Shown piece after piece: positions 1-64,000 of a stretch of DNA of 64,000 nt (position 1 is the first letter of the stretch; every line of letters starts with the position of its first letter). The notes beneath the pieces are model-generated. The model was not told the origin of the DNA, searched no databases, and saw nothing but the letters and a program-made list of their open reading frames with translations. Both the position numbers and the translations under genes were made by a program. This DNA comes from Actinobacillus suis ATCC 33415 (GTDB lineage: Bacteria > Pseudomonadota > Gammaproteobacteria > Enterobacterales > Pasteurellaceae): contig NZ_CP009159.1 in the NCBI RefSeq assembly GCF_000739435.1, positions 2,126,001-2,190,000 on the forward strand, in the 5' to 3' direction.

Positions 1-1
1 T

Positions 2-172
2 GACACAGAAATTTTGGATGAAAATCTACCGCTTGAACAAATTCTCAAAGCGATCCCAATGGAGCGAATGGGCAACCCAGAGGAAGTTGCGCACACTGTA
101 GATTTCCTAATGGACGAAAAAGCGTCTTACATCACCCGCCAAGTGATTGGGGTGAATGGTGGATTGTGTTAG
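2..172 (+). CDS. 3-oxoacyl-ACP reductase (FabG-like), 3' end only
   Basis: Only the last 56 codons are inside the window, read in frame from base 2 to the TAG at 170-172. The visible tail has the short-chain dehydrogenase C-terminus: an IPMERMGNPEEVA stretch, then DFLMDEKASYITRQ and VNGG, as in FabG ketoreductases. The catalytic Ser-Tyr-Lys residues lie upstream of the window. It directly precedes a ketosynthase, so it is probably the ketoreductase of the aryl polyene pathway (ApeQ-like), reducing beta-ketoacyl-ACP with NADPH. Family assignment is firm; the pathway role is inferred from position. Confidence 0.85.
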   Translation, partial: DTEILDENLPLEQILKAIPMERMGNPEEVAHTVDFLMDEKASYITRQVIGVNGGLC

Positions 173-191
173 AAACGAAATAATGTGAATT

Positions 192-217
192 GTAGGGATG
201 GGTCCTGTGCCCGTCCG
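192..217 (+). repeat. REP element copy 1 (RAYT-type)
   Basis: A 26-bp element beginning with GTAG, followed by a G-rich arm, a TCCTGTG loop and a C-rich arm. This copy has GGATGGG against CCCGTCC, one step away from the perfect palindrome. The same element recurs at seven other places here and flanks the RAYT gene at 6294-6800. A 5' GTAG tetranucleotide is typical of REPs recognised by RAYT transposases. Confidence 0.8.
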
Positions 218-233
218 AAAAAATGGAAATATT

Positions 234-1484
234 ATGCAAACAAAACGAGTAGTTATCACCGGCATTGGTGCAGTCACCGCTTTTGGGCGAACCTGGTCTG
301 AAATCAAAGCGGCTTTTCAGCGCAAAGAAAATGCCGTGCAGAATATGGGGTGGCGGGATAAATATCCTGAATTGGAAGCTCAATTAGGTGCACCTGTGCC
401 AAATTATGCACCACCAAGTCATTGGAATCGTAAGCAACTTCGCAGTATGGGGCGTGTTTCACAGTTATGTGTAGATGCTGCCGAACAGGCTTTAACAAAT
501 GCAGGTTTGCTAAAAGATGGAGAAATTTCACCGCTTGTTCTTAATGGCAACATGGGGGTTGCAAGTGGTTCTAGCACTGGTTCAACCGCAGATGTGCGAG
601 ATATGGCAGAGCTGTTGATGACTGGTAAGTCAGACACTTTCAACGCCAGCACCTATGTTCGAGCGATGCCTCACACCACAGCGGCAAATATCGGTATTTT
701 CTTCGGGTTGCAAGGGCGAATTATTCCCACTTCAAGTGCTTGCTCGTCAGGTTCACAGGGCATTGGCTATGCTTATGAAGCAATTAAATACGGCATGATT
801 CCAATGATGTTAGCAGGTGGTGGGGAAGAGTTTTGTCCGTCTGAAGTATATGTTTTCGACAGCCTTTATGCGGCAAGTCGTAACAACAATAATCCGAAAG
901 GCACGCCACGTCCTTATGATAAAGAGCGTGATGGTTTAGTCATTGGCGAAGGGGCGGGTATTTTCGTATTAGAAGAACTAGAACACGCTCTAGCACGTGG
1001 TGCAAACATTATTGCAGAGGTAGTGGGTTACGGTGCAAATAGCGATGGTAGCCATGTGACTCAGCCACAAGCTAGTACGATGCAACGCTGTATGGAAATC
1101 GCCTTAAAAGACGCAGGTATTGAGCCTTCACAAATCGGCTATGTAAACGGACACGGCACAGCAACAGAAAAAGGCGACATTGCTGAAACCCAAGCTACCT
1201 CAGCCGTATTTGGCACCCGAGTAGCGATTAGCTCGCAAAAAAGTTACCTTGGGCATACGCTTGGTGCGTGTGGTGCATTAGAAAGTTGGTTCAGCATTGA
1301 AATGATGCGAGACGGTTGGTTTGCCCCAACGCTCAATCTGGAAAATGTGGACGAACGCTGTGGCGATTTAGATTATATTCGTGGCGATGGCAAAACCATT
1401 CAAACCGATTATGTGATGAACAACAACTTTGCTTTTGGTGGAGTGAATACTTCCCTTATTTTTAAACGTTGGACAGGGTGCTAA
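234..1484 (+). CDS. Beta-ketoacyl-ACP synthase (FabF/KAS II type) of the aryl polyene cluster
   Basis: A 416-residue condensing enzyme of normal FabF length. It has the complete Cys-His-His triad: Cys170 in SSACSSGSQG, His307 in NGHGTATEKGD and His341 in YLGHTLGACG. It should extend the polyene by decarboxylative condensation of malonyl-ACP. I chose ATG 234 (MQTKRVVITG). The longer reading from 198 begins inside a REP element and would add a REP-encoded leader. The stop overlaps the next start as TAATG. Comparable to the ApeR/ApeO ketosynthases; which one is not decided. Confidence 0.9.
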   Translation: MQTKRVVITGIGAVTAFGRTWSEIKAAFQRKENAVQNMGWRDKYPELEAQLGAPVPNYAPPSHWNRKQLRSMGRVSQLCVDAAEQALTNAGLLKDGEISPLVLNGNMGVASGSSTGSTADVRDMAELLMTGKSDTFNASTYVRAMPHTTAANIGIFFGLQGRIIPTSSACSSGSQGIGYAYEAIKYGMIPMMLAGGGEEFCPSEVYVFDSLYAASRNNNNPKGTPRPYDKERDGLVIGEGAGIFVLEELEHALARGANIIAEVVGYGANSDGSHVTQPQASTMQRCMEIALKDAGIEPSQIGYVNGHGTATEKGDIAETQATSAVFGTRVAISSQKSYLGHTLGACGALESWFSIEMMRDGWFAPTLNLENVDERCGDLDYIRGDGKTIQTDYVMNNNFAFGGVNTSLIFKRWTGC

Positions 1485-2395
1485 TGACGAAAAAAATTCT
1501 TTTAGTCAGTTATTCGCAAACAGGGCAACTTACTCGCTTGGCGGAAAGTTTTGTAAAACCATTGCAAAATCAACCGTACTTTTCCGTTGAACATTGCCAA
1601 CTTCAACCGCAAACCGCTTACGGCTTTCCGTGGCGGTTTCTGCCGTTTTTTAATACCTTTCCTGAAACGGTACATTTACAACCAGCCCCCATTCAGCCAG
1701 TACAATTTGCCAGTGAAAAGTACGACTTAGTCATCATCGCTTACACGGTCTGGTTTCTCTCGCCAAGCCAACCGATTACCGCTTTTTTACAATCGGATTC
1801 GGCGAAAAAAATTCTGCAAGACACCCCTGTGATCACGCTGATTGGTTGCCGTAATATGTGGCTACAAGCTCAAGATAAAATGAAAAGACTACTCGCTGAT
1901 TGCGGGGCAAATTTGGTTGGTAACGTAGTGAAAGTCGATCAATCAAACGACTGGGCAAGTTTTATTACCACGCCACTTTGGATGCTGACGGGCAAGAAAA
2001 AAGTGGGGAATTTACCGAGTGCAGGGATTGCGGAAAGTGAAATCCAAGATGCTTCTCGCTTTGGTGAAAAACTTTTGCAAACTTTTAATGAAAATCGACC
2101 GCTTGATCAGACCATTTTCCAAGGAATGGGTGCAGTGAAAATTGATGAAAAATTGATGATGAGCGAAAAAGTGGGGGCAAGAAGTTTCCATATTTGGGGC
2201 AAATTGCTGATAAAGTGCAGTCAAATTTCCCCAAGTTTACGCAAGTTTATTTTATGTTTTTATATTGTGTTTCTAGTGGCAATGATTTTAACGGTTGTAC
2301 CAATTTCAGCAGTGATAAAACGTTTACTTAAACCATTGTTACAAAAGAAATTGGATGAGCAGAAAAAATATTATGCGCAACCTTCTGGAGAATAA
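1484..2395 (+). CDS. darA: DarA-like dialkylresorcinol condensing enzyme, flavodoxin-like fold
   Basis: 303 residues from ATG 1484, which overlaps the preceding stop (TAATG). The N-terminus has a flavodoxin-like phosphate loop (LLVSYSQTGQLTR), followed by a YDLVIIAYTVWFLSPSQP strand. Near the C-terminus (about residues 250-280) there is one strongly hydrophobic segment. This layout is that of proteins annotated as dialkylresorcinol condensing enzyme, which sit beside a KAS III-like DarB in resorcinol and flexirubin clusters. The next gene is such a KAS III homologue. Known of the family: DarA/DarB make dialkylresorcinols from two acyl thioesters. That this pair does so is inferred. Confidence 0.65.
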   Translation: MTKKILLVSYSQTGQLTRLAESFVKPLQNQPYFSVEHCQLQPQTAYGFPWRFLPFFNTFPETVHLQPAPIQPVQFASEKYDLVIIAYTVWFLSPSQPITAFLQSDSAKKILQDTPVITLIGCRNMWLQAQDKMKRLLADCGANLVGNVVKVDQSNDWASFITTPLWMLTGKKKVGNLPSAGIAESEIQDASRFGEKLLQTFNENRPLDQTIFQGMGAVKIDEKLMMSEKVGARSFHIWGKLLIKCSQISPSLRKFILCFYIVFLVAMILTVVPISAVIKRLLKPLLQKKLDEQKKYYAQPSGE

Positions 2396-2398
2396 TAC

Positions 2399-2424
2399 GT
2401 AGGGGCAGGTCCTGTGCCTGCCCG
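2399..2424 (+). repeat. REP element copy 2
   Basis: GTAG followed by GGGCAGG, TCCTGTG and CCTGCCC. Both arms carry the same compensating change relative to the commonest copy (GGGCGGG/CCCGCCC), so the hairpin is preserved. Together with the opposite-facing copy at 2442-2467 it forms a BIME-like inverted pair between the darA-like and darB-like genes. Confidence 0.85.
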
Positions 2425-2441
2425 AAAGATATTTGATAAAA

Positions 2442-2467
2442 CGGACGGGCACAGAACCCGTCCCTAC
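2442..2467 (-). repeat. REP element copy 3 (inverted)
   Basis: Opposite orientation to copy 2, ending in CTAC (the complement of GTAG). The arms are GGACGGG and CCCGTCC, again with matched changes on both sides. It ends one base before the ATG at 2469, so the darB-like ribosome-binding region lies inside or beside this hairpin. Confidence 0.85.
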
Positions 2468-2468
2468 A

Positions 2469-3623
2469 ATGAATTCGAATAAAATGCAAAACGTCTATAT
2501 CAATAAAATTTCTGCTTTCTTACCTAATGCTCCCGTTTCAAACGATGAAATGGAGACTGTACTTGGTATGGTGGGGGAAACACCGTCTCGAGTGCGTAAA
2601 ATGATCCTACGTTCTAATGGTATTCAGCAACGTTATTATGCGATTGCTCCGAAAACTCGCCAAGCGACACACACTAGCACTGAACTTGCGGTGCAAGCGG
2701 TCAAAAATTTAGGAATTTCTGCAAATGCGTTTACCAGTCTTGCGGTAGGTACGTCTTACCCAGACCAAATTTTACCGGGACAAGGCGTGATGGTACACGG
2801 CTTGCTTGAAAATGCGCCGCCGATGGAAGTGATGTCGATGTCGGGTGTATGTGCGGCTGGAATGGCGGCAATGAAACACGCTTTCAATGCGGTTCGCACT
2901 GGCGAGCATCAATGTGCGGTGGCGGTAGCGTCTGAATGTGCCTCTGCGATTATGCGTAGCGAAAATTTCAAGGCGGAAGCAGACAGCAAATTACTTGAAA
3001 ATGCGAGACCAGAAATCGGTTTTGAAAAAGATTTCTTGCGTTGGATGTTATCGGACGGTGCAGGGGCGGTGGCACTTTCCAATCAACCGAATGAAAAAGG
3101 GTTAAGTTTTAAAATCGACTGGATCGAACTGGTTTCTTTCGCCAATGAAATGCCTGTGTGTATGTACGCAGGTGGCGATGTGCAAGATGGTAAATTTGTG
3201 AGCTGGAAATCGGTTTCGCAAGCGGAGCGTGACGCACAAAGTTTTATGGCAATTAAGCAAGATGTGAAATTGCTGAATGAAAATATCGTGCGTTGCACCG
3301 TAGAAAATGCACTTAAGCGATTGATTTCAAAATATAATTTGCAAGCGGAAAATATTGACTATTTCTTACCGCACTATTCGTCAGGTTTCTTCCGTGATCG
3401 CTTGCTAGACGGCTTACGCAATATCAATTTTGAAATTCCGCAAGAAAAATGGTTCACCAACTTGACTTATTGCGGTAACACAGGTTCGGCTTCGATTTAC
3501 ATTATTTTGGAAGAATTTTCCCGCACTTTCCCACTTAAATCAGGGCAGAAGGTGCTGTGCTATGTGCCGGAGAGTGGACGATTTTCAAGTTGTTTTATGT
3601 TGTTAGAAGTGATAACGAAATAA
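2469..3623 (+). CDS. darB: DarB-like ketoacyl-ACP synthase III
   Basis: 384 residues from ATG 2469; ATG 2484 (MQNVYINKI) is equally possible, and neither has a clear Shine-Dalgarno. A TTG reading from 2433 lies inside the REP pair and is rejected. The protein has a KAS III/chalcone-synthase-like triad: Cys128 in MSGVCAAGMA, His302 in LPHYSSG and Asn337 in CGNTGSAS. Next to the DarA-like flavodoxin-fold gene it fits DarB, which joins two acyl chains on the way to 2,5-dialkylresorcinol. REP pairs lie on both sides of the gene. The family is clear; the DarB role rests on context. Confidence 0.72.
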   Translation: MNSNKMQNVYINKISAFLPNAPVSNDEMETVLGMVGETPSRVRKMILRSNGIQQRYYAIAPKTRQATHTSTELAVQAVKNLGISANAFTSLAVGTSYPDQILPGQGVMVHGLLENAPPMEVMSMSGVCAAGMAAMKHAFNAVRTGEHQCAVAVASECASAIMRSENFKAEADSKLLENARPEIGFEKDFLRWMLSDGAGAVALSNQPNEKGLSFKIDWIELVSFANEMPVCMYAGGDVQDGKFVSWKSVSQAERDAQSFMAIKQDVKLLNENIVRCTVENALKRLISKYNLQAENIDYFLPHYSSGFFRDRLLDGLRNINFEIPQEKWFTNLTYCGNTGSASIYIILEEFSRTFPLKSGQKVLCYVPESGRFSSCFMLLEVITK

Positions 3624-3630
3624 ATGATTT

Positions 3631-3656
3631 GTAGGGGCGTGTCCTGTGCCCGCCCG
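3631..3656 (+). repeat. REP element copy 4
   Basis: GTAG head with GGGCGTG-TCCTGTG-CCCGCCC; one arm position differs from the perfect palindrome. Paired head-to-head with copy 5, with an 18-bp spacer. Confidence 0.85.
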
Positions 3657-3674
3657 AATATCAACGAGAGTTTA

Positions 3675-3700
3675 CGGGCGGGCACAGGACCCGCCCCTAC
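3675..3700 (-). repeat. REP element copy 5 (inverted)
   Basis: A perfect GGGCGGG/CCCGCCC palindrome ending in CTAC, facing copy 4. It sits 9 bp before the start codon of the following small gene, so the pair could form a long hairpin in the intergenic transcript. Confidence 0.85.
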
Positions 3701-3709
3701 GAGCAATAT

Positions 3710-4102
3710 ATGGAAATTGAAGACATTCCCCAAGACGACAGCAAAATTTTCCAAGGGCAACGTAAAGTGATTTACGCTACCCGCAACGGAAAATTTGAAG
3801 CAGGTACTAGCACAGGCTGGCAAGCGGAAGAGTTTGCCACCGAACAAGCCGTGGACGAACTCAACCAACTCACCGAACAAGCTCTACAAGCGGTCAAAAA
3901 CGGTGAAAAATCGGTTATTTACTACCTAATGTACAAAAACCGCTACGATCTCCAAACTCTCGCCCAAGCCACAGGCTTTTGGCAATGGCAGATTAGACGA
4001 CATTTTAGACCGGAGATTTTTGCGAAGTTGAGTGAGAGGAAGTTGGAAGTGTATGCGAGGGGGTTTGGGATAAATGTTGATAAGTTGAAAGGAATTATAT
4101 GA
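3710..4102 (+). CDS. Small conserved-looking protein of unknown function in the APE/resorcinol cluster
   Basis: 130 residues, no signal peptide or membrane segment, rich in charged residues and Gln, mostly helical in appearance. The C-terminal half (QATGFWQWQIRRHFRP, then KLSERKLEVYARGFGI) could form a helix-turn-helix-like bundle, but I do not recognise a family. It follows a REP pair, and its TGA overlaps the start of the next gene (ATGA), which suggests translational coupling. It is G+C-similar to the pathway genes, unlike the AT-rich gene that follows. Its role is unknown; membership of the pathway is inferred only from position. Confidence 0.6.
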   Translation: MEIEDIPQDDSKIFQGQRKVIYATRNGKFEAGTSTGWQAEEFATEQAVDELNQLTEQALQAVKNGEKSVIYYLMYKNRYDLQTLAQATGFWQWQIRRHFRPEIFAKLSERKLEVYARGFGINVDKLKGII

Positions 4103-5259
4103 CAGAATCTGAGTTACAAGAATTGAAGAATAAAATATCTTTAATTTTGAAAGATATATCTAATCTATCAGAATCGGAATATCAGGCTATAGAGCAGGAA
4201 AAGATGATTAGAACTTCGAATGAAACAGAACTAAAGCCATATTATCTTATTTTCCTTCTTTTTGTGAGCTTTCTAGGTTATGGATATTCAGGAAAAGAAG
4301 AGAAAGTTAGTTTCACGATACCGATAAAATACAAAGGTAGTATTTTTTTATTACAACATCGAAAACTAGGAATGGCTCTTCTTTCTTTTAGTGGTGTATC
4401 TAAACGTGATAGTTTAAATGTTGTAAAAGTAATTAATAAAGCAATAAATAAAGCGAAACCTTTTTTTGATTATTATGCAAATGAAGCTTCTAACGCAAAT
4501 GATTTAAATGTTATCAATAATAGTATTCCATTTTTTGATAGATTGTGTTTCCAATTAGAATTATATAAGCAAAAAGTAAAAGAAATAGATGTATTTATTA
4601 TGAGTCATCAGAGTGATACAGGTGATATAGATGTATTAGCAGATTTTGTAAGTCGTTGGAATCAAGAAAATACACTACAAAGAGAAAAAAATTGGCTAGC
4701 AATTTCTGTAATAGATGCATTTTTCAGTTTTACAGAGCATGTGTTTATTCATTCGGCTATTTTGCAAGGGAAATTACAAACTAAACAGGAAATTGCTCAA
4801 TTAACAGTAAGTGAATGGAAGGATAAATTCAAAAGATGCATAGATATATCAGTTCCTAAGAATAGAGATTTTTACGATAAATTAAGTTTACTAAAAGATC
4901 AAATTCGTAATCATTTAACTCATGGCGCCTTTGGTAAAAATAATGAAGCATTTCAAATTCATTCTCCAGTGGGTGCTATACCAATGTTGATATCACCTAC
5001 AACATCTATGTTTTCTGTTGGCGAAAATTTAAAGTTTACAGATGAAGAAGCTATCAAAATTATAGAAGAATTTATTGAATATTATTGGGGTAGTAAAAAT
5101 TTTATAGAGAATATTTATATACAAAGTGGACTACCTGCAGTTTTGACTTTTGCTCTAGATAGTACATATAAAAGGGCTATGGTTTCTTTAGATGAAATGG
5201 AAAATTTCACACATTATTTATCTGAAGAATTTTGTAATTCAATGAATATGGATTGGTAA
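4099..5259 (+). CDS. AT-rich HEPN-like protein of unknown function
   Basis: 386 residues, markedly richer in A+T, Lys, Asn and Ile than the flanking genes. Residues 40-65 hold a hydrophobic stretch (YYLIFLLFVSFLGYGYSG). Residues 265-280 contain DQIRNHLTHGAFG, with Arg270 and His275 spaced as in the R-X4-6-H motif of HEPN domains; many HEPN proteins are RNases found in defence and toxin systems. Helical segments around residues 190-250 would suit a HEPN bundle. It overlaps both neighbours (ATGA upstream, TAATG downstream). The HEPN call rests on one motif; any RNase activity is inference. Confidence 0.55.
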   Translation: MTESELQELKNKISLILKDISNLSESEYQAIEQEKMIRTSNETELKPYYLIFLLFVSFLGYGYSGKEEKVSFTIPIKYKGSIFLLQHRKLGMALLSFSGVSKRDSLNVVKVINKAINKAKPFFDYYANEASNANDLNVINNSIPFFDRLCFQLELYKQKVKEIDVFIMSHQSDTGDIDVLADFVSRWNQENTLQREKNWLAISVIDAFFSFTEHVFIHSAILQGKLQTKQEIAQLTVSEWKDKFKRCIDISVPKNRDFYDKLSLLKDQIRNHLTHGAFGKNNEAFQIHSPVGAIPMLISPTTSMFSVGENLKFTDEEAIKIIEEFIEYYWGSKNFIENIYIQSGLPAVLTFALDSTYKRAMVSLDEMENFTHYLSEEFCNSMNMDW

Positions 5260-6245
5260 TGAACCATTTTTCCCATCAACACACCGCCCACTGCGAAAGC
5301 GGTGTGATGTCAACTTTATTAAAATCGCACGGGGCGGAGCTGAACGAGGCGATGGTCTTTGGTTTGGCGTCCGCTTTGACGTTTGTTTATCTGCCGATTA
5401 TTAAGGTCAGCGGAATGCCTTTGATTTCTTACCGTATGCAACCGAAGCACATCATCAAAAAGGTATCGAAATTGCTGAAAGTGCGGTTGAAAATGCAGAA
5501 GTTTTCTAACGAAACGGCAGGACAAATGGCATTAGATCAGGCGTTGCAAAATGGCAAATTAGTCGGTTTGCAGACATCGGTTTTTTGGCTGCCTTATTTT
5601 CCGTCTGAAATGCGTTTTCATTTTAATGCCCATAATTTACTTGTTTATGGTAAGGAAAACGATGATTATTTAATCAGCGATCCTGTATTTGAAACGGTGC
5701 AACGCTGTGCCGCTCAAGACCTGCAAAAAGCCCGTTTTGCTAAAGGCGCATTGGCGGCAAAAGGGCTGATGTATTATTTCGAGCAAACGCCTGATTTTTC
5801 GCAAATTGACTTGCCTACGTTAGTTCGCAAAGCTATTCGCAAACAAGCAAAACAAATGCTTGCACCACTGTTTTTTGTCGGTGTGAAAGGCATTCGCACT
5901 GTAGCGAAATCTATTGAAAATCTCGCTGCTTGCAAAAAAGGCGAAAAATATAACCGCTTGTATCTCGGGCATATCGTGAGAATGCAAGAAGAAATCGGCA
6001 CAGGCGGTGCAGGTTTCCGCTATTTATATGCTTATTTCTTAGAACAAGCCGCTGAAATTTGCAACGAACCCAAATTCAAACAGGCTTCCGAACAGATGAC
6101 CGAAATCGGCGACCTCTGGCGAGAATTTGCTATTCTTTGCGTTAAGCAATGCCGTAAGCCGAGTGTGGAAGGATATAAGGAAACGGCGGCGTTTTTGAGA
6201 AGGATCTCAGAGAGGGAAGAAAAATTATGGAGAATGTTGAAATAA
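5259..6245 (+). CDS. BtrH N-terminal domain / DUF4872-type protein
   Basis: 328 residues from ATG 5259, overlapping the upstream TAA by one base. The N-terminus has the BtrH_N pattern: HCESGVMSTLLKSHG (candidate catalytic Cys and His), then LNEAMVFGLASALTFVYLP. The middle has NAHNLLVYG and ISDPVF, typical of papain-like or cysteine-peptidase-like folds. The all-helical C-terminal half fits DUF4872. In butirosin synthesis BtrH transfers an acyl group from a carrier protein to the product. By analogy this protein could move a polyene or acyl chain from an ACP to an acceptor; that is inference. Confidence 0.75.
   Translation: MNHFSHQHTAHCESGVMSTLLKSHGAELNEAMVFGLASALTFVYLPIIKVSGMPLISYRMQPKHIIKKVSKLLKVRLKMQKFSNETAGQMALDQALQNGKLVGLQTSVFWLPYFPSEMRFHFNAHNLLVYGKENDDYLISDPVFETVQRCAAQDLQKARFAKGALAAKGLMYYFEQTPDFSQIDLPTLVRKAIRKQAKQMLAPLFFVGVKGIRTVAKSIENLAACKKGEKYNRLYLGHIVRMQEEIGTGGAGFRYLYAYFLEQAAEICNEPKFKQASEQMTEIGDLWREFAILCVKQCRKPSVEGYKETAAFLRRISEREEKLWRMLK
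5479..5487 (+). repeat. Hin-type DNA uptake sequence core
   Basis: Perfect AAGTGCGGT 9-mer, followed by TGAAAA, which suits the A/T-rich flank of the Haemophilus influenzae uptake signal. It lies within the BtrH-like gene. Four more perfect copies are at 7873-7881, 9879-9887, 10205-10213 and 19278-19286, all inside the pigment cluster. Confidence 0.7.
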
Positions 6246-6247
6246 TT

Positions 6248-6273
6248 GTAGGGGCGGGTCCTGTGCCCGCCCG
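6248..6273 (+). repeat. REP element copy 6, upstream of the RAYT gene
   Basis: GTAG plus a perfect GGGCGGG/CCCGCCC hairpin. It lies 20 bp before the RAYT start codon and mirrors copy 7 downstream of the gene. Confidence 0.9.
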
Positions 6274-6293
6274 AAATAATTGCCGAAACAGAT

Positions 6294-6800
6294 ATGAATA
6301 AACAACATTTACCACGTCGTAAAACTATCCGTTTACAACATTATGATTATTCCGAAAATGGATTATATTTCATCACTATTTGCGTTCAAGATCGTTTATG
6401 TTTATTCGGCAAGATTTTGAATGAGAAAATGGAATTAAACCCTGCTGGTAAAATGGTTGAGACTTGTTATTTGGAGTTGGAACAATATTTCCCTACAGTA
6501 AAATGTTTGGATTATGTGATTATGCCTAATCATATCCATTTTATTCTTCAGCTTGAAAATGCTATACATCTACCTCGTTATTCATTATTTGATGTGATTC
6601 AACGTTTTAAATCTCGAACGAATGTTGAATATATTAAAAATGTGAAACAAAAGAATTGGCAGCCTTTTAATAAGAGGTTATGGCAACGTAGTTATTATGA
6701 ACATATTGTGCGAGATGAAAAAGATTATTTGATAATTGCGGAATATATTGAGCATAACCCGTTACATTGGGCGTTGGATAAATTGTATATAGCAGAATAA
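6294..6800 (+). mobile_element. REP-associated tyrosine transposase (RAYT, Y1/HUH family)
   Basis: 168 residues, a complete single-domain Y1 transposase. The HUH metal-binding motif is His80-Ile81-His82 in MPNHIHFIL. The candidate nucleophile is Tyr134 or Tyr135 in LWQRSYYEHIVRDE. The N-terminus (RLQHYDYSENGLYFITICVQ) is characteristic of TnpA-REP proteins. RAYTs cut and rejoin single-stranded REP hairpins and are held responsible for REP spread; they usually do not move as IS elements. The gene is flanked by REP copies in inverted orientation, a REPtron-like unit, and it sits inside the pigment cluster between the BtrH-like and ABC genes. Confidence 0.92.
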
Positions 6801-6803
6801 TTT

Positions 6804-6829
6804 CGGGCGGGCACAGGACCCGCCCCTAC
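6804..6829 (-). repeat. REP element copy 7, downstream of the RAYT gene
   Basis: Inverted relative to copy 6, perfect arms, ending in CTAC. It begins 4 bp after the RAYT stop and ends 10 bp before the ABC ATPase start. Copies 6 and 7 bracket the transposase gene. Confidence 0.9.
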
Positions 6830-6838
6830 GGAAGATTA

Positions 6839-7561
6839 ATGATTGAAATAAATAACCTAAACCACCAATACCCCAACGCTCAAACACAGGCGTTATGCAA
6901 TGTGAATTTACACATCCCCCAAGGCTCTGCCATTGGTTTACTCGGTCCAAATGGGGCGGGTAAAACGACCTTGATGTCGTTACTCGCTGGCTTGCAGTCG
7001 GTACAGCAAGGCGAGATTTTGTTTGAGGGCGTGCCGTTTGAGAAATTGTCGAAACAGCAACGTCATCAAATCTCGTTAGTACCGCAGGATTTTGCGTTTT
7101 ATCCGTTGTTGACGGTGTGGGAAAATCTGAAATTCTTCGCCGCACTTTATGAAATTTCTGATAAAAATTGGCTGTTGGAGTTGTTGGAAAAAACGGGGCT
7201 AACGATACATAAATCCAAATTGGCAAAGCACCTTTCGGGTGGCTTGAAACGCCGTTTAAATTTTGCGATTGGTTTGATTAATCGCCCGAAAGTGATTTTT
7301 TTGGATGAAATCACGGTGGGGATTGATCCGCAATCTCGTCAGTTTATTCTCAATAGCGTGGCAGAATTAACCAAGCAAGGGGTAACGGTGATTTATACAT
7401 CGCATTACTTGCAAGAAATTGAGCAACTTTGTTCACAGTTAGTGCTGTTAAATGAAGGGAAATTGATTTATCAAGGTGATTTGCAAGAAATTATCGGTAA
7501 TCAACCGCTTGAGAAATTTTATTTGGATTTTTTAGATAAGCAGGTAGGAACAAGGTGCTAA
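6839..7561 (+). CDS. ABC transporter ATP-binding protein
   Basis: 240 residues, a single nucleotide-binding domain. Walker A is GPNGAGKTT (36-44), the Q-loop is VPQD near 81-84, the signature is LSGG (132-135) and Walker B is VIFLDE (152-157). The residue after the catalytic Glu is Ile rather than the usual Pro, followed by TVGID. It pairs with the ABC-2-type permease that overlaps its 3' end by 7 bp. The pair probably exports a lipid or polyene product across the inner membrane. The exact substrate is unknown; assignment to the pigment pathway is by position. Confidence 0.9.
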   Translation: MIEINNLNHQYPNAQTQALCNVNLHIPQGSAIGLLGPNGAGKTTLMSLLAGLQSVQQGEILFEGVPFEKLSKQQRHQISLVPQDFAFYPLLTVWENLKFFAALYEISDKNWLLELLEKTGLTIHKSKLAKHLSGGLKRRLNFAIGLINRPKVIFLDEITVGIDPQSRQFILNSVAELTKQGVTVIYTSHYLQEIEQLCSQLVLLNEGKLIYQGDLQEIIGNQPLEKFYLDFLDKQVGTRC

Positions 7562-8799
7562 TTGCTTCGATTTTTAAAGAACTTCGCTTATTAAGTCGTG
7601 ATCTGCACGGTGTGGCAGTGCTGTTTATTATGCCAATTTTGTTTATGTTGATTATGTCGGCAGCACTAAGTAATGAGAATGAACTTAGCCAAGATGCGCC
7701 GATAGTTTTATTAGCTGAGCCAAACAATCCGTTAAATGAAGCATTTTTTCAGAAATTGAAAGCGGAAAAGCTTAATATTCAACAGGCAGATATTGCGGAG
7801 TTGGCAAGGTATCAAGCTGCATTACAAGCGGGCGAATTTGAGCTATTAATTGCAAATTCTAATCAAAAATCGACCGCACTTTCAGATGAAAAAACGTTAG
7901 CGTTGTGGCTTAACCCAAGTGTTGATCGTGGTTGGCTATTAGGCGTGAAAGGTGTATTACAAAAACATTACACCCAATTGCGTTTAGATCAATATATGGC
8001 GGACAATAAGATTACGCTAAAAAATAATAAACAGAAGCAAATCAAAGCGATAGAGAAAAAGGTTAATCAGGATTTAGATAAAAAATTCGCTCAAATTAAT
8101 GATTATCTGGCTAAAGATTTATGGCAAGAAATCTATCTGAACCGCCAAGGTAAGGAAGTTGCAAAACCTAACTCGGTACAACATAGTGTACCTGCGTGGC
8201 TGATTTTCGGGATGTTTTTTATTATGATTCCGCTTTCTAATGTAATGGCGATGGAGCGACAAACCAATACCATTACTAGACTGCGAATGGCGAGAGCTTC
8301 CGCATTTAAACTGATTGTAGCGAAGTTGATTCCTTATTTCTTGATCAATCAATGCCAATTTATCGGTATGGTGGCATTAGGCTATTTTGTTTTGCCTCGC
8401 CTTGAAATGCCTGCTTTTTCACTGATTGGCGAGTGGTGGCACTATGCGGTATTAGCGATGGCAGTTAGCCTGTCTGCGCTTGGTTATGGGCTATTTATTA
8501 GTGTAGTGGCTCGCACAACTGAGCATGCCGTGGTGTTAGGCGGTGGCGGTATTATCATTATGGCGGCGATTGGCGGTATTATGGTGCCAACCTATGTCAT
8601 GCCGGAAATTATGCAAACTATCGCCGAGTTTTCGCCAATGGGCTGGGCGTTAAGCGGCTTCCAAAATCTGTTGTTGAACCAATATGAATTACCGCAAATT
8701 GCAAATTATTTGGCAAAATTGATCGCTTTTGGTGTTGTGATGATCGGGCTTGCCGCCTTGATTTATCAGCGACAATTAAGAACGCAGGCAAGATTTTAA
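7555..8799 (+). CDS. ABC-2 type transporter permease
   Basis: 414 residues from GTG 7555, which overlaps the ATPase stop. Topology is that of ABC-2 exporters of the YhgE/NatB style: one N-terminal membrane segment (residues about 18-40, VLFIMPILFMLIMSAAL), a long extracytoplasmic domain to about residue 215, then a cluster of five or six membrane segments to the C-terminus. Works with the ATPase encoded just upstream. A perfect Hin-type uptake core lies inside the gene at 7873-7881. Confidence 0.88.
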   Translation: MLIASIFKELRLLSRDLHGVAVLFIMPILFMLIMSAALSNENELSQDAPIVLLAEPNNPLNEAFFQKLKAEKLNIQQADIAELARYQAALQAGEFELLIANSNQKSTALSDEKTLALWLNPSVDRGWLLGVKGVLQKHYTQLRLDQYMADNKITLKNNKQKQIKAIEKKVNQDLDKKFAQINDYLAKDLWQEIYLNRQGKEVAKPNSVQHSVPAWLIFGMFFIMIPLSNVMAMERQTNTITRLRMARASAFKLIVAKLIPYFLINQCQFIGMVALGYFVLPRLEMPAFSLIGEWWHYAVLAMAVSLSALGYGLFISVVARTTEHAVVLGGGGIIIMAAIGGIMVPTYVMPEIMQTIAEFSPMGWALSGFQNLLLNQYELPQIANYLAKLIAFGVVMIGLAALIYQRQLRTQARF

Positions 8800-8812
8800 T
8801 GTGGTACATACT

Positions 8813-9097
8813 ATGAAATATACATTTACCTTAGAACCTAATTTACTTGAATTAGAACTGAAAAAATTAATCGTAAACGAATCCGAAAAAGACGAGTTTG
8901 AGTCGCAAGATATTGCGGATAACGAGCCACTTTTTGGTGAGCAAAGTCGTATCCAGTTAGATTCGCTCGATGCTTTGCAAATTGCAGTGGCGTTGCAAGC
9001 GCATTTTAAAGTACGTTTGCAAGGTGATCGTATGGTGCGTAAGCATATGATGAATGTTGCCGATTTAGCTAAATTTATTCGGGATTCACATCAATAA
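8813..9097 (+). CDS. Acyl carrier protein-like protein
   Basis: 94 residues from ATG 8813; a GTG at 8801 would add four residues. The phosphopantetheine attachment site is Ser51 in QLDSLDALQ, in the expected DSL context, followed by the helix IAVALQAHFKVRL. It is somewhat longer than a standard ACP because of an N-terminal extension of about 10 residues. It is followed with a TAATG overlap by a ketosynthase, suggesting a dedicated partner. It is the first of three carrier proteins in the cluster. Confidence 0.88.
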   Translation: MKYTFTLEPNLLELELKKLIVNESEKDEFESQDIADNEPLFGEQSRIQLDSLDALQIAVALQAHFKVRLQGDRMVRKHMMNVADLAKFIRDSHQ

Positions 9098-10056
9098 TGG
9101 CGGTTTATATCAATGCAAGCGGTCGAATTTCTGCAAAAAATTGCAAAAAACGAACCGCACTACAATTAGGGCAATCAATTGAATTGCCCTATTTTTCGGC
9201 TTTTGATTCTGTATTATTAAGTTTGCCGGCACTCTATGTGTTACTTGAACAGCAATTAGAGCAATGTCTGTCAAGTGCAGGCTGGGCAATCTCTGAATTA
9301 GCTGAAATACCAATTTTACTAGGTTCAACAGCCTATACGATTGCTGATTGCGAATATCGCTTTGCTACTCATCAAGCGTTAGCCAGTGAACCGAACATCA
9401 CGATAATTGGTGATTATCTCCAACAAAAATATGGAGCAAAAGTCTTTAACTTTGCTACCTCTTGCACCTCTTCTGCGCAGGCGATTGGTTATGCGGCAAA
9501 AATGATTGAACAAGGCAAATGCCAGAAGGTGCTTGTACTAGGTTTTGAAATGTTTAATCGTTTAACCTTTGAGCATTTTCAGGCGATGGGTTTGCTGGCA
9601 CAAAGTGCAGCAGAAAAAGGCATTATTTTAGGCGAAGGTATTGGTTGTGTAGCATTGAGCAATCAGGAGTCCGACTGCCGAATTTTAGCTGTTGCAAGCC
9701 TGACTGATCATTTCAGCTTAACCAATAATAGCGAGCAAAGTTTAGTGCGCTTAATTGACAAAGTGTTACAAAAATCCGACCGCTTGCCAGCAGAAATCAA
9801 TGCAATTAAACCACATTTTGTCGGAGGAGACTTTGATGAAATTGAGCAAGCGATTTTGCAAAAAATTGTGCCAAATCGACCGCACTTCCTCCCTAAAAAA
9901 GAGCTGGGGCATACGCTAGGCGCAAGTGGTGCATTGGAAACGGCATGGCTGTTAGAACAGTTGCAAAAAAATACTGAAAATAGACCGCTTATCGTGTTGA
10001 ATTATTTCCTTGGTTTTGGTGGCAGTAACATTGGGTGGATATTGCAATGGAAGTAA
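9097..10056 (+). CDS. Short beta-ketoacyl synthase
   Basis: 319 residues, about 90 fewer than a FabF-type enzyme. The nucleophile Cys is present in FATSCTSSAQA, and two candidate histidines are in IKPHFVGG and LGHTLGASG, so the active-site residues seem intact despite the shortened sequence. The C-terminal FLGFGGSNIGWIL is typical of condensing enzymes. Starts with a TAATG overlap after the carrier protein and overlaps the next gene by 10 bp. Probably one of the chain-extending or priming ketosynthases of the APE system. Two Hin-type or near-Hin-type uptake cores lie in it. Confidence 0.85.
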   Translation: MAVYINASGRISAKNCKKRTALQLGQSIELPYFSAFDSVLLSLPALYVLLEQQLEQCLSSAGWAISELAEIPILLGSTAYTIADCEYRFATHQALASEPNITIIGDYLQQKYGAKVFNFATSCTSSAQAIGYAAKMIEQGKCQKVLVLGFEMFNRLTFEHFQAMGLLAQSAAEKGIILGEGIGCVALSNQESDCRILAVASLTDHFSLTNNSEQSLVRLIDKVLQKSDRLPAEINAIKPHFVGGDFDEIEQAILQKIVPNRPHFLPKKELGHTLGASGALETAWLLEQLQKNTENRPLIVLNYFLGFGGSNIGWILQWK

Positions 10057-10529
10057 TCGCAGAATTTCAAGTAACGGAACAATTGGATGATAAAACCTTG
10101 CGTCAACGCTTGAAAGAATTGGGCGTAGATGCTCGTCGCTTAAGCCGCTTTACACAATTGGCTTTGCTCGGTGCTTTAAACTTACGTGAATTTGTAAATG
10201 GAGAAAGTGCGGTTTATTTAGGCTCGAATTTCAATTCACCGAGTAAATTCTACAAAATGTTCAATAATTTATTACAAGAACATTTACCAAGCCCGTTGGA
10301 TTTTATGGCAAATATCAATAATGCTGCGGTTTTTCAAATTGCGCAAAGTTTAGATTTACAAGGTGCAGGGATTTTTCTTGCACTGGAAAAACATGAAATG
10401 GCTAAATTATTCGATCTGGCCGAATTAGATCTTGCACCAAACCAAACTGCCCTGATTGGTTGGGTGTTTGAACACCCTCAACAACATCAGCAAGATGAAA
10501 GTTGTTGGTGGGTGGTGAGAGGGCTATAA
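10047..10529 (+). CDS. Ketosynthase-like partial-domain protein
   Basis: 160 residues from ATG 10047. Stretches such as DARRLSRFTQLALLGALNL and FMANINNAAVFQIAQSLDLQGAGIFLALEK resemble the N-terminal half of a chain-length-factor-like ketosynthase (Ketoacyl-synt_2 type). There is no nucleophile Cys at the corresponding site (IFLALE), and no C-terminal half. It could be a scaffold partner for the short ketosynthase just upstream, with which it overlaps by 10 bp. Small proteins of this kind are known from APE clusters; its activity is not established here. Confidence 0.7.
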   Translation: MEVIAEFQVTEQLDDKTLRQRLKELGVDARRLSRFTQLALLGALNLREFVNGESAVYLGSNFNSPSKFYKMFNNLLQEHLPSPLDFMANINNAAVFQIAQSLDLQGAGIFLALEKHEMAKLFDLAELDLAPNQTALIGWVFEHPQQHQQDESCWWVVRGL

Positions 10530-10544
10530 GCATTTTGGCTTATA

Positions 10545-10573
10545 TTGGTAGAAGGTCAGATTTCGTGTAGAAT
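10545..10573 (+). promoter_or_regulatory. Candidate sigma-70 promoter inside the cluster
   Basis: TTGGTA (10545-10550), a 17-bp spacer and TAGAAT (10568-10573), 35 bp before the lipoprotein gene at 10608. This is the first intergenic gap of more than 70 bp after the ABC genes, so it may give a second entry point for the downstream part of the cluster. Confidence 0.5.
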
Positions 10574-10607
10574 AAAAGAGTTATAGTTACATTAAAAGGA
10601 ACAACTT

Positions 10608-11099
10608 ATGAAAACATTATGGAAATTAATTGGGATTTTATCTATATCAGTCTTCTTAGGAGCTTGTAGCTCGATGACGTTAGATAGTAACTTAAAGCAA
10701 GATGTGAAGGAACAGTATACGACTTACAAGATTGTTAATGTGTCTTCTAATGAAACGATTTCGCCTGAAGTTGCCACTATATTCGAAAATAACTTAAGGA
10801 CGCAATTACAAAAATATGGCTACAAAGAAGGCAATGATGTTGTGGTAAGTTATGATATTAAAGCTTTTGATGAAGGCAATCGGGCATTAAGAATGTTTAT
10901 TGGGTTCGGTGCAGGTAAAGGTACGTTATCTGTTATAACGACATTAAAAGATAAAAACGGTGTTTACTTGGGTTCTGTCAATACGGAAACTACGTTAAGA
11001 ATGGGATTTTTCGGTGGTAGCTTAAATAGCATTATTGCTTCAACAGCGAAAAAGACCGCAGCTCAAATTAGAAAATCGCGAATTATTAATGCTCATTAA
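10608..11099 (+). CDS. DUF4410-type lipoprotein
   Basis: 163 residues. The N-terminus is a lipoprotein signal with the lipobox FLGAC (Cys20), so the mature protein should be anchored in a membrane. The central DEGNRALRMFIGFGAGKGTL and later FFGGS match the glycine-rich pattern of DUF4410 proteins. A clear Shine-Dalgarno (AAGGA) lies just before the start. Its role in the pigment cluster is unknown; it forms a pair with the next lipoprotein, 13 bp downstream. Confidence 0.75.
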   Translation: MKTLWKLIGILSISVFLGACSSMTLDSNLKQDVKEQYTTYKIVNVSSNETISPEVATIFENNLRTQLQKYGYKEGNDVVVSYDIKAFDEGNRALRMFIGFGAGKGTLSVITTLKDKNGVYLGSVNTETTLRMGFFGGSLNSIIASTAKKTAAQIRKSRIINAH

Positions 11100-11112
11100 T
11101 TAAGGAATATTT

Positions 11113-11550
11113 ATGAAAAAGCTAATGTTAGGTGCATTATCTCTATTGGTTGTCACCGCTTGTACTAATAATTTCCCAACAACGGATACAGTAGAAAAAC
11201 GTGCAGATTTAACAAAATTATGTATTAAAGAATCATCAAATCCACGTTTAGCATCTTTTGTACCAAGCCTTGTAAAAAGCTTAAAAGCTAAAGGTATTGA
11301 AAGTGAAGTTCATATTAATACTGTCCCTCATGATTCGTGTAAATATATGCTTAGCTATGCACTAAATGAACGCCGTAATTTAGTATTACGCGCCACAGTA
11401 AGAGTGAGCGAATTAGATGGTTCGGATTATGATGAAATTGGTGAGGTTGTTTATAAACAACGTAGCAAAGAAGAACAATCCGCATCAAAATCGAATGGTG
11501 TTCAAGGTCAGACAGACCGTATTGTTGCTGAGCTGTTCAAACATTATTAA
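11113..11550 (+). CDS. Small lipoprotein, Sbal_3080-like
   Basis: 145 residues with a signal peptide ending in the lipobox VVTAC (Cys17). The pattern of a conserved Cys in TKLCIKE, a SLVKSLKAKGIESEV helix-strand and DSCKYMLSYAL resembles the small Sbal_3080 family of lipoproteins of unknown function. Lies 6 bp ahead of the chain-length-factor-like gene. A role in envelope delivery of the polyene is possible but unsupported. Confidence 0.65.
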   Translation: MKKLMLGALSLLVVTACTNNFPTTDTVEKRADLTKLCIKESSNPRLASFVPSLVKSLKAKGIESEVHINTVPHDSCKYMLSYALNERRNLVLRATVRVSELDGSDYDEIGEVVYKQRSKEEQSASKSNGVQGQTDRIVAELFKHY

Positions 11551-11556
11551 TTTACT

Positions 11557-12309
11557 ATGACAGACCATTGTGAATTTACATTTAATATTTCAGCATGGAA
11601 TGTTGTAGCTAATAAACAACTTTCCATTGCTGATTGGCAACTAGGTGAGGCGCATTGGGTTAAAAATGCAAAAAATTGGGAAAATTTTACCCCTAAATTA
11701 GCGTTTTTGCCGGCAATTAAACGTCGTCGTTTAAGTGATTCAGCTCGGCTTTTCTTTGAGGCTGCTTGGGAGCTATTACCGTCGGAACAGGCAAATATTC
11801 CGGTTGTATATGCTTCAAACAATAGTGAAATTAACCGTAGTTTTGGTTTGTGGCATACGCTATTACAAGATGGTGATGTTTCACCTACCTCATTTAGTTT
11901 ATCGGTACATAATGCATTAGTCGGACAATGGTCTGAATTTCGTCAAGTGACGGCTGAGACCATATCTATTACCGCTTCGCAAGACAACTTAGAGTCCGCT
12001 TTGTTAGAAGCTTATTTGCTCTTGAATGACGGAGCAGACCGTGTGCTCGTTGTTGTGGCGGAAAGCCCATTATTAGAAAACTATAATGCACAGCCGATTG
12101 AACGTCAGCCTTTTGCATATGCGCTAGCATTGGTAGTCACAAAAGGTGAGCAATATCAGCTGAGTTTGGTTGTAAAAGATAGCGTGAATACGACCGCTTG
12201 TTTAGCAAAAGATAATGCTTTAACGTGGGTTCAAAACCATTATGCGAATAGTGTGCAATGGCAAACTAAAAGTACAAATGGAAAGGTATGGCAATGGCGA
12301 AAAAATTAG
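11557..12309 (+). CDS. Ketosynthase chain-length-factor-like protein (Ketoacyl-synt_2)
   Basis: 250 residues. It matches the short N-terminal ketosynthase-like family found in APE clusters (ApeC-type): AFLPAIKRRRLSDSARLFFEAAWE, then VVYASNNSEINRSFGLW, then SPTSFSLSVHNALVGQWS. No Cys is found at the nucleophile site (ISITASQDNLESA), as expected for a chain length factor. In characterised APE systems a KS works as a heterodimer with such a factor. It overlaps the acyltransferase gene by 22 bp. Confidence 0.8.
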   Translation: MTDHCEFTFNISAWNVVANKQLSIADWQLGEAHWVKNAKNWENFTPKLAFLPAIKRRRLSDSARLFFEAAWELLPSEQANIPVVYASNNSEINRSFGLWHTLLQDGDVSPTSFSLSVHNALVGQWSEFRQVTAETISITASQDNLESALLEAYLLLNDGADRVLVVVAESPLLENYNAQPIERQPFAYALALVVTKGEQYQLSLVVKDSVNTTACLAKDNALTWVQNHYANSVQWQTKSTNGKVWQWRKN

Positions 12310-13058
12310 ACTGGCTGCGTCGATTCTTAGGGACGATGTTGGGTTTTGTGTTATTTGGCGTATTAGGAATCAGTTATAGAATTATTCTTTCTCCTTATGT
12401 TAAATACGTGAAAAACGGTGATCTGTCTCATGTTTTGCAAGCTCGCCGTTCAGTGGGGAAAATTTGGGCATTCTTTGTCAAATATCTAGTTGCCGTCGGT
12501 GTTCTTGAAGTGGAATATCATGGTTTCGAACGACTTGGACGTAAAGGTCAATTAATGGTTGCTAATCATCCTTCTCTATTGGACGTGGTGTTAATCTTTT
12601 CAAAAGAAAACCGTTTAAACTGTATCGTAAAAAAAGATTTGCTTGATAATCCGGTCATGGTTGATCCTATTATTGCATGTGGTTTTTTGCCTAATTCCGA
12701 AAGTGAAGAAGTATTAGAAAAAAGCCATCAGATTTTACAAGAAGAGTCGTTATTGCTTTTCCCTGAAGGTACTAGAACAGGTTGGGATGGTGTAGTTAAT
12801 TTGCATAGAGGTGCCGTATCTATCGGCTTACGTAGCGCAGAAGTAATTACTCCGATTATAATTAAAATGTCTCCGCCGAATTTAAAAAAAGGTCAACCTT
12901 GGTATAAGGTTCCTTCTCAGAAAATTCGTTATCAATTAACGGTTGCCGAAGATATTGATCCGAAAGCGTTATTAGCGGAAAAGCCATTACCTATTGCTTC
13001 TCGTCGATTGAAAAAACAATTAGAAGATTTATTTAATTCACATACTCATACAATTTAA
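12288..13058 (+). CDS. Lysophospholipid acyltransferase family protein (PlsC-like)
   Basis: 256 residues from ATG 12288 (a second ATG is two codons later). One hydrophobic N-terminal segment (GTMLGFVLFGVLGISY) is followed by the acyltransferase motifs: HPSLLD (the HX4D box, about residue 94) and FPEGTR (about 162-167). ApeD of APE clusters is of this family. It should transfer an acyl chain to a hydroxyl acceptor at the inner membrane, possibly helping to lipidate the polyene. The acceptor is unknown. Confidence 0.88.
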   Translation: MAMAKKLDWLRRFLGTMLGFVLFGVLGISYRIILSPYVKYVKNGDLSHVLQARRSVGKIWAFFVKYLVAVGVLEVEYHGFERLGRKGQLMVANHPSLLDVVLIFSKENRLNCIVKKDLLDNPVMVDPIIACGFLPNSESEEVLEKSHQILQEESLLLFPEGTRTGWDGVVNLHRGAVSIGLRSAEVITPIIIKMSPPNLKKGQPWYKVPSQKIRYQLTVAEDIDPKALLAEKPLPIASRRLKKQLEDLFNSHTHTI

Positions 13059-13067
13059 GGACAGAAA

Positions 13068-13325
13068 ATGGAACTTGAACTGCAATTAAAACAATTAATT
13101 ATCGATAGCCTTGGTCTTGAAGATATGAGCGTAGAGGATATTGAAACGGATGCTCCACTTTTCGGTGATGATGGGTTGGGTTTAGATTCAGTAGACGCAC
13201 TTGAACTTGGTTTAGCGGTACAAAAAACTTTTGGATTACAACTAGATAGCGAAAAGCAGAATTTACGTAATCACTTTGAAAGTGTTGCGACATTAGCAAC
13301 ATTTATTCGTTCGATTAAGGGGTAA
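13068..13325 (+). CDS. Acyl carrier protein (ApeE-like)
   Basis: 85 residues with the phosphopantetheine site Ser41 in LGLDSVDALEL. The acidic helix after the serine and the overall length are typical of an ACP. A good Shine-Dalgarno (AAGGA) precedes the ATG. It is followed after three bases by a second ACP gene, the tandem arrangement seen in APE clusters, where the two ACPs carry starter and extender chains. Confidence 0.92.
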   Translation: MELELQLKQLIIDSLGLEDMSVEDIETDAPLFGDDGLGLDSVDALELGLAVQKTFGLQLDSEKQNLRNHFESVATLATFIRSIKG

Positions 13326-13328
13326 ATA

Positions 13329-13583
13329 ATGACTGAACAAGAAATTCAAACATTATTGGTAAATGCGTTGGAAACTTTGTTTGAAGTTGATCCGAAGAGC
13401 ATTACGCCGGAAACAAACTTATATGAAGATTTAGAAATCGATAGTATTGATGCGATTGACTTAATTGATCATATTAAACGTGAAACAGGACACAAATTAC
13501 AAGCCGAAGATTTTCGTAATGTTCGTACTGTTGCCGATGTGGTGCAGGCAGTCGTGAAAATCAGCCAAAAAGGCGAAGAATAG
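13329..13583 (+). CDS. Acyl carrier protein (ApeF-like)
   Basis: 84 residues; attachment site Ser39 in LEIDSIDAIDL. More like the fatty-acid ACP consensus than its neighbour. Second of the tandem ACP pair, just before the AMP-ligase that probably loads one of them. Confidence 0.92.
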   Translation: MTEQEIQTLLVNALETLFEVDPKSITPETNLYEDLEIDSIDAIDLIDHIKRETGHKLQAEDFRNVRTVADVVQAVVKISQKGEE

Positions 13584-13600
13584 TATTTATCTCTTCACGA

Positions 13601-14944
13601 ATGAATTACTCATCAACAGAGCTTATTGCTCAATATCCTACTTGGTATTATACCGATTTTGAACAGCGTGTTTGGCAAATTGCGACAGCGCTTCAACAGC
13701 AACAAATTCATACAGTTGCACTTTGGTTTGAAGATGGAGCAAAATTAGCCTGCACGCTGTTAGCTTGTTGGCATGCCAATGTACGCACCTTATTCCTTCC
13801 TAACTTTACTGAAGAAAGTATCGCTTGGGCAAATCAGCTGGCAGATATTTGGCTTGCTGATGTACCGGTTCATCTCTCGAATGCTAAATATTTTGATGAG
13901 TTTGCTAATCAGCTTGAATTGCAAAAAAGTGAGAAAAAGCGACCGCTTGCTGACTTTATTGCCGATACTCAACTTTTGATGAAAACCTCTGGCAGTACCG
14001 GTCAGCCTAAAACGATTATAAAAACGGCCGGTCAGCTATGGAAAAATGCCCAAGTCTGTGCACAAGCATTTGGATTTGAATCTGGTAATCAAATTACGGC
14101 CGTTTGTACCGTGAGTATTCAACATTTATATGGGTTAATTTGTCAAATTATGATGCCGTTGGTATTAGGTTGGCAGATTGGGCGTAAACAACAGTTCTTT
14201 CCTGAAAATGTGGCTCAAGTTTGTCGTCAAACGAAAAAAACAGTGCTGATTAGTAGCCCTACAATGTTGGCAAGTATTGATTGGCAGCGTTTATCTTTTC
14301 CCACGCTTAGCGAAATTGTTTCAGCAGGAGGTATACTGCCTTCAGGTGTGGCAGAGATGATTTTTAATTCGACAGGTTTTCATGTTACTGACTTCTATGG
14401 GACCACTGAAGCGGGAGCAATAGCGTTTAAGCAAGATTCTTCTCTTTGGCAGCCAATGCCAACTGCAAAAGTCGGGATTGATGAGCGTTCTACGCTATGG
14501 ATTGAAGCCGATTGGTTAGAAGGGCGCGAGCAGTGTGAGGATGTAGTTGAATTTTCAAATCAACAATTTGCTATTTTAGGGCGTATTGATCGCATTATTA
14601 AGTTGGGTGACAAGCGAATTTCATTAGCAAGCGTCGAGCAAAATTTACAACAGCATATGGCGGTTTCGGACTGTTATATTGGTAAACATCCTTTGCAAAA
14701 TCGTTTAGTTGCTTGGGTCGCGCTTTCTTCGCAAGGGATACAGTTATACAAACAGAATCGAAAAATATTGGTTGCAACTTTAAAGCAGCATTTATCAATA
14801 ACACAAGAAAAAGTTGCCTTGCCTCGTTTTTGGCGATTTACCGATAAACTGCCACGTAATAGCCAATCAAAAATCAGCAAAATGGCGTTTGAACAAATTT
14901 GTACAGCAGAACAGCTTGATCAATTTGGAGTGTTATGCGGGTAG
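13601..14944 (+). CDS. AMP-dependent ligase (ApeH-like), stand-alone copy
   Basis: 447 residues, shorter than typical ANL ligases. The nucleotide-binding loop is KTSGSTGQPK (128-137); the YGTTEAG motif and LGRIDRIIKLGDKRISL hinge region follow; the C-terminal KLPRNSQSKI holds the candidate catalytic Lys. ApeH-type ligases activate a hydroxybenzoate starter as the adenylate and load it on an ACP. The protein is clearly paralogous to the N-terminal part of the product of 15488-17128, with the same motif order. The 3' end overlaps the next gene by 10 bp. Confidence 0.85.
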   Translation: MNYSSTELIAQYPTWYYTDFEQRVWQIATALQQQQIHTVALWFEDGAKLACTLLACWHANVRTLFLPNFTEESIAWANQLADIWLADVPVHLSNAKYFDEFANQLELQKSEKKRPLADFIADTQLLMKTSGSTGQPKTIIKTAGQLWKNAQVCAQAFGFESGNQITAVCTVSIQHLYGLICQIMMPLVLGWQIGRKQQFFPENVAQVCRQTKKTVLISSPTMLASIDWQRLSFPTLSEIVSAGGILPSGVAEMIFNSTGFHVTDFYGTTEAGAIAFKQDSSLWQPMPTAKVGIDERSTLWIEADWLEGREQCEDVVEFSNQQFAILGRIDRIIKLGDKRISLASVEQNLQQHMAVSDCYIGKHPLQNRLVAWVALSSQGIQLYKQNRKILVATLKQHLSITQEKVALPRFWRFTDKLPRNSQSKISKMAFEQICTAEQLDQFGVLCG

Positions 14945-15483
14945 TCAATATTGTAACTCGTTGTTTATTGAGCGTATTTAGCATCGCTTATCCGTTATTA
15001 TGGTGGTTATCACCAGAGATGGATTGGTTAACTTATATGCCGTTTGGCCTTGCATTCTTATGGTTTTTTCAAGGGATGCAAGCGGTCGGTTTTCAGCGTT
15101 TTTTTGCATTTTTTATGTCTATCATGTTGGGGGTGGTCGGTATAAGTCGAGGCTTAGATTGGATGTATTGGTATCCAGTTGCGATCAACGTTTTTATGTT
15201 AATAATTTTTGGCGGTAGTTTGTGGGCGAAGCAAACCATTATTGAAAAATTCGCTCGCTTACAAGATCCTGATTTACCTGCTGAGGCAATAGCTTATACC
15301 CGCAAAGTAACCCAAGTTTGGTGTGCGATTTTTATCTTCAATATTGTAGTAACTGTATCTCTGATTTATTTTAATCGACTTGATGCCTGGGCGCTTTATA
15401 CCGGTGTGATTGCCTATATTATTATGGCAATCGTCATGGTGGGAGAATGGCTGATTCGTCCGAAACATAACAGAACATTTTAA
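14935..15483 (+). CDS. COG4648-type inner membrane protein (ApeG-like)
   Basis: 182 residues, with about five or six hydrophobic segments spread over the whole length (for example residues 5-20, 33-46, 56-75, 80-100, 125-145 and 155-175). Membrane proteins of this kind are a constant member of APE clusters; their function is not known. It is embedded between two paralogous AMP-ligase genes. Confidence 0.75.
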   Translation: MRVVNIVTRCLLSVFSIAYPLLWWLSPEMDWLTYMPFGLAFLWFFQGMQAVGFQRFFAFFMSIMLGVVGISRGLDWMYWYPVAINVFMLIIFGGSLWAKQTIIEKFARLQDPDLPAEAIAYTRKVTQVWCAIFIFNIVVTVSLIYFNRLDAWALYTGVIAYIIMAIVMVGEWLIRPKHNRTF

Positions 15484-15487
15484 TTTT

Positions 15488-17128
15488 ATGAACAAAAATC
15501 CTATTGCATTAAATCCTATTTGGCTCAGTGATGATTTTTTCCAGCGAGTAACACAAATTTCACAGCAATTCCAACAAGATAATGTGAGGTCTGTTGGCTT
15601 ATGGTTAGAAGATGCCGCCCAATTTGCTTGCGTCTTATTAGCTTGTTTCCGTGCCGATGTGAAGGTGTTATTGCCCCCTAACTTGTTGGACGAAAATCAG
15701 ATCTGGCTACAACAAAATGCCGATTTCCTATTTGATGGCATTCGTTTCCAAAGCTATGGGCATTTACAAAAAGTTGTGGATTTTTTACCGCTTGTAGATT
15801 GGCAATGCCAGACAGAAGTTTGGTTAAAAACCTCAGGCAGCAGTGGTGAGGCAAAGATTTTAAAGAAAACCGCTTCACTTTTATGGCAAGAGGCAATTGA
15901 GGTCGGCAAGTTTTTACCTTTCCAACAAAATGGTACCCATACAATCGGTAGTGTAAGCGTTCAGCATTTTTATGGTTTGACGTATCGAGTTTTGATTCCA
16001 CTTTGGCATTTCTTGGAAGGACGAGCATGGACAATAGGTCGTGAGCAATTAGTTTATCCCGAATATTTATTGGCGGAAAGTAAGCAGAGTTCGCAGTGTT
16101 TATGGATCACGAGTCCAGCTTTACTTTCTCGTTTAAATTTGGCATTACCTCATTTAGCGGAACAACATGTTGTTGGAGTTATTTCGTCCGGTGGTGCGTT
16201 AGACGAGCAACTTGCCGAACAAGTTCAGACGGCAATGCGTTGTCCCGTATTAGAGGGCTATGGCAGTACGGAAACAGGTTGTATCGCTTTTCGTCAGCCT
16301 TATCAGCACTGGAAGCCTTTGCAAGATGTACATTTAGGTACAAATGAGCAGCAAGCGTTATGGGTTGAATCTAGCCGTACGCAAGGGAGAGAGCAAACAG
16401 CAGATGCCGTGGAATTTTTTGGTGATGGATTTGAATTATTAGGACGTCTAGATCGCATTGTTAAATTGGGTGATAAAAGAGTGTCATTAGTGAAAATTGA
16501 ACAGGATTTATTAAAGCACTCATGGGTTGCTGATGCTTATGTCGCACAACACCCTGAGAAACAGCGAGCGGTAGCATGGTTGGCATTGAGTGATGAGGGC
16601 ATTGATTGTTTACGTGAGAATGGCCGTAAATATTTGACGGATCATTTGAAACAAACACTTGCTATGACACAAGAAAAATTTGCTTTACCACGTTATTGGC
16701 GTTTAACCGACAAGTTACCTCGCAATGCTCAATCTAAAATCTTGCGCCAAGATTTCGAGTCTGTTTGTCAACACAATGTTTGTGATCCAATCTGGTTGCA
16801 TACGATTGAACAAGACAATTCTCTTGAATTAATAGGAAAAGTGCCACTAGATTTGCATTATTTTAAAGGGCATTTCGCAAATTTTCCGTTGGTACCGGGA
16901 GTAATTGAGTTGCAATGGGTAATAGAACAACTCCCTCGCTTATTACAGAGAGAAATTGAAATTGAGCGAGTGGATAATTTGAAATTCCAACAGTTTTTAC
17001 GTCCGCATGATGACGTACATTTAACACTTAATTGGGATGTTGTAAAACAGCGGGTAAAATTTCAGTTGAAAGGTAACGGTGAGATTTGTGCAAGCGGTCT
17101 AATTATCGAGAAAAAATGCGGAGCATAG
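15488..17128 (+). CDS. AMP-ligase fused to a hotdog-fold dehydratase (ApeH-ApeI-like)
   Basis: 546 residues in two parts. Residues 1-430 form an AMP-ligase with KTSGSSGEAK (114-123), YGSTETG, GRLDRIVKLGDKRVSL and KLPRNAQSKI. Residues 435-546 form a hotdog domain with GHFANFPLVPG (candidate catalytic His462), as in FabZ/FabA-like ApeI dehydratases. The fusion joins starter activation with the 3-hydroxyacyl-ACP dehydration step. The ligase half is a paralogue of the product of 13601-14944, on the other side of the membrane-protein gene. Whether both ligases are active cannot be told; the main motifs are intact in both. Confidence 0.87.
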   Translation: MNKNPIALNPIWLSDDFFQRVTQISQQFQQDNVRSVGLWLEDAAQFACVLLACFRADVKVLLPPNLLDENQIWLQQNADFLFDGIRFQSYGHLQKVVDFLPLVDWQCQTEVWLKTSGSSGEAKILKKTASLLWQEAIEVGKFLPFQQNGTHTIGSVSVQHFYGLTYRVLIPLWHFLEGRAWTIGREQLVYPEYLLAESKQSSQCLWITSPALLSRLNLALPHLAEQHVVGVISSGGALDEQLAEQVQTAMRCPVLEGYGSTETGCIAFRQPYQHWKPLQDVHLGTNEQQALWVESSRTQGREQTADAVEFFGDGFELLGRLDRIVKLGDKRVSLVKIEQDLLKHSWVADAYVAQHPEKQRAVAWLALSDEGIDCLRENGRKYLTDHLKQTLAMTQEKFALPRYWRLTDKLPRNAQSKILRQDFESVCQHNVCDPIWLHTIEQDNSLELIGKVPLDLHYFKGHFANFPLVPGVIELQWVIEQLPRLLQREIEIERVDNLKFQQFLRPHDDVHLTLNWDVVKQRVKFQLKGNGEICASGLIIEKKCGA

Positions 17129-17130
17129 CC

Positions 17131-17859
17131 ATGGCAGAGAAATCTAACATTGTTGCATTAATACCTCATTATAATCACGTTAATACGATTGCGAAGGTCA
17201 TTGAGCAATTGCTAGGGTTTGGTTTGCCAGTATTAGTTGTAGATGACGGTTCGAATGATGCTCAGCAACAAATATTGAAACAGATAACTCAACAGCCAAA
17301 TGTATCCGTCGTATTCCGCTCACAGAACGGGGGAAAAGGTGCGGCAGTTAAAACAGGGTTACAATGGGCTTATCAGCAAGGTTTTACGCATGCAATACAA
17401 GTCGATGCGGACGGGCAACACAATTTAGCTGATATTGAAGCAATGGTGGAAATATCTAAGCAACATTCAACGGCGCTTATTTGTGGTAAACCGATTTATG
17501 GTATTGATGCGCCTAAAGCACGTTTGTATGGACGTAAAATCACTAATTTCTGGATTGCGATAAATACCTTATCAACTCAGATTGAAGATGGAATGTGCGG
17601 TTTTCGTTTGTATCCTTTAGCGTTAGTTGCGCCTATTCTTACTCAAGAAAAACTAGGTAATCGAATGGATTTTGATATTGAAATTCTTGTACATTGCCAG
17701 TGGCGTAAGATACCAATGATTTGGGTAGAAACTCCCGTAAAATATGATGAAGATGGCGTATCTCATTTTAGAGGTTGGGATGATAATTGGCTGATTAGTA
17801 AAATGCATGCCCGATTGTTTTTCGGGATGTTGGGTCGAGTGTTTACGGGGAAATTTTAA
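17131..17859 (+). CDS. Glycosyltransferase family 2 (ApeJ-like)
   Basis: 242 residues from ATG 17131, two bases after the preceding stop; the reading that starts at 17086 overlaps the ligase gene and is not needed. GT-A fold features: VALIPHYNH at the N-terminus, VLVVDDGSND (nucleotide-sugar binding), QVDADGQH (DXD-type metal site) and a later EDGMCGFRLYP. It lacks a C-terminal membrane anchor. It may glycosylate the polyene or its lipid carrier. Its stop overlaps the next gene (TAATG). Confidence 0.87.
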   Translation: MAEKSNIVALIPHYNHVNTIAKVIEQLLGFGLPVLVVDDGSNDAQQQILKQITQQPNVSVVFRSQNGGKGAAVKTGLQWAYQQGFTHAIQVDADGQHNLADIEAMVEISKQHSTALICGKPIYGIDAPKARLYGRKITNFWIAINTLSTQIEDGMCGFRLYPLALVAPILTQEKLGNRMDFDIEILVHCQWRKIPMIWVETPVKYDEDGVSHFRGWDDNWLISKMHARLFFGMLGRVFTGKF

Positions 17860-18794
17860 TGACGGTTACTCGAAAGAATCAGCGACACTGGGCGAATCAG
17901 CAAGAGCGAGGAACCCATTTTTTTCTAATGCTAACTCGCCTCATTGTGCAATATTGTCCACTTTGGCTAATCCGCTTTTTTACTTTTTGGGTCGTGTTGT
18001 ATTTTTATTTAACCTCAAGTAAAACTCGCCGATATATTGCAGAATATCAGCAAAATCTGACCGCTTATTTCCCTCAAGTGAGATTAAAAGGAGCGACTAT
18101 TTTTCGTCAATTTCTTGCCTTTGGAGAGGCTATTACAGACCGATTTGCCGTTTGGCAACATCAAATACATTATGCGGATTTAGTGATTGATGATAGCGAA
18201 AATCTCTATGCAGAGATTGATGCTGGCGGAAGAGGGCAAATATTAATTTGTTCTCATTTCGGTAATATTGAAATTTGTCGAGCTTTACTTAATAACGGCC
18301 ATCATCCGAATTTTAAACTCAACGCACTGGTTCATAGCAAACATGCTGAAGCGTTTAACCAAGCATTAGTTGATGCAGGAGCAGATGAATTACCTCTGAT
18401 TCAGGTAGAAGATTTAGATGCGCACATAATGTTGGAGTTGAGTGAGCGGATTGAGCGTGGCGAATGGATCGCTATCGCAGCTGATCGTGTGCCTGTAAGA
18501 GGTGATAAGACCCAAACAGTTAATTTTTTAGGTAAGTTGGCTGAATTTCCAGAAGGAGCATGGTTATTAGCGAGTTTGTTGAAAGCACCGATTAATACGA
18601 TTTTTAGTTTAAAAGAAAATGGCAAATATTGTTTGAAGCTTCGGCATTTTTCTTCGCCTATTAAAGGAAGAGGAAAGATCCGTCAGCAGCAGATTCAACA
18701 AGCTATGCAAGATTATGCAGATTTATTAGCGAATGAATGTGCAAAAAATCCATATTTATGGTTTAATTTTTATGATTTTTGGCAACAAAAATAG
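17859..18794 (+). CDS. LpxL/HtrB-like acyltransferase
   Basis: 311 residues. One N-terminal membrane segment (residues about 33-52) is followed by the lauroyl-acyltransferase motif: His133 and Glu138 in CSHFGNIEICR (HX4E), and AADRVPVRGD near residue 207. This is the Kdo2-lipid A acyltransferase family, but in APE clusters the homologue is thought to act on the polyene. Together with the PlsC-like gene it gives two acyltransferases for product lipidation. Start is the TAATG overlap at 17859. Confidence 0.87.
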   Translation: MTVTRKNQRHWANQQERGTHFFLMLTRLIVQYCPLWLIRFFTFWVVLYFYLTSSKTRRYIAEYQQNLTAYFPQVRLKGATIFRQFLAFGEAITDRFAVWQHQIHYADLVIDDSENLYAEIDAGGRGQILICSHFGNIEICRALLNNGHHPNFKLNALVHSKHAEAFNQALVDAGADELPLIQVEDLDAHIMLELSERIERGEWIAIAADRVPVRGDKTQTVNFLGKLAEFPEGAWLLASLLKAPINTIFSLKENGKYCLKLRHFSSPIKGRGKIRQQQIQQAMQDYADLLANECAKNPYLWFNFYDFWQQK

Positions 18795-18827
18795 TGTATG
18801 CAGTATGGATTCATATAGGAGAACAAC

Positions 18828-19253
18828 ATGAAATTAGTGAAAGTAGCAGGTGTAGTAAGTACCGCATTAATTATGGCAGCGTGTGCCCCTCGTAATACAA
18901 CACATTACTATTCTATTCAGGAAGCGTTAAATTCACCGCAAGCAAAAGAAGTGCTTGATCCAAGTGTAAAACTTTATTTCGGAAAAGCGGCTCCTGGGAA
19001 GGTTATTCGTAAGGGGATCACGACCAATCCAAAAACAAACGCGCTTAATAAAAGTGATTTAGAAGCGTGCCAATGGGCGTTCTTGTCCGCAGTTAAAAAA
19101 TTCCAGGAACGAGCAAAGAAAGAAGGTGCGACTAAAGTAGGTAATTTAGTGAGTTATTATAAGAAGAATGAGTATAAAAGTACCTCACAATTTGAATGTC
19201 ATGCGGGACGCAGTATTGCAGGCGTAGCGTTAAAAGGCGACATTGTGAAATAA
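18828..19253 (+). CDS. Small lipoprotein of the family often labelled 'excinuclease ATPase subunit'
   Basis: 141 residues with a signal peptide and a lipobox-like IMAAC (Cys19). The body has SIQEALNSPQAKEVLD, KLYFG, TNPKTNALNKSDLEACQWAFLS and FECHAGRSIAGVAL, a pattern seen in a group of small secreted proteins that databases commonly name excinuclease ATPase subunit. Nothing in it resembles UvrA: no Walker motif and no zinc finger. Function unknown. A good Shine-Dalgarno (AGGAG) precedes the ATG. Confidence 0.72.
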   Translation: MKLVKVAGVVSTALIMAACAPRNTTHYYSIQEALNSPQAKEVLDPSVKLYFGKAAPGKVIRKGITTNPKTNALNKSDLEACQWAFLSAVKKFQERAKKEGATKVGNLVSYYKKNEYKSTSQFECHAGRSIAGVALKGDIVK

Positions 19254-19265
19254 TTTTTGTAAAAT

Positions 19266-19290
19266 GTGCGGCAATTGACCGCACTTTTTT
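19266..19290 (+). terminator. Hairpin plus T-tract made from a Hin-type uptake core
   Basis: GTGCGG (19266-19271) and CCGCAC (19279-19284) form a 6-bp stem with a 7-base loop, followed by six T. The right arm is part of a perfect Hin-type uptake core (ACCGCACTT). It sits between the lipoprotein and thioesterase genes and may attenuate transcription inside the cluster. Confidence 0.65.
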
Positions 19291-19296
19291 ATATCT

Positions 19297-19752
19297 ATGA
19301 GAATGAAAAAACATATTTATTGTAAGCATCAATCCGAGTATGAGATCCAGTTCTTTGATGTAGATTCAATGAACATTATGTGGCATGGACATTATGTGAA
19401 ATATCTGGAAATGGCTCGTTGTGCCTTTTTGGAAGAAATTAATTATACCTATGATGTTATGCGTCAAAATGGTTTTGCCTATCCGATCGTGGCACTGGAT
19501 TTAAAATATGTCAAACCGGCACTCTTTCGCCAAAGAATTAGAGTGGAACTTGCATTAATTGAATATGAAAGTTGTATTCGTTTTGATTATATTATTGTTG
19601 ATGCGCTAACGGGCGAAAAGTTAACGAAAGGCTCAACGACACAAATGGCAATAGAGATTGAGAGTCGAGAAACACAATTTGAAACACCGTTATCATGGCG
19701 AAATGCTGTGCAAAATTTTGAGGGTTTTCGACCGCTTGTGGGGGAATGTTAA
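19297..19752 (+). CDS. Acyl-CoA/ACP thioesterase, 4HBT hotdog family (ApeK-like)
   Basis: 151 residues. Single hotdog domain with the YEIQFFDVDSMNIMWHGHYVKYLE signature region of 4-hydroxybenzoyl-CoA thioesterases; Asp21 or Asp23 is the candidate catalytic acid. Would release the finished or stalled chain from its carrier. ATG 19303 is an alternative start two codons in. Only 7 bp follow the upstream terminator-like hairpin, so expression may depend on read-through. Confidence 0.85.
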   Translation: MRMKKHIYCKHQSEYEIQFFDVDSMNIMWHGHYVKYLEMARCAFLEEINYTYDVMRQNGFAYPIVALDLKYVKPALFRQRIRVELALIEYESCIRFDYIIVDALTGEKLTKGSTTQMAIEIESRETQFETPLSWRNAVQNFEGFRPLVGEC

Positions 19753-20336
19753 TGAAAAAATATCTACTTTTATTTTTACTTTTCTTTAGTCCACTTTCAT
19801 GGGGCTTTTCTCAAACTGAGCTGATTCAACAATTACAAAAACCTCAATCTATACAAGGTAATTTTATCCAGCAACGCTTTTTAAAATCGCTAGCTAAACC
19901 GATAGTCGCAACAGGAAAATTCACCTTAGTGGCACAAAAAGGGTTGCTCTGGCATATGGAGAAACCTTTTATGAGTCAAATGAAAGTTACCTCTCAAGGG
20001 ATCTCTCAATGGAATGGTTCAACTTGGGTGGCTAATTCGAGTATGGGGCAAGCAGAGCAAATCCAATTATTTTTAGGGTTGCTTAGCGGAGATATATCTG
20101 CATTATCAAGCCAATTTGATTTAAGTCTTACCGGAACTGCTTCAAATTGGCAGTTATCGCTCAAACCAAGCAGTTTATTGATGCAACAAATTTTCGAAAA
20201 AATTACTCTTGAAGGCAGTAATATTGTGAGTTCGATCGAATTGAAAGAAAAACAAGGTGATCGAACAGTTATTAAGTTTAGCAAACATCAGCTGAACCAG
20301 CCGCTCGCAGAAAGTATTTTATCAGCCCTACAATAA
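19752..20336 (+). CDS. LolA-like outer membrane lipoprotein carrier family protein (ApeL-like)
   Basis: 194 residues from ATG 19752 (TAATG overlap with the thioesterase stop). Signal peptide of about 19 residues (KKYLLLFLLFFSPLSWG), then the LolA-type half-barrel region: SIQGNFIQQRFLKSL, GKFTLVAQKGLLWHMEKPF and QWNGSTW. Periplasmic. In APE systems a LolA-like protein is thought to carry the hydrophobic polyene across the periplasm, working with the MMPL exporter encoded next. Confidence 0.85.
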   Translation: MKKYLLLFLLFFSPLSWGFSQTELIQQLQKPQSIQGNFIQQRFLKSLAKPIVATGKFTLVAQKGLLWHMEKPFMSQMKVTSQGISQWNGSTWVANSSMGQAEQIQLFLGLLSGDISALSSQFDLSLTGTASNWQLSLKPSSLLMQQIFEKITLEGSNIVSSIELKEKQGDRTVIKFSKHQLNQPLAESILSALQ

Positions 20337-20345
20337 GTAAAATTT

Positions 20346-22619
20346 ATGCAAAAAATGACCGCTTACCGCATATTATATGCGGTATTTTTATTCGTGATTT
20401 TCACATTATTTGGTATACAGAAATTAGCCTCATCATGGTTTGAGAGCGATTTACGATCACTTTTGCCCCAAACTCAGCAGTGGTCAAGTGTACAGATGGA
20501 AGCTGATTATCGACAAGAACAGCAACTTAATCGTCAGATCATTGCACTTGTGGGACATGCTGATGCTAAGCTGGCTTTTTCTATTGCAACAGAAATAAGC
20601 TCACAGTGGCAAGAAAGTGGGCTATTTGAGCAAATTTATTCCAAAACAGAACCTAATCTCGCCCAGTTTAAAGCAGAAATCCAATTATTAAAATGGGCTG
20701 TATTACCAAAGGAAATTAAGTCTCAATTATTAGACACGCCACAAACTTATTTTCAAGCGTATGCGGAACAGATTGTTAATCCATTTAAACAAAACCAACT
20801 GGTTTCATTTGAGCAAGATTGGCTGGGGGTTGGGCGGTTTGTTATACCACAAGCTCAGCAGCTATCTAATATGCGCTGGAATGCGGAAAATGGCATGATT
20901 TTTACGGAAAATCAGTCCAAAACATGGGTTATGTTGCGAGCTGAGTTAAAGCAATCTGATTTATTGAATACCGAACAATCCTTACCAAGTTTATTAGCAG
21001 AAAATCGCCGATATGCCACTGCATTACAAGCAGAATTAAATGTTACCGGTACATCATTATTTGCTATGGTTGCTAAACAGCAGGCAGAAAGTGAAAGCAC
21101 ATTTATGAGTAGTCTTGGTGTTAGCTTAACCCTTATCCTATTAATCGCTGTTTTTCGTTCTTGGCGAGTATTATCGCTGTTTATTCCTATTTTAATTGGT
21201 ATGGGAGCCGGAATTGCCGTTACGGTATTTTTGTTAGGAAAAATTCACTTACTAACACTTGTTATCGGTACCAGTTTAGTAGGTGTGCTAATTGACTTTC
21301 CGTTACATTGGTTAGCCTCTTCATTATCAGTTCGTAATTGGCAAGCTGAACAAGCAATGAAAGATCATCAATTCACTTTCTTTATTAGTTTGATGGTGAC
21401 TTTACTGGGTTATGGTCTGCTTTGGTTTACGGATTTACCGATATTAAAACAAACAGCTTTATTCTCTGCTGTAGCATTGGTAGCGGCAATTATCGCTACA
21501 ATATTGTTTTTACCACCAATGTTTGTTCGTGTAGATTTTTCTCGCCGGCCTCGTTTTCCTATAGATAATATTAAATTACCGATGTTATTAAAGCATAAAG
21601 GTATAAAGATATTATTTTGTTTACTCGTCATCACTGGTGTATTTCGTTCGGAATGGCAGGATGATATTCGTCAGTGGGTTGCTCTGCCACATGGGATGTT
21701 ACAGGAAGCACAAAAAATTAGTGAGTTAACTGGAATTGATTTAGGTAGCCAATATTTTCTTATTGTTGCAGATAATGATGAACAATTATTAGCCAAGACC
21801 GAATTACTGTCGCAGAGGCTTACTACGTTAGGTCAGTCTCATCAAGCATTGAGCCAATGGCTTAGTTCCGAGCAAGAACAGCAACAATTCAAGTTGCAAT
21901 TGAGTGCAAAAATTCAACCGCTTGCATATCAACCGCTAATTGAATTGGGAGTGGAGAGCGAGGAAATAATACAATCCATCCATCAATTACAAAGACAATC
22001 GCCAGTTTCTTTACAGCAAGCCTTAAATACAAAATTGGGACAGGGGTGGAAAACACTCTATCTTGGTAAATTAAGTTCGAATCAAGTTGCTACTTTAATT
22101 AAAATTAAGCAAATGCAGAGTGCTGAACATTTATCTGCTTTGGCGAATAACAAAGATATCTTTTGGCAAGATAAACGAGCTTACTTAAATCAGGCATTTC
22201 AACAGACACGGAACGATGCCGCTTGGTTAAAAGGCGTATCGTTTTTACTTGCAGGTTTAGTATTATGGTGTTTGTTTGGACGAAAAGCGGCCGTTCAAAT
22301 ATTAGTACCTCCAATCATAGCGATTGTAACAACGGTTGCAATATTTGGTTGGCTTGCATTACCAATCACGTTATTTACGATGTTCGGCTTGCTGTTGGTT
22401 TCTGCAATTGGTATTGATTATACAGCTTATATGCAACACTCAGCAGAAAATTTAGCCACAAAAATAACCGCTATTTTGTTGGCGGCTACTACTACAATGA
22501 TTTCTTTTTGTTTATTGGCGTTTAGCGCCACACCTGCAGTAGCAAGTTTTGGGTTAAGTGTGAGTATTGGTCTCGGCATCTGCGTCTGCATTATTTTTAG
22601 TCGAAAATATATATTTTAG
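20346..22619 (+). CDS. MMPL-family exporter (ApeM-like)
   Basis: 757 residues. One membrane segment at the N-terminus, a large periplasmic domain, a cluster of five or six segments (about residues 258-400), a second periplasmic domain and a second cluster from about residue 630, the two-fold RND/MMPL layout. It probably moves the lipidated polyene from the inner membrane. The C-terminus ends abruptly inside the last hydrophobic stretch (GICVCIIFSRKYIF), slightly shorter than I would expect. It is the last gene of the cluster, and its stop lies only 20 bp before the rplJ promoter. Confidence 0.87.
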   Translation: MQKMTAYRILYAVFLFVIFTLFGIQKLASSWFESDLRSLLPQTQQWSSVQMEADYRQEQQLNRQIIALVGHADAKLAFSIATEISSQWQESGLFEQIYSKTEPNLAQFKAEIQLLKWAVLPKEIKSQLLDTPQTYFQAYAEQIVNPFKQNQLVSFEQDWLGVGRFVIPQAQQLSNMRWNAENGMIFTENQSKTWVMLRAELKQSDLLNTEQSLPSLLAENRRYATALQAELNVTGTSLFAMVAKQQAESESTFMSSLGVSLTLILLIAVFRSWRVLSLFIPILIGMGAGIAVTVFLLGKIHLLTLVIGTSLVGVLIDFPLHWLASSLSVRNWQAEQAMKDHQFTFFISLMVTLLGYGLLWFTDLPILKQTALFSAVALVAAIIATILFLPPMFVRVDFSRRPRFPIDNIKLPMLLKHKGIKILFCLLVITGVFRSEWQDDIRQWVALPHGMLQEAQKISELTGIDLGSQYFLIVADNDEQLLAKTELLSQRLTTLGQSHQALSQWLSSEQEQQQFKLQLSAKIQPLAYQPLIELGVESEEIIQSIHQLQRQSPVSLQQALNTKLGQGWKTLYLGKLSSNQVATLIKIKQMQSAEHLSALANNKDIFWQDKRAYLNQAFQQTRNDAAWLKGVSFLLAGLVLWCLFGRKAAVQILVPPIIAIVTTVAIFGWLALPITLFTMFGLLLVSAIGIDYTAYMQHSAENLATKITAILLAATTTMISFCLLAFSATPAVASFGLSVSIGLGICVCIIFSRKYIF

Positions 22620-22639
22620 TGAGGACAAGCAAATACCAC

Positions 22640-22668
22640 TTTACACGTTTAAAAAATCAGCGTAGAAT
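22640..22668 (+). promoter_or_regulatory. rplJ promoter
   Basis: TTTACA (22640-22645), a 17-bp spacer and TAGAAT (22663-22668). Downstream lies the L10 leader. It begins 20 bp after the MMPL gene stop. Confidence 0.7.
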
Positions 22669-22689
22669 TTGCGACCTATTTTGCAGTAT

Positions 22690-22890
22690 TGCAAATATTG
22701 ATGGTGCTTGCCTATCAAGCCCCGTCCAAGACCGTAGGTGAAATGATGTTAATCATCTCTTAATTTGGCCTACGTAGATGGTGAACAGACAGAATTTTCT
22801 GCTTCTGGACACCTTAGGCTCAGAAGATTGCTACTTGCGATGCAAGCGGTGAGTTTTTTGAGGTTTTTTGTAAATTCCACTTTGGTGGAG
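22690..22890 (+). ncRNA. Ribosomal protein L10 leader
   Basis: The 5' untranslated region of rplJ. It contains the conserved pieces of the L10 leader: CCGTAGGTGA pairing with a later GGCCTACGTAGA, then GGTGAACAGACAG and a hairpin near CTTCTGGACACCTTAGG. Known role: L10-(L12)4 binds this RNA and represses translation of rplJ-rplL. Boundaries are approximate. Confidence 0.75.
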
Positions 22891-22910
22891 TGTATCAGGA
22901 GCTAAAACCA

Positions 22911-23402
22911 ATGGCATTAAATCTTCAAGACAAACAAGCGATTGTTGCTGAAGTAAACGAAGCTGCCAAAGGTGCCCTTTCAGCTGTTGTTGCGGATTCT
23001 CGTGGCGTAACAGTTGAGAAAATGACTGAGTTACGTAAATCTGCTCGTGAAGCTGGTGTAACAATGCGTGTTGTACGTAATACTTTATTACGTCGTGCGG
23101 TTGAAGGCACAGATTTCGAGTGCTTAAAAGATACGTTTACTGGTCCGACTCTTATCGCATTCTCTCATGAACACCCGGGCGCAGCAGCTCGTTTGTTCAC
23201 TGAATTTGCGAAAGCAAACAAAGAGTTTGAACTTAAAGGTGCAGCCTTTGAAGGTAAAGTACAAGATGTAGAATTCTTAGCTACATTACCAACTTACGAA
23301 GAAGCAATTGCACGTTTAATGGGCACAATGAAAGAAGCTGCGGCAGGCAAACTTGTTCGCACTCTTGCGGCATTACGCGACAAATTACAAGAAGCTGCAT
23401 AA
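22911..23402 (+). CDS. rplJ: 50S ribosomal protein L10
   Basis: 163 residues from ATG 22911 ([12 protein letters not shown]), with the Shine-Dalgarno AGGAGC a few bases upstream; the reading from 22890 is longer than the family allows. Typical motifs: [19 protein letters not shown] and [12 protein letters not shown]. Forms the stalk base with L7/L12 and autoregulates the operon through the leader. Confidence 0.98.
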
Positions 23403-23462
23403 TTTTTAGCAGAAAACTTCTTAACTCGTTTAACAACTTATTTACTTTAGGAATTGATTGTC

Positions 23463-23831
23463 ATGTCATTAACTAACGAACAATTAATCGAAGCGATCGC
23501 TTCAAAATCAGTATCAGAAATCGTTGAATTAATCGCAGCGATGGAAGAAAAATTCGGTGTTTCAGCAGCGGCAGCAGTAGCAGCAGCTCCAGCAGCAGGC
23601 GCAGCGGCAGCAGAAGAGAAAACTGAATTCGACGTAATCCTTGCTAACGCAGGTGCAAACAAAGTTGCTGTAATCAAAGCAGTACGTGGTGCAACTGGCT
23701 TAGGCTTAAAAGAAGCTAAAGACTTAGTTGAATCTGCACCAGCAGCATTAAAAGAAGGCATCTCTAAAGCTGAAGCTGATGCACTTAAGAAAGAATTAGA
23801 AGAAGCTGGCGCACAAGTAGAAATCAAATAA
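23463..23831 (+). CDS. rplL: 50S ribosomal protein L7/L12
   Basis: 122 residues from ATG 23463 ([15 protein letters not shown]). N-terminal dimerisation domain, an Ala-rich hinge (about residues 36-54) and the C-terminal factor-binding domain with [25 protein letters not shown]. Present in several copies per ribosome and recruits translational GTPases. 60 bp after rplJ. Confidence 0.98.
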
Positions 23832-23865
23832 TTTTTGATTTAACTTTTCCAGAACTTCAAGTTCA

Positions 23866-23904
23866 GAAAAAGCCAACGAGAAATCGTTGGCTTTTTCGTT
23901 TTTA
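23866..23904 (+). terminator. Terminator/attenuator after rplL
   Basis: AAAAGCCAACG and CGTTGGCTTTT form an 11-bp stem around a six-base loop, followed by more T. In many bacteria a partial terminator here sets the ratio of ribosomal proteins to RNA polymerase. Confidence 0.85.
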
Positions 23905-24017
23905 TTAAGCGGTGAAGGTGCAGATTTATTGTTTAGCAAGAGAGCTTTCATACGAAAAAAGTACTTTAGGCGTTATCATTGCAAACGGTTAAAATTTTCC
24001 CGTTTTTTGCAACAGGA

Positions 24018-24047
24018 TTGACCAAAATTGCGAATCTCTGCTATAAT
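24018..24047 (+). promoter_or_regulatory. Strong rpoB promoter
   Basis: TTGACC (24018-24023), an 18-bp spacer and a perfect TATAAT (24042-24047). It lies 258 bp before rpoB in the 473-bp rplL-rpoB gap. The rest of this gap holds the two hairpins annotated here and about 200 bp of leader in which I see nothing more. Confidence 0.75.
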
Positions 24048-24068
24048 TACCAACCATTTTTGCATTCC

Positions 24069-24098
24069 GGCTGACGGCTATAACTCCGTCAGCCTTTT
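24069..24098 (+). terminator. Leader hairpin with T-tract downstream of the rpoB promoter
   Basis: GGCTGACGG (24069-24077) pairs with CCGTCAGCC (24086-24094); four T follow. It starts about 15 bases after the expected transcription start, so it looks like an attenuator acting on transcripts from the promoter at 24018-24047. Confidence 0.7.
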
Positions 24099-24304
24099 GT
24101 GCTTGAACGCAATTGCTGATTTTGTCATTTTAATCAACAAATTTTGCAAATTCCCTGCCCATTTTGACCGCTTATAGTAGTGATTTTTGACTGTAAGTTA
24201 GGCAAATGGAAAATGACACCTCGTAAATTAATGCCACTTCCAACTCGTCCTGTGACAGTCGGATTGTGTAATCTTAACCAAAAAAATCAGAAGGCTATCT
24301 AACA

Positions 24305-27300
24305 ATGGCATACTCATATTCCGAGAAAAAGCGTATTCGTAAGAGCTTTGGTAAGCGTCCACAGGTTCTTAACGTACCTTATCTATTAACAATTCAGCTT
24401 GATTCTTTTGAAAAATTTATTGAAAGAGATTCAGATGGACAACAAGGTTTAGAAGCGGCATTCCGTTCAGTGTTCCCTATTGTGAGCAACAATGGTGCAA
24501 CTGAATTACAATACGTTTCTTACGAATTAGGTGAGCCGGTATTTGACGTTCGTGAATGTCAAATTCGTGGTACAACCTATGCAGCGCCATTACGCGTAAA
24601 ATTACGTTTAGTGACTTTTGATCGTGAAGCGGCAGCAGGCACGGTAAAAGACATTAAAGAACAAAACGTGTATATGGGCGAAATCCCATTAATGACCGAC
24701 AACGGTACTTTCGTTATCAACGGTACTGAGCGTGTAATCGTATCTCAGTTACACCGTAGTCCGGGCGTATTCTTCGATTCTGACAAAGGTAAAACCCACT
24801 CATCAGGTAAAGTGCTTTATAACGCACGTATTATTCCTTACCGTGGTTCTTGGTTAGACTTTGAATTTGATCCGAAAGACAACCTTTACGCGCGTATCGA
24901 CCGTCGTCGTAAATTACCTGCAACAATCATTCTACGTGCATTAGGTTACACTACTGAAGAAATCTTAACGATGTTCTTCGATAAAATTACGTTCGAAATC
25001 CAAGATAATAAACTTTTAATGACATTGGTACCTGAGCGTTTACGTGGTGAAACAGCACAATTTGATATTGAAGCCAACGGCAAAGTTTATATTGAAAAAG
25101 GTCGTCGTATCACCGCACGTCATATCCGTACTTTAGAAAAAGACGATATTAAACAAATTGAAGTGCCGGTAGAGTACATTGTGGGCAAAGTAGCAGCGAA
25201 AGATTATGTTGATCTTTCAACAGGCGAATTAGTTTGCCCAGCAAACATGGAAATCTCAATGGAGATGTTAGCGAAGTTATCGCAAGCAGGCTACAAAGAG
25301 ATCGAAGTACTCTTCACAAACGATTTAGACCATGGTCCGTATATTTCAGAAACATTACGTGTAGATCCAACTTATGACCGCTTAAGTGCATTAGTTGAAA
25401 TTTATCGTATGATGCGTCCGGGCGAGCCGCCAACAAAAGAAGCAGCGGAAGCGTTATTCGATAATATGTTCTTCTCGGCAGATCGTTATGATTTATCTGC
25501 GGTAGGTCGTATGAAATTCAACCGCTCACTTGATATTCCGGAAGGTGTAGGTTCAGGTATTTTAAGCAACGATGACATCATCGGTGTAATGAAAAAACTG
25601 ATCGAGATCCGTAACGGTCGCGGTGAAGTAGACGATATCGACCACTTAGGTAACCGTCGTATCCGTTCTGTAGGTGAAATGGCAGAAAACCAATTCCGTA
25701 TTGGTTTAGTGCGTGTGGAACGTGCAGTGCGTGAACGTTTATCATTAGGTGACCTAGACGGTATTACTCCGCAAGATTTAATCAATGCGAAACCAATTTC
25801 TGCGGCAGTGAAAGAATTCTTCGGTTCTTCACAACTTTCGCAATTTATGGACCAAAATAACCCGCTTTCAGAGGTTACACACAAACGTCGTATTTCGGCA
25901 TTAGGTCCGGGCGGTTTAACACGTGAACGTGCAGGCTTTGAGGTTCGAGACGTACACCCGACTCACTATGGTCGCTTATGTCCAATCGAAACCCCAGAGG
26001 GTCCAAACATCGGTTTGATCAACTCACTTTCGGTATATGCACGTACTAATAACTACGGTTTCTTAGAAACGCCATTCCGTAAAGTAGTGAACGGTCAAGT
26101 AACCGAAGATATCGAGTATTTATCGGCAATCGAAGAAGGTAACTACGTTATCGCTCAGGCGAACTCAAACTTAGATGAAGAGTTCCGTTTCACTGATACA
26201 TACGTAACTTGTCGTGGTGAACACGGTGAGTCAGGTTTATACAAACCAGAAGATATTCACTATATGGATATCTCAACACAACAAGTTGTTTCTGTTGCGG
26301 CAGCGTTAATTCCGTTCCTTGAGCACGACGATGCGAACCGTGCGTTAATGGGTGCGAACATGCAACGTCAGGCAGTTCCTACATTACGTGCGGATAAACC
26401 TCTTGTTGGTACCGGTATGGAAAAACCAATCGCACTTGACTCAGGTGTTGCGATTGTGGCGAAACGTGGTGGTACTATCCAATACGTTGACGCATCTCGT
26501 ATCGTAGTGAAAGTAAACGAAGATGAAACGATTCCGGGCGAAGCAGGTATCGACATCTATAACTTAATTAAATACACCCGTTCAAACCAAAATACCTGTA
26601 TCAACCAAATTCCTTGTGTGAATTTAGGTGAGCCGGTAGCACGTGGTGAGATCTTAGCGGACGGTCCTTCAACAGACTTAGGTGAGTTAGCATTAGGTCA
26701 AAACATTCGTGTGGCATTCATGCCATGGAATGGTTATAACTTCGAAGACTCAATGTTAGTTTCTGAGCGTGTGGTACAAGAAGACCGTTTCACGACAATC
26801 CACATTCAAGAATTATCTTGTGTGGCACGTGATACCAAACTTGGTGCAGAAGAAATCACTGCGGATATTCCAAACGTAGGTGAATCAGCATTAAGCAAAC
26901 TTGATGAATCAGGTATCGTGTACGTTGGTGCGGAAGTTAAGGGTGGCGACATCTTAGTAGGTAAAGTAACGCCTAAAGGTGAAACCCAATTAACACCGGA
27001 AGAAAAACTTTTACGTGCAATCTTCGGTGAGAAAGCATCTGACGTTAAAGATTCTTCATTACGTGTACCAAACGGTACTTCAGGTACGGTTATTGACGTT
27101 CAAGTATTTACTCGTGATGGCGTTGAAAAAGATAAACGTGCATTAGAAATCGAGGAAATGCAGCTTAAAGAAGCGAAGAAAGATTTAACTGAAGAGTTAG
27201 AAATTTTAGAAGCCGGCTTATTCACACGTGTTCGCAACTTATTAGTTGAAGGTGGCGTATCTGAAGCTGAATTAGATAAAGTTTCTCGTGAGAAATGGTT

Positions 27301-28333
27301 AGAACAAACCTTAGATGACGAAGCGAAACAAAATCAATTAGAACAGCTTGCGGAACAACACGAAGAATTACGTAAAGAGTTCGAACGTAAACTTGAAATT
27401 AAACGCAACAAGATCATTCAAGGTGACGATTTAGCACCGGGCGTGTTAAAAGTTGTTAAAGTTTACTTAGCGGTTCGTCGTCAAATCCAACCGGGTGATA
27501 AAATGGCGGGTCGTCACGGTAACAAAGGTGTTATCTCGAAAATCAACCCAGTTGAAGATATGCCGTACGATGAAAACGGCCAACCGGTTGAGATCGTATT
27601 GAACCCGCTGGGCGTACCTTCACGTATGAACATCGGTCAGATCTTAGAAACACACTTAGGTTTAGCGGCGAAAGGTATCGGTGATCAGATTAATAAGATG
27701 ATCAAACAGCAACAAGAAGTGGCTAAATTACGTGAATATATCCAGAAAGCGTACGATTTAGGTCACGGTTCACAAGTTGTTGATTTAAGTACCTTTACTG
27801 ATGAAGAAGTAATGCGTTTAGCAGAAAATTTACGTAAAGGTTTACCACTTGCAACACCAGTATTTGATGGTGCGCACGAAGCTGAAATCAAAGGCTTATT
27901 AGAATTAGGCGGCTTACCGACTTCAGGTCAGATTACATTATTTGACGGTCGTACCGGTGAGAAATTCGAGCGTCCTGTAACCGTAGGTTATATGTATATG
28001 CTCAAATTGAACCACTTAGTTGACGACAAAATGCACGCGCGTTCAACAGGTTCTTATAGTCTTGTTACTCAGCAACCACTTGGTGGTAAAGCGCAGTTCG
28101 GTGGTCAGCGTTTCGGTGAGATGGAGGTTTGGGCATTAGAAGCATACGGTGCTGCTTACACCTTACAAGAAATGTTAACGGTTAAATCGGATGACGTAAA
28201 CGGTCGTACGAAGATGTATAAAAACATCGTAGACGGCACACACCAAATGGAACCGGGTATGCCGGAATCATTCAACGTATTGTTGAAAGAGATTCGTGCC
28301 TTAGGTATCGATATGGAGTTAGACGAAGACTAG
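24305..28333 (+). CDS. rpoB: DNA-directed RNA polymerase subunit beta
   Basis: 1342 residues, the same length as in Escherichia coli. Begins [16 protein letters not shown]. Recognisable conserved blocks include [18 protein letters not shown] (rifampicin region), [41 protein letters not shown] (here [14 protein letters not shown]) and the C-terminal [20 protein letters not shown]. The rifampicin-region residues look wild type (D in FMDQNN, H in THKRRIS, S in RISAL). Confidence 0.99.
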
Positions 28334-28345
28334 TCGTCAACCTTC

Positions 28346-28391
28346 AAGCGGTCAAATTTAGTAAAAATTTTGCAAAATTTGACCGCTTGTA
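28346..28391. repeat. Inverted pair of Apl-type uptake sequences between rpoB and rpoC
   Basis: CAAGCGGTCAAATTT and AAATTTGACCGCTTG face each other around a short A/T spacer, forming a long stem. It lies in the 126-bp rpoB-rpoC gap. A weak T-tract means it is probably not a full terminator, consistent with co-transcription of the two genes. Confidence 0.85.
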
Positions 28392-28459
28392 AAACCAGAT
28401 TTCCTCGTTTAGAGCCCTGTGTTCTAAGCAAAACTTTAATTCCTCACTAGGGGCAAAAA

Positions 28460-31400
28460 GTGAAAGACTTAGTAAAGTTTTTAAAAGCACAATCGAAATC
28501 GAATGATGATTTTGATGTAATTAAAATTGGTTTAGCATCACCGGATAAAATCCGTTCTTGGTCTTTCGGTGAAGTAAAAAAACCGGAAACAATTAACTAT
28601 CGTACCTTTAAACCTGAGCGTGATGGTCTTTTCTGTGCACGTATCTTCGGACCGGTAAAAGATTACGAATGTCTTTGTGGTAAATATAAACGCTTAAAAC
28701 ACCGTGGTGTAATTTGTGAAAAATGTGGCGTTGAAGTAACCCAAACTAAAGTACGTCGTGACCGTATGGGTCATATCGAACTTGCGTGTCCGGTTGCGCA
28801 CATTTGGTTCTTAAAATCACTTCCGTCCCGTATCGGTTTAATCTTAGATATGCCTTTACGTGATATCGAACGTGTACTTTATTTCGAATCTTATGTTGTT
28901 ACTGAACCAGGTATGACTGATTTAGAAAAAAATCAGTTATTAACCGAAGAACAATATTGGGAAGCGGAAGAGCGTTGGGGCGATGAGTTCGAAGCGAAAA
29001 TGGGTGCGGAAGGTATTCAAGCACTTTTACGTGATATGGACTTAGAGCACCAATGTGAAATGATGCGTGAAGAGTTACAAGAAACTAACTCTGAAACAAA
29101 ACGTAAGAAAATCACAAAACGCTTAAAATTATTAGAAGCATTCCAACAATCCGGTAACAAACCGGAGTGGATGGTAATGACTGTATTACCAGTGCTTCCA
29201 CCGGATCTTCGTCCATTAGTACCACTTGATGGTGGTCGTTTTGCGACTTCAGATCTGAACGATTTATATCGTCGTGTGATCAACCGTAACAACCGTTTAA
29301 AACGCTTATTAGATTTAGTAGCGCCGGATATCATCGTACGTAACGAAAAACGTATGTTACAAGAGTCTGTTGATGCGTTATTAGATAACGGTCGTCGTGG
29401 TCGTGCGATTACAGGTTCTAACAAACGTCCATTAAAATCTCTTGCAGATATGATCAAGGGTAAACAAGGTCGTTTCCGTCAGAACTTATTAGGTAAACGT
29501 GTAGACTATTCAGGTCGTTCGGTAATTACCGTAGGTCCTTACTTACACCTACACCAATGTGGTTTACCGAAAAAAATGGCATTGGAATTATTCCGTCCGT
29601 TTATTTACTCTAAATTAGAATCTCGTGGTATTGCTTCAACAATCAAAGCTGCGAAGAAAATGGTTGAGCGTGAAGAACCGATCGTATGGGATATCCTTGC
29701 AGAAGTTATTCGTGAACACCCAATTTTATTAAACCGTGCGCCAACACTTCACCGTTTGGGTATCCAAGCGTTTGAACCGTTATTAATCGAAGGTAAAGCA
29801 ATCCAGTTACACCCACTTGTTTGTGCGGCGTTCAACGCGGACTTCGATGGTGACCAAATGGCGGTACACGTACCATTAACACTTGAAGCGCAATTAGAAG
29901 CTCGTGCGTTAATGATGTCAACTAACAACGTACTTTCACCGGCAAGTGGTGACCCGATTATCGTACCTTCTCAGGACGTTGTATTAGGTCTTTACTACAT
30001 GACGCGTGAGAAAGTAAATGCGAAAGGTGAAGGGATGTACTTCCTTGACCCACGTGAAGCGGAAAAAGCATACCGTACCGGTCAAGCTGAATTACACGCA
30101 CGTGTAAAAGTTCGTATTACCGAACACGTGAAAAACGAAGCGGGTGAGTTAGTTGCGGAAACTAACTTAGTGGATACCACAATCGGTCGTGCAATCTTAT
30201 GGATGATCGCACCGAAAGGTATGCCGTTTAAAGTATTCAACCAAACGTTAGGTAAAAAAGCGATTTCAAAATTAATCAATGAAAGCTACCGTCGTTTAGG
30301 TTTAAAAGAATCTGTCATTCTTGCTGACCAAATCATGTATACCGGTTTCGCATACGCTGCTCGTTCAGGTGCGTCAGTTGGTATCGATGATATGGTAATT
30401 CCGGCGCAGAAAAATGAAATTATCCGCGCGGCGGAAGCAGAAGTTGCAGAGATTCAAGAGCAGTTTAACTCAGGTCTTGTAACTGCAGGCGAACGTTATA
30501 ACAAAGTAATCGATATTTGGGCGGCTGCAAACGAACGTGTTGCAAAAGCAATGATGGAAAACCTTTCAACGGAAGAAGTCATCAACCGTGAAGGTAACCC
30601 GGAAAAACAAGCGTCATTCAACAGTATCTTTATGATGGCTGACTCGGGTGCGCGTGGTTCTGCAGCTCAGATTCGTCAGTTAGCGGGTATGCGTGGTCTT
30701 ATGGCTCGTCCGGACGGCTCGATCATCGAAACACCGATTACCGCGAACTTCCGTGAAGGTCTGAACGTTCTTCAGTACTTTATTTCAACCCACGGTGCAC
30801 GTAAAGGTCTTGCGGATACCGCATTAAAGACAGCGAACTCAGGTTACTTAACACGTCGTTTAGTAGACGTAGCACAAGACTTAGTAATCACTGAAGATGA
30901 CTGTGGTACACACGAAGGTATCGTGATGACTCCGTTAATCGAAGGTGGTGACGTTAAAGAAGCATTACGTGATCGTGTATTAGGTCGTGTGGTTGCAGAA
31001 GACGTATTAAAACCAGGTACGGAAGAAGTATTAATTCCACGTAACACCTTAATCGATGAGAAATGGTGTGATGTGATTGATGCGGAATCTGTAGACGTAA
31101 TCAAAGTACGTTCGGTGGTAACTTGTAACACAGACTTCGGTGTGTGTGCGAAATGTTACGGTCGTGACCTTGCTCGTGGTCACCTTATCAACCAAGGTGA
31201 AGCAGTGGGTGTTATTGCGGCACAATCAATCGGTGAACCAGGTACACAGTTAACCATGCGTACGTTCCACATCGGTGGTGCGGCTTCTGCGGCAGCAAAA
31301 GAATCTAGCATCCAAGTGAAAAACGCAGGTACGATTAAGTTAACTAACGCTAAATTTGTAACTAACAAAGAAGGCAAAATCGTATTAACTTCACGTAACA

Positions 31401-32731
31401 CAGAATTAACCGTAATCGACACATTCGGCCGTACCAAAGAAAACTATAAAGTACCTTACGGTGCAGTGCTTTCTAAAAACGACGGTGCAGAAGTTGCAGT
31501 AGGTGAAGTAGTTGCGAACTGGGATCCGCATACAATGCCGGTCATCTCAGAGGTAAGCGGTCGCATCCAATTCAGCGACATCGTAGATGGCTTAACCGTT
31601 ACTCGTCAAACCGACGAATTAACCGGTTTATCCTCTATCGTGGTACAAGATGTGGGTGAACGTGCAACAGCAGGTAAAGATTTACGTCCGGCATTACGTT
31701 TAGTTGATGCGCAAGGTAACGACATCTTAATCCCTGGCACAGATGTTGCAGCACAATACTTCTTACCAGGTAAAGCAATCGTAACCTTAGATGACGGTGC
31801 GGAAATCGAAGTCGGTGAAGCATTAGCACGTATTCCGCAAGAATCTGTGGGTACGAAAGATATTACCGGTGGTCTTCCACGCGTAGCAGACTTATTCGAA
31901 GCACGTAAACCGAAAGAGCCGGCAATTCTTGCTGAAATTTCAGGTATCGTGTCATTCGGTAAAGAAACTAAAGGTAAACGTCGTTTAGTGATCACGCCGG
32001 CAGAAGGCGAAGCATTCGAAGAAATGATTCCAAAATGGCGTCAGCTCAACGTATTCGAAGGCGAGATGGTACAACGTGGTGACGTAATCTCTGATGGTGC
32101 AGAAACTCCGCACGACATCTTACGTTTACGTGGCGTTCACGCTGTAACAGATTACATCGTAAACGAAGTACAAGAAGTTTACCGCTTACAAGGGGTAAAA
32201 ATTAACGATAAACACATCGAAGTTATCGTTCGCCAAATGTTACGTAAAGCGGTTATCACCAACGCATACGACAGCGAATTCCTCGAAGGGGAACAAGTTG
32301 AAGTGGCTCGCGTGAAAATTGCTAACCGTAAACGTGCAGAAGAAGGCAAACCTCTTGTTGAGTTCGAGCGTGAATTGCTTGGTATTACCAAAGCGTCGCT
32401 TGCAACTGAGTCATTTATCTCAGCAGCGTCGTTCCAAGAAACAACACGTGTTCTTACTGAAGCGGCAGTGGCAGGTAAACGTGACGAATTACGCGGCTTG
32501 AAAGAGAACGTAATCGTAGGTCGTTTAATCCCAGCTGGTACAGGTTTCGCATACCACCAAGCACGTGCGAAAAAACGTAGCCAACAAGAACAAGCGGTTG
32601 CTTTCGAAGCACCAGTTACACCGGCTAACGTATTCGCAACAGATGCTGATATCGAAGCAGAATTCGAATTCGTTGCAGACGATGCAACTCAAAGCCTAGC
32701 AGCGTTATTAAACGCAGGTGATGAAGAGTAA
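28460..32731 (+). CDS. rpoC: DNA-directed RNA polymerase subunit beta'
   Basis: 1423 residues from a GTG start ([11 protein letters not shown]) preceded by AGGGGC. It has the N-terminal zinc-binding [20 protein letters not shown], the absolutely conserved [12 protein letters not shown] that binds catalytic Mg2+, and the trigger-loop region near [21 protein letters not shown]. Second zinc site [15 protein letters not shown]. Slightly longer than the Escherichia coli protein at the C-terminus. Confidence 0.99.
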
Positions 32732-32747
32732 TTCGTAGCGTATAGAT

Positions 32748-32783
32748 AAAAAGCCCCTAGAACGAAAGTTCTAGGGGCTTTTT
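32748..32783. terminator. Bidirectional terminator after rpoC
   Basis: A perfect 16-bp stem capped by a GAAA tetraloop, with A-tract on the left and T-tract on the right. It ends rpoC transcripts and, read the other way, those of the converging gene whose stop is at 32789. Confidence 0.95.
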
Positions 32784-32788
32784 GTTTA

Positions 32789-34372
32789 TTATATGATTTC
32801 TATTGGAGTTAAAATAACATCATATCCATCATTCCTTATATTATTTATAGTATTAAATAAACTTATCTTCGAGAAAGAACTCATATTAAGAGGGAAACCA
32901 CTAATTTTCTTAGATTCTATTGCAATAGCAATTACAACAGTTTTCCTTGCTTCTTCTGAAATAGTAAAGGCGCTTGTACATTTTTCCCTAAATTCTTTTG
33001 AGTTTGCATATAAAGTAGATGCTATGTATGCTTGTGAAAATAGGTATGAGGATTTTGCTCCCCAGACATTTTTAATGTGAATAAAACGATGTTTACTATG
33101 ATCATAAAGGTCGGCAAGTTCAATTTTTGACTTTTCATCAGTCTTAATTAAATTTCGATCAAGTAATAAGAAACCTTTCTGTTTAGAAACCTCATCATTA
33201 TATATCTGTTCAGCATAAGTTTTTCTACCCTCATTTTTTTCTATGGAAATAATTTTGTTTTTTATGTCATCAGCATTCCATTTTGGTAGATAATCATTTT
33301 CAATGGTAATATTTCTTATTTTATCATCTATAAAAGAAATGATATTATCTAAAATATTAAACCATTTGCCATCTAATTTCACGTAATGTTGATTATTTAA
33401 AGAAGTTTCGCAAACAATAAGCCTTTCTAGTGAGTTATTATGATAAAAATCTTTTTCTCCCTCAGTTGTTATTCCCATTATATGTATATTTAATAGTTCT
33501 TTAAGAGATAGATTCATTTGAAAATTTTCTTGAATAAGGACTTTGATTTCATCTATATCAAGCTCATTTATTTTGAAATTATTATTTTTAATAGATAATT
33601 CATATTCAGAATAATCAAATCGTTTGAATGGTTCTGGTAAGTCTAAGTACAAGATACAGTCGCTGCTATTGATATTTTTATAGAACTTATATAGTTTCCG
33701 ATAACAATTTAAATTTAACTTGTGTATTAATTCCTTATTTTTAACTTGTTTATATGATTTGGGCATCTTAATTTTTTCTTCTTGTCCTAGAATTTTATTA
33801 ATTTCATCAAGTACCTGCTCTATATTTCTAATATCTTTTTCTGTGCGAAGAACAATGGAGGATTTACCTTGCACTACAAAGTGTTTTCCTGAGAATTCCC
33901 CTTTTCCTGATATGCTTTTTAATATTTTATTATAGTTTTCATTGTCGAAGTTAGGGTTATAATTCGCTACACTTCTTTGTATTTGCCTTGTTTGGCTCTT
34001 TATAGAAAACTGATGGATAGAAGAAATAGATAAATTATCTATTAATCGCAAGGCAACATCTAATCCAAATTCATCTTCAATATACTCTTGAATAATCTTA
34101 AACCCATATCCCCCTGTAAGGGCATAAAGGTTATCTTTATAGTTTATTAGATAGATAAAACTATTTGAATAATTCTCAAATGATATTTCAGGTGCTAACG
34201 GTGCTATAAATTTACTCCATTCAGGAATGCTTCTTTTATTTTTTTGTATAAATAAACTACTTTTTTCGTCTGAGAAAATCTTTTCGTATTCATTTATAGA
34301 AGAGAAATTAGCAAGGCTAAAATGAGAGCTTAATTTAAAGATGTTGATACGATTTGTTTTAGATCTAGCCAT
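32789..34372 (-). CDS. Sporadically distributed protein, TIGR04141/DUF6119-like
   Basis: 527 residues, AT-rich, rich in Ile, Asn, Lys and Ser, unlike the flanking housekeeping genes. No signal peptide or membrane segment. The region LYALTGGYGFKIIQEYIEDEFGLDVALRLIDN followed by SQTRQIQRS resembles the conserved N-terminal part of the sporadically distributed TIGR04141 (DUF6119) family, whose molecular function is unknown and which often occurs in variable or defence-rich regions. It stands alone, converging on rpoC, with no recombinase or transposase beside it. A defence role is a guess from family distribution. Confidence 0.65.
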   Translation of the reverse strand: MARSKTNRINIFKLSSHFSLANFSSINEYEKIFSDEKSSLFIQKNKRSIPEWSKFIAPLAPEISFENYSNSFIYLINYKDNLYALTGGYGFKIIQEYIEDEFGLDVALRLIDNLSISSIHQFSIKSQTRQIQRSVANYNPNFDNENYNKILKSISGKGEFSGKHFVVQGKSSIVLRTEKDIRNIEQVLDEINKILGQEEKIKMPKSYKQVKNKELIHKLNLNCYRKLYKFYKNINSSDCILYLDLPEPFKRFDYSEYELSIKNNNFKINELDIDEIKVLIQENFQMNLSLKELLNIHIMGITTEGEKDFYHNNSLERLIVCETSLNNQHYVKLDGKWFNILDNIISFIDDKIRNITIENDYLPKWNADDIKNKIISIEKNEGRKTYAEQIYNDEVSKQKGFLLLDRNLIKTDEKSKIELADLYDHSKHRFIHIKNVWGAKSSYLFSQAYIASTLYANSKEFREKCTSAFTISEEARKTVVIAIAIESKKISGFPLNMSSFSKISLFNTINNIRNDGYDVILTPIEII

Positions 34373-34487
34373 AATATATTTTCCTCAAAAATACGTTATA
34401 TTATTTTGGCATAATGAAAGTTTGTACAAGCACTCGTCATAGATGAGCGCTATCATTTCTGGACATAGTGAGCAGAGAATAAAAAAA

Positions 34488-34547
34488 CAAGCGGTCAAAT
34501 TCTCCCAACTTTTTGCAAAAATCTTGAGGAATTTAACCGCTTGTATT
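34488..34547 (-). terminator. Inverted uptake-sequence pair, terminator of the nucleotidase gene
   Basis: ACAAGCGGTCAAATT and AATTTAACCGCTTGT form a long interrupted stem 8 bp beyond the stop of the gene at 34555-36219, which is read leftward. Paired Apl-type uptake signals as terminators are common in Pasteurellaceae. Confidence 0.75.
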
Positions 34548-34554
34548 GTATCAA

Positions 34555-36219
34555 TTACTCTAAACCGACAATTTTCCAGCGGTTGTGAGACACGCCTTCA
34601 ACTTTGCCTTTTTTCACGTTAGAGATGTAATCGATCATCATATTTTGAATGGTGCCGGCTTCGCTGCCCATTGCGACTTTAGATTCCCATAATACTGGGA
34701 TTTGTTGTCCTTCCCATACGCCGCCTTTTTTGATGAGCTGCTCATAACGATATGAGTTCATACCGAGTTTGATTTTGCTGTCATCAGTGATTGCGGTGCC
34801 GTTGGCAAGGCTAAGATCAACAATTTTCTCGCCGCTTGGTTTGCGTAAATCAATATTGAATTCTACGCCGCCGAAAATATCAAACGTAACATATTTCGAT
34901 TTACCGCGTTTTTCATTGATACGGTAGTCTTTATCTTGCGGCTGAATTGTATCGAAGTAATCTGCCGACCAGTTCATATATGCCTTGAGCTGTTTGCCGG
35001 TCACTTCGTACACGCTCACATCACCACCCGCATAGCGATAGTTATAGATAATATCTTTTTTCTTAATATCGCCTTTGTCTAAACGCACGGTTTGGTGGTC
35101 GAAGGCAAAAGACACGACGTCCGCTTTACTGTAATGTTGTTGCACGTCATTAATCAATGAAGATAAACCGGTATCTTGCGTGAAGGCAATCGCTACGCCG
35201 TGATTTTTACCTTGCGGAATCATGGTTTGTGCGGTTTCACCGATTTTCACATTGTTCAAACGGCGTAATTCGTCATGATATGGTTGATAAATTTTTTCGA
35301 TTGCAGGATCTGAAGCCAATGCTTTAACCGGTACGGTTTTTGCATTTTTTGAAAGTAATTTCACTTTGCCATCATCTGCGACATCAAAGGCTAAATCCAC
35401 TTCTGAAACCACCGTGCCGTAGCGGTGCGGTTCGGTAATCAGTGTATTTTTGATGGTTTCCGCTGAGACGTTTTTGTGCATATGACCGGCGATAATCACA
35501 TCAATGCCTTCCACGTTATTGACTAAATCCGCCACGCCGGTATCAGGGATATTATTTTCGTTTTCAATCCCCATATGCGCTAACACGATAATCGCATCAA
35601 CCCCTTTCGCTTTTAACTCGGCAATTTGTGCCTTCGCTTCTTCGCTTGGTGAGCTGAATTTCATCTCATCAAGGTGATGGGTATCTTTTTCGAAGGTTGC
35701 CGACATTGGTGTGGTTAAACCGATTAAACCGAGTTTTACACCGTCTTTTTCAATAATATCGGTGGCGGTAACGTAACGCTTACCATCTTTTTTGTAGTAG
35801 AAGTTGGCAGTTAATACTTTGGCATTAATGTCTTTAATGATTTCATTTAAAGCGGTCATACCGAAGTTAAATTCATGGTTACCTAAAATGAAATAGTCGT
35901 ATTTCATTTCGTTTAATACTTTAGGAACCGGGTTGTCTTTGTAGTATTTTTTCGTTTTAGCAAAAACTTCCACTTGGTTGTCTTGAATCGCATCACCGAT
36001 ATCGACTAATACTACATTTTTATTATTTTGGCGTACCTCTTTTACATAGGTGGAAATTTGCGCGTAAGAACCGGATTTGTCCTCAATATCCGCGCCATAG
36101 TTCCAAGGTACGATACGCCCGTGAACATCCGATGTGCCTAAAAATTTAATATTCACTTCTTTAGCGACTGCAACGCTCGCCGCAGACAATACAAATAAAG
36201 TACTGAGTACTTTTTTCAT
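34555..36219 (-). CDS. Periplasmic 5'-nucleotidase / UDP-sugar hydrolase family metallophosphatase
   Basis: 554 residues from ATG 36219, which has the Shine-Dalgarno AGGAG just upstream; a reading from 36261 adds 14 residues before the signal peptide and is rejected. Signal peptide MKKVLSTLFVLSAASVAVA. Metal-binding motifs in order: TSDVHGR, DIGDAIQDN, GNHEFN, LAHMG and GHMHKN. The C-terminal half is the nucleotidase substrate domain (QDTGLSSLINDV; YRYAGGDVSVYEVTG). Likely hydrolyses extracellular nucleotides or NAD breakdown products for nucleoside uptake. Related to NadN-type enzymes, but I cannot separate the subfamilies. Confidence 0.85.
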   Translation of the reverse strand: MKKVLSTLFVLSAASVAVAKEVNIKFLGTSDVHGRIVPWNYGADIEDKSGSYAQISTYVKEVRQNNKNVVLVDIGDAIQDNQVEVFAKTKKYYKDNPVPKVLNEMKYDYFILGNHEFNFGMTALNEIIKDINAKVLTANFYYKKDGKRYVTATDIIEKDGVKLGLIGLTTPMSATFEKDTHHLDEMKFSSPSEEAKAQIAELKAKGVDAIIVLAHMGIENENNIPDTGVADLVNNVEGIDVIIAGHMHKNVSAETIKNTLITEPHRYGTVVSEVDLAFDVADDGKVKLLSKNAKTVPVKALASDPAIEKIYQPYHDELRRLNNVKIGETAQTMIPQGKNHGVAIAFTQDTGLSSLINDVQQHYSKADVVSFAFDHQTVRLDKGDIKKKDIIYNYRYAGGDVSVYEVTGKQLKAYMNWSADYFDTIQPQDKDYRINEKRGKSKYVTFDIFGGVEFNIDLRKPSGEKIVDLSLANGTAITDDSKIKLGMNSYRYEQLIKKGGVWEGQQIPVLWESKVAMGSEAGTIQNMMIDYISNVKKGKVEGVSHNRWKIVGLE

Positions 36220-36360
36220 GATGCTCTCCTTGTGAGATAAGTAGGGATAGATAGATTCCAAGCTATTTTAGCTTAGGCTGATTACAATTTGTAATCAATC
36301 AAAAGAGTTTTTCTGGAAAATGTGATCTTACCGACATAAATTGGAGTATTTACGAAACAA

Positions 36361-36411
36361 GCAAGCGGTCGAATTTCGCAAAAAATTTGCAAAATTTGAC
36401 CGCTTGTAATG
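36361..36411 (-). terminator. Inverted uptake-sequence pair, terminator of the ubiF-like gene
   Basis: CAAGCGGTCGAATTT and AAATTTGACCGCTTG around a TTGCAAAA-containing loop, 6 bp beyond the stop of the leftward hydroxylase gene. Confidence 0.75.
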
Positions 36412-36416
36412 AAAAG

Positions 36417-37583
36417 CTATAAACCTATCGCATAGCGCAATGCTTTTTTCTTGATAGGTGTGATTTTTTCCGCCAGTACCAAGCCTAAATTTCGGGCGAC
36501 TTTTACTGGCAATAACTCGGTTTTGAATGCCTTATAAAAAACATCCATACCGGTTTGCATCAATAAATTATCGGGTTTACGTTTATGTTCATAACGTTTA
36601 AGCACCACTTCATTTGCAAAGTTTTCGCCTTTTTTGACCGCTTGTTCAATCACTTCTAATAATACTTGCACATCTTTAAAACCGAGATTAACCCCTTGTC
36701 CGGCAAGCGGATTAATAGTGTGCGCCGCATCGCCAATCAATACCACGCCGTTTTTGACATAATGTTGAGCGTGTTGGCGAGTCAGCGGAAAACTGGCGGC
36801 ATTGACTACTTCCACTTTGCCTAAACGAGCAGGGAAATGTTGCTGAATTTCAGCAGTGAGTTTTTCTGAAGACAGTTGTTTTAGTTGGGTAATACGTTGC
36901 GGTGCGTCATACCACACGATACAACCGTTGTGATCTGATAGAGGTAAAAATGCACGAGGGCCGCTCGGGAAGAATTGTTGCCATGTGACCGATTGTTGCG
37001 GTAATTCGGTTTTCACCGTGGCAAGTAAACAATGTTGGCGATATTGCCAGCTGGTTAGCCCAATACTCGCCCAGCTACGCACTTGTGAGTTTGCGCCGTC
37101 CGCCGCAATCAGTAGTGGAGCGGTAAATGTTTGCTCATCAACGGTTACCGTCCATAATTGTTCATGATAATTTGCAGAAATTTGCGAAAATCCGACCGCT
37201 TGTCGGCAGTTTGGATACTGGTTTAAGGCTTGCCATAAACCGAGCTGAATCGCATTATTTTCCACCATAAAGCCGAGCTTATCCAAGCCGATTTCCGCTG
37301 CATGAAAGGCAGTATTAAATCCTTCGATTTCCCAAGTTTCCAAACCGTCATACGGGCAAACTCGCATTTGGCTGATTGCCTGCCAAGCGCCCAGTTCTTC
37401 AAGCAGTTTGACCGAGGTAATACTAATAGCGGAAATACGCAAATCATAAGCGGCATTCGTATCAAATGAGGGAAGCGGTTTTTTTTCGATTAATGCGATA
37501 TTTAACCCCTGCTTCGCTAAGCCGAGCGCCGCCGCTGCCCCGACCATACCGCCACCGATAATGATAATATCCTGTGTTTTCAT
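36417..37583 (-). CDS. ubiF: FAD-dependent ubiquinone hydroxylase, UbiF-like
   Basis: 388 residues from ATG 37583 (MKTQDIIIIGGGMVG), preceded by a GGGGGGC ribosome site; ATG 37595 would add four residues. FAD dinucleotide fold at the N-terminus (GGGMVGAAAALGLA), DLRISAIS, then LVIAADGANSQVR-type DG motif and the second FAD motif LIGDAAHTINPLAGQGVNLGF. The RISAIS...PYDGLETWE pattern and WQQFFPSGPRAFLPL favour UbiF (2-polyprenyl-3-methyl-6-methoxy-1,4-benzoquinol hydroxylase) over UbiH or UbiI. Acts at the membrane in ubiquinone synthesis. Confidence 0.78.
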   Translation of the reverse strand: MKTQDIIIIGGGMVGAAAALGLAKQGLNIALIEKKPLPSFDTNAAYDLRISAISITSVKLLEELGAWQAISQMRVCPYDGLETWEIEGFNTAFHAAEIGLDKLGFMVENNAIQLGLWQALNQYPNCRQAVGFSQISANYHEQLWTVTVDEQTFTAPLLIAADGANSQVRSWASIGLTSWQYRQHCLLATVKTELPQQSVTWQQFFPSGPRAFLPLSDHNGCIVWYDAPQRITQLKQLSSEKLTAEIQQHFPARLGKVEVVNAASFPLTRQHAQHYVKNGVVLIGDAAHTINPLAGQGVNLGFKDVQVLLEVIEQAVKKGENFANEVVLKRYEHKRKPDNLLMQTGMDVFYKAFKTELLPVKVARNLGLVLAEKITPIKKKALRYAIGL

Positions 37584-37700
37584 TTTGCCCCCCATTTGCT
37601 GAATATTGATGCTCTATTATAACGTTTTAATCACCGGAACTAACTCAATATTTAGTGCTTTTAGGATTTTTAGCTTGGATTTAATAGAGAGGAAATTTAT

Positions 37701-37722
37701 TTTTGCGATCCTGATCGAGAAA
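37701..37722 (+). promoter_or_regulatory. CRP-S (Sxy-dependent competence) site upstream of comM
   Basis: The core is TGCGA (37704-37708), a 6-bp spacer, then TCGAG (37715-37719), with T-run and A-run flanks. In Pasteurellaceae such sites with TGCGA instead of TGTGA need both CRP and Sxy and mark the competence regulon. Its centre is about 78 bp before the comM start codon. Confidence 0.8.
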
Positions 37723-37788
37723 AGTGATTTTGTTGCTGTGACATAGAACATTTATCTTTTACCCTCCTAACAATTTTTAGGAGGGAAG

Positions 37789-39318
37789 ATGTCTTTAGCC
37801 ATTGTTTATAGCCGTGCATCGATTGGTGTAGAAGCACCGTTGGTAACGATTGAAGTACATTTGAGTAACGGAAAACCGGGGCTAACGATTGTCGGCTTAC
37901 CGGAAACCACGGTAAAAGAGGCGGGCGATCGGGTGCGTAGTGCATTAATGAATGCCAACTTTATGTATCCTCCGCAACGGATCACGATTAACCTCGCACC
38001 GGCGGATCTACCTAAAGAAGGTGGGCGTTTTGATCTACCGATTGCGATTGGGATCTTAGCCGCTTCAGGTCAGATGGATTCGGATCGCTTAAAACAGTTT
38101 GAGTTTTTAGGAGAATTGGCTTTAACCGGTACATTACGAGGCGTTCACGGCGTGATTCCGGCGGTAATTTCCGCCGAAAAAGCCAAACGACAGATGATTA
38201 TTGCCCGCCCGAATGTGAATGAGGCGTCGTTAGTGTCGAATGCCGAAACCTATTTTGCCAGTTCCTTATTACAGGTGGTCAATTTTATGAATAAGCGGGA
38301 TAGCCTGCCGATTGCTCAGCAGATTCCGCAAAAAACACAAGAAATTCAACCGCTTGTAAAACGTGATTTAACCGATATTATCGGGCAACAGCATGCTAAA
38401 CGAGCGTTGATGATTGCGGCTGCCGGACAACATAATTTACTTTTCCTTGGCCCTCCCGGTACCGGTAAAACAATGCTCGCCAGCCGTTTAGCGGATCTGT
38501 TGCCGGCAATGAGTGATGATGAAGCGATTGAAACCGCTTCGGTCACCAGTTTGGTACAAAACGAATTGAATTTTCACAACTGGAAAGAGCGCCCGTTTCG
38601 AGCACCACATCACAGTGCATCTATGGTGGCGTTGGTGGGTGGCGGTTCTATTCCTAAACCGGGTGAAATCAGTTTGGCGCACAATGGTGTTCTTTTTTTA
38701 GACGAATTGCCTGAGTTTGAACGCAAAGTGCTGGACGCATTACGTCAGCCGTTGGAAGCCGGTGAGATTATTATTTCTAGAGCGAATGCTAAGGTACAAT
38801 TCCCCGCCAGTTTTCAATTAATTGCAGCAATGAATCCCAGTCCAACAGGACATTATCAAGGCACGCACAATCGTACTTCTCCGCAACAAGTGATGCGTTA
38901 TTTAAATCGTTTATCCGGCCCGTTTTTAGACCGTTTCGATCTCTCGATTGAAGTCCCTTTATTACCAAAAGGCGCATTACAAAGTAGTGATAACCGGGGG
39001 GAAACCACCGAGCAAGTACGCAAGCGGGTATTTTTGGCAAGAGAATTACAAATGGCGAGAGCCGGCAAAATTAATGCCAAATTAACCACCAAAGAAATCG
39101 AACGTGATTGTCGCCTTGCAGAAAAAGACGCGCTATTTCTAGAAAATGCACTGACAAAATTAGGACTTTCAGTGCGTGCTTATCATCGGATTTTAAAAGT
39201 TTCCCGCACAATTGCCGATTTAGCTAACGAACCGAATATTCAACAAATCCATCTTGCCGAAGCACTAGGCTATAGGGCAATGGATCGGCTTTTACAGAGG
39301 TTGCAAGGTGAAAATTAG
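37789..39318 (+). CDS. comM: ComM, YifB-family AAA+ (Mg-chelatase-like) branch-migration helicase
   Basis: 509 residues. N-terminal Lon-like domain (SLAIVYSRASIGVEAPLVTIEVHLSNG; GLPETTVKEAGDRVRSAL), then the AAA+ core with Walker A GPPGTGKTM, Walker B VLFLDELPEF and the sensor region AAMNPSPTG, then a C-terminal domain (RAYHRILKVSRTIADL). Known role: helps integrate donor DNA during natural transformation by driving branch migration. A strong Shine-Dalgarno (AGGAGG) precedes the ATG, and a CRP-S site lies upstream, placing it in the competence regulon. Confidence 0.95.
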   Translation: MSLAIVYSRASIGVEAPLVTIEVHLSNGKPGLTIVGLPETTVKEAGDRVRSALMNANFMYPPQRITINLAPADLPKEGGRFDLPIAIGILAASGQMDSDRLKQFEFLGELALTGTLRGVHGVIPAVISAEKAKRQMIIARPNVNEASLVSNAETYFASSLLQVVNFMNKRDSLPIAQQIPQKTQEIQPLVKRDLTDIIGQQHAKRALMIAAAGQHNLLFLGPPGTGKTMLASRLADLLPAMSDDEAIETASVTSLVQNELNFHNWKERPFRAPHHSASMVALVGGGSIPKPGEISLAHNGVLFLDELPEFERKVLDALRQPLEAGEIIISRANAKVQFPASFQLIAAMNPSPTGHYQGTHNRTSPQQVMRYLNRLSGPFLDRFDLSIEVPLLPKGALQSSDNRGETTEQVRKRVFLARELQMARAGKINAKLTTKEIERDCRLAEKDALFLENALTKLGLSVRAYHRILKVSRTIADLANEPNIQQIHLAEALGYRAMDRLLQRLQGEN

Positions 39319-39331
39319 CTTCGTGTTTTAG

Positions 39332-40096
39332 TTACATTAATTGAGCTAAGAGGTTTTCCACAAATACTTGCGGTTGTTCGAAATGAGCGTTATGTCCCGC
39401 CTGTGAAATCACTCGGTAAGTGAGTTGGTTTTGCTCTGCCATATTTCGAAATTTTTGATCGTACTCGCCGATAAAAAATGTGATTGGTGGCGTGGTGGCT
39501 TGTTGTAAGTGTTGGGCGTAAGAAGGCTGTTTTGCCAAGCTAGTTGCTTCAAGCATCGTGGCGATGGCTAAGCTGCTGTTGTTTTGTCTTTTTTTGATTA
39601 AATTTGACCGCTTGTTTTGGTCTAAATTGGCAAAAACGGCTTGTTGGTACCAATCATTTAATACTTCCACCATCGGCTCGTGGCGGAAACGTTCTGCCCA
39701 TTGATGATCGTTTTGCCAACGTGCTTGGCGTTCCGTATCAGTCACTAAGCCGATATTCGCCCCTTCAAGAATCGTATGTTTTAGCTGAGGATTATTGGCA
39801 TTAAGTGCATAGTCCAACGCTAAACGCCCACCTAACGAATAGCCGACCAAATAAAAAGGCTGATTACCGATATAATGCAAAATAGTTTGATGAATGAGTT
39901 CTCTGGCGTGAGTAAAGCCGTGGCAGGCGATATGTTCGCTTGCGCCGTGTAAGGGGAGATCAATGGTAAGCGGTCGAATTTTTGGAAAATTTTGCAAGCG
40001 GTCTAACACCGCTTGCCAATCTTGTTGTGAACCGAGTAAACCGTGTAGAAAAACCACCGGAATACCCGTTTCACTATGCCATGTTGCGTGGAGCAT
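39332..40096 (-). CDS. menH: 2-succinyl-6-hydroxy-2,4-cyclohexadiene-1-carboxylate synthase (MenH)
   Basis: 254 residues. Alpha/beta hydrolase with the oxyanion region FLHGLLGSQQDW, the nucleophile Ser in LVGYSLGGRLAL and the catalytic His in SQAGHNAHFEQP. It acts after MenD in menaquinone synthesis, removing pyruvate from SEPHCHC. Its start overlaps the menD stop by one base (TAATG on the minus strand), so the two are translationally coupled. Confidence 0.92.
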   Translation of the reverse strand: MLHATWHSETGIPVVFLHGLLGSQQDWQAVLDRLQNFPKIRPLTIDLPLHGASEHIACHGFTHARELIHQTILHYIGNQPFYLVGYSLGGRLALDYALNANNPQLKHTILEGANIGLVTDTERQARWQNDHQWAERFRHEPMVEVLNDWYQQAVFANLDQNKRSNLIKKRQNNSSLAIATMLEATSLAKQPSYAQHLQQATTPPITFFIGEYDQKFRNMAEQNQLTYRVISQAGHNAHFEQPQVFVENLLAQLM

Positions 40097-41802
40097 TAGG
40101 CAATTTCCGCTTGTGAGATTTGTTTGATTAATGACTTATAAAGGTTGCTACCGTCTTGATCATTCACTTTAATTTCAACGATAGTCACGCCTTTACGTCC
40201 GTAAGCGAGTTTCAATTTGGCTTTCAGATCTGCCCAAGTGAACGGGCGGATATACTCAATGCCAAACATGGTTGCAATTGATGCAAATTCATAGTTGTGT
40301 GATAAGCGGTAGAATTGTTCTTTCGCTCTTGCTTCTACCGGTAACATATCGAAAATCGCACCGCCGCTATTGTTAATCACAAACAAAATGCAAGGGTGAT
40401 TAATTTTGTTAAGTAAGGCGATAGAGTTCAAATCGTGTAATGCGGAAATATCTCCAAGCACACCGACAGTCGGCTGACCGCTACCTTTTGCTACACCCGC
40501 CATGGTTGCGATTAAACCGTCAATACCGCTTGCGCCACGGTTGGTATAAACCGGATAACCTTCCGGTAATTTGCATAGCGCATCGACTAAGCGCACGAAG
40601 AGACTGTTACCGATAAATAAATTACCGTTAGTTGCCAATACTTCTTCGATATGATGTGCTAATGAAGCTTCGTTTAGGCTGCCACCGACTTGTTGCTCAA
40701 TAAAACCGGCACAGAATTGTGAAAGTGCCAGCGGTTCTAATAACCACGGTTTTTGGCGAAGCGGCGGATGTACGCGTAAAAAGTGGTGCGCTTTTGCTAC
40801 AAAGCGGGTTTGATGATGCGCAAACGGATTGAGGTAATTGCTGTATTCATCCACTTGCCAAAACTCGCCTTTAAATTCTTCAAGGAATTTATTCACTCTT
40901 TTACTCACGATTTGGCTACCGAATTGAATCACGATATCCGCTTGTAACAAGCGCTGGTGAACCGTATTGTTCGACAACCAAATATCTGCATACGGTAAGC
41001 TTGCATCTACGCAAGATTGTACATCGGTAAGTAAGCACCAGCCGAGCGTTTCTGCCCAAGCTTTAATGCCGATGCCTTGCTCAACCGGTAATTTACCGAC
41101 CACAATTACACCACGTTTGGTACGCCAGTAATCCCAATTCTCGTGCATTGACACTTCGCTTTGAATCGTTTGGCTGTTAATCCATTTCGTTTGTGAATTG
41201 ATTAACCAACTTTGAATCGGTTTTAACCACGGGTGTGTGCTAATTGCATTTTCGTCCGCTTCATATAACGGCTCGGCAAACGGCGCATTGATATGTACCA
41301 CACCACCTTGTTGGCTTTGCGTGACACAGGCTTGCTCGATAGTTGCGACTAACCAGCTTGCGTTATAGTGCTCCGCCGGTTTCGGTAAATTAACGCTCGC
41401 AACCGGATAATTAGCAAAAATCCCTTGTTGTGGAATCGCTTGATTTGCACCGCAGCCGATTAATTCCGGTGGGCGATCAGCAGACAGTACGATCAATTTA
41501 TGATGAGTAAGACTGGCTTCGATAACTGCCGGATAAAGATTTGCGACAGCAGTACCTGAAGTCACAATAATCGCTACCGGATCATTGGTCGCTTTGGCAA
41601 TACCTAAAGCAAAAAAGCCTAATCCACGCTCATCAAAATGGCTATGGCATTGCGCTTGTTGGTCTTGTTGCAACTGAAGCGCTTCGAGTGTTAAAGGTGT
41701 TGAACGTGAACCCGGTGCGATACAGAAGTGTTTCACGCCATAACGTAATAAGGCATTCACAATTACTTTTGCCCAAGAGCGGTTAAAGGTGCTGACTGTC
41801 AT
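40096..41802 (-). CDS. menD: 2-succinyl-5-enolpyruvyl-6-hydroxy-3-cyclohexene-1-carboxylate synthase (MenD)
   Basis: 568 residues, thiamine-diphosphate enzyme. N-terminal PYR domain with HFCIAPGSRSTPLTLEAL and HFDERGLGFFALG (catalytic Glu region), and the C-terminal PP domain with GVLGDISALHDLNSIALL, the ThDP-binding GDX-N motif. It joins isochorismate and 2-oxoglutarate in the first committed step of menaquinone synthesis. First gene of a menD-menH unit. Confidence 0.97.
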   Translation of the reverse strand: MTVSTFNRSWAKVIVNALLRYGVKHFCIAPGSRSTPLTLEALQLQQDQQAQCHSHFDERGLGFFALGIAKATNDPVAIIVTSGTAVANLYPAVIEASLTHHKLIVLSADRPPELIGCGANQAIPQQGIFANYPVASVNLPKPAEHYNASWLVATIEQACVTQSQQGGVVHINAPFAEPLYEADENAISTHPWLKPIQSWLINSQTKWINSQTIQSEVSMHENWDYWRTKRGVIVVGKLPVEQGIGIKAWAETLGWCLLTDVQSCVDASLPYADIWLSNNTVHQRLLQADIVIQFGSQIVSKRVNKFLEEFKGEFWQVDEYSNYLNPFAHHQTRFVAKAHHFLRVHPPLRQKPWLLEPLALSQFCAGFIEQQVGGSLNEASLAHHIEEVLATNGNLFIGNSLFVRLVDALCKLPEGYPVYTNRGASGIDGLIATMAGVAKGSGQPTVGVLGDISALHDLNSIALLNKINHPCILFVINNSGGAIFDMLPVEARAKEQFYRLSHNYEFASIATMFGIEYIRPFTWADLKAKLKLAYGRKGVTIVEIKVNDQDGSNLYKSLIKQISQAEIA

Positions 41803-41948
41803 ATCTCTTCTCTGTTCTTAATAACTGGTTGAATTTTCACTAAATAGCAAGATTGTAGCAAAATCTGTAAAAAATAGGTGGAAAATTACCGCTTATATAT
41901 ACATTTTATTCCTTTAATTTCATTGTTTTTTGATGTTTTTCCAAGAAT

Positions 41949-41970
41949 TAATGAGATGTAGTTCACATAT
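41949..41970 (+). promoter_or_regulatory. CRP binding site of the sialic acid operon
   Basis: TGAGA (41952-41956), a 6-bp spacer, then TCACA (41963-41967); only one core base differs from TGTGA-N6-TCACA. The centre is about 60 bp upstream of the start predicted from the TATAAT at 42007, a class I activator position. Confidence 0.75.
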
Positions 41971-42006
41971 TTCTATTTTACTAAATGAAAATTACTCCAT
42001 TATGGA

Positions 42007-42012
42007 TATAAT
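42007..42012 (+). promoter_or_regulatory. -10 element of the nan operon
   Basis: A perfect TATAAT with no good -35 hexamer, as expected for a CRP-dependent promoter. It also shows that the ATG at 42015 cannot be the start of the first gene. Confidence 0.6.
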
Positions 42013-42053
42013 AAATGGTGTATTTATTCATAAAGTTTATGAGGTTTGGAGAA

Positions 42054-42647
42054 ATGTTGTCAGATGAGGATATTGTTCGGCGTTATCTCGCAAAAAATAC
42101 GGAGTTTAAACGTATTGCGGACATCAGTTTGCTTGGTCATTCTTTATTTGATATGTGGAGTGATTGGCAACATGAACTGACGCTTAATGGTTTGTCGGTG
42201 GCAAATTTAGGCATTTCCGGTGTGAGTACCCGCCAATACTTGGATGTGATTGCGAAACCGCAACGCATTACTTCATTAGGGCAAAAGGTTTTTCTCTTCT
42301 TAGGCGTGAATGATATTGTGAAAGAGCCTGACTATTCTCCTACCCAAGTCATGTATTGGTTATTGCAAATTATTCAGCAAATTCAACCGCTTGCAATGCC
42401 AAATACCCGTTATTTCTTGCTGGAAGCCACGCCTGTTCGTCATATTCATACGGTCACGAACCGCCAAATTCAGCAGCTTAATGCCTATCTCAGCGAACAT
42501 TGTCCGGCAAATCTTACTTTTATTAAAACCTTTGACGCATTTGCGGATTCAGAGGGAAACCTTAATGCGGCATTCACAACGGACGGTTTGCACTTCAATT
42601 TACAGGGCTATGCGATCTTACGCCGCTTATTAGAAGCTTATGTGTAA
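42054..42647 (+). CDS. SGNH/GDSL-family hydrolase, candidate sialate O-acetylesterase
   Basis: 197 residues from ATG 42054, which has GGAGA five bases upstream and lies after the predicted transcription start; an earlier ATG at 42015 would fall on the promoter. SGNH blocks: Ser in ISLLGHSLFD (block I with GHS in place of GDS), Gly in NLGISG, Asn in FLGVNDI and the Asp-His pair in TTDGLHFNLQGY. No signal peptide, so cytoplasmic. As first gene of a nan operon it may deacetylate O-acetylated sialic acid or ManNAc; that is inferred from context only. Confidence 0.75.
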   Translation: MLSDEDIVRRYLAKNTEFKRIADISLLGHSLFDMWSDWQHELTLNGLSVANLGISGVSTRQYLDVIAKPQRITSLGQKVFLFLGVNDIVKEPDYSPTQVMYWLLQIIQQIQPLAMPNTRYFLLEATPVRHIHTVTNRQIQQLNAYLSEHCPANLTFIKTFDAFADSEGNLNAAFTTDGLHFNLQGYAILRRLLEAYV

Positions 42648-42684
42648 TGTGTGTTGGAAAGCATAACAGACTCAAGGAGTTTAT

Positions 42685-43374
42685 ATGTCAAAGTTATCTC
42701 GTACGGAAATATTAAATACGATTCGAAACGGTTTAATCGCCTCGTGTCAGCCGGTTGATGACGGCCCGATGGATAGGCCGGGCATTGTCGCCGCAATGGC
42801 GCAAGCTTCGATTATCGGGGGAGCGGTAGGGTTACGTATTGAAGGGGTAGATAATTTAAAGGCAACGCGTCCGACTGTGACAGCGCCGATCATTGCGATT
42901 GTAAAACGTGATTTACCGGATAGCCCGATACGCATTACGCCGTTTTTACAAGATATTGAAGATTTAGCGGCAGCCGGTGCAGATATTATTGCGGTGGACG
43001 GTACGGATCGGGTGCGACCGGTCACGATTGAAGCGGCGTTGAAACGGATTCACGAGCTAGGCTGTTTGGCAATGGCGGACTGTTCGACCTTGGCAGAAGG
43101 GCTATATTGCCAACAACTCGGTTTTGATATTGTCGGTAGCACAATGTCGGGTTATACCGGCGGGGAAGTACCGAATGAACCAGATTATCAGTTAGTTAAA
43201 GACTTAAAAGCGGCAGGTTGTTTTGTGATGGCGGAAGGGCGTTATAACTCCCCGCAACTGGCAAAAACCGCGATTGAAATCGGTGCAGATTGCGTCACGG
43301 TCGGTTCGGCGTTAACTCGTTTAGAACATATTGTCGGCTGGTTTGCCGATGCAATCAAAACGGTGAAAGCTTAG
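42685..43374 (+). CDS. nanE: N-acetylmannosamine-6-phosphate 2-epimerase
   Basis: 229 residues. TIM-barrel NanE with [23 protein letters not shown] near the N-terminus, [16 protein letters not shown] in the middle and [17 protein letters not shown] (phosphate site) near the end. Converts ManNAc-6-P to GlcNAc-6-P. Shine-Dalgarno AAGGAG. Third step of sialic acid use after NanA and NanK. Confidence 0.96.
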
Positions 43375-43383
43375 GAGGCGTTT

Positions 43384-44256
43384 ATGCGTTGTTTAGCATT
43401 AGATATTGGCGGTACTAAGATTGCTTCAGCGTTAGTCGAAAACGGCGTGATTTCCCAACGCCGACAAATCAGTACGCCACAACAAGATGCGGTGGAAGCG
43501 ATGCACCATACTTTGGCGAACATTTTGCAACAGTACCAAGGACAGTTTGATGCAGTTTCAGTAGCTTCGACCGGTATTATCAATAACGGCGTTTTAACCG
43601 CATTAAACCCGAAGAATTTAGGCGGGTTGGCTTTCTTTCCGTTGCAAGAAAGTATTGCACGTCATACTGACAAACCGATTTTCTTACTCAATGACGTGCA
43701 AGCGGCGGCTTGTGCCGAATATCAACATCAAGATAAACAAGCGGTCGAAAATTTCGTATTTATTACCGTTTCAACCGGGGTTGGCGGCGGCATTATCCAA
43801 AACGGCAAATTGCTAACCCAACCGAATGGCGTAGCAGGGCATATCGGGCATACTTTAGCGGATCCTAACGGGCCAATCTGTGGCTGTGGTCGCCGAGGGT
43901 GTGTGGAAGCGATTGCTTCCGGGCGAGCTATCGAAGCGGTTTCAAGCCAATGGGCGCAACCTTGTACACCGAAACAAGTGTTTGAGCAATTCCGAGCGGG
44001 CAAAGTACAAGCGGTCGAATTAGTCGAAAAATCTGCAAAAGCCATTGCCAATTTAGTGGCGGATTTAACCATCGGTTTAGATACGCAAAAGGTCGTGATC
44101 GGTGGCAGTGTCGGCTTGGCAGAAGGCTATTTACCGCTTGTACGACAATATTTAGTCGAAATGCCGCATTTCTATCATTGTGAATTGGAAGCAGCGAAAT
44201 ATGGCGGCGATGCCGGTTTAATCGGTGCGGCAGCATGGGCGGAACAACATTTTTAA
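43384..44256 (+). CDS. nanK: N-acetylmannosamine kinase
   Basis: 290 residues, ROK family. ATP-binding LALDIGGTKIASALVE at the N-terminus, VSTGVGGGIIQNG, the GHIGHTLADPNG motif and the zinc-site cysteines in CGCGRRGCVEA. Phosphorylates ManNAc made by NanA. Its ATG lies 9 bp after the nanE stop, with GGAGG overlapping that stop. Confidence 0.95.
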   Translation: MRCLALDIGGTKIASALVENGVISQRRQISTPQQDAVEAMHHTLANILQQYQGQFDAVSVASTGIINNGVLTALNPKNLGGLAFFPLQESIARHTDKPIFLLNDVQAAACAEYQHQDKQAVENFVFITVSTGVGGGIIQNGKLLTQPNGVAGHIGHTLADPNGPICGCGRRGCVEAIASGRAIEAVSSQWAQPCTPKQVFEQFRAGKVQAVELVEKSAKAIANLVADLTIGLDTQKVVIGGSVGLAEGYLPLVRQYLVEMPHFYHCELEAAKYGGDAGLIGAAAWAEQHF

Positions 44257-44278
44257 TTGAATTGATAAGGAACATAAT

Positions 44279-45157
44279 ATGAAAAATTTAACCGGTATTT
44301 TTAGTGCATTGCTCGTGGCATTCAACGAGGACGGCTCAATTAATGAAAAAGGCTTACGCCAGATCATTCGTCATAATATCGACGAAATGAAAGTGGACGG
44401 TTTATATGTCGGCGGTTCAACCGGCGAAAACTTTATGCTTTCCACCGCAGAGAAAAAAGAAATTTTCCGTATCGCAAAAGACGAAGCGAAAGATCAAATT
44501 GCGCTGATTGCTCAAGTAGGTAGCGTGAATTTACAAGAAGCGGTCGAATTAGGGAAATATGCAACCGAATTAGGCTATGACAGTTTATCGGCGGTGACAC
44601 CGTTCTATTACAAATTCAGCTTTGCCGAAATTAAACATTATTACGACACCATTATTGCAGAAACCGGCAACAATATGATCGTCTATTCGATTCCATTCTT
44701 AACTGGTGTGAATATCGGTGTAGAGCAGTTCGGCGAATTGTATAAAAATCCGAAAATTTTAGGGGTGAAATTTACCGCGGGCGATTTTTATTTATTAGAA
44801 CGCTTGAAAAAAGCCTATCCGAACCATTTAATTTGGGCGGGTTTTGATGAAATGATGTTACCGGCGGTAGCACTAGGTGTGGACGGCGCAATCGGTTCGA
44901 CCTTCAACGTGAACGCCCCGCGCGCTCGTCAAATTTTTGAATTGACCAAACAAGGTAAATTGGCGGAAGCGTTAGCGGTACAACACGTTACCAATGATTT
45001 GATTGAAGGCATTTTAGCGAACGGTTTATATCTCACCATTAAAGAATTACTTAAATTACAAGGTGTAGAAGCCGGTTATTGCCGTGAGCCGATGACCGCC
45101 AAAGCAACCGATAAACAACTTGAAGTGGCAAAAGCGCTTTATGCAAAATTTTTATAA
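44279..45157 (+). CDS. nanA: N-acetylneuraminate lyase
   Basis: 292 residues, DapA-like TIM barrel. GGSTGENFMLS binds the carboxylate, Tyr in MIVYSIPFLTG and the Schiff-base Lys in GVKFTAGD are the catalytic pair. Splits Neu5Ac to ManNAc and pyruvate. Cytoplasmic; the transporter that supplies sialic acid is not in this window. Confidence 0.97.
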   Translation: MKNLTGIFSALLVAFNEDGSINEKGLRQIIRHNIDEMKVDGLYVGGSTGENFMLSTAEKKEIFRIAKDEAKDQIALIAQVGSVNLQEAVELGKYATELGYDSLSAVTPFYYKFSFAEIKHYYDTIIAETGNNMIVYSIPFLTGVNIGVEQFGELYKNPKILGVKFTAGDFYLLERLKKAYPNHLIWAGFDEMMLPAVALGVDGAIGSTFNVNAPRARQIFELTKQGKLAEALAVQHVTNDLIEGILANGLYLTIKELLKLQGVEAGYCREPMTAKATDKQLEVAKALYAKFL

Positions 45158-45204
45158 AATTTGACCGCTTGTCATATATATAACAACAATAATTAGGAAA
45201 TATT

Positions 45205-46008
45205 ATGCGTCTTATCCCATTACAAACCAGTGAGCAAGTAAGCCTTTGGGCTGCTCGTCATATTGTTGAACGAATCAATCAATTTCAACCGACGGCTGAT
45301 CGTCCTTTTGTGTTAGGTTTACCGACCGGCGGTACGCCGCTACAAACCTATCAGGAATTGATTCGTTTATACCAAGCCGGCGAAGTGAGCTTTCAGCATG
45401 TGGTTACGTTTAATATGGACGAATATGTAGGCTTACCTAAGGAACACCCGCAGAGTTACCATACCTTTATGCACCGTAACTTCTTTGATCACATCGATAT
45501 CCAGCCGCAAAATATCAATATTTTGAACGGCAATACCGAGGATCATGATGAGGAATGTCGCCGTTATGAAGAGAAAATTCAGTCGTACGGCAAAATTCAC
45601 CTGTTTATGGGCGGCGTCGGTGTGGACGGTCATATCGCCTTTAACGAACCGGCTTCTTCTTTGCGTTCACGTACTCGGATTAAAACTCTTACTGAAGATA
45701 CTTTGATTGCGAATTCCCGCTTTTTTGATAATGATGTCACTAAAGTACCGAAATATGCGTTAACCATCGGTGTGGCGACATTACTTGATGCGGAAGAAGT
45801 GATGTTACTGATTACCGGCCACAATAAAGCGTTGGCATTACAGGCTTGTGTTGAAGGTGCGGTAAATCATATGTGGACGGTCAGTGCTTTGCAACTGCAT
45901 GAACGAGGGATTGTGGTGTGTGACGAACCGGCAACCCAAGAACTCAAAGTTAAAACCGTGAAATATTTCACCCAATTAGAAGCCAATGCAATTCAAAGCG
46001 TGTTGTAA
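45205..46008 (+). CDS. nagB: Glucosamine-6-phosphate deaminase
   Basis: 267 residues. [15 protein letters not shown] (phosphate loop), [10 protein letters not shown] with the catalytic Asp, the [18 protein letters not shown] motif and later TLLDAEEV. Converts GlcN-6-P to fructose-6-P and ammonia. Follows nanA after a 47-bp gap containing one Apl-type uptake sequence. Confidence 0.97.
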
Positions 46009-46014
46009 GTTTTA

Positions 46015-46043
46015 AGGTCTGTTACACTATTAACAGACCTTTT
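46015..46043 (+). terminator. Terminator-like hairpin between nagB and nagA
   Basis: AGGTCTGTTA (46015-46024) and TAACAGACCT (46031-46040) form a perfect 10-bp stem with a 6-base loop, then T-tract. It begins 7 bp after the nagB stop, in a gap where the operon would be expected to continue. Confidence 0.75.
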
Positions 46044-46059
46044 CCTTTGGAGAACAAGA

Positions 46060-47205
46060 ATGAAATATGCTTTCACCAACAGTGTAATTTATACCGCTAA
46101 AGATGTGTTATATGGGCACGCAGTTATTATTGAAGATGACAAAATTCAAGCGATTGTACGCGAAGAACAATTAGCGGACGATATCCAACGTATTGATTTA
46201 AAAGGACATAATCTCACCGCCGGTTTTATTGATTTACAGCTAAACGGTTGTGGCGGCGTAATGGTAAACAGTGAACCGACAGTTAACACTTTTGAAATTA
46301 TGCAGCAAACCAATTTACGTTCCGGCACGACAAGTTATTTGCCGACCTTTATTACTGCGCCTGATGAGGGAATGAAACAAGTAGTCGCGGCGATGCGTGA
46401 TTATTTGCAGAAATATCAAAATCAAGCGCTCGGTTTACATTTGGAAGGCCCTTATCTCAGCCTTGAGAAAAAAGGCGTACATCGTGCCGAATATGTGCGT
46501 GAAATCAGCCCCGAAATGCAGCAGTTTTTATGTGATAACGCTGATGTGATCACCAAAATTACCTTAGCGGCGGAAAACCCGACCGCAAAAGCAATTCCTG
46601 AGTTTGTGAAAAGCGGTATTATTGTGTCGGTTGGGCATTCGAACGCCACTTATGAAGTGGCAAAACAAGCGTTTGCTAACGGTGCAACCTTTGCTACCCA
46701 TTTACACAATGCGATGTCGCCGATCAGTTCCGGACGTGCAATGGGCGTTGTCGGTGCTGTGTTAGACAGCGATGAGGTTTATACCGGTATTATCGTGGAC
46801 GGTTTACATGTAGAATTCGGTAATGTCAAAATCGCCAAACGAGCTAAAGGTGACAAGCTTTGTATCGTCACCGATGCTACCGCAGCGGCAGGTTCGGATA
46901 TCGAACAATTTGATTTTGTCGGTACCACGGTGTATGTGCGTGACGGTAAATGCTATGACGCTAACGGCACTTTAGGCGGTGCATCAATTACGATGATCGA
47001 ATCGGTTAAAAATGCGGTGCAAGAAGTAGGGATTCCGTTAGATGAAACGCTGAGAATGTGTAATTACTATCCGGCGAAAGCGATTGGTGTTGATGATCGT
47101 TTAGGTTCGATTGAAGTGGGTAAAATTGCGAATCTGACCGTTTTTACCAACCGTTTCGAAGTGATTGGTTGTGCAGTCAACGGTGAATGGAACGCTTTTA
47201 GCTAA
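46060..47205 (+). CDS. nagA: N-acetylglucosamine-6-phosphate deacetylase
   Basis: 381 residues, amidohydrolase fold. GFIDLQLNGCGG near the N-terminus, GLHLEGPYLS with the metal-binding Glu, SVGHSNATYEVAKQAF, ATHLHNAMSP and VTDATAAAG with the catalytic Asp. Converts GlcNAc-6-P to GlcN-6-P for NagB. A terminator-like hairpin separates it from nagB, so it may be made in lower amount. Confidence 0.96.
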   Translation: MKYAFTNSVIYTAKDVLYGHAVIIEDDKIQAIVREEQLADDIQRIDLKGHNLTAGFIDLQLNGCGGVMVNSEPTVNTFEIMQQTNLRSGTTSYLPTFITAPDEGMKQVVAAMRDYLQKYQNQALGLHLEGPYLSLEKKGVHRAEYVREISPEMQQFLCDNADVITKITLAAENPTAKAIPEFVKSGIIVSVGHSNATYEVAKQAFANGATFATHLHNAMSPISSGRAMGVVGAVLDSDEVYTGIIVDGLHVEFGNVKIAKRAKGDKLCIVTDATAAAGSDIEQFDFVGTTVYVRDGKCYDANGTLGGASITMIESVKNAVQEVGIPLDETLRMCNYYPAKAIGVDDRLGSIEVGKIANLTVFTNRFEVIGCAVNGEWNAFS

Positions 47206-47227
47206 GAATTGAATAAGCATTGAATGG

Positions 47228-47287
47228 AACAAGCGGTTAAATTTCGAGAAAGTTTTGCAAAAAAACATTGAAATTTAACCGCTTGTT
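47228..47287. terminator. Bidirectional terminator from inverted Apl-type uptake sequences
   Basis: ACAAGCGGTTAAATTTC and AAATTTAACCGCTTGT face each other between the converging nagA and hemL genes, with T-rich flanks on the right. Confidence 0.85.
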
Positions 47288-47294
47288 TTATGGA

Positions 47295-48575
47295 TTAGAG
47301 TGCTGCAAACGCTTTGTCAGCCGCTGCTAATGTCGCTTGAATATCTTCATCGCTATGTGCAAGAGACATAAAGCCTGCTTCAAATGCGCTTGGGGCAAGA
47401 TACACGCCTTGTTCCAACATTAAATGGAAGAAACGGTTGAATTTCGCCGCATCGCATTTCATCACATCTTGGAAATTATTGATTTCCGCTTGTTCGGTAA
47501 AGAATAAACCGAACATACCGCCGACATATTGTACGGTTAACGGTACGTTATGTTTATCCGCTAATGCTTTAAAACCTTCCGCCAATGTTTTAGTTTGTGC
47601 AGCAAGTTTCTCTTCGTTGCCCGCTTTGGATAGTTCGGTTAAACAAGCTAAACCGGCTGCCATCGCAATCGGGTTGCCTGAAAGCGTACCCGCCTGATAT
47701 ACCGGCCCTGTCGGTGCAATGTATTCCATAATTTCTTTTTTACCGCCAAATGCACCAACCGGCATACCGCCACCGATAATTTTACCGAGTGTAGTTAAAT
47801 CCGGTTTAACATCGTAATAGGCTTGCGCACCGCCTAATGCGACACGGAAACCGGTCATTACTTCATCGATAATAAACACCGCACCGTATTGATCACATAA
47901 AGCACGTAAACCTTTTAAGAAATCATTTTTCGGCGGAATACAGTTCATATTGCCGGCAACAGGCTCGACGATTAAACATGCAATTTCATTCGGATATTGT
48001 TCGAAAGCGGTTTTTACCGAATCTAAATCGTTGTAAGTACAAGTGAGCGTGTGCTTCGCAAAATCAGCAGGTACACCCGGACCACTTGGCTGACCTAAGG
48101 TTAACGCACCGGAACCGGCTTTTACTAATAGCGAATCGGAATGTCCGTGGTAACAGCCTTCAAATTTGATAATTTTATCACGGCCGGTATAACCGCGCGC
48201 TAAACGAATCGCCGACATGGTTGCTTCGGTACCTGAGCTGACCATACGGACTAATTCGATAGAAGGGACTAATTTGGTAACCAATTCAGCGAGAGTGATT
48301 TCGCTTTCGGTCGGCGCACCGAAACTTAAACCGTTCGGTACCGCTTTCAGTACCGCATCAATAATTGCCGGGTGATTATGACCTAATACCATTGGTCCCC
48401 AAGAACCGACATAATCAATATATTGCTTACCGTCCGAATCGGTAATATACGCACCTTCCGCTTTTTGGATAAATACCGGTGTTCCGCCTACACCTTTAAA
48501 TGCACGCACCGGTGAATTTACACCACCGGGGATAACTTTCTGAGCTTTTTCAAACAGTTGTTCTGATTTAGACAT
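47295..48575 (-). CDS. hemL: Glutamate-1-semialdehyde 2,1-aminomutase
   Basis: 426 residues, class III aminotransferase fold. [47 protein letters not shown] (PLP phosphate) and the PLP lysine in [18 protein letters not shown]. Second enzyme of the C5 route to 5-aminolevulinate for haem. Monocistronic by position, with an uptake-pair terminator beyond its stop and a 429-bp gene-free region before it. Confidence 0.97.
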
Positions 48576-48691
48576 AAATGATTCCTTAAATTGAAATTCT
48601 GAATAGCGTTGATCGACAAGGTTCTGCTTTACAAAAAATAGTTTAAAAATAACCGCTATGAGTTCCCTTCTGAACTGCCTGAGCGTGTTGA

Positions 48692-48750
48692 AATTTGTAG
48701 GAACATTTTTCTTGAGCGAAGCGAATCTAAAATGTTCCGTTAAACAAATT
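48692..48750. repeat. Interrupted inverted repeat upstream of hemL
   Basis: AATTTGT (48692-48698) pairs with ACAAATT (48744-48750) and GGAACATTTT (48700-48709) with AAAATGTTCC (48729-48738). The outer and inner arms together give a hairpin of about 59 bp. The centre has GAGCGAAGCGAA. I do not recognise a named element; its form suggests a small dispersed repeat. Confidence 0.6.
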
Positions 48751-48797
48751 ACAACTAAGTGAAGATAAGCAGTGAAGTAGGATCGCCTTTCTTTTGG

Positions 48798-48829
48798 TTA
48801 CTTTTCTTTGGCGAAGCAAAGAAAAGTAA
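48798..48829. repeat. Perfect 13-bp inverted repeat in the hemL-wecA gap
   Basis: TTACTTTTCTTTG and CAAAGAAAAGTAA around GCGAAG. This motif and its CTTTTGG prefix occur widely as an intergenic repeat in Gram-negative genomes, as far as I recall. The rest of the 48576-49004 gap is A/T-rich, with no gene I can support. Confidence 0.7.
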
Positions 48830-49004
48830 TGGAGAGAATATGTAACTGATTTTCTAAGGTTATGATTAAACCAAATAAAGCAAACTTTATATTTATCCAT
48901 TTTATAAAAAAAAGCCCAAATAACCTAAAAAAATTTGAGAGTCCGCCCCTTTATGATATTCTGCACGCATTTTTGTACATTCGTTTTGAGGGAGTAAACC
49001 CTTT

Positions 49005-50075
49005 ATGTGGCTTACTTTTATAGCTGTTTTTATTGTCTCGTTCGCCAGTCTCATTTTTATGCGCCCTGTGGCGGAAAAAATCGGTTTGGTGGATAAACCT
49101 AACTATCGTAAGCGCCACCAAGGGCTTATTCCATTAATCGGCGGTATTGCTTTATTTTTAGGTAATCTCACCTTCTATTTTATGGAATGGCAAGATATGC
49201 GCTTACCGTGGCTGTATTTAACGGCGGTAACGTCTTTGCTGATTATCGGTGTATTAGACGATCGCTTTGATGTCAGTCCGTTTATTCGAGCCATTATTCA
49301 AGCAACGCTAGCCGGTTTGATGATTTATAACGGGCTTTCGTTGGATAGTCTAGGTCAGGTAATTGCGCCGTTTAGTATTGAACTCGGGGTGTTGGGTATT
49401 ATTTTCACTGTGTTAGTGACCATCGGGGTGATTAACGCCTTTAACATGGTTGATGGAATTGACGGCTTATTGGCAGGGCTTTCTAGCGCCAGTTTTGCCG
49501 GTATCGGTGTGCTGATGTGGCTGGATGAACAATACACCTTAGCTTATTGGTGCTTTGCGATTATTGTCGTATTGATTCCGTATGCGCTGTTTAACCTCAG
49601 TGTCTTCGGTGCCAAATGGAAAGTGTTTATGGGCGATTCGGGCAGTACCTTAATCGGCTTTACTATTATTTGGATTCTATTACTCAGCACGCAAGGACAA
49701 GGGCATACGATTAGCCCGATTACCGGTTTATGGCTGATTGCTGTGCCGCTAATTGATATGGTAGCGGTAATTATTCGCCGCTTGAAAAAGGGCAAAAGCC
49801 CGTTTCGACCGGATCGCTTACACTTACACCATTTAATGATGCGTGCGGGATTAACTTCGCGCCAAGCGTTAGCGGTGATTACCTTCGGGGCGGCAATTTG
49901 TTCTACCATCGGTGTGTTAGGTGAATATTACTATTGGAACCAGTGGGTGATGACTATTGGTTTTATTGCGCTGTTCTTTATCTATGCTTACTCAATTACG
50001 CATGCTTGGCGTGTTACTCGTTTGATTCGTCGAATGAAACGTAGAGCAAAAAGAAAGCTGAAACTTGAGCAATAA
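49005..50075 (+). CDS. wecA: Undecaprenyl-phosphate GlcNAc-1-phosphate transferase
   Basis: 356 residues with about ten or eleven membrane segments. Conserved cytoplasmic motifs: VDKPNYRKRHQGLIPLIGG, LIIGVLDDRFDVSP (Mg2+-binding DD), NAFNMVDGIDGLL and the HLHHLMMRAGL loop. Transfers GlcNAc-1-P to undecaprenyl phosphate, the first step of ECA and often of O-antigen. First gene of the ECA operon. Confidence 0.97.
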   Translation: MWLTFIAVFIVSFASLIFMRPVAEKIGLVDKPNYRKRHQGLIPLIGGIALFLGNLTFYFMEWQDMRLPWLYLTAVTSLLIIGVLDDRFDVSPFIRAIIQATLAGLMIYNGLSLDSLGQVIAPFSIELGVLGIIFTVLVTIGVINAFNMVDGIDGLLAGLSSASFAGIGVLMWLDEQYTLAYWCFAIIVVLIPYALFNLSVFGAKWKVFMGDSGSTLIGFTIIWILLLSTQGQGHTISPITGLWLIAVPLIDMVAVIIRRLKKGKSPFRPDRLHLHHLMMRAGLTSRQALAVITFGAAICSTIGVLGEYYYWNQWVMTIGFIALFFIYAYSITHAWRVTRLIRRMKRRAKRKLKLEQ

Positions 50076-50090
50076 TCATAAGGTTTTGTT

Positions 50091-51011
50091 ATGCAACAAC
50101 AGCAATCAATCAGCCTAAGCGCCTTTTTCAAAAGATTATGTAAAGGTGCGACAACGCTTATTTTCACTACCGCCATCGGTGCGGGCGCTGCTTTTGGCTT
50201 AGCGCAGTTACAAACACCAGTATGGAAATCGGTCGCACAGTTTGATCAGCCGAGAGTATTAGAGCTTGGTAATTACTATGCACTGTATTCGACTTATAGT
50301 TTTTTAAACGGCGGTGATAATGTTACTTACCACGTTTTAAAAGATGATAAAAGTGCGCTTTCTTTAGCACCGGCGGTGTCGCAAAAAGCGGAAGAACTTG
50401 CAGTACAGACGACGTATGAGGAATTTAAACGAAATCTGACTTCGGCAGATGTGTTAGTAAATTTCTTAGCGCAAACGGAAATCGTGAAGTTAAAAGCTCA
50501 GCTTGAAAACAAGCCGATTGCGGTAATGGCACAGCAAATGGCAACCCAGTTTGTGTTTGATAATGCTTCAAAACGTCACCCGGCGGATCGTTTAAGCGTA
50601 TCGTCAGTCAATCCGGAAGAAGCGCAACAGTTGCTGAGCCAATTTATTGCCTTTGCTAATCAGCAAACAAAACAAACCTTAAATGCGGAACTGATTGCTA
50701 AATGGAAAATCTTATTTCAACAAGTGAAGACCGCAGCGGAAATTAAATTAGGTGCAACGCAACAAGGCAATCAAATAGCCGCACAAGATTGGAACGGTAA
50801 ATTAGCATTAATGCGTTCGGTACAACCGTTGGATGATAAATTGGTGGCATTCCGTTTCGTCAAAGCACCGAATGTTCCGCTTTCACCCCATTCTCCTAAT
50901 CAATCACTTTGGTTAATGATTGGCGGATTAAGCGGATTATTATTCGGTATCGTGCTGGTTTCTTTTTCGGGTTTATTGAGCAGAAAGCAAGGTAATGGCG
51001 AAACAAATTAA
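50091..51011 (+). CDS. wzzE: ECA chain-length regulator, Wzz-family
   Basis: 306 residues. Two membrane segments, near residues 22-42 and at the C-terminus (about 273-293), with a periplasmic helical domain between, the Wzz layout. The C-terminal segment is preceded by a Pro-containing stretch ([16 protein letters not shown]), as usual. Sets the number of trisaccharide repeats. More divergent from the Escherichia coli protein than its neighbours; position between wecA and wecB supports WzzE. Overlaps wecB by 17 bp. Confidence 0.85.
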
Positions 51012-52134
51012 TGTGTTAACCGTTTTTGGTACACGTCCTGAAGCGATCAAAATGGCGCCGCTGGCGAAGATGTTGGCGGATGATCCGGCATTTAATGCCA
51101 AAGTGTGCGTCACCGGACAACACAGAGAAATGCTGGATCAGGTATTGGAACTGTTTGAGATTCAGCCTGATTTTGATCTGAATGTGATGAAATCCGGACA
51201 AGACCTCACCGATATTACCGTGCGAATCTTGCAAGCACTACAAGCGGTATTTGCAGAGTATCGTCCGGATATTGTGTTGGTGCATGGCGATACCACCACG
51301 ACATTTGCCACAACATTAGCTTGTTATTATCAGCAAATTCCGGTTGGACACGTTGAAGCAGGGCTTAGAACCGGTAATCTGTATTCGCCGTTTCCGGAAG
51401 AGGGCAATCGCCTCTTAACGAGTGTACTTGCCAACTATCATTTTGCGCCAACCCAAGAAGCGAAAGCTAACTTATTACAAGAGCGTAAAGCGGAGCAATC
51501 TATTTGGGTGACAGGTAATACGGTGATTGATGCGCTTTTGAGTATTTTGCAAAAAATTGGTCATAATGAACCGCTTGCTAGACAATTAGCCGCACGTTAC
51601 TCGTTCTTGGATCATACTAAAAAAATGATTTTAGTAACGGGGCATCGCCGAGAAAGTTTCGGACAAGGTTTTGAGCGTATTTGCCAAGCATTGGTTGAGC
51701 TTGCGAATCAGTATCCTGAAGTACAAATTGTTTATCCGGTACATTTAAATCCGAATGTACACGAACCGGTCAGCCGTTTGTTAGCCGGCATTCAGAATAT
51801 CTTTTTAATTGAGCCGCAAGATTATTTGCCGTTTGTCTATCTAATGGATCGTGCTTATTTGATTTTAACCGATTCCGGCGGCATTCAAGAGGAAGCGCCG
51901 GCGTTAGGCAAACCGGTATTGGTGATGCGTGAAACCACCGAACGTCCGGAGGCGATAAAAGCCGGTACGGTACGTTTGGTGGGGACAGATACCCGAAAAA
52001 TTATTGCGGAAGTAGAACGCTTGTTACAAGACAAGAATGCCTACCAAGCAATGGTGCAAGCGCATAATCCTTATGGGGACGGTCAGGCTTGCCAGCGTAT
52101 TGTGACCGCAATTAAACAAACTTTCTATTCATAA
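50995..52134 (+). CDS. wecB: UDP-N-acetylglucosamine 2-epimerase
   Basis: 379 residues. [57 protein letters not shown] and the UDP-binding [29 protein letters not shown]. Makes UDP-ManNAc for ECA. The stop is followed directly by a terminator-like hairpin before wecC. Confidence 0.97.
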
Positions 52135-52161
52135 GCTTTGTGCTATCCACAAAGCTTTTTT
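52133..52161 (+). terminator. Terminator-like hairpin between wecB and wecC
   Basis: AAGCTTTGTG (52133-52142) and CACAAAGCTT (52148-52157) form a perfect 10-bp stem with a 5-base loop and T-tract; the left arm overlaps the wecB stop. It is inside what should be a continuous ECA operon. Confidence 0.75.
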
Positions 52162-52200
52162 ACCACCTGTAGTTATATGGTGGTTTTCGGAAATCAGCAA

Positions 52201-53469
52201 ATGACAACTTTTAATACCATTTCAGTAATTGGCTTAGGTTACATCGGGCTACCCACTGCAGCTGCGTTTGCAACAGCAGGCTGCCGAGTTTTAGGGGTCG
52301 ATATTAATGCCGATACGGTTAATACCATTAACCAAGGCAAGATTCATATTATTGAACCGGATTTAGATCAAGCAGTACAACAAGCGGTCGAAAAAGGCCT
52401 ACTTTCTGCAAGTGTTTCGGTTCAGCCTGCCGATGCTTTTCTTATTGCCGTTCCTACCCCTTTCCAAAATCATTACCAGCCGGATCTGAGTTATATTGAA
52501 GCCGCCGCGCGCGCGATCGCACCGCATTTAAACGCAGGCAATTTGGTGATTTTAGAATCGACTTCACCGGTTGGCACGACGGAACAATTAGCCCAGTGGT
52601 TGAAAGAAATTCGACCGGATTTGAGCTTCCCGAATGAAGCCGGAGAGGCTGCCGATATTCGTATCGCATATTGTCCGGAACGTGTGTTACCGGGCAAAGT
52701 GATGGTGGAATTGTTCCAAAATGATCGCGTGATTGGCGGACTAAGTGCTAAATGCGCACAACAAGCGGTCAATTTATACAAACTTTTTGTAAAAGGCGAA
52801 TGTATTCAGACTAATGCCCGCACAGCGGAAATGTGTAAATTAACTGAGAATAGCTTCCGTGACGTCAATATCGCTTTTGCCAATGAGTTGTCGATGATTT
52901 GCGATAAATTGCAAATCAGTGTTTGGGAATTGATTGAGCTGGCGAATCGCCACCCACGAGTGAATATCTTGCAGCCGGGTGCAGGAGTCGGCGGGCATTG
53001 TATTGCGGTTGACCCTTGGTTTATTGTTTCGCAAGCACCGGAACAGGCGCGTTTAATTCGTACGGCACGAGAAGTGAATGACAGCAAACCGCATTGGGTG
53101 ATGGATAAAGTAAAAGCGGCATTAGCGGATTGTGTAACGGAGAAAAACGTTAAACCGAGTGAGGTAAAAATCGCGTGTTTAGGCTTGGCATTTAAACCGG
53201 ATATTGATGATTTGCGTGAAAGCCCAGCGGTTGAAATTACCGAAAATATTGCAAATTGGCACAGCGGTAAGGTGCTTGCGGTGGAACCGAATATCACTCG
53301 CTTACCGGCAAAATTGCAAGATAAAGTCAAGCTATTAAGTTTTGAACAAGCGTTGCAGCAGGCGGATATTTTAGTCTTGTTGGTGGATCATCAACCGTTT
53401 AAAGCGCTGTCGGTCGAGGTAATTCCGCAGCGCTGGTTAGTCGATACAAGAGGCGTATGGATAAAATAA
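52201..53469 (+). CDS. wecC: UDP-N-acetyl-D-mannosamine dehydrogenase
   Basis: 422 residues from ATG 52201 (MTTFNTISVIGLGYIGLPTA); the longer reading from 52138 runs through the terminator hairpin. NAD-binding GLGYIGLP, catalytic Lys-Asn in KLTENSFRDVNIAFANEL and the nucleophile Cys in GVGGHCIAVDPW. Oxidises UDP-ManNAc to UDP-ManNAcA. In Escherichia coli rmlB and rmlA follow here; in this window wecD follows at once. Confidence 0.95.
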   Translation: MTTFNTISVIGLGYIGLPTAAAFATAGCRVLGVDINADTVNTINQGKIHIIEPDLDQAVQQAVEKGLLSASVSVQPADAFLIAVPTPFQNHYQPDLSYIEAAARAIAPHLNAGNLVILESTSPVGTTEQLAQWLKEIRPDLSFPNEAGEAADIRIAYCPERVLPGKVMVELFQNDRVIGGLSAKCAQQAVNLYKLFVKGECIQTNARTAEMCKLTENSFRDVNIAFANELSMICDKLQISVWELIELANRHPRVNILQPGAGVGGHCIAVDPWFIVSQAPEQARLIRTAREVNDSKPHWVMDKVKAALADCVTEKNVKPSEVKIACLGLAFKPDIDDLRESPAVEITENIANWHSGKVLAVEPNITRLPAKLQDKVKLLSFEQALQQADILVLLVDHQPFKALSVEVIPQRWLVDTRGVWIK

Positions 53470-54092
53470 TGCAGCGTGAAATTGCACCGAATCAATGGTT
53501 ATCCGAGTTTTTCGGGCGGGACATTTACGAAATCAAAGTCGCAGCAGACGATATAGAACGGATTCGCTTGGTACAGCAACAAGGGTTTCAGTTTGTTGAA
53601 GGTGAACTGGACTTCTGTTTGTCATTGGTAAATTTTTTGCCAAAAACGACCGCTTATCAGCTGGCGACCGAAGCGGATATTGTCTCATTACAAGCGTTGT
53701 TTGGTACGGCATTTCCTATGAGTCGCTTTCGAGCGCCGTGGTTTTCCGCAGAAGAAAATCAACGTTTTTACCAAACGTGGATTAGCAATGCGGTACGAGC
53801 GGAATTTGATGACGTTTGCTTAGTATTCAAAACGGCAAGCGGTCAAATTCAGGGCGGAATTAGCGTTCGTGTCCGAGATAAGCAGGCTCGGGTCGGTTTA
53901 CTGGCGGTTGCGCCATCATTTCGCCGACAAGGTATCGCCAGTCAATTATTACAGGCGGCAATCAATTGGGCGCAACAGCAAGGTGCGGAAACATTCGCGG
54001 TTGCCACTCAAACGAGCAACTTAAACGCTATTCGCTTGTATCAGAAATTAGGCGCTTCGCTTCAGCAGGCAAGCTATTGGTTTTATCTTTAA
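53457..54092 (+). CDS. wecD: dTDP-4-amino-4,6-dideoxygalactose N-acetyltransferase
   Basis: 211 residues; ATG 53457 has AGAGG upstream, while ATG 53469 would give a TAATG overlap with wecC. GNAT fold in the C-terminal half: VRVRDKQARVGLLAVAPSFRRQGIASQLL is the acetyl-CoA motif A. Acetylates dTDP-Fuc4N to dTDP-Fuc4NAc. Just ahead of wecE, as in enterobacteria. Confidence 0.9.
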   Translation: MDKIMQREIAPNQWLSEFFGRDIYEIKVAADDIERIRLVQQQGFQFVEGELDFCLSLVNFLPKTTAYQLATEADIVSLQALFGTAFPMSRFRAPWFSAEENQRFYQTWISNAVRAEFDDVCLVFKTASGQIQGGISVRVRDKQARVGLLAVAPSFRRQGIASQLLQAAINWAQQQGAETFAVATQTSNLNAIRLYQKLGASLQQASYWFYL

Positions 54093-54107
54093 ATAACGTG
54101 ATGAAAT

Positions 54108-55241
54108 ATGATTCCATTTAATAAACCGCCGGTCATTGGCAGTGAATTGGCTTATCTACAGAATGCGATTAATAGCGGAAAATTATCCGGCGATAGCTAT
54201 TATACCAAGCAATGCGAACGCTGGTTTGAACAGCATTTCGGTACACCTAAAGCGCTATTAACGCCGTCATGTACCGCTTCACTTGAAATGGCGGCAATTT
54301 TGCTGAGTATTCAAGCGGGCGATGAAGTGATTATGCCAAGTTACACCTTTGTTTCTACGGCAAATGCATTTGCGTTGCGAGGGGCAAAAATTGTGTTTGT
54401 CGATATTCGTCCGGATACGATGAATATTGATGAAACGAAAATTGAGGCGGCGATTACCTCTCGTACCAAAGTTATCGTACCGGTACATTACGCCGGCGTT
54501 GCTTGTGAAATGGATAGCATTATGGCGATTGCGGCTAAACACAATTTATATGTGGTGGAAGACGCAGCGCAAGCCGTGATGGCATTTTATAAAGGCAAAC
54601 CGTTAGGCACAATTGGCCATTTAGGTTGTTATAGTTTTCACGAAACCAAAAATTACAGTTCGGGCGGCGAAGGCGGGGCGATCTTAATTAATGATGCTAA
54701 ATTGGTAGAGCGTGCTGAGATCGTGCGAGAAAAAGGCACTAATCGTAGCCAATTTTTCCGAGGACAAGTAGATAAATATACGTGGCGTGATATCGGCTCG
54801 AGCTTTTTGATGTCCGATTTACAAGCAGCTTATTTAGCGGCACAACTTGAAGCGGCGGAACAAATCAATCAGCGCCGTTTGAGTATTTGGCAACAGTATT
54901 TCGAAGCGTTTTCACCTTTTGTGGTAAGCCAACGCATTCAACTGCCACAAGTGCCGGCGGAATGTCAGCATAATGCGCATATGTTTTATCTAAAATTTAA
55001 AGATTTAACTGAACGTAGCGCCTTTATCGAATGGATGAAGCAAAAGGGTATTTTAGCGGTATTCCACTATATTCCGTTGCATTCAAGCCCGGCAGGGCAA
55101 CAATTCGGCACTTTTTTCGGTGAGGATCAATACACCAGTGCGGAAAGCGATCGTTTAGTGCGTTTACCTTTATTTTATAATATGTCGGAAGCAGAATTAC
55201 GCCTTGTGATTGAGGCGGTATTGGAATTTCTTCATCAATGA
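54108..55241 (+). CDS. wecE: dTDP-4-amino-4,6-dideoxygalactose transaminase
   Basis: 377 residues, DegT/DnrJ/EryC1 family. ALLTPSCTASLEMAA, MPSYTFVSTANAFAL, VVEDAAQAV and the PLP lysine in SFHETKNYSSGGEGGA. Makes dTDP-Fuc4N for WecD. The stop overlaps the wzxE start (ATGA). Confidence 0.96.
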   Translation: MIPFNKPPVIGSELAYLQNAINSGKLSGDSYYTKQCERWFEQHFGTPKALLTPSCTASLEMAAILLSIQAGDEVIMPSYTFVSTANAFALRGAKIVFVDIRPDTMNIDETKIEAAITSRTKVIVPVHYAGVACEMDSIMAIAAKHNLYVVEDAAQAVMAFYKGKPLGTIGHLGCYSFHETKNYSSGGEGGAILINDAKLVERAEIVREKGTNRSQFFRGQVDKYTWRDIGSSFLMSDLQAAYLAAQLEAAEQINQRRLSIWQQYFEAFSPFVVSQRIQLPQVPAECQHNAHMFYLKFKDLTERSAFIEWMKQKGILAVFHYIPLHSSPAGQQFGTFFGEDQYTSAESDRLVRLPLFYNMSEAELRLVIEAVLEFLHQ

Positions 55242-56488
55242 AATCGTTAAGTAGCACAACCCTTTGGACGGCATTTTCTACCGCATTTAAAATTGTCGTC
55301 GGGTTATTACTGATTAAGTTATTTGCGTTGCAATTCGGCACAGCGGGTTTAGGTCAAATTGCGAATTTTATGACTCTAATTACCGTGTTAGGTGTTTTTG
55401 CCGGTGCGGGTATTTTTAATGGTGTCACCAAATATGTGGCGGAATTTGAACATCAGCCTGAGAAGTTAACCGCTTTGCTCTCAACTGCCAATCGCATTAT
55501 TGTGTCGTTTTCCGGTGTGTTGGCGTTGATTTTGTTCTTATTTGCCGAGCAGATTAGTCAATGGCTCTTTTATTCGAAAGAGTATCAAAGCGTAGTTATG
55601 GCAACTGGTTTGGCACAGTTCGGTATCGCCAATAGCAATTATTTTTTAGCGATCTTAAAAGGTTATCGTAACGTCAAAGCGAATGCGCTGAGTGTGATCA
55701 TCGGCTCTTTGCTAGGCTTAAGTTTTTTTCTGATTAGTTTATATAGTTGTGGCTATCAAGGTGCGTTAGTCGGCTTTGTTGCGCTACCGGCATTGGTCTT
55801 TTTGCCTGCACGCTACTTTCTTAGTCGACAACTACAAGCGGTTAAATTTTGGGGAAATTTTACATTTTCAGCCAAATATGCGAAGAAGTTGCTGAAATTC
55901 AGCGTGATGGTCTTTCTGACAGCCGTAACTTTGCCGGTTGCTTATGTGTTGATGCGAGATTTATTAGTCGAATATCATTCATTGGAAGCAGTAGGCTTGT
56001 GGCAAGGGGTGAGTAAGATTTCTGATGCTTATTTACAATTTATTACGGCGGCATTTTCGGTTTACCTGTTGCCGACCTTCGCTAAATTACATGAAAAATC
56101 TGCGCTGCAGAAAGAGCTGATTAAGGCGCTCAAATTTGTCGGTATTTCTGTTATTTGGACGAGTTTAACCATTTTCACCTTTAAGCATTGGATTATCTTA
56201 TTGCTTTATACTGAAGATTTTTTGGCAATGGAGCCGTTGTTTATCTGGCAGTTGCTGGGGGATGTCTTTAAAGTGATGGCGTATGTGTTCGGCTATTTGA
56301 TTGTGGCTAAGGCATCGTTAAAATTATATGCGGCAGCCGAGTTTTTACAATTGGCGTTATTGGTTAGCATGGGCTATTTGTTTATTCCGTTACATGGTGC
56401 GGAAGGCGCAACGCAAGCCTATTTTGCCACTTACTTTTGTTATTTCTTACTATGTGTGGCAGGATTTAAATATTACCTGAAACATTAA
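55238..56488 (+). CDS. wzxE: ECA lipid III flippase
   Basis: 416 residues with about twelve hydrophobic segments, O-antigen-type flippase of the MOP superfamily. Moves the lipid-linked trisaccharide to the periplasmic side. ATGA overlap with wecE. Followed by a terminator, so this ends the first ECA transcript. Confidence 0.93.
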   Translation: MKSLSSTTLWTAFSTAFKIVVGLLLIKLFALQFGTAGLGQIANFMTLITVLGVFAGAGIFNGVTKYVAEFEHQPEKLTALLSTANRIIVSFSGVLALILFLFAEQISQWLFYSKEYQSVVMATGLAQFGIANSNYFLAILKGYRNVKANALSVIIGSLLGLSFFLISLYSCGYQGALVGFVALPALVFLPARYFLSRQLQAVKFWGNFTFSAKYAKKLLKFSVMVFLTAVTLPVAYVLMRDLLVEYHSLEAVGLWQGVSKISDAYLQFITAAFSVYLLPTFAKLHEKSALQKELIKALKFVGISVIWTSLTIFTFKHWIILLLYTEDFLAMEPLFIWQLLGDVFKVMAYVFGYLIVAKASLKLYAAAEFLQLALLVSMGYLFIPLHGAEGATQAYFATYFCYFLLCVAGFKYYLKH

Positions 56489-56490
56489 AA

Positions 56491-56523
56491 AAAGCCCTCG
56501 GGACATCCTGTCTGAGGGCTTTG
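56491..56523. terminator. Terminator between wzxE and hcr
   Basis: AAAGCCCTC (56491-56499) and GAGGGCTTT (56514-56522) make a 9-bp stem with A-tract on the left and T on the right. The neighbouring genes converge, so it can serve both strands. Confidence 0.9.
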
Positions 56524-56561
56524 TCATTAACAATACTTGCTAATAGTTTGTTGGAATTGCG

Positions 56562-57581
56562 TTAGACAGATATCGTCACATTTTCTTTCACACGGCAGCT
56601 ACACGCTAGCACATAACCTTGTGCAATTTCTTCTTCGGTTAAATCACCAGTGTGTACCACTTCATATTCCCCACCCGTTACTTTAGTTTTACATAAACCG
56701 CATAAACCGGTGCGACAGCCGGAAACCACCGGTTGTTCTTGTGCTTCTAATGCGGCTAATAGGGTCATACCGACCGGTACTTCTGCAGTGATTTGTTTTG
56801 CACCGTTGATGGTTAAGGTGGTTTTCTTATCCGAACTGATTTCACCGGCTAAGGTGGTATTAAAGAAGGCTTCGGTAAAGAAACGATCTTCGCTCACGCC
56901 TAATTCGGTTACGATATCTTTTAACGCCACCATATAGGCTTCAGGGCCGCAGGTCATCACGGTGTAATCGCTCACATTCGGCACCGCATTTTTGATAATT
57001 TCTGCTGAAATTCGACCGCTTGCAAAGCCCTCAGTTGCTCCGACCGAAGCGTTAATCACTAAGTTGAGTTTCGGATATTTAGCTTGTAGCTCTTGCCATT
57101 CCGCTTTGAAAATTACATCTTCCGGCGAATGTACCGAATGGATAACGGTTAAGTTCACTTCCGGGCGATTTGCTAATAACCAACGAGCCATTGACATAAT
57201 CGGGGTAACACCGCTGCCAGCACCGACTAATAAGTAATTAGTCGCTAACACCTGTTGGCAAGAAAATTCGCCCATTGGGTTGGAGAACCATACTTGGTCG
57301 CCGACTTTCACGTCATTGTTGAGCCAAGTTGAACCGACCCCACCTTCAATTTCACGCACGGTAATCGACACGAAACGGCTCTCGCCCGGAGTAGAAGAAA
57401 GTGAGTAAGCACGGGTAATATGCGGTGTGTTTTTAATGCTAACTAACGCATATTGCCCCGCTTGGTATGGGTAGAAATCCTGTGCGATAAAGTTAATCGT
57501 TTTTACCTTTGGCGCTTCTTGTACGATTGAATAAACCTGTAATTCATTAATACATAAAGGGTTTTTATTGGTATTTGCCAT
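56562..57581 (-). CDS. hcr: NADH oxidoreductase for the hybrid-cluster protein
   Basis: 339 residues from ATG 57581, with AGGA upstream; the longer reading from 57617 enters a REP element. FAD domain (HITRAYSLSSTPGES; the RAYS motif), NAD domain (LLVGAGSGVTPIMSMAR) and a C-terminal plant-type 2Fe-2S domain with CRTGLCGLCKTKVTGG and a last Cys in YVLACSCR. Passes electrons from NADH to Hcp. Downstream of hcp on the same strand. Confidence 0.95.
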   Translation of the reverse strand: MANTNKNPLCINELQVYSIVQEAPKVKTINFIAQDFYPYQAGQYALVSIKNTPHITRAYSLSSTPGESRFVSITVREIEGGVGSTWLNNDVKVGDQVWFSNPMGEFSCQQVLATNYLLVGAGSGVTPIMSMARWLLANRPEVNLTVIHSVHSPEDVIFKAEWQELQAKYPKLNLVINASVGATEGFASGRISAEIIKNAVPNVSDYTVMTCGPEAYMVALKDIVTELGVSEDRFFTEAFFNTTLAGEISSDKKTTLTINGAKQITAEVPVGMTLLAALEAQEQPVVSGCRTGLCGLCKTKVTGGEYEVVHTGDLTEEEIAQGYVLACSCRVKENVTISV

Positions 57582-57606
57582 TTTAATTATTCCTTCTTGT
57601 TCTTTT

Positions 57607-57632
57607 CGGGCGGGCACTGGACCCGCCCCTAC
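57607..57632 (-). repeat. REP element copy 8, between hcp and hcr
   Basis: CGGGCGGG arm, loop CACTGGA (one base different from the other copies) and CCCGCCCCTAC. It is the only copy outside the first 7 kb, in the hcp-hcr gap. Confidence 0.85.
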
Positions 57633-57691
57633 AAGTGGTTTAAATTTGCAAAAATTTTGCGAAATTTGACCGCTCTTTTTTAATTAGCCGA

Positions 57692-59347
57692 TTATTTATT
57701 GATGATATGACCGAAATCTTGTTCAGGGGTGGTTAAACCGCTTAAACCGAATTTTTCGTGTAATAAATTCATCACGTTGTCATTTAAGAATGCTGGTTTG
57801 CTTGGGCCTGAATAAACATTTTTCACGCCAAGTGCTAATAGCGTTAATAACACGATAATCGCTTTTTGTTCGAACCAAGAAAGCACAATCGAAAGTGGCA
57901 ATTCATTTAAACCAATCCCTAATTTTTGTGAAAGCGTAACTGCTAGCATAATCGCTGAATAGGTGTCGTTACATTGACCAGCATCTAATAAGCGAGGCAA
58001 GCCGCCGTCAATCGTACCAAAGTCTAGTTTATTAAAACGGTATTTACCGCAACCGAGTGTAAGCACTGCGGTATCTTTCGGTAACGCATAGGCTAAATCG
58101 GTGTAGTAGTGGCGTTCTTCTTTATCGCCGTCACAACCGCCGATCACAAATACGTGGCTTAATTTGCCTGCTTTTACTAAATCAATTACCGCATCGGATG
58201 CGTCAATTAAGGTTTTACGACCGAAACCGACAGTAATGTAGTGTTCTAATTCGGTGTATGGGAAGCCATCACATTCCAACGCTTTTTCGATAACCGGTGC
58301 AAAGTTGTGTTTTTCTAAATGCACCACGCCCGGCCAGCCTACGATGTTACAAGTGAAGATACGATCGGCATAATCGCCCACATTCGGATCGATTAAACAG
58401 TTTGAAGTCATTACGATCGCCCCCGGGAAGCGCGCAAATTCTTTTTGTTGGTTTTGCCAGCCTGAACCGTAGTTACCGACTAAATGTTTGTATTTTTTCA
58501 GTTCCGGATAGCCATGTGCCGGTAGCATTTCACCGTGAGTGTAAACGTTGATACCTTTGCCTTCGGTTTGTTCTAATAATTCTTTTAAGTCTTTTAAATC
58601 ATGACCTGAAATTAGGATACATTTGCCTTTCACCGGACGGATATTTACCGTTGCCGGCACCGGATTACCGAAAGTTTCGGTTTCGCCGGCGTCTAACATT
58701 GCCATCACTTTAAAGTTCATTGAGCCGATAGCGAGCGACTTTTCGAGTAATTCGTTTAAATCGCTTGGTTTTGTGCCTAACCAAGCCATAAATCCGTGGT
58801 ATTCCACATATAAATCGTTATCAAATTTACCTAACACATAAGCGTGTTCTAAATAAGCCGCCGCACCTTTTAAGCCGTAAAGCGCTAATAAACGCACGCC
58901 GTGAACTTCTTCACCGATTTCCGCTCGGTCGGTATCTAACGCAAATTCTTTAGCCTGTTCGGCAAGTTGATCAATTGAAATGCCTTTGAGTTCAATATGT
59001 GCTAACGGGTGGTTGAGCGTTGGATTTGGCTCAACTTCGCTAATTGCTTTAATTAATTCGTTACGGTAAATAATCGCTTGTTGCGCATAGCCAACGATGC
59101 GATTTGAATCGAAGTTAACGTTGGTTAAGGTGGCGAAGAACGCACGAGGAGCAAAGTTGTCCGCATCGTGGTTGATAATGCCGTGTTCACGCGCTTTTAA
59201 CGCCCACGCAGACAGGCTGTGTAAGCAGGCGATTAATAAGTCTTGTAAGTCTGAAGTTTCTGCCGTTTTACCGCACATACCTTGACCGAAACTACAACCA
59301 TTTCCCACTGGGGTTACCATCGTTTGTTCACATTGAACGCAGTACAT
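57692..59347 (-). CDS. hcp: Hydroxylamine reductase / hybrid-cluster protein
   Basis: 551 residues from ATG 59347 (MYCVQCEQT), with GGAG upstream; a reading from 59413 runs through the promoter region. N-terminal cluster cysteines are in MYCVQCEQT and [12 protein letters not shown]. Hybrid-cluster ligands are in the regions [39 protein letters not shown] and [10 protein letters not shown]. Known role: reduces nitric oxide or hydroxylamine under anaerobic nitrosative stress, with Hcr as electron donor. Confidence 0.97.
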
Positions 59348-59381
59348 AAAATCACTCCAATTTAAATAGTAAAATAAGTAA

Positions 59382-59398
59382 CCTACTAAAATAGTAGG
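59382..59398. promoter_or_regulatory. Perfect palindrome upstream of hcp, candidate operator
   Basis: CCTACTA and TAGTAGG are perfect 7-bp arms around AAA, 35 bp upstream of the hcp start codon. The size fits a repressor or activator site, possibly for a nitrosative-stress regulator, but I cannot name the protein. The remainder of the 59348-59706 gap is A/T-rich with one uptake sequence (near 59565-59575). Confidence 0.5.
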
Positions 59399-59706
59399 AA
59401 TTAATGTTCGCAATCATAGCGATAACAAAAATGGAGAAAAAGCAGAAAATTTTGGAAAATGCAGGGAATTTGATCTAGTCGTAGTTATCTACTTAAAATA
59501 GGGTATAGGTTATTTTTATTGCAAATTATTCCTAATTTTATTGGTAAAGTTTTAGTGGTTTTTGACCGCTTGTTTTGATTCTAAGCGGCATATGATAAAC
59601 TTTTAATCGATGCTGTATTTTGCATCGGAAATGATCATGTAATTTAAACGTATTGTGGCGATCAGAATTGGTCGCCTTTTATCTTCTATTTGTTAGAAAG
59701 CATTTT

Positions 59707-60777
59707 ATGAAACCGATTTATCACATTCTAGGCTCGGATATTCCACACCATAATCATACGGTGTTGAGCTTTTTCCAGAATGAACTGTTACCTCAATTAA
59801 GTGGTCAACAGCATTTCTTTTATGTTGTGGCGGAGCAGTCGTTACAGATAGCCTATCCGGATCTTGCTCTTTCTTGTTTCGATACGAAAAAAAGTATTGC
59901 TCAAGCTGTGGTACGTACAGCTCGCTTAGATAAGCAGGCACAATTTATTTTACATGGTCAGTATAATTTTCCGCTTTGGTTTGCCATTTTATCTGGAAAT
60001 TTACCCGCTTCTCGTTGCTATTGGCATATTTGGGGAGCGGATTTATATGAAGATTCAAAAGCGTGGAAGTTTAAAATGATGTATCCCGTTCGCCGTATGG
60101 CACAAAATAAATTGCCGGTGTTATGGGGAACGAAAGGGGATCTGGCTTTTGCTCACCAAAAATTGCAACGAGATCCGACACAAGACTGTGTATTATATTT
60201 TCCAACCAAAATGGCAAATCTTCAGCCTCGAGAAATTACGCCGAATCATTCGTCATTAACCATTTTATTAGGCAATTCCGGTGATCGATCCAATCGCCAT
60301 TTAGATGCATTGGTACAGCTTAAGCAGCAGTTAGGTGATCAGGTTCGCATTATTATTCCAATGGGCTATCCGGCGAACAACCAGCACTATATCGAGCAGG
60401 TAAGGCAACAAGCGGTCAAATTATTTCCGGAAAATGCAATTGAAATTCTAACGGAGCAATTGACTTTTGAAGACTATTTGGCGCTATTGGCAAAATGCGA
60501 TGCGGGTTATTTTAATTTTGAACGCCAACAGGGTATCGGGACCATCTGTTTACTGACGCAGATAAATATCCCGACGATTTTATGTCGTAACAATCCTTTT
60601 ACGCTAGATATGCAAGCGGAAAATGTTCCTTTTCTTTATAGTGAGGAGATAACGCCAGCCAAGCTTGCACAAGCTCAACAACAATTGGCAAATTTGGATA
60701 AAAGTACGATTAGCTTTTTTGCACCAAATTATCGTACGCAATGGTTAGTGCTTTTAACACAGGTAAGTGAAAAATAA
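59707..60777 (+). CDS. wecF: TDP-N-acetylfucosamine:lipid II N-acetylfucosaminyltransferase
   Basis: 356 residues from ATG 59707 (MKPIYHILGSDIPHHN); the earlier reading from 59653 is not needed. GT56 family: N-terminal SDIPHHNHTVLSFF, RCYWHIWGADLYED, LLGNSGDRSNRHLDAL and a C-terminal YFNFERQQGIGTICLL. Adds Fuc4NAc to lipid II of ECA. Begins the second ECA block, after the hcp-hcr pair. Confidence 0.94.
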   Translation: MKPIYHILGSDIPHHNHTVLSFFQNELLPQLSGQQHFFYVVAEQSLQIAYPDLALSCFDTKKSIAQAVVRTARLDKQAQFILHGQYNFPLWFAILSGNLPASRCYWHIWGADLYEDSKAWKFKMMYPVRRMAQNKLPVLWGTKGDLAFAHQKLQRDPTQDCVLYFPTKMANLQPREITPNHSSLTILLGNSGDRSNRHLDALVQLKQQLGDQVRIIIPMGYPANNQHYIEQVRQQAVKLFPENAIEILTEQLTFEDYLALLAKCDAGYFNFERQQGIGTICLLTQINIPTILCRNNPFTLDMQAENVPFLYSEEITPAKLAQAQQQLANLDKSTISFFAPNYRTQWLVLLTQVSEK

Positions 60778-60779
60778 TT

Positions 60780-62096
60780 ATGATAATGGAATATGCTTTA
60801 CTCGGTGGATTTTATATTTTGTCGGCATGGCTGCTTTTAGTGCTTTGCTATATAGCTTATAAACGAAAGCCTTTTTCTTTCCACTTATTATTTAGTGTGA
60901 TTTATTTTGTGACTTTTTATTTAGGTTTTCCGTTATCGCTAACATTATCCCTTGGGTTTGATGTTGAGCTACAAAGTACGGACAGCTTGTTGCTCACTTT
61001 ATTTAGTGCTTTATCCGGTTATCTCATCTATTACGCTATCTATCACTCTTCATTATTATCAAGAGTGGATACAAGACAACAAGCGGTCGAATTTCCACAG
61101 AAATTTGCAAAATTTGAAGCAAAAGTGACCGCTTACCTATTAGCTGGCGTTGCGATTGCGAGCTTGGTGGCGTTTATTGTAATGAATGGGCTGTTGCTAT
61201 TTAAACTTACGCAATATAACCAAATCTTTTCCGCAGCGGTAAGCGGCGTGGCTTTAAAACGCTTCTTCTATTTCTTTATTCCCGGGCTACTGATTATGTT
61301 TTTCCTATCTAACAATAAAAAAGCGTGGGTTACTTTTCTGATCTGCGGCGTAGCATTTGGATTGCTGACTTATCTAGCCGTGGGTGGCACCAGAGCCAAT
61401 ATGGCATTGGCATTTGTGTTGTTCTTTTTTATTGGTCTTTATAAACGCTACCTTAGCTTTAAATGGTTAGTGATGGCGGGAGTGGCGATGATCGGTGCAA
61501 TGTTTGTCTTAGCACTGGTACGTTACGGCTTGAATGTTAGCGGTAAAGAAGCATTATTTACTTTCTTATATTTAACACGCGACACCTTCTCGCCGTGGGA
61601 AAATGTTGCCTTAATTTTAGATCAACCGATGGAACATCAGGGATTGATGCCGATAGTGCGAGATTTTTATGTGTATATTCCTAAATGGCTATGGTTGGAC
61701 AGACCGGACTATGTTTTAAATACGGCAAATTATTTTACGTGGGAGATATTAGGTAATTTTTCCGGGTTGGCGATTTCGCCGACGCTCTTAGGCTCTTTCT
61801 ATATTATGGGCGGCTTTCCAATGATCGCTTTAGGTATGGCATTTATTGGCTTACTTATTAAAGCTTTCGATAGATTACTGGATTATGGCAGAACACATTC
61901 TCAATGCAGCAAAGCGGCAATTATTCAGGCTTATTGCTTTGCCAATGTATTCAATATCATTGTGTTAGTTAGAGAAGGGAGCGATGCTTTCTTTTCTCGA
62001 TTCGGTTTTTTCAGTGTGATTTTTGCGTTATGTTGGGGAATCGCTTATCTGGTTAGTTCGCTTGCTAACAACACTAAACATATAAAAGAAGGTTAA
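60780..62096 (+). CDS. wzyE: ECA polymerase
   Basis: 438 residues with about eleven hydrophobic segments. The long loop with [19 protein letters not shown] and the earlier [15 protein letters not shown] are typical of WzyE. Polymerises the ECA trisaccharide in the periplasm. Starts two bases after the wecF stop and is followed by wecG with a one-base gap. Confidence 0.93.
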
Positions 62097-62097
62097 T

Positions 62098-62823
62098 ATG
62101 ATACAAAGCGTCACAATAAGAAGCATTGAATTACTGGCAGTAAAAGACAAAATGACCTTTGTAGAGTTTTTAATGAACCAGCAAGCGGTCAAAACCGGCA
62201 AATTAATTGCAATTAATGCGGAAAAACTCATTATCAGCGAACAGCAACCAAAGATTCGCACACTGCTGGATAATGCAGAGTACAAATATGCGGACGGTAT
62301 TAGTATTGTCCGTTCCATTAAAAAGAAATATCCGAATATACAAGAAATCGAAAGAGTTGCCGGTGCCGATTTATGGGAAGCGCTGATGCAGAAAGCCGGC
62401 GAGTTAGCGGTTCCGGTATTTTTAGTGGGAAGCACAGCGGATACATTGGCAAAAGTACAGCAAAAATTAACCGCTTGGAATGTCAATATTGTCGGGTCAC
62501 AAGACGGCTACTTTAAAGCGGAAGATGAAGATGCACTAATTGAACGAATTCATCAGAGCGGGGCAAAGTTTGTGAGTGTCGCAATGGGTTCACCGAAACA
62601 AGAACTTTTTATGCAAAAAGCTCAACAAGCCCATCCTGATTGCTTATATATGGGTGTAGGCGGCACTTATGACGTATTTACCGGTAAAGTTAAACGTGCA
62701 CCTAAACTTTGGCAAGATCTTGGCTTAGAATGGTTGTATCGTTTATTAAGCCAGCCGACACGTTGGCGACGTCAATTAAATTTACTTCGCTTTGCATATT
62801 ACTACTACACGAAACAGCTATAA
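62098..62823 (+). CDS. wecG: UDP-N-acetyl-D-mannosaminuronic acid transferase
   Basis: 241 residues, GT26 (WecG/TagA). [49 protein letters not shown] and the [14 protein letters not shown] region with [17 protein letters not shown]. Adds ManNAcA to lipid I. Last ECA gene; about 90 bp further downstream the rRNA/tRNA promoter begins, and I see no clear terminator between. Confidence 0.95.
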
Positions 62824-62909
62824 AAAGCAGCAAAATTGACAATTATTATTCATTTTGAATAAATTAAAAGCAGGCAAACATGTTTTTGTAACTTTTTTTA
62901 AAAAAGTGC

Positions 62910-62936
62910 TAGACAAGGTAAGGTGAAATCTATAAT
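62910..62936 (+). promoter_or_regulatory. tRNA/rRNA operon promoter
   Basis: TAGACA (62910-62915) and TATAAT (62931-62936), 15 bp apart; taking TAATAT as the -10 gives 17 bp. It is followed by a GC-rich ACGCCTCC discriminator, as found in stringently controlled rRNA promoters. It lies 47 bp before the first tRNA. Confidence 0.7.
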
Positions 62937-62982
62937 ATACGCCTCCGTTGCGACGCACTAAACAAAACGATGAAAATCGTAA

Positions 62983-63059
<77 letters not shown>

Positions 63060-63089
63060 GTGGTCAAAAGCAATATTCAATCGGCAATG

Positions 63090-63165
63090 GTGGCTATAGC
63101 TCAGTTGGTAGAGCCCCGGATTGTGATTCCGGTTGTCGTGAGTTCGAGTCTCATTAGCCACCCCA
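63090..63165 (+). tRNA. tRNA-His (GTG anticodon)
   Basis: 76 bases, acceptor GTGGCTA/TAGCCAC, anticodon GTG in ATTGTGATT, GTTCGAGTC T-loop and encoded CCA. A G at 63089 can provide the G-1 specific to tRNA-His. Confidence 0.96.
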
Positions 63166-63193
63166 TTTAAAACATACTCTTATGAGTAACTGA

Positions 63194-63270
63194 CGGCGAG
63201 TAGCGCAGCTTGGTAGCGCAACTGGTTTGGGACCAGTGGGTCGTAGGTTCAAATCCTATCTCGCCGACCA
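63194..63270 (+). tRNA. tRNA-Pro (TGG anticodon)
   Basis: 77 bases, acceptor CGGCGAG/CTCGCCG, anticodon TGG in TTTGGGA, GTTCAAATC T-loop and encoded CCA. The rRNA leader follows directly. Confidence 0.96.
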
Positions 63271-63280
63271 CTTTATTTTT

Positions 63281-63320
63281 TGTTCTTTAACAATTTATCA
63301 GACAATCTGTGTGGGCACTT
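63281..63320 (+). promoter_or_regulatory. rRNA leader antitermination region (boxA)
   Basis: TGTTCTTTAACAATTTATCA matches the boxA stretch of gammaproteobacterial rrn leaders, followed by GACAATCTGTGTGGGCAC. It begins 11 bp after tRNA-Pro. No promoter with convincing -35 and -10 boxes is visible between it and 16S, which suggests the tRNAs and rRNA share one transcript. Confidence 0.8.
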
Positions 63321-63452
63321 GTTGATTGACTTAATTGAAAAAATATTTTTGATTTTGAAGTCTTAATAGGTGCTTAAACTAGAAATTCATTTTTACTTTT
63401 GAAGTAATATGTAAACTTTAGCTAAGCAGTTTATTGAGCGATTAAACTTTTT

Positions 63453-64000
<548 letters not shown>

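Follow-up and report, generated by a model that had tools for sequence, protein, structure and literature searches.

A probable hybrid aryl polyene–dialkylresorcinol cluster with two variable cargo slots in the rplKAJL–rpoBC operon of Actinobacillus suis

Introduction

Several described systems bear on the locus reported here. In Bacteroidetes, flexirubins consist of a polyene carboxylate esterified with a dialkylresorcinol (DAR), according to the cited parts of PMC3992019, and the DarG-family model is common to those loci and ours. In Azoarcus sp. BH72, arcuflavin was assigned by mass spectrometry as a polyene–DAR ester; the cited sections of that report (PMC3949708) describe an aryl polyene (APE)-type, xanthomonadin-like gene set together with darA, darB, a BtrH-like gene, an ABC ATPase and permease, an ACP and a ketosynthase, all of which our locus has in common, darA by position. 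The apeA–R clusters of E. coli CFT073 and Frischella perrara, the latter with a yellow pigment, carry an APE gene set like ours (PMC10104596, in the parts cited); dialkylresorcinol, resorcinol, darA, darB and flexirubin are absent from the main text of that paper.

We analysed a window of 64,000 nucleotides from A. suis ATCC 33415 and compared it with 140 Pasteurellaceae genomes, and consider it probable that the window contains a hybrid APE–DAR cluster of the arcuflavin/flexirubin kind that has moved within the family and harbours two cargo slots. A preliminary description had regarded such a product as notable in Pasteurellaceae, a view that finds no support in that form: polyene–DAR hybrids of Proteobacteria have been known from the literature since 2014 (PMC3949708, sections cited), and darH is found in 35/140 genomes of the family. 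The pigment type is already known; the unexpected parts are its location, its changing gaps and a set of REP palindromes almost restricted to it.

Gene content of the cluster

The whole cluster comprises about 30 genes in 25.4 kb and starts 2.8 kb upstream of the window; within the window the gene classes given below lie on the plus strand between 198 and 22619 (Table 1). The preliminary description had reported APE gene classes contiguous with dar genes, a BtrH-like protein and an ABC exporter, and this is confirmed, each class that it named occurring in this interval: a ketosynthase and a chain-length-factor-type ketosynthase, three ACPs, a pair of AMP-ligase proteins of which one carries a fused ApeI-like dehydratase, PlsC-like and LpxL-like acyltransferases, GT2, 4HBT, LolA-like and RND/MMPL-type proteins, DarB, the BtrH protein and the ABC exporter. 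The block is continuous and co-directional, in contrast to the two unlinked polyene loci of Azoarcus, whose dar locus is some 20 locus tags away from one of the pair (PMC3949708, sections cited), and its APE genes stand on both sides of the dar block, unlike the apeA–R clusters as described in the cited parts of PMC10104596.

ApeP- and ApeI-type dehydratases, a FabG-type reductase, ACPs and an AMP-ligase exceeded the cut-offs of PF22817, PF22818, PF13561, PF00550 and PF00501, respectively, and the APE ketosynthase and chain length factor matched both chains of PDB 6qsp (6qsp_A, 4e-87; 6qsp_B, 3.7e-18), which we take to be the ApeO:ApeC complex. The RND/MMPL-type protein reached 60 bits against NCBIfam HAE3, far under the cut-off of 352.

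Matches of DarH (NCBIfam, E=1.3e-154) and DarB (StlD/DarB family, E=2.6e-166; PDB 5gk0, StlD, E=1.1e-126) argue against chance, and Cys12, His125 and Asp141 of DarH (numbered on the 328-aa form starting at 5259) are invariant in alignments of 13 and 35 sequences. The proposed DarA/DarB pair stands for DarB, which nevertheless misses the stricter resorcinol_DarB model NF053539 (451 bits, cut-off 550), whereas family-model searches with DarA gave nothing over cut-off and the gene is assigned by position; it adjoins darB in 31/35 darH genomes. A second ketosynthase/chain-length-factor-like pair, DarJ-type and DarK-like, occupies 9097–10529. The suggestion of a flexirubin-like hybrid is supported in part, by the contiguous APE and DAR sets with DarB and DarH, but the strict flexirubin models were missed (flexirubin_DarG, 132.7 of 170 bits; FlxB, 275.8 of 340 bits) and no tyrosine ammonia-lyase or aromatic-amino-acid lyase family was recognised among the cluster proteins scanned. 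The XanB2-type chorismatase and the halogenase that Azoarcus encodes (PMC3949708, sections cited) were likewise not recognised among them.

Table 1. Features of the cluster and its flanks (window coordinates unless a contig is named)
Feature	Position	Strand	Evidence or remark
137-aa lipoprotein-like ORF, ApeO-type KS, ApeP, ApeQ/FabG	G000:C1:2123223-2126172		Upstream of window; ApeQ/FabG crosses window start
ApeR-type beta-ketoacyl-ACP synthase	198..1484	+	NF006587 694 bits, cut-off 470
DarA (by position), N-terminal flavodoxin-like	1469..2395	+	Weak sub-threshold FMN_red/flavoprotein
DarB ketosynthase, StlD/DarB family	2433..3623	+	NF005293 553 bits, cut-off 450
REPIN, two inverted REP palindromes, darB/darG gap	3635..3696		DNA hairpin z = -10
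DarG-family small protein	3710..4102	+	NF053536 178 bits, cut-off 70
386-aa ORF, darG|darH slot	4099..5259	+	28% GC, RNxxxH motif
DarH, BtrH-related acyltransferase	5253..6245	+	NF053550 514 bits, cut-off 300
REP palindromes flanking RAYT, inverted	6252-6272 and 6805-6825		
RAYT, REP-associated tyrosine transposase, darH|ABC slot	6294..6800	+	PF01797 (Y1_Tnp) 40.5 bits, cut-off 23
ABC exporter ATPase	6839..7561	+	PF00005
ABC-2 exporter permease	7555..8799	+	PF12698
DarC-type ACP	8801..9097	+	PP-binding exactly at cut-off
DarJ-type ketosynthase	9097..10056	+	PF00109/PF02801
DarK/CLF-like protein	10035..10529	+	Weak Ketoacyl-synt_2, below cut-off
DUF4410 lipoprotein	10608..11099	+	Absent at this place in G006 cluster
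Lipoprotein-like	11113..11550	+	NF040519 33 of 80 bits
ApeC-type chain length factor	11557..12309	+	PF13723 180 bits; PDB 6qsp_B
PlsC-like acyltransferase	12288..13058	+	PF01553
ACP 1	13068..13325	+	PF00550
ACP 2	13329..13583	+	PF00550
AMP-ligase, probable aryl-starter activator	13601..14944	+	PF00501
Membrane protein, presumably ApeG-like by position	14935..15483	+	No family over cut-off
AMP-ligase fused to ApeI-like dehydratase	15488..17128	+	PF22818 39.5 bits, cut-off 28.5; PF00501
GT2 glycosyltransferase-like	17086..17859	+	PF00535
LpxL-like acyltransferase	17859..18794	+	PF03279
Small conserved protein, lipoprotein-like by eye	18828..19253	+	Kept in relatives
4HBT thioesterase	19297..19752	+	PF13279
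LolA-like carrier	19746..20336	+	PF03548
RND/MMPL-type exporter (predicted)	20346..22619	+	HAE3/HpnN below cut-off; kept in relatives
Promoter-like site TTTACA-17-TAGAAT before rplJ	22640..22668	+	3 such sites in that stretch, 1.8 expected
rplJ, first gene of downstream half	22890..23402	+	PF00466

Proposed pathway

From this gene content a biosynthetic route can be predicted. The AMP-ligase would load an aryl acid onto an ACP, a possible source being 4-hydroxybenzoate from UbiC, which the window genome encodes elsewhere than the cluster; UbiC is missing in 2/10 darH genomes tested (G131 and G117) and present in 5/5 cluster-free congeners tested. The starter would then be lengthened to an aryl polyene, a yellow kind of product that absorbs near 420 nm, by ApeO/ApeC together with ApeQ, ApeP and the ApeI-like dehydratase, while DarB and DarA, with DarC, DarJ and DarK, would condense two acyl chains and aromatise them to a dialkylresorcinol. 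DarH, whose BtrH acyltransferase class would be expected to join the two halves, may form the ester from polyene acyl-ACP and resorcinol, and the acyltransferases, LolA-like, MMPL and ABC proteins may carry the pigment to the envelope. A flexirubin/arcuflavin-like ester is the likely product, as judged from sequence.

Location inside the ribosomal operon

The cluster splits a ribosomal operon, with rplK and rplA upstream and rplJ downstream; the ORFs after rplJ, which we take to be rplL, rpoB and rpoC, are matched in relatives. This placement and the cargo slots set the window cluster apart from the Azoarcus arcuflavin loci as described in the cited sections of PMC3949708. Within the genus the rplA–rplJ site is empty in 6/9 genomes. 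The same site is filled in G006, G008 and G131 and holds a truncated cluster remnant in G093. In Bibersteinia (G031), the cluster is immediately preceded by a second 3' fragment of rpoC. Because a strong terminator-like hairpin stands directly after rplA (14-pair stem with a T-run; RNA folding energy -19.9 kcal/mol, z -5.8), with the first cluster ORF close behind, no clear cluster promoter could be assigned; one promoter-like site lies across the hairpin, among 5 of its kind where 2.8 are expected.

Cargo slots and REP palindromes

The slots darG|darH and darH|ABC-ATPase were wider than 250 bp in 44/68 cases, compared with 25/454 at 29 other junctions (each genome counted once per junction; Fisher 8e-29, a value that ignores kinship). 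Ten pathway junctions, seen in 16–32 genomes each, were never wide, and others were sometimes filled, for example ApeP|ApeQ (4/22), ABC|ABC (5/32), DarA|DarB (4/31) and ABC permease|DarC (3/31). Slot segments have a median GC of 0.33 against a core mean of 0.43, 53/54 ORFs of the two main slots have the same orientation as the operon, and the 3' end of darG varies with the cargo. The slots hold single genes or short operons, some of them anti-phage systems, and these vary from one relative to another although the pathway genes on either side are retained. In the window, the 386-aa ORF (4099–5259, 28% GC) and the RAYT ORF (6294–6800, 31% GC) do not belong to the pathway and are variable cargo.

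Among the cluster cargo of relatives are Shedu, DRT8, HEC-01AB, a protein resembling ThsB and genes for type I restriction, with matches to SduA (6e-130), Drt8 (3e-130), ThsB (3.5e-81), PtuA-like (3e-37), HEC-01A (3e-150), HEC-01B (4e-77), HsdR and HsdM. Strong defence matches were found at cluster junctions in five genomes by direct scan and in two further ones by homology, of 35; a PADLOC scan of 34 cargo ORFs, among the matches listed for its 25 commonest families, gives no rate of hits per ORF. Many slot ORFs carry no defence assignment, among them RhuM, RAYT, lipoproteins and ankyrin. The cargo may act in virus defence and be exchanged between relatives. Chromosomal defence hotspots similarly combine fixed flanks with variable anti-phage contents (PMC10121019, PMC10250203, parts cited), and those of E. 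coli are mobile-element integration positions, 18 of them at tRNA loci (PMC10121019, parts cited); our slots differ in being flanked by biosynthetic operon genes and in holding usually one to three co-oriented genes. The Azoarcus dar locus lists a Prevent-host-death/PilT pair between its ABC genes (PMC3949708, sections cited).

The RAYT scored 74.6 bits against NF047646, slightly under the cut-off of 80. Its flanking inverted REPs and the paired REPs of the darB/darG gap resemble REP/REPIN–RAYT systems; the REP classes reported in PMC3686654 (parts cited) number from tens to more than a thousand in a genome, whereas the window genome has 10 when as many as 3 mismatches are allowed, and all but one of these (9) lie inside the cluster. 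REPs occur at several of the same junctions as cargo.

Distribution and movement

ApeP is present in all 35 darH genomes, which fits a joint polyene–DAR product. DarB exceeded its cut-off in 35 genomes, 34 of them common to the darH set; in G018 and G079 darB is not adjacent to darH. A tree of DarH places the A. vicugnae copy with Conservatibacter (95/93) and, weakly, the window copy with Rodentibacter copies (84/79). The window cluster and that of G006 are 93.6–95.9% identical with three clean breaks. Foreign-type uptake signals are in excess (6 versus 0.88), an excess that 196/4953 windows across the genome also reach. The block has probably moved between Pasteurellaceae, and homologous recombination after natural transformation would be the route.

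Discussion

An APE lipid and a free DAR might instead be made side by side, with DarH acylating the resorcinol with another group and no polyene–DAR ester formed. The APE half includes PlsC/LpxL-like acyltransferases, carriers and GT2 of its own, which would suffice for a plain APE lipid, and ApeP occurs without darH in 16/105 darH-negative genomes; yet darH was never seen without ApeP in 140 genomes, and the Azoarcus dar locus, whose product was assigned as an ester from mass spectra (PMC3949708, sections cited), also has a BtrH gene, so we think this unlikely. Slightly less probable still is that the cluster is a silent passenger behind the rplA terminator, lacking its own promoter and decaying in the family: the hairpin, the remnant in G093 and darH broken in at least two relatives (G016 and G031) point that way, but the window pathway ORFs align with relatives over almost their full length, there is the promoter-like site lying across the hairpin, and transcription from rplKA may read through.

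We give very little credence to the wide junctions being ordinary insertion noise with coincidental defence matches. Part of the cargo is indeed non-defence (lipoproteins, RAYT, ankyrin) and some junctions outside the main slots are filled too, but the disparity in width, the ten junctions that are never wide, the almost uniform orientation and the recurrence of strong defence matches argue for true slots. Somewhat more plausible, although still doubtful, is delivery of the cargo by a mobile element (RAYT/REP or IS) rather than by homologous recombination across conserved flanks. It would account for the inverted REPs around RAYT and those at cargo junctions; against it, the searched stretch contains no RAYT and no REP in 18/29 genomes whose main slot is wide, no integrase stood out in the slot ORFs that carry a name (many others being unnamed), and a different cargo comes with a different darG 3' end, as expected of recombination. 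Taking recombination as the preferred route, we offer as an improbable extension that the pigment operon serves as a carrier of phage-defence genes that spreads by transformation, in which dar genes serve as homology arms, a REPIN–RAYT family almost confined to the cluster seeds junctions, single co-oriented cassettes are swapped, and, in this lineage, rplKA read-through of the whole block links expression of pigment and immunity to growth.

If the hybrid cluster with its slots is as we propose, an arcuflavin-like pigment would occur in several host-associated Pasteurellaceae, namely Actinobacillus, Rodentibacter, Aggregatibacter, Avibacterium and Conservatibacter, and would offer a chemical explanation, open to testing, of the yellow colonies described in the family. 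The 25-kb rplA/rplJ insertion would be a natural experiment on splitting the rplKAJL–rpoBC unit, and a biosynthetic operon would act as a defence hotspot whose slots are a new place to search for hitherto unknown anti-phage genes, the 386-aa ORF being one candidate.

HEPN RNases carry an RNxxxH or Rx4-6H motif, and the 386-aa ORF is on this basis a candidate HEPN-type defence protein. It had no Pfam, NCBIfam or PADLOC match (best Pfam E=0.13) and none to PDB sequences up to E=1; its R270, N271 and H275 are invariant in 6/6 homologues.

A probable pigment cluster that joins two pathways

The aryl polyene (APE) and dialkylresorcinol (DAR) genes had been described as contiguous from the sequence of the window alone, and this was borne out: the cluster, in G000, a 2.50-Mb genome assembled as one contig in which the window spans C1:2126001-2190000, comprises 31 ORFs on a single strand (29 without its two cargo ORFs), with the APE set surrounding the dar set. 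It begins with a 137-aa lipoprotein-like protein (137), ApeO, ApeP and ApeQ, which lie before or across the start of the window; there follow ApeR, DarA, DarB, DarG, the first cargo ORF, DarH and a RAYT; an ABC ATPase, ABC permease, DarC, DarJ, DarK, a DUF4410 lipoprotein and a second lipoprotein; an ApeC-type CLF, a PlsC-like protein, two ACPs, an AMP-ligase and a membrane protein; and an AMP-ligase/ApeI fusion, GT2, LpxL-like, 141-aa, 4HBT, LolA-like and MMPL proteins. Gene letters follow resemblance to, and position relative to, published clusters, and several are our own assignment.

DarB falls within the StlD/DarB family: it scored 553 bits against the NCBIfam family model (cut-off 450), and its nearest solved structure is StlD (5gk0, E = 1.1e-126); against the stricter resorcinol_DarB model it scored 451 bits, below the cut-off of 550. 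The alignment with 5gk0 shows conservation of the Cys, His and Asn motifs, which are catalytic in this fold. DarH matched NF053550 ("BtrH-related acyltransferase DarH") with 514 bits (cut-off 300); its Cys12, His125 and Asp141 are invariant among 13 Pasteurellaceae proteins, and also among 35 proteins from several families, consistent with a papain-like triad, and we infer that DarH is the ester-forming enzyme. In PDB 6qsp, one chain matches ApeO and the other the ApeC-type protein. DarA was placed by synteny only, and family, PDB and plasmid searches gave no confirmation of it. Gene set and family placement are solid, DarA excepted, and the genes predict a polyene-DAR ester as the probable product. 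A UbiC (chorismate lyase) gene outside the cluster is a possible source of 4-hydroxybenzoate; UbiC was found in 13 of 15 genomes tested, and the two lacking it (G131 and G117) carry darH.

The cluster type itself is already known: arcuflavin is an established polyene-DAR hybrid from a proteobacterium, and dar genes lie within or adjoin a polyene cluster in 9 of 39 tabulated genomes (PMC3949708). Portions of open-licence PMC text, including PMC8549736, PMC9007364 and PMC6469967, yielded no polyene-DAR hybrid from Pasteurellaceae and no APE cluster described as a defence hotspot. The available text on A. actinomycetemcomitans gives 36 APE clusters and does not mention resorcinol linkage (PMC8549736); Pasteurella felis has been described as yellow-pigmented (PMC13076348), a trait possibly linked to this cluster. 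What sets the present cluster apart is its place in the ribosomal operon, its cargo slots and a cluster-bound REP family.

Coordinates of features in and around the cluster (window positions unless a locus is named)
Feature	Position	Remark
Cluster	2.8 kb upstream of window start to 22619	
Cargo ORF	4099-5259	darG-darH slot
RAYT	6294-6800	darH-ABC ATPase slot; flanked by inverted GGGCGGGTCCTGTGCCCGCCC copies
Break 1 against G006	4037-5268	window ORF in place of G006 ankyrin ORF
Break 2 against G006	8800-8812	restriction insert in G006
Break 3 against G006	10569-11108	DUF4410 lipoprotein, window only
REP copy outside the cluster	57608-57628	the only one in G000 at up to 3 mismatches
Partial rpoC 3' copy in G031	L054:14675-15268	between complete rpoC and cluster

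Insertion into the ribosomal operon

The cluster is preceded by secE, nusG, rplK and rplA and followed by rplJ and then rplL, rpoB and rpoC, the last three being ORFs matched in relatives. Among the nine genomes of the genus, G000 (the window's own) included, six have an empty site with a gap of about 270 bp between rplA and rplJ, and three (G000, G006 and G008) have this gap filled by the cluster. The same insertion occurs in G131, from another genus; in G038 its rplA side is visible before the contig ends; and in G093, from a third genus, rplA is followed by 137, ApeO, ApeP, ApeQ, ApeR, DarA, DarB and a 30-residue start of darG, and then by rplJ. More broadly, in 10 of 35 darH genomes no more than 25 kb separates darH from rplA or rplJ: it lies between the two in G000, G006, G008 and G131, beside rplA in G038 (that side only), downstream of rpoC in G031 and G129, downstream of rplJ in G128, upstream of rplJ in G027 and upstream of secE in G047. 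Elsewhere the genes are widely separated or on separate contigs. The 3' part of rpoC is partially duplicated in G031 (Bibersteinia trehalosi); the extra copy stops about 160 bp ahead of the first cluster ORF and resembles a recombination scar.

Directly 3' of rplA, ahead of the first ORF, is a hairpin resembling a terminator (14-pair stem, -19.9 kcal/mol, z = -5.8). By eye, the five filled sites inspected all have it and the six empty sites lack it. Filled and empty sites alike have a promoter-like site in front of rplJ. An Rfam scan of window positions 1-34000 returned no RNA family at the gathering threshold, so no Rfam L10 leader scored there.

Two junctions hold changing cargo

We measured the distances between neighbouring pathway genes in the 35 darH genomes, counting each genome once per junction, calling gaps above 250 bp wide and excluding junctions found in fewer than four genomes. 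The darG-darH junction was wide in 24 of 33 genomes and darH-ABC ATPase in 20 of 35; the 29 other junctions, each found in at least four genomes, together gave 25 wide gaps in 454 cases. No wide gap was seen at ten of them, each present in 16-32 genomes: DarB-DarG (32), DarC-DarJ (31), DarJ-DarK (30), ApeO-ApeP and ApeQ-ApeR (22 each) and five more. Lesser slots are ABC-ABC (5/32), DarA-DarB (4/31), ApeP-ApeQ (4/22), ABC permease-DarC (3/31) and MMPL-137 (3/8), the last with, by eye, a 411-aa flavin-dependent oxidoreductase or halogenase.

Our cargo listing covers ORFs of at least 80 aa, and one of the 44 wide gaps in the two main slots (that of G120) contains none of this size. The 43 segments with an ORF have a median GC of 0.33, against a pathway-gene mean of 0.43, and 53 of their 54 ORFs are co-directional with the operon. 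The clusters of the window and of its congener G006 are 93.6-95.9% identical apart from three breaks. Among 18 loci surveyed outside Pasteurellaceae, darG-darH was wide in none and darH-ABC in a few Neisseria loci and a Cardiobacteriaceae locus. For N. wadsworthii the darH-ABC distance cannot be relied on, as the match there was to a different ABC gene. In Neisseria sp. HMSC077D05 and N. sicca (L083 and L084), three related tandem ORFs of about 250-290 aa fill darH-ABC ATPase.

Predicted defence genes among the cargo

Ten cargo proteins were scanned with PADLOC, several of them picked after Pfam hints, so their hit rate is not that of a random sample. The scan placed a Shedu SduA in G083 (6e-130), with a homologue at 66% identity in Avibacterium gallinarum (G024); Drt8 in G031 (3e-130); ThsB (3.5e-81) and a PtuA-like ATPase (3e-37) in G126; and HEC-01A (3e-150) with HEC-01B (4e-77), a candidate system, in G043, with homologues in G048. 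The insert of G006, 8.4 kb between ABC permease and darC, carries type I restriction genes (HsdR 1.7e-116, HsdM 1.5e-116). With G006 counted, five of the 35 genomes have defence matches by direct scan and another two by homology. Of the ten proteins, two had weaker matches, and PADLOC gave none for the HEPN_Swt1-type ORF and the 281-aa ORF of G015.

Other cargo comprises RhuM in ten genomes (Pfam) and additionally G038, Schlafen AlbA_2-type proteins in seven (clustering), an ankyrin protein in one (Pfam) and HEPN_Swt1 in one, slightly under the Pfam cut-off. By eye only, PIN- and GNAT-type toxin-antitoxin-like pairs occur in G047/G083 and G038; the Azoarcus dar locus likewise has a Prevent-host-death/PilT pair (PMC3949708). 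Recurrent at darG-darH is a two-gene unit (L144, L149, L150 and L151), about 300 aa followed by a 139-145-aa membrane-like protein, seen in G024 (first ORF split), G028, G083 and G118 and possibly a defence pair. Three Rodentibacter-type loci (L059, L063 and L049) hold, by eye, an Xre-like regulator, a beta-barrel-like protein and a small lipoprotein between ABC ATPase and permease.

The darG-darH cargo of the window overlaps darG by four bases, extends to the darH start and is AT-rich (GC 0.28, GC3 0.17). It matched no Pfam, NCBIfam or PADLOC model (best Pfam E = 0.13); homologues were found in one other of 369 class genomes and in five plasmid records. On the Erythrobacteraceae plasmid CP115967, a methyltransferase, a DEAD/DEAH helicase and a DUF2384 gene precede the homologue, an AAA ATPase and an ATP-dependent helicase follow, and an integrase is nearby; the Variovorax homologue comes after an AAA ATPase, and two rhizobial homologues have integrases nearby. 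R270, N271 and H275 are invariant in all six homologues and form the RNxxxH motif characteristic of HEPN RNases. We regard the ORF as a candidate defence protein. A virus origin was dropped, since neither a viral-contig pattern scan nor phages yielded a relative; E. coli gave no DNA-level match.

A REP family nearly confined to the cluster

At up to three mismatches, the GGGCGGGTCCTGTGCCCGCCC REP that flanks the RAYT has ten copies in G000, nine of them inside the cluster. The same tolerance gave five of five copies in the cluster in G118, only four of nine in G116 and a single copy in the cluster-free congener G003; at up to one mismatch, all five copies in G006 and all seven in G008 are in the cluster. 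Paired REPs occupy ApeP-ApeQ, DarA-DarB and DarB-DarG, the last pair folding as DNA with z = -10. REP classes of pseudomonads and stenotrophomonads range from tens of copies to more than a thousand in a genome (PMC3686654), which makes a family nearly confined to one cluster unusual. Of the 29 genomes in which a main slot is wide, 18 show no RAYT and no REP at the locus, so these elements are not required for cargo.

Distribution and origin

The cluster is not unique to G000, as darH occurs in 35 of 140 Pasteurellaceae genomes and 15 of 43 genera. ApeP occurs in 51 of the 140, including all 35 with darH (Fisher 6e-21, overlap counted by hand and kinship ignored). DarB exceeds its cut-off in 35 genomes, 34 in common with darH; the two sets differ by G031, in which darA/darB are missing and darH is interrupted by a stop, and by the cluster remnant G093. 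In G018 and G079, darB lies apart from darH. Named carriers among the best 80 of 200 confirmed relatives are, for example, Rodentibacter, Aggregatibacter, Avibacterium, Conservatibacter flavescens and Bibersteinia within the family, and Neisseria, Eikenella, Conchiformibius, a Cardiobacteriaceae MAG, Gilliamella/Frischella, Pseudomonas and Rheinheimera beyond it; E. coli had no DNA-level match to darH.

A DarH tree of 47 rows puts the 27 Pasteurellaceae in a single group (100/98), with Neisseriaceae and the Cardiobacteriaceae row as its nearest neighbours. Within this group the window copy clusters with Rodentibacter copies under weak support (84/79) and that of A. vicugnae falls with Conservatibacter (95/93), so the two copies from Actinobacillus appear not to be each other's closest relatives. 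A plasmid origin was dropped: 57 plasmid records match DarH, every one below 60% identity, and 11 of 15 among the matches listed are annotated as BtrH-domain proteins. Uptake signals of the Hin type (AAGTGCGGT) number 87 in the genome against 44 for a reversed-pattern control; the 25.4-kb cluster holds 6 against 0.88 expected (P = 3e-4), but 196 of 4953 equal-sized stretches of the genome also have at least six. The rest of the window has 22 copies of the Apl type and none of the Hin type. Together with the DarH tree, this excess gives moderate support to arrival of the cluster from a Hin-type relative such as Rodentibacter. Further clumps of Hin-type signals, near 0.956, 1.31, 1.75, 1.97 and 2.47 Mb of the chromosome, suggest other imported regions.
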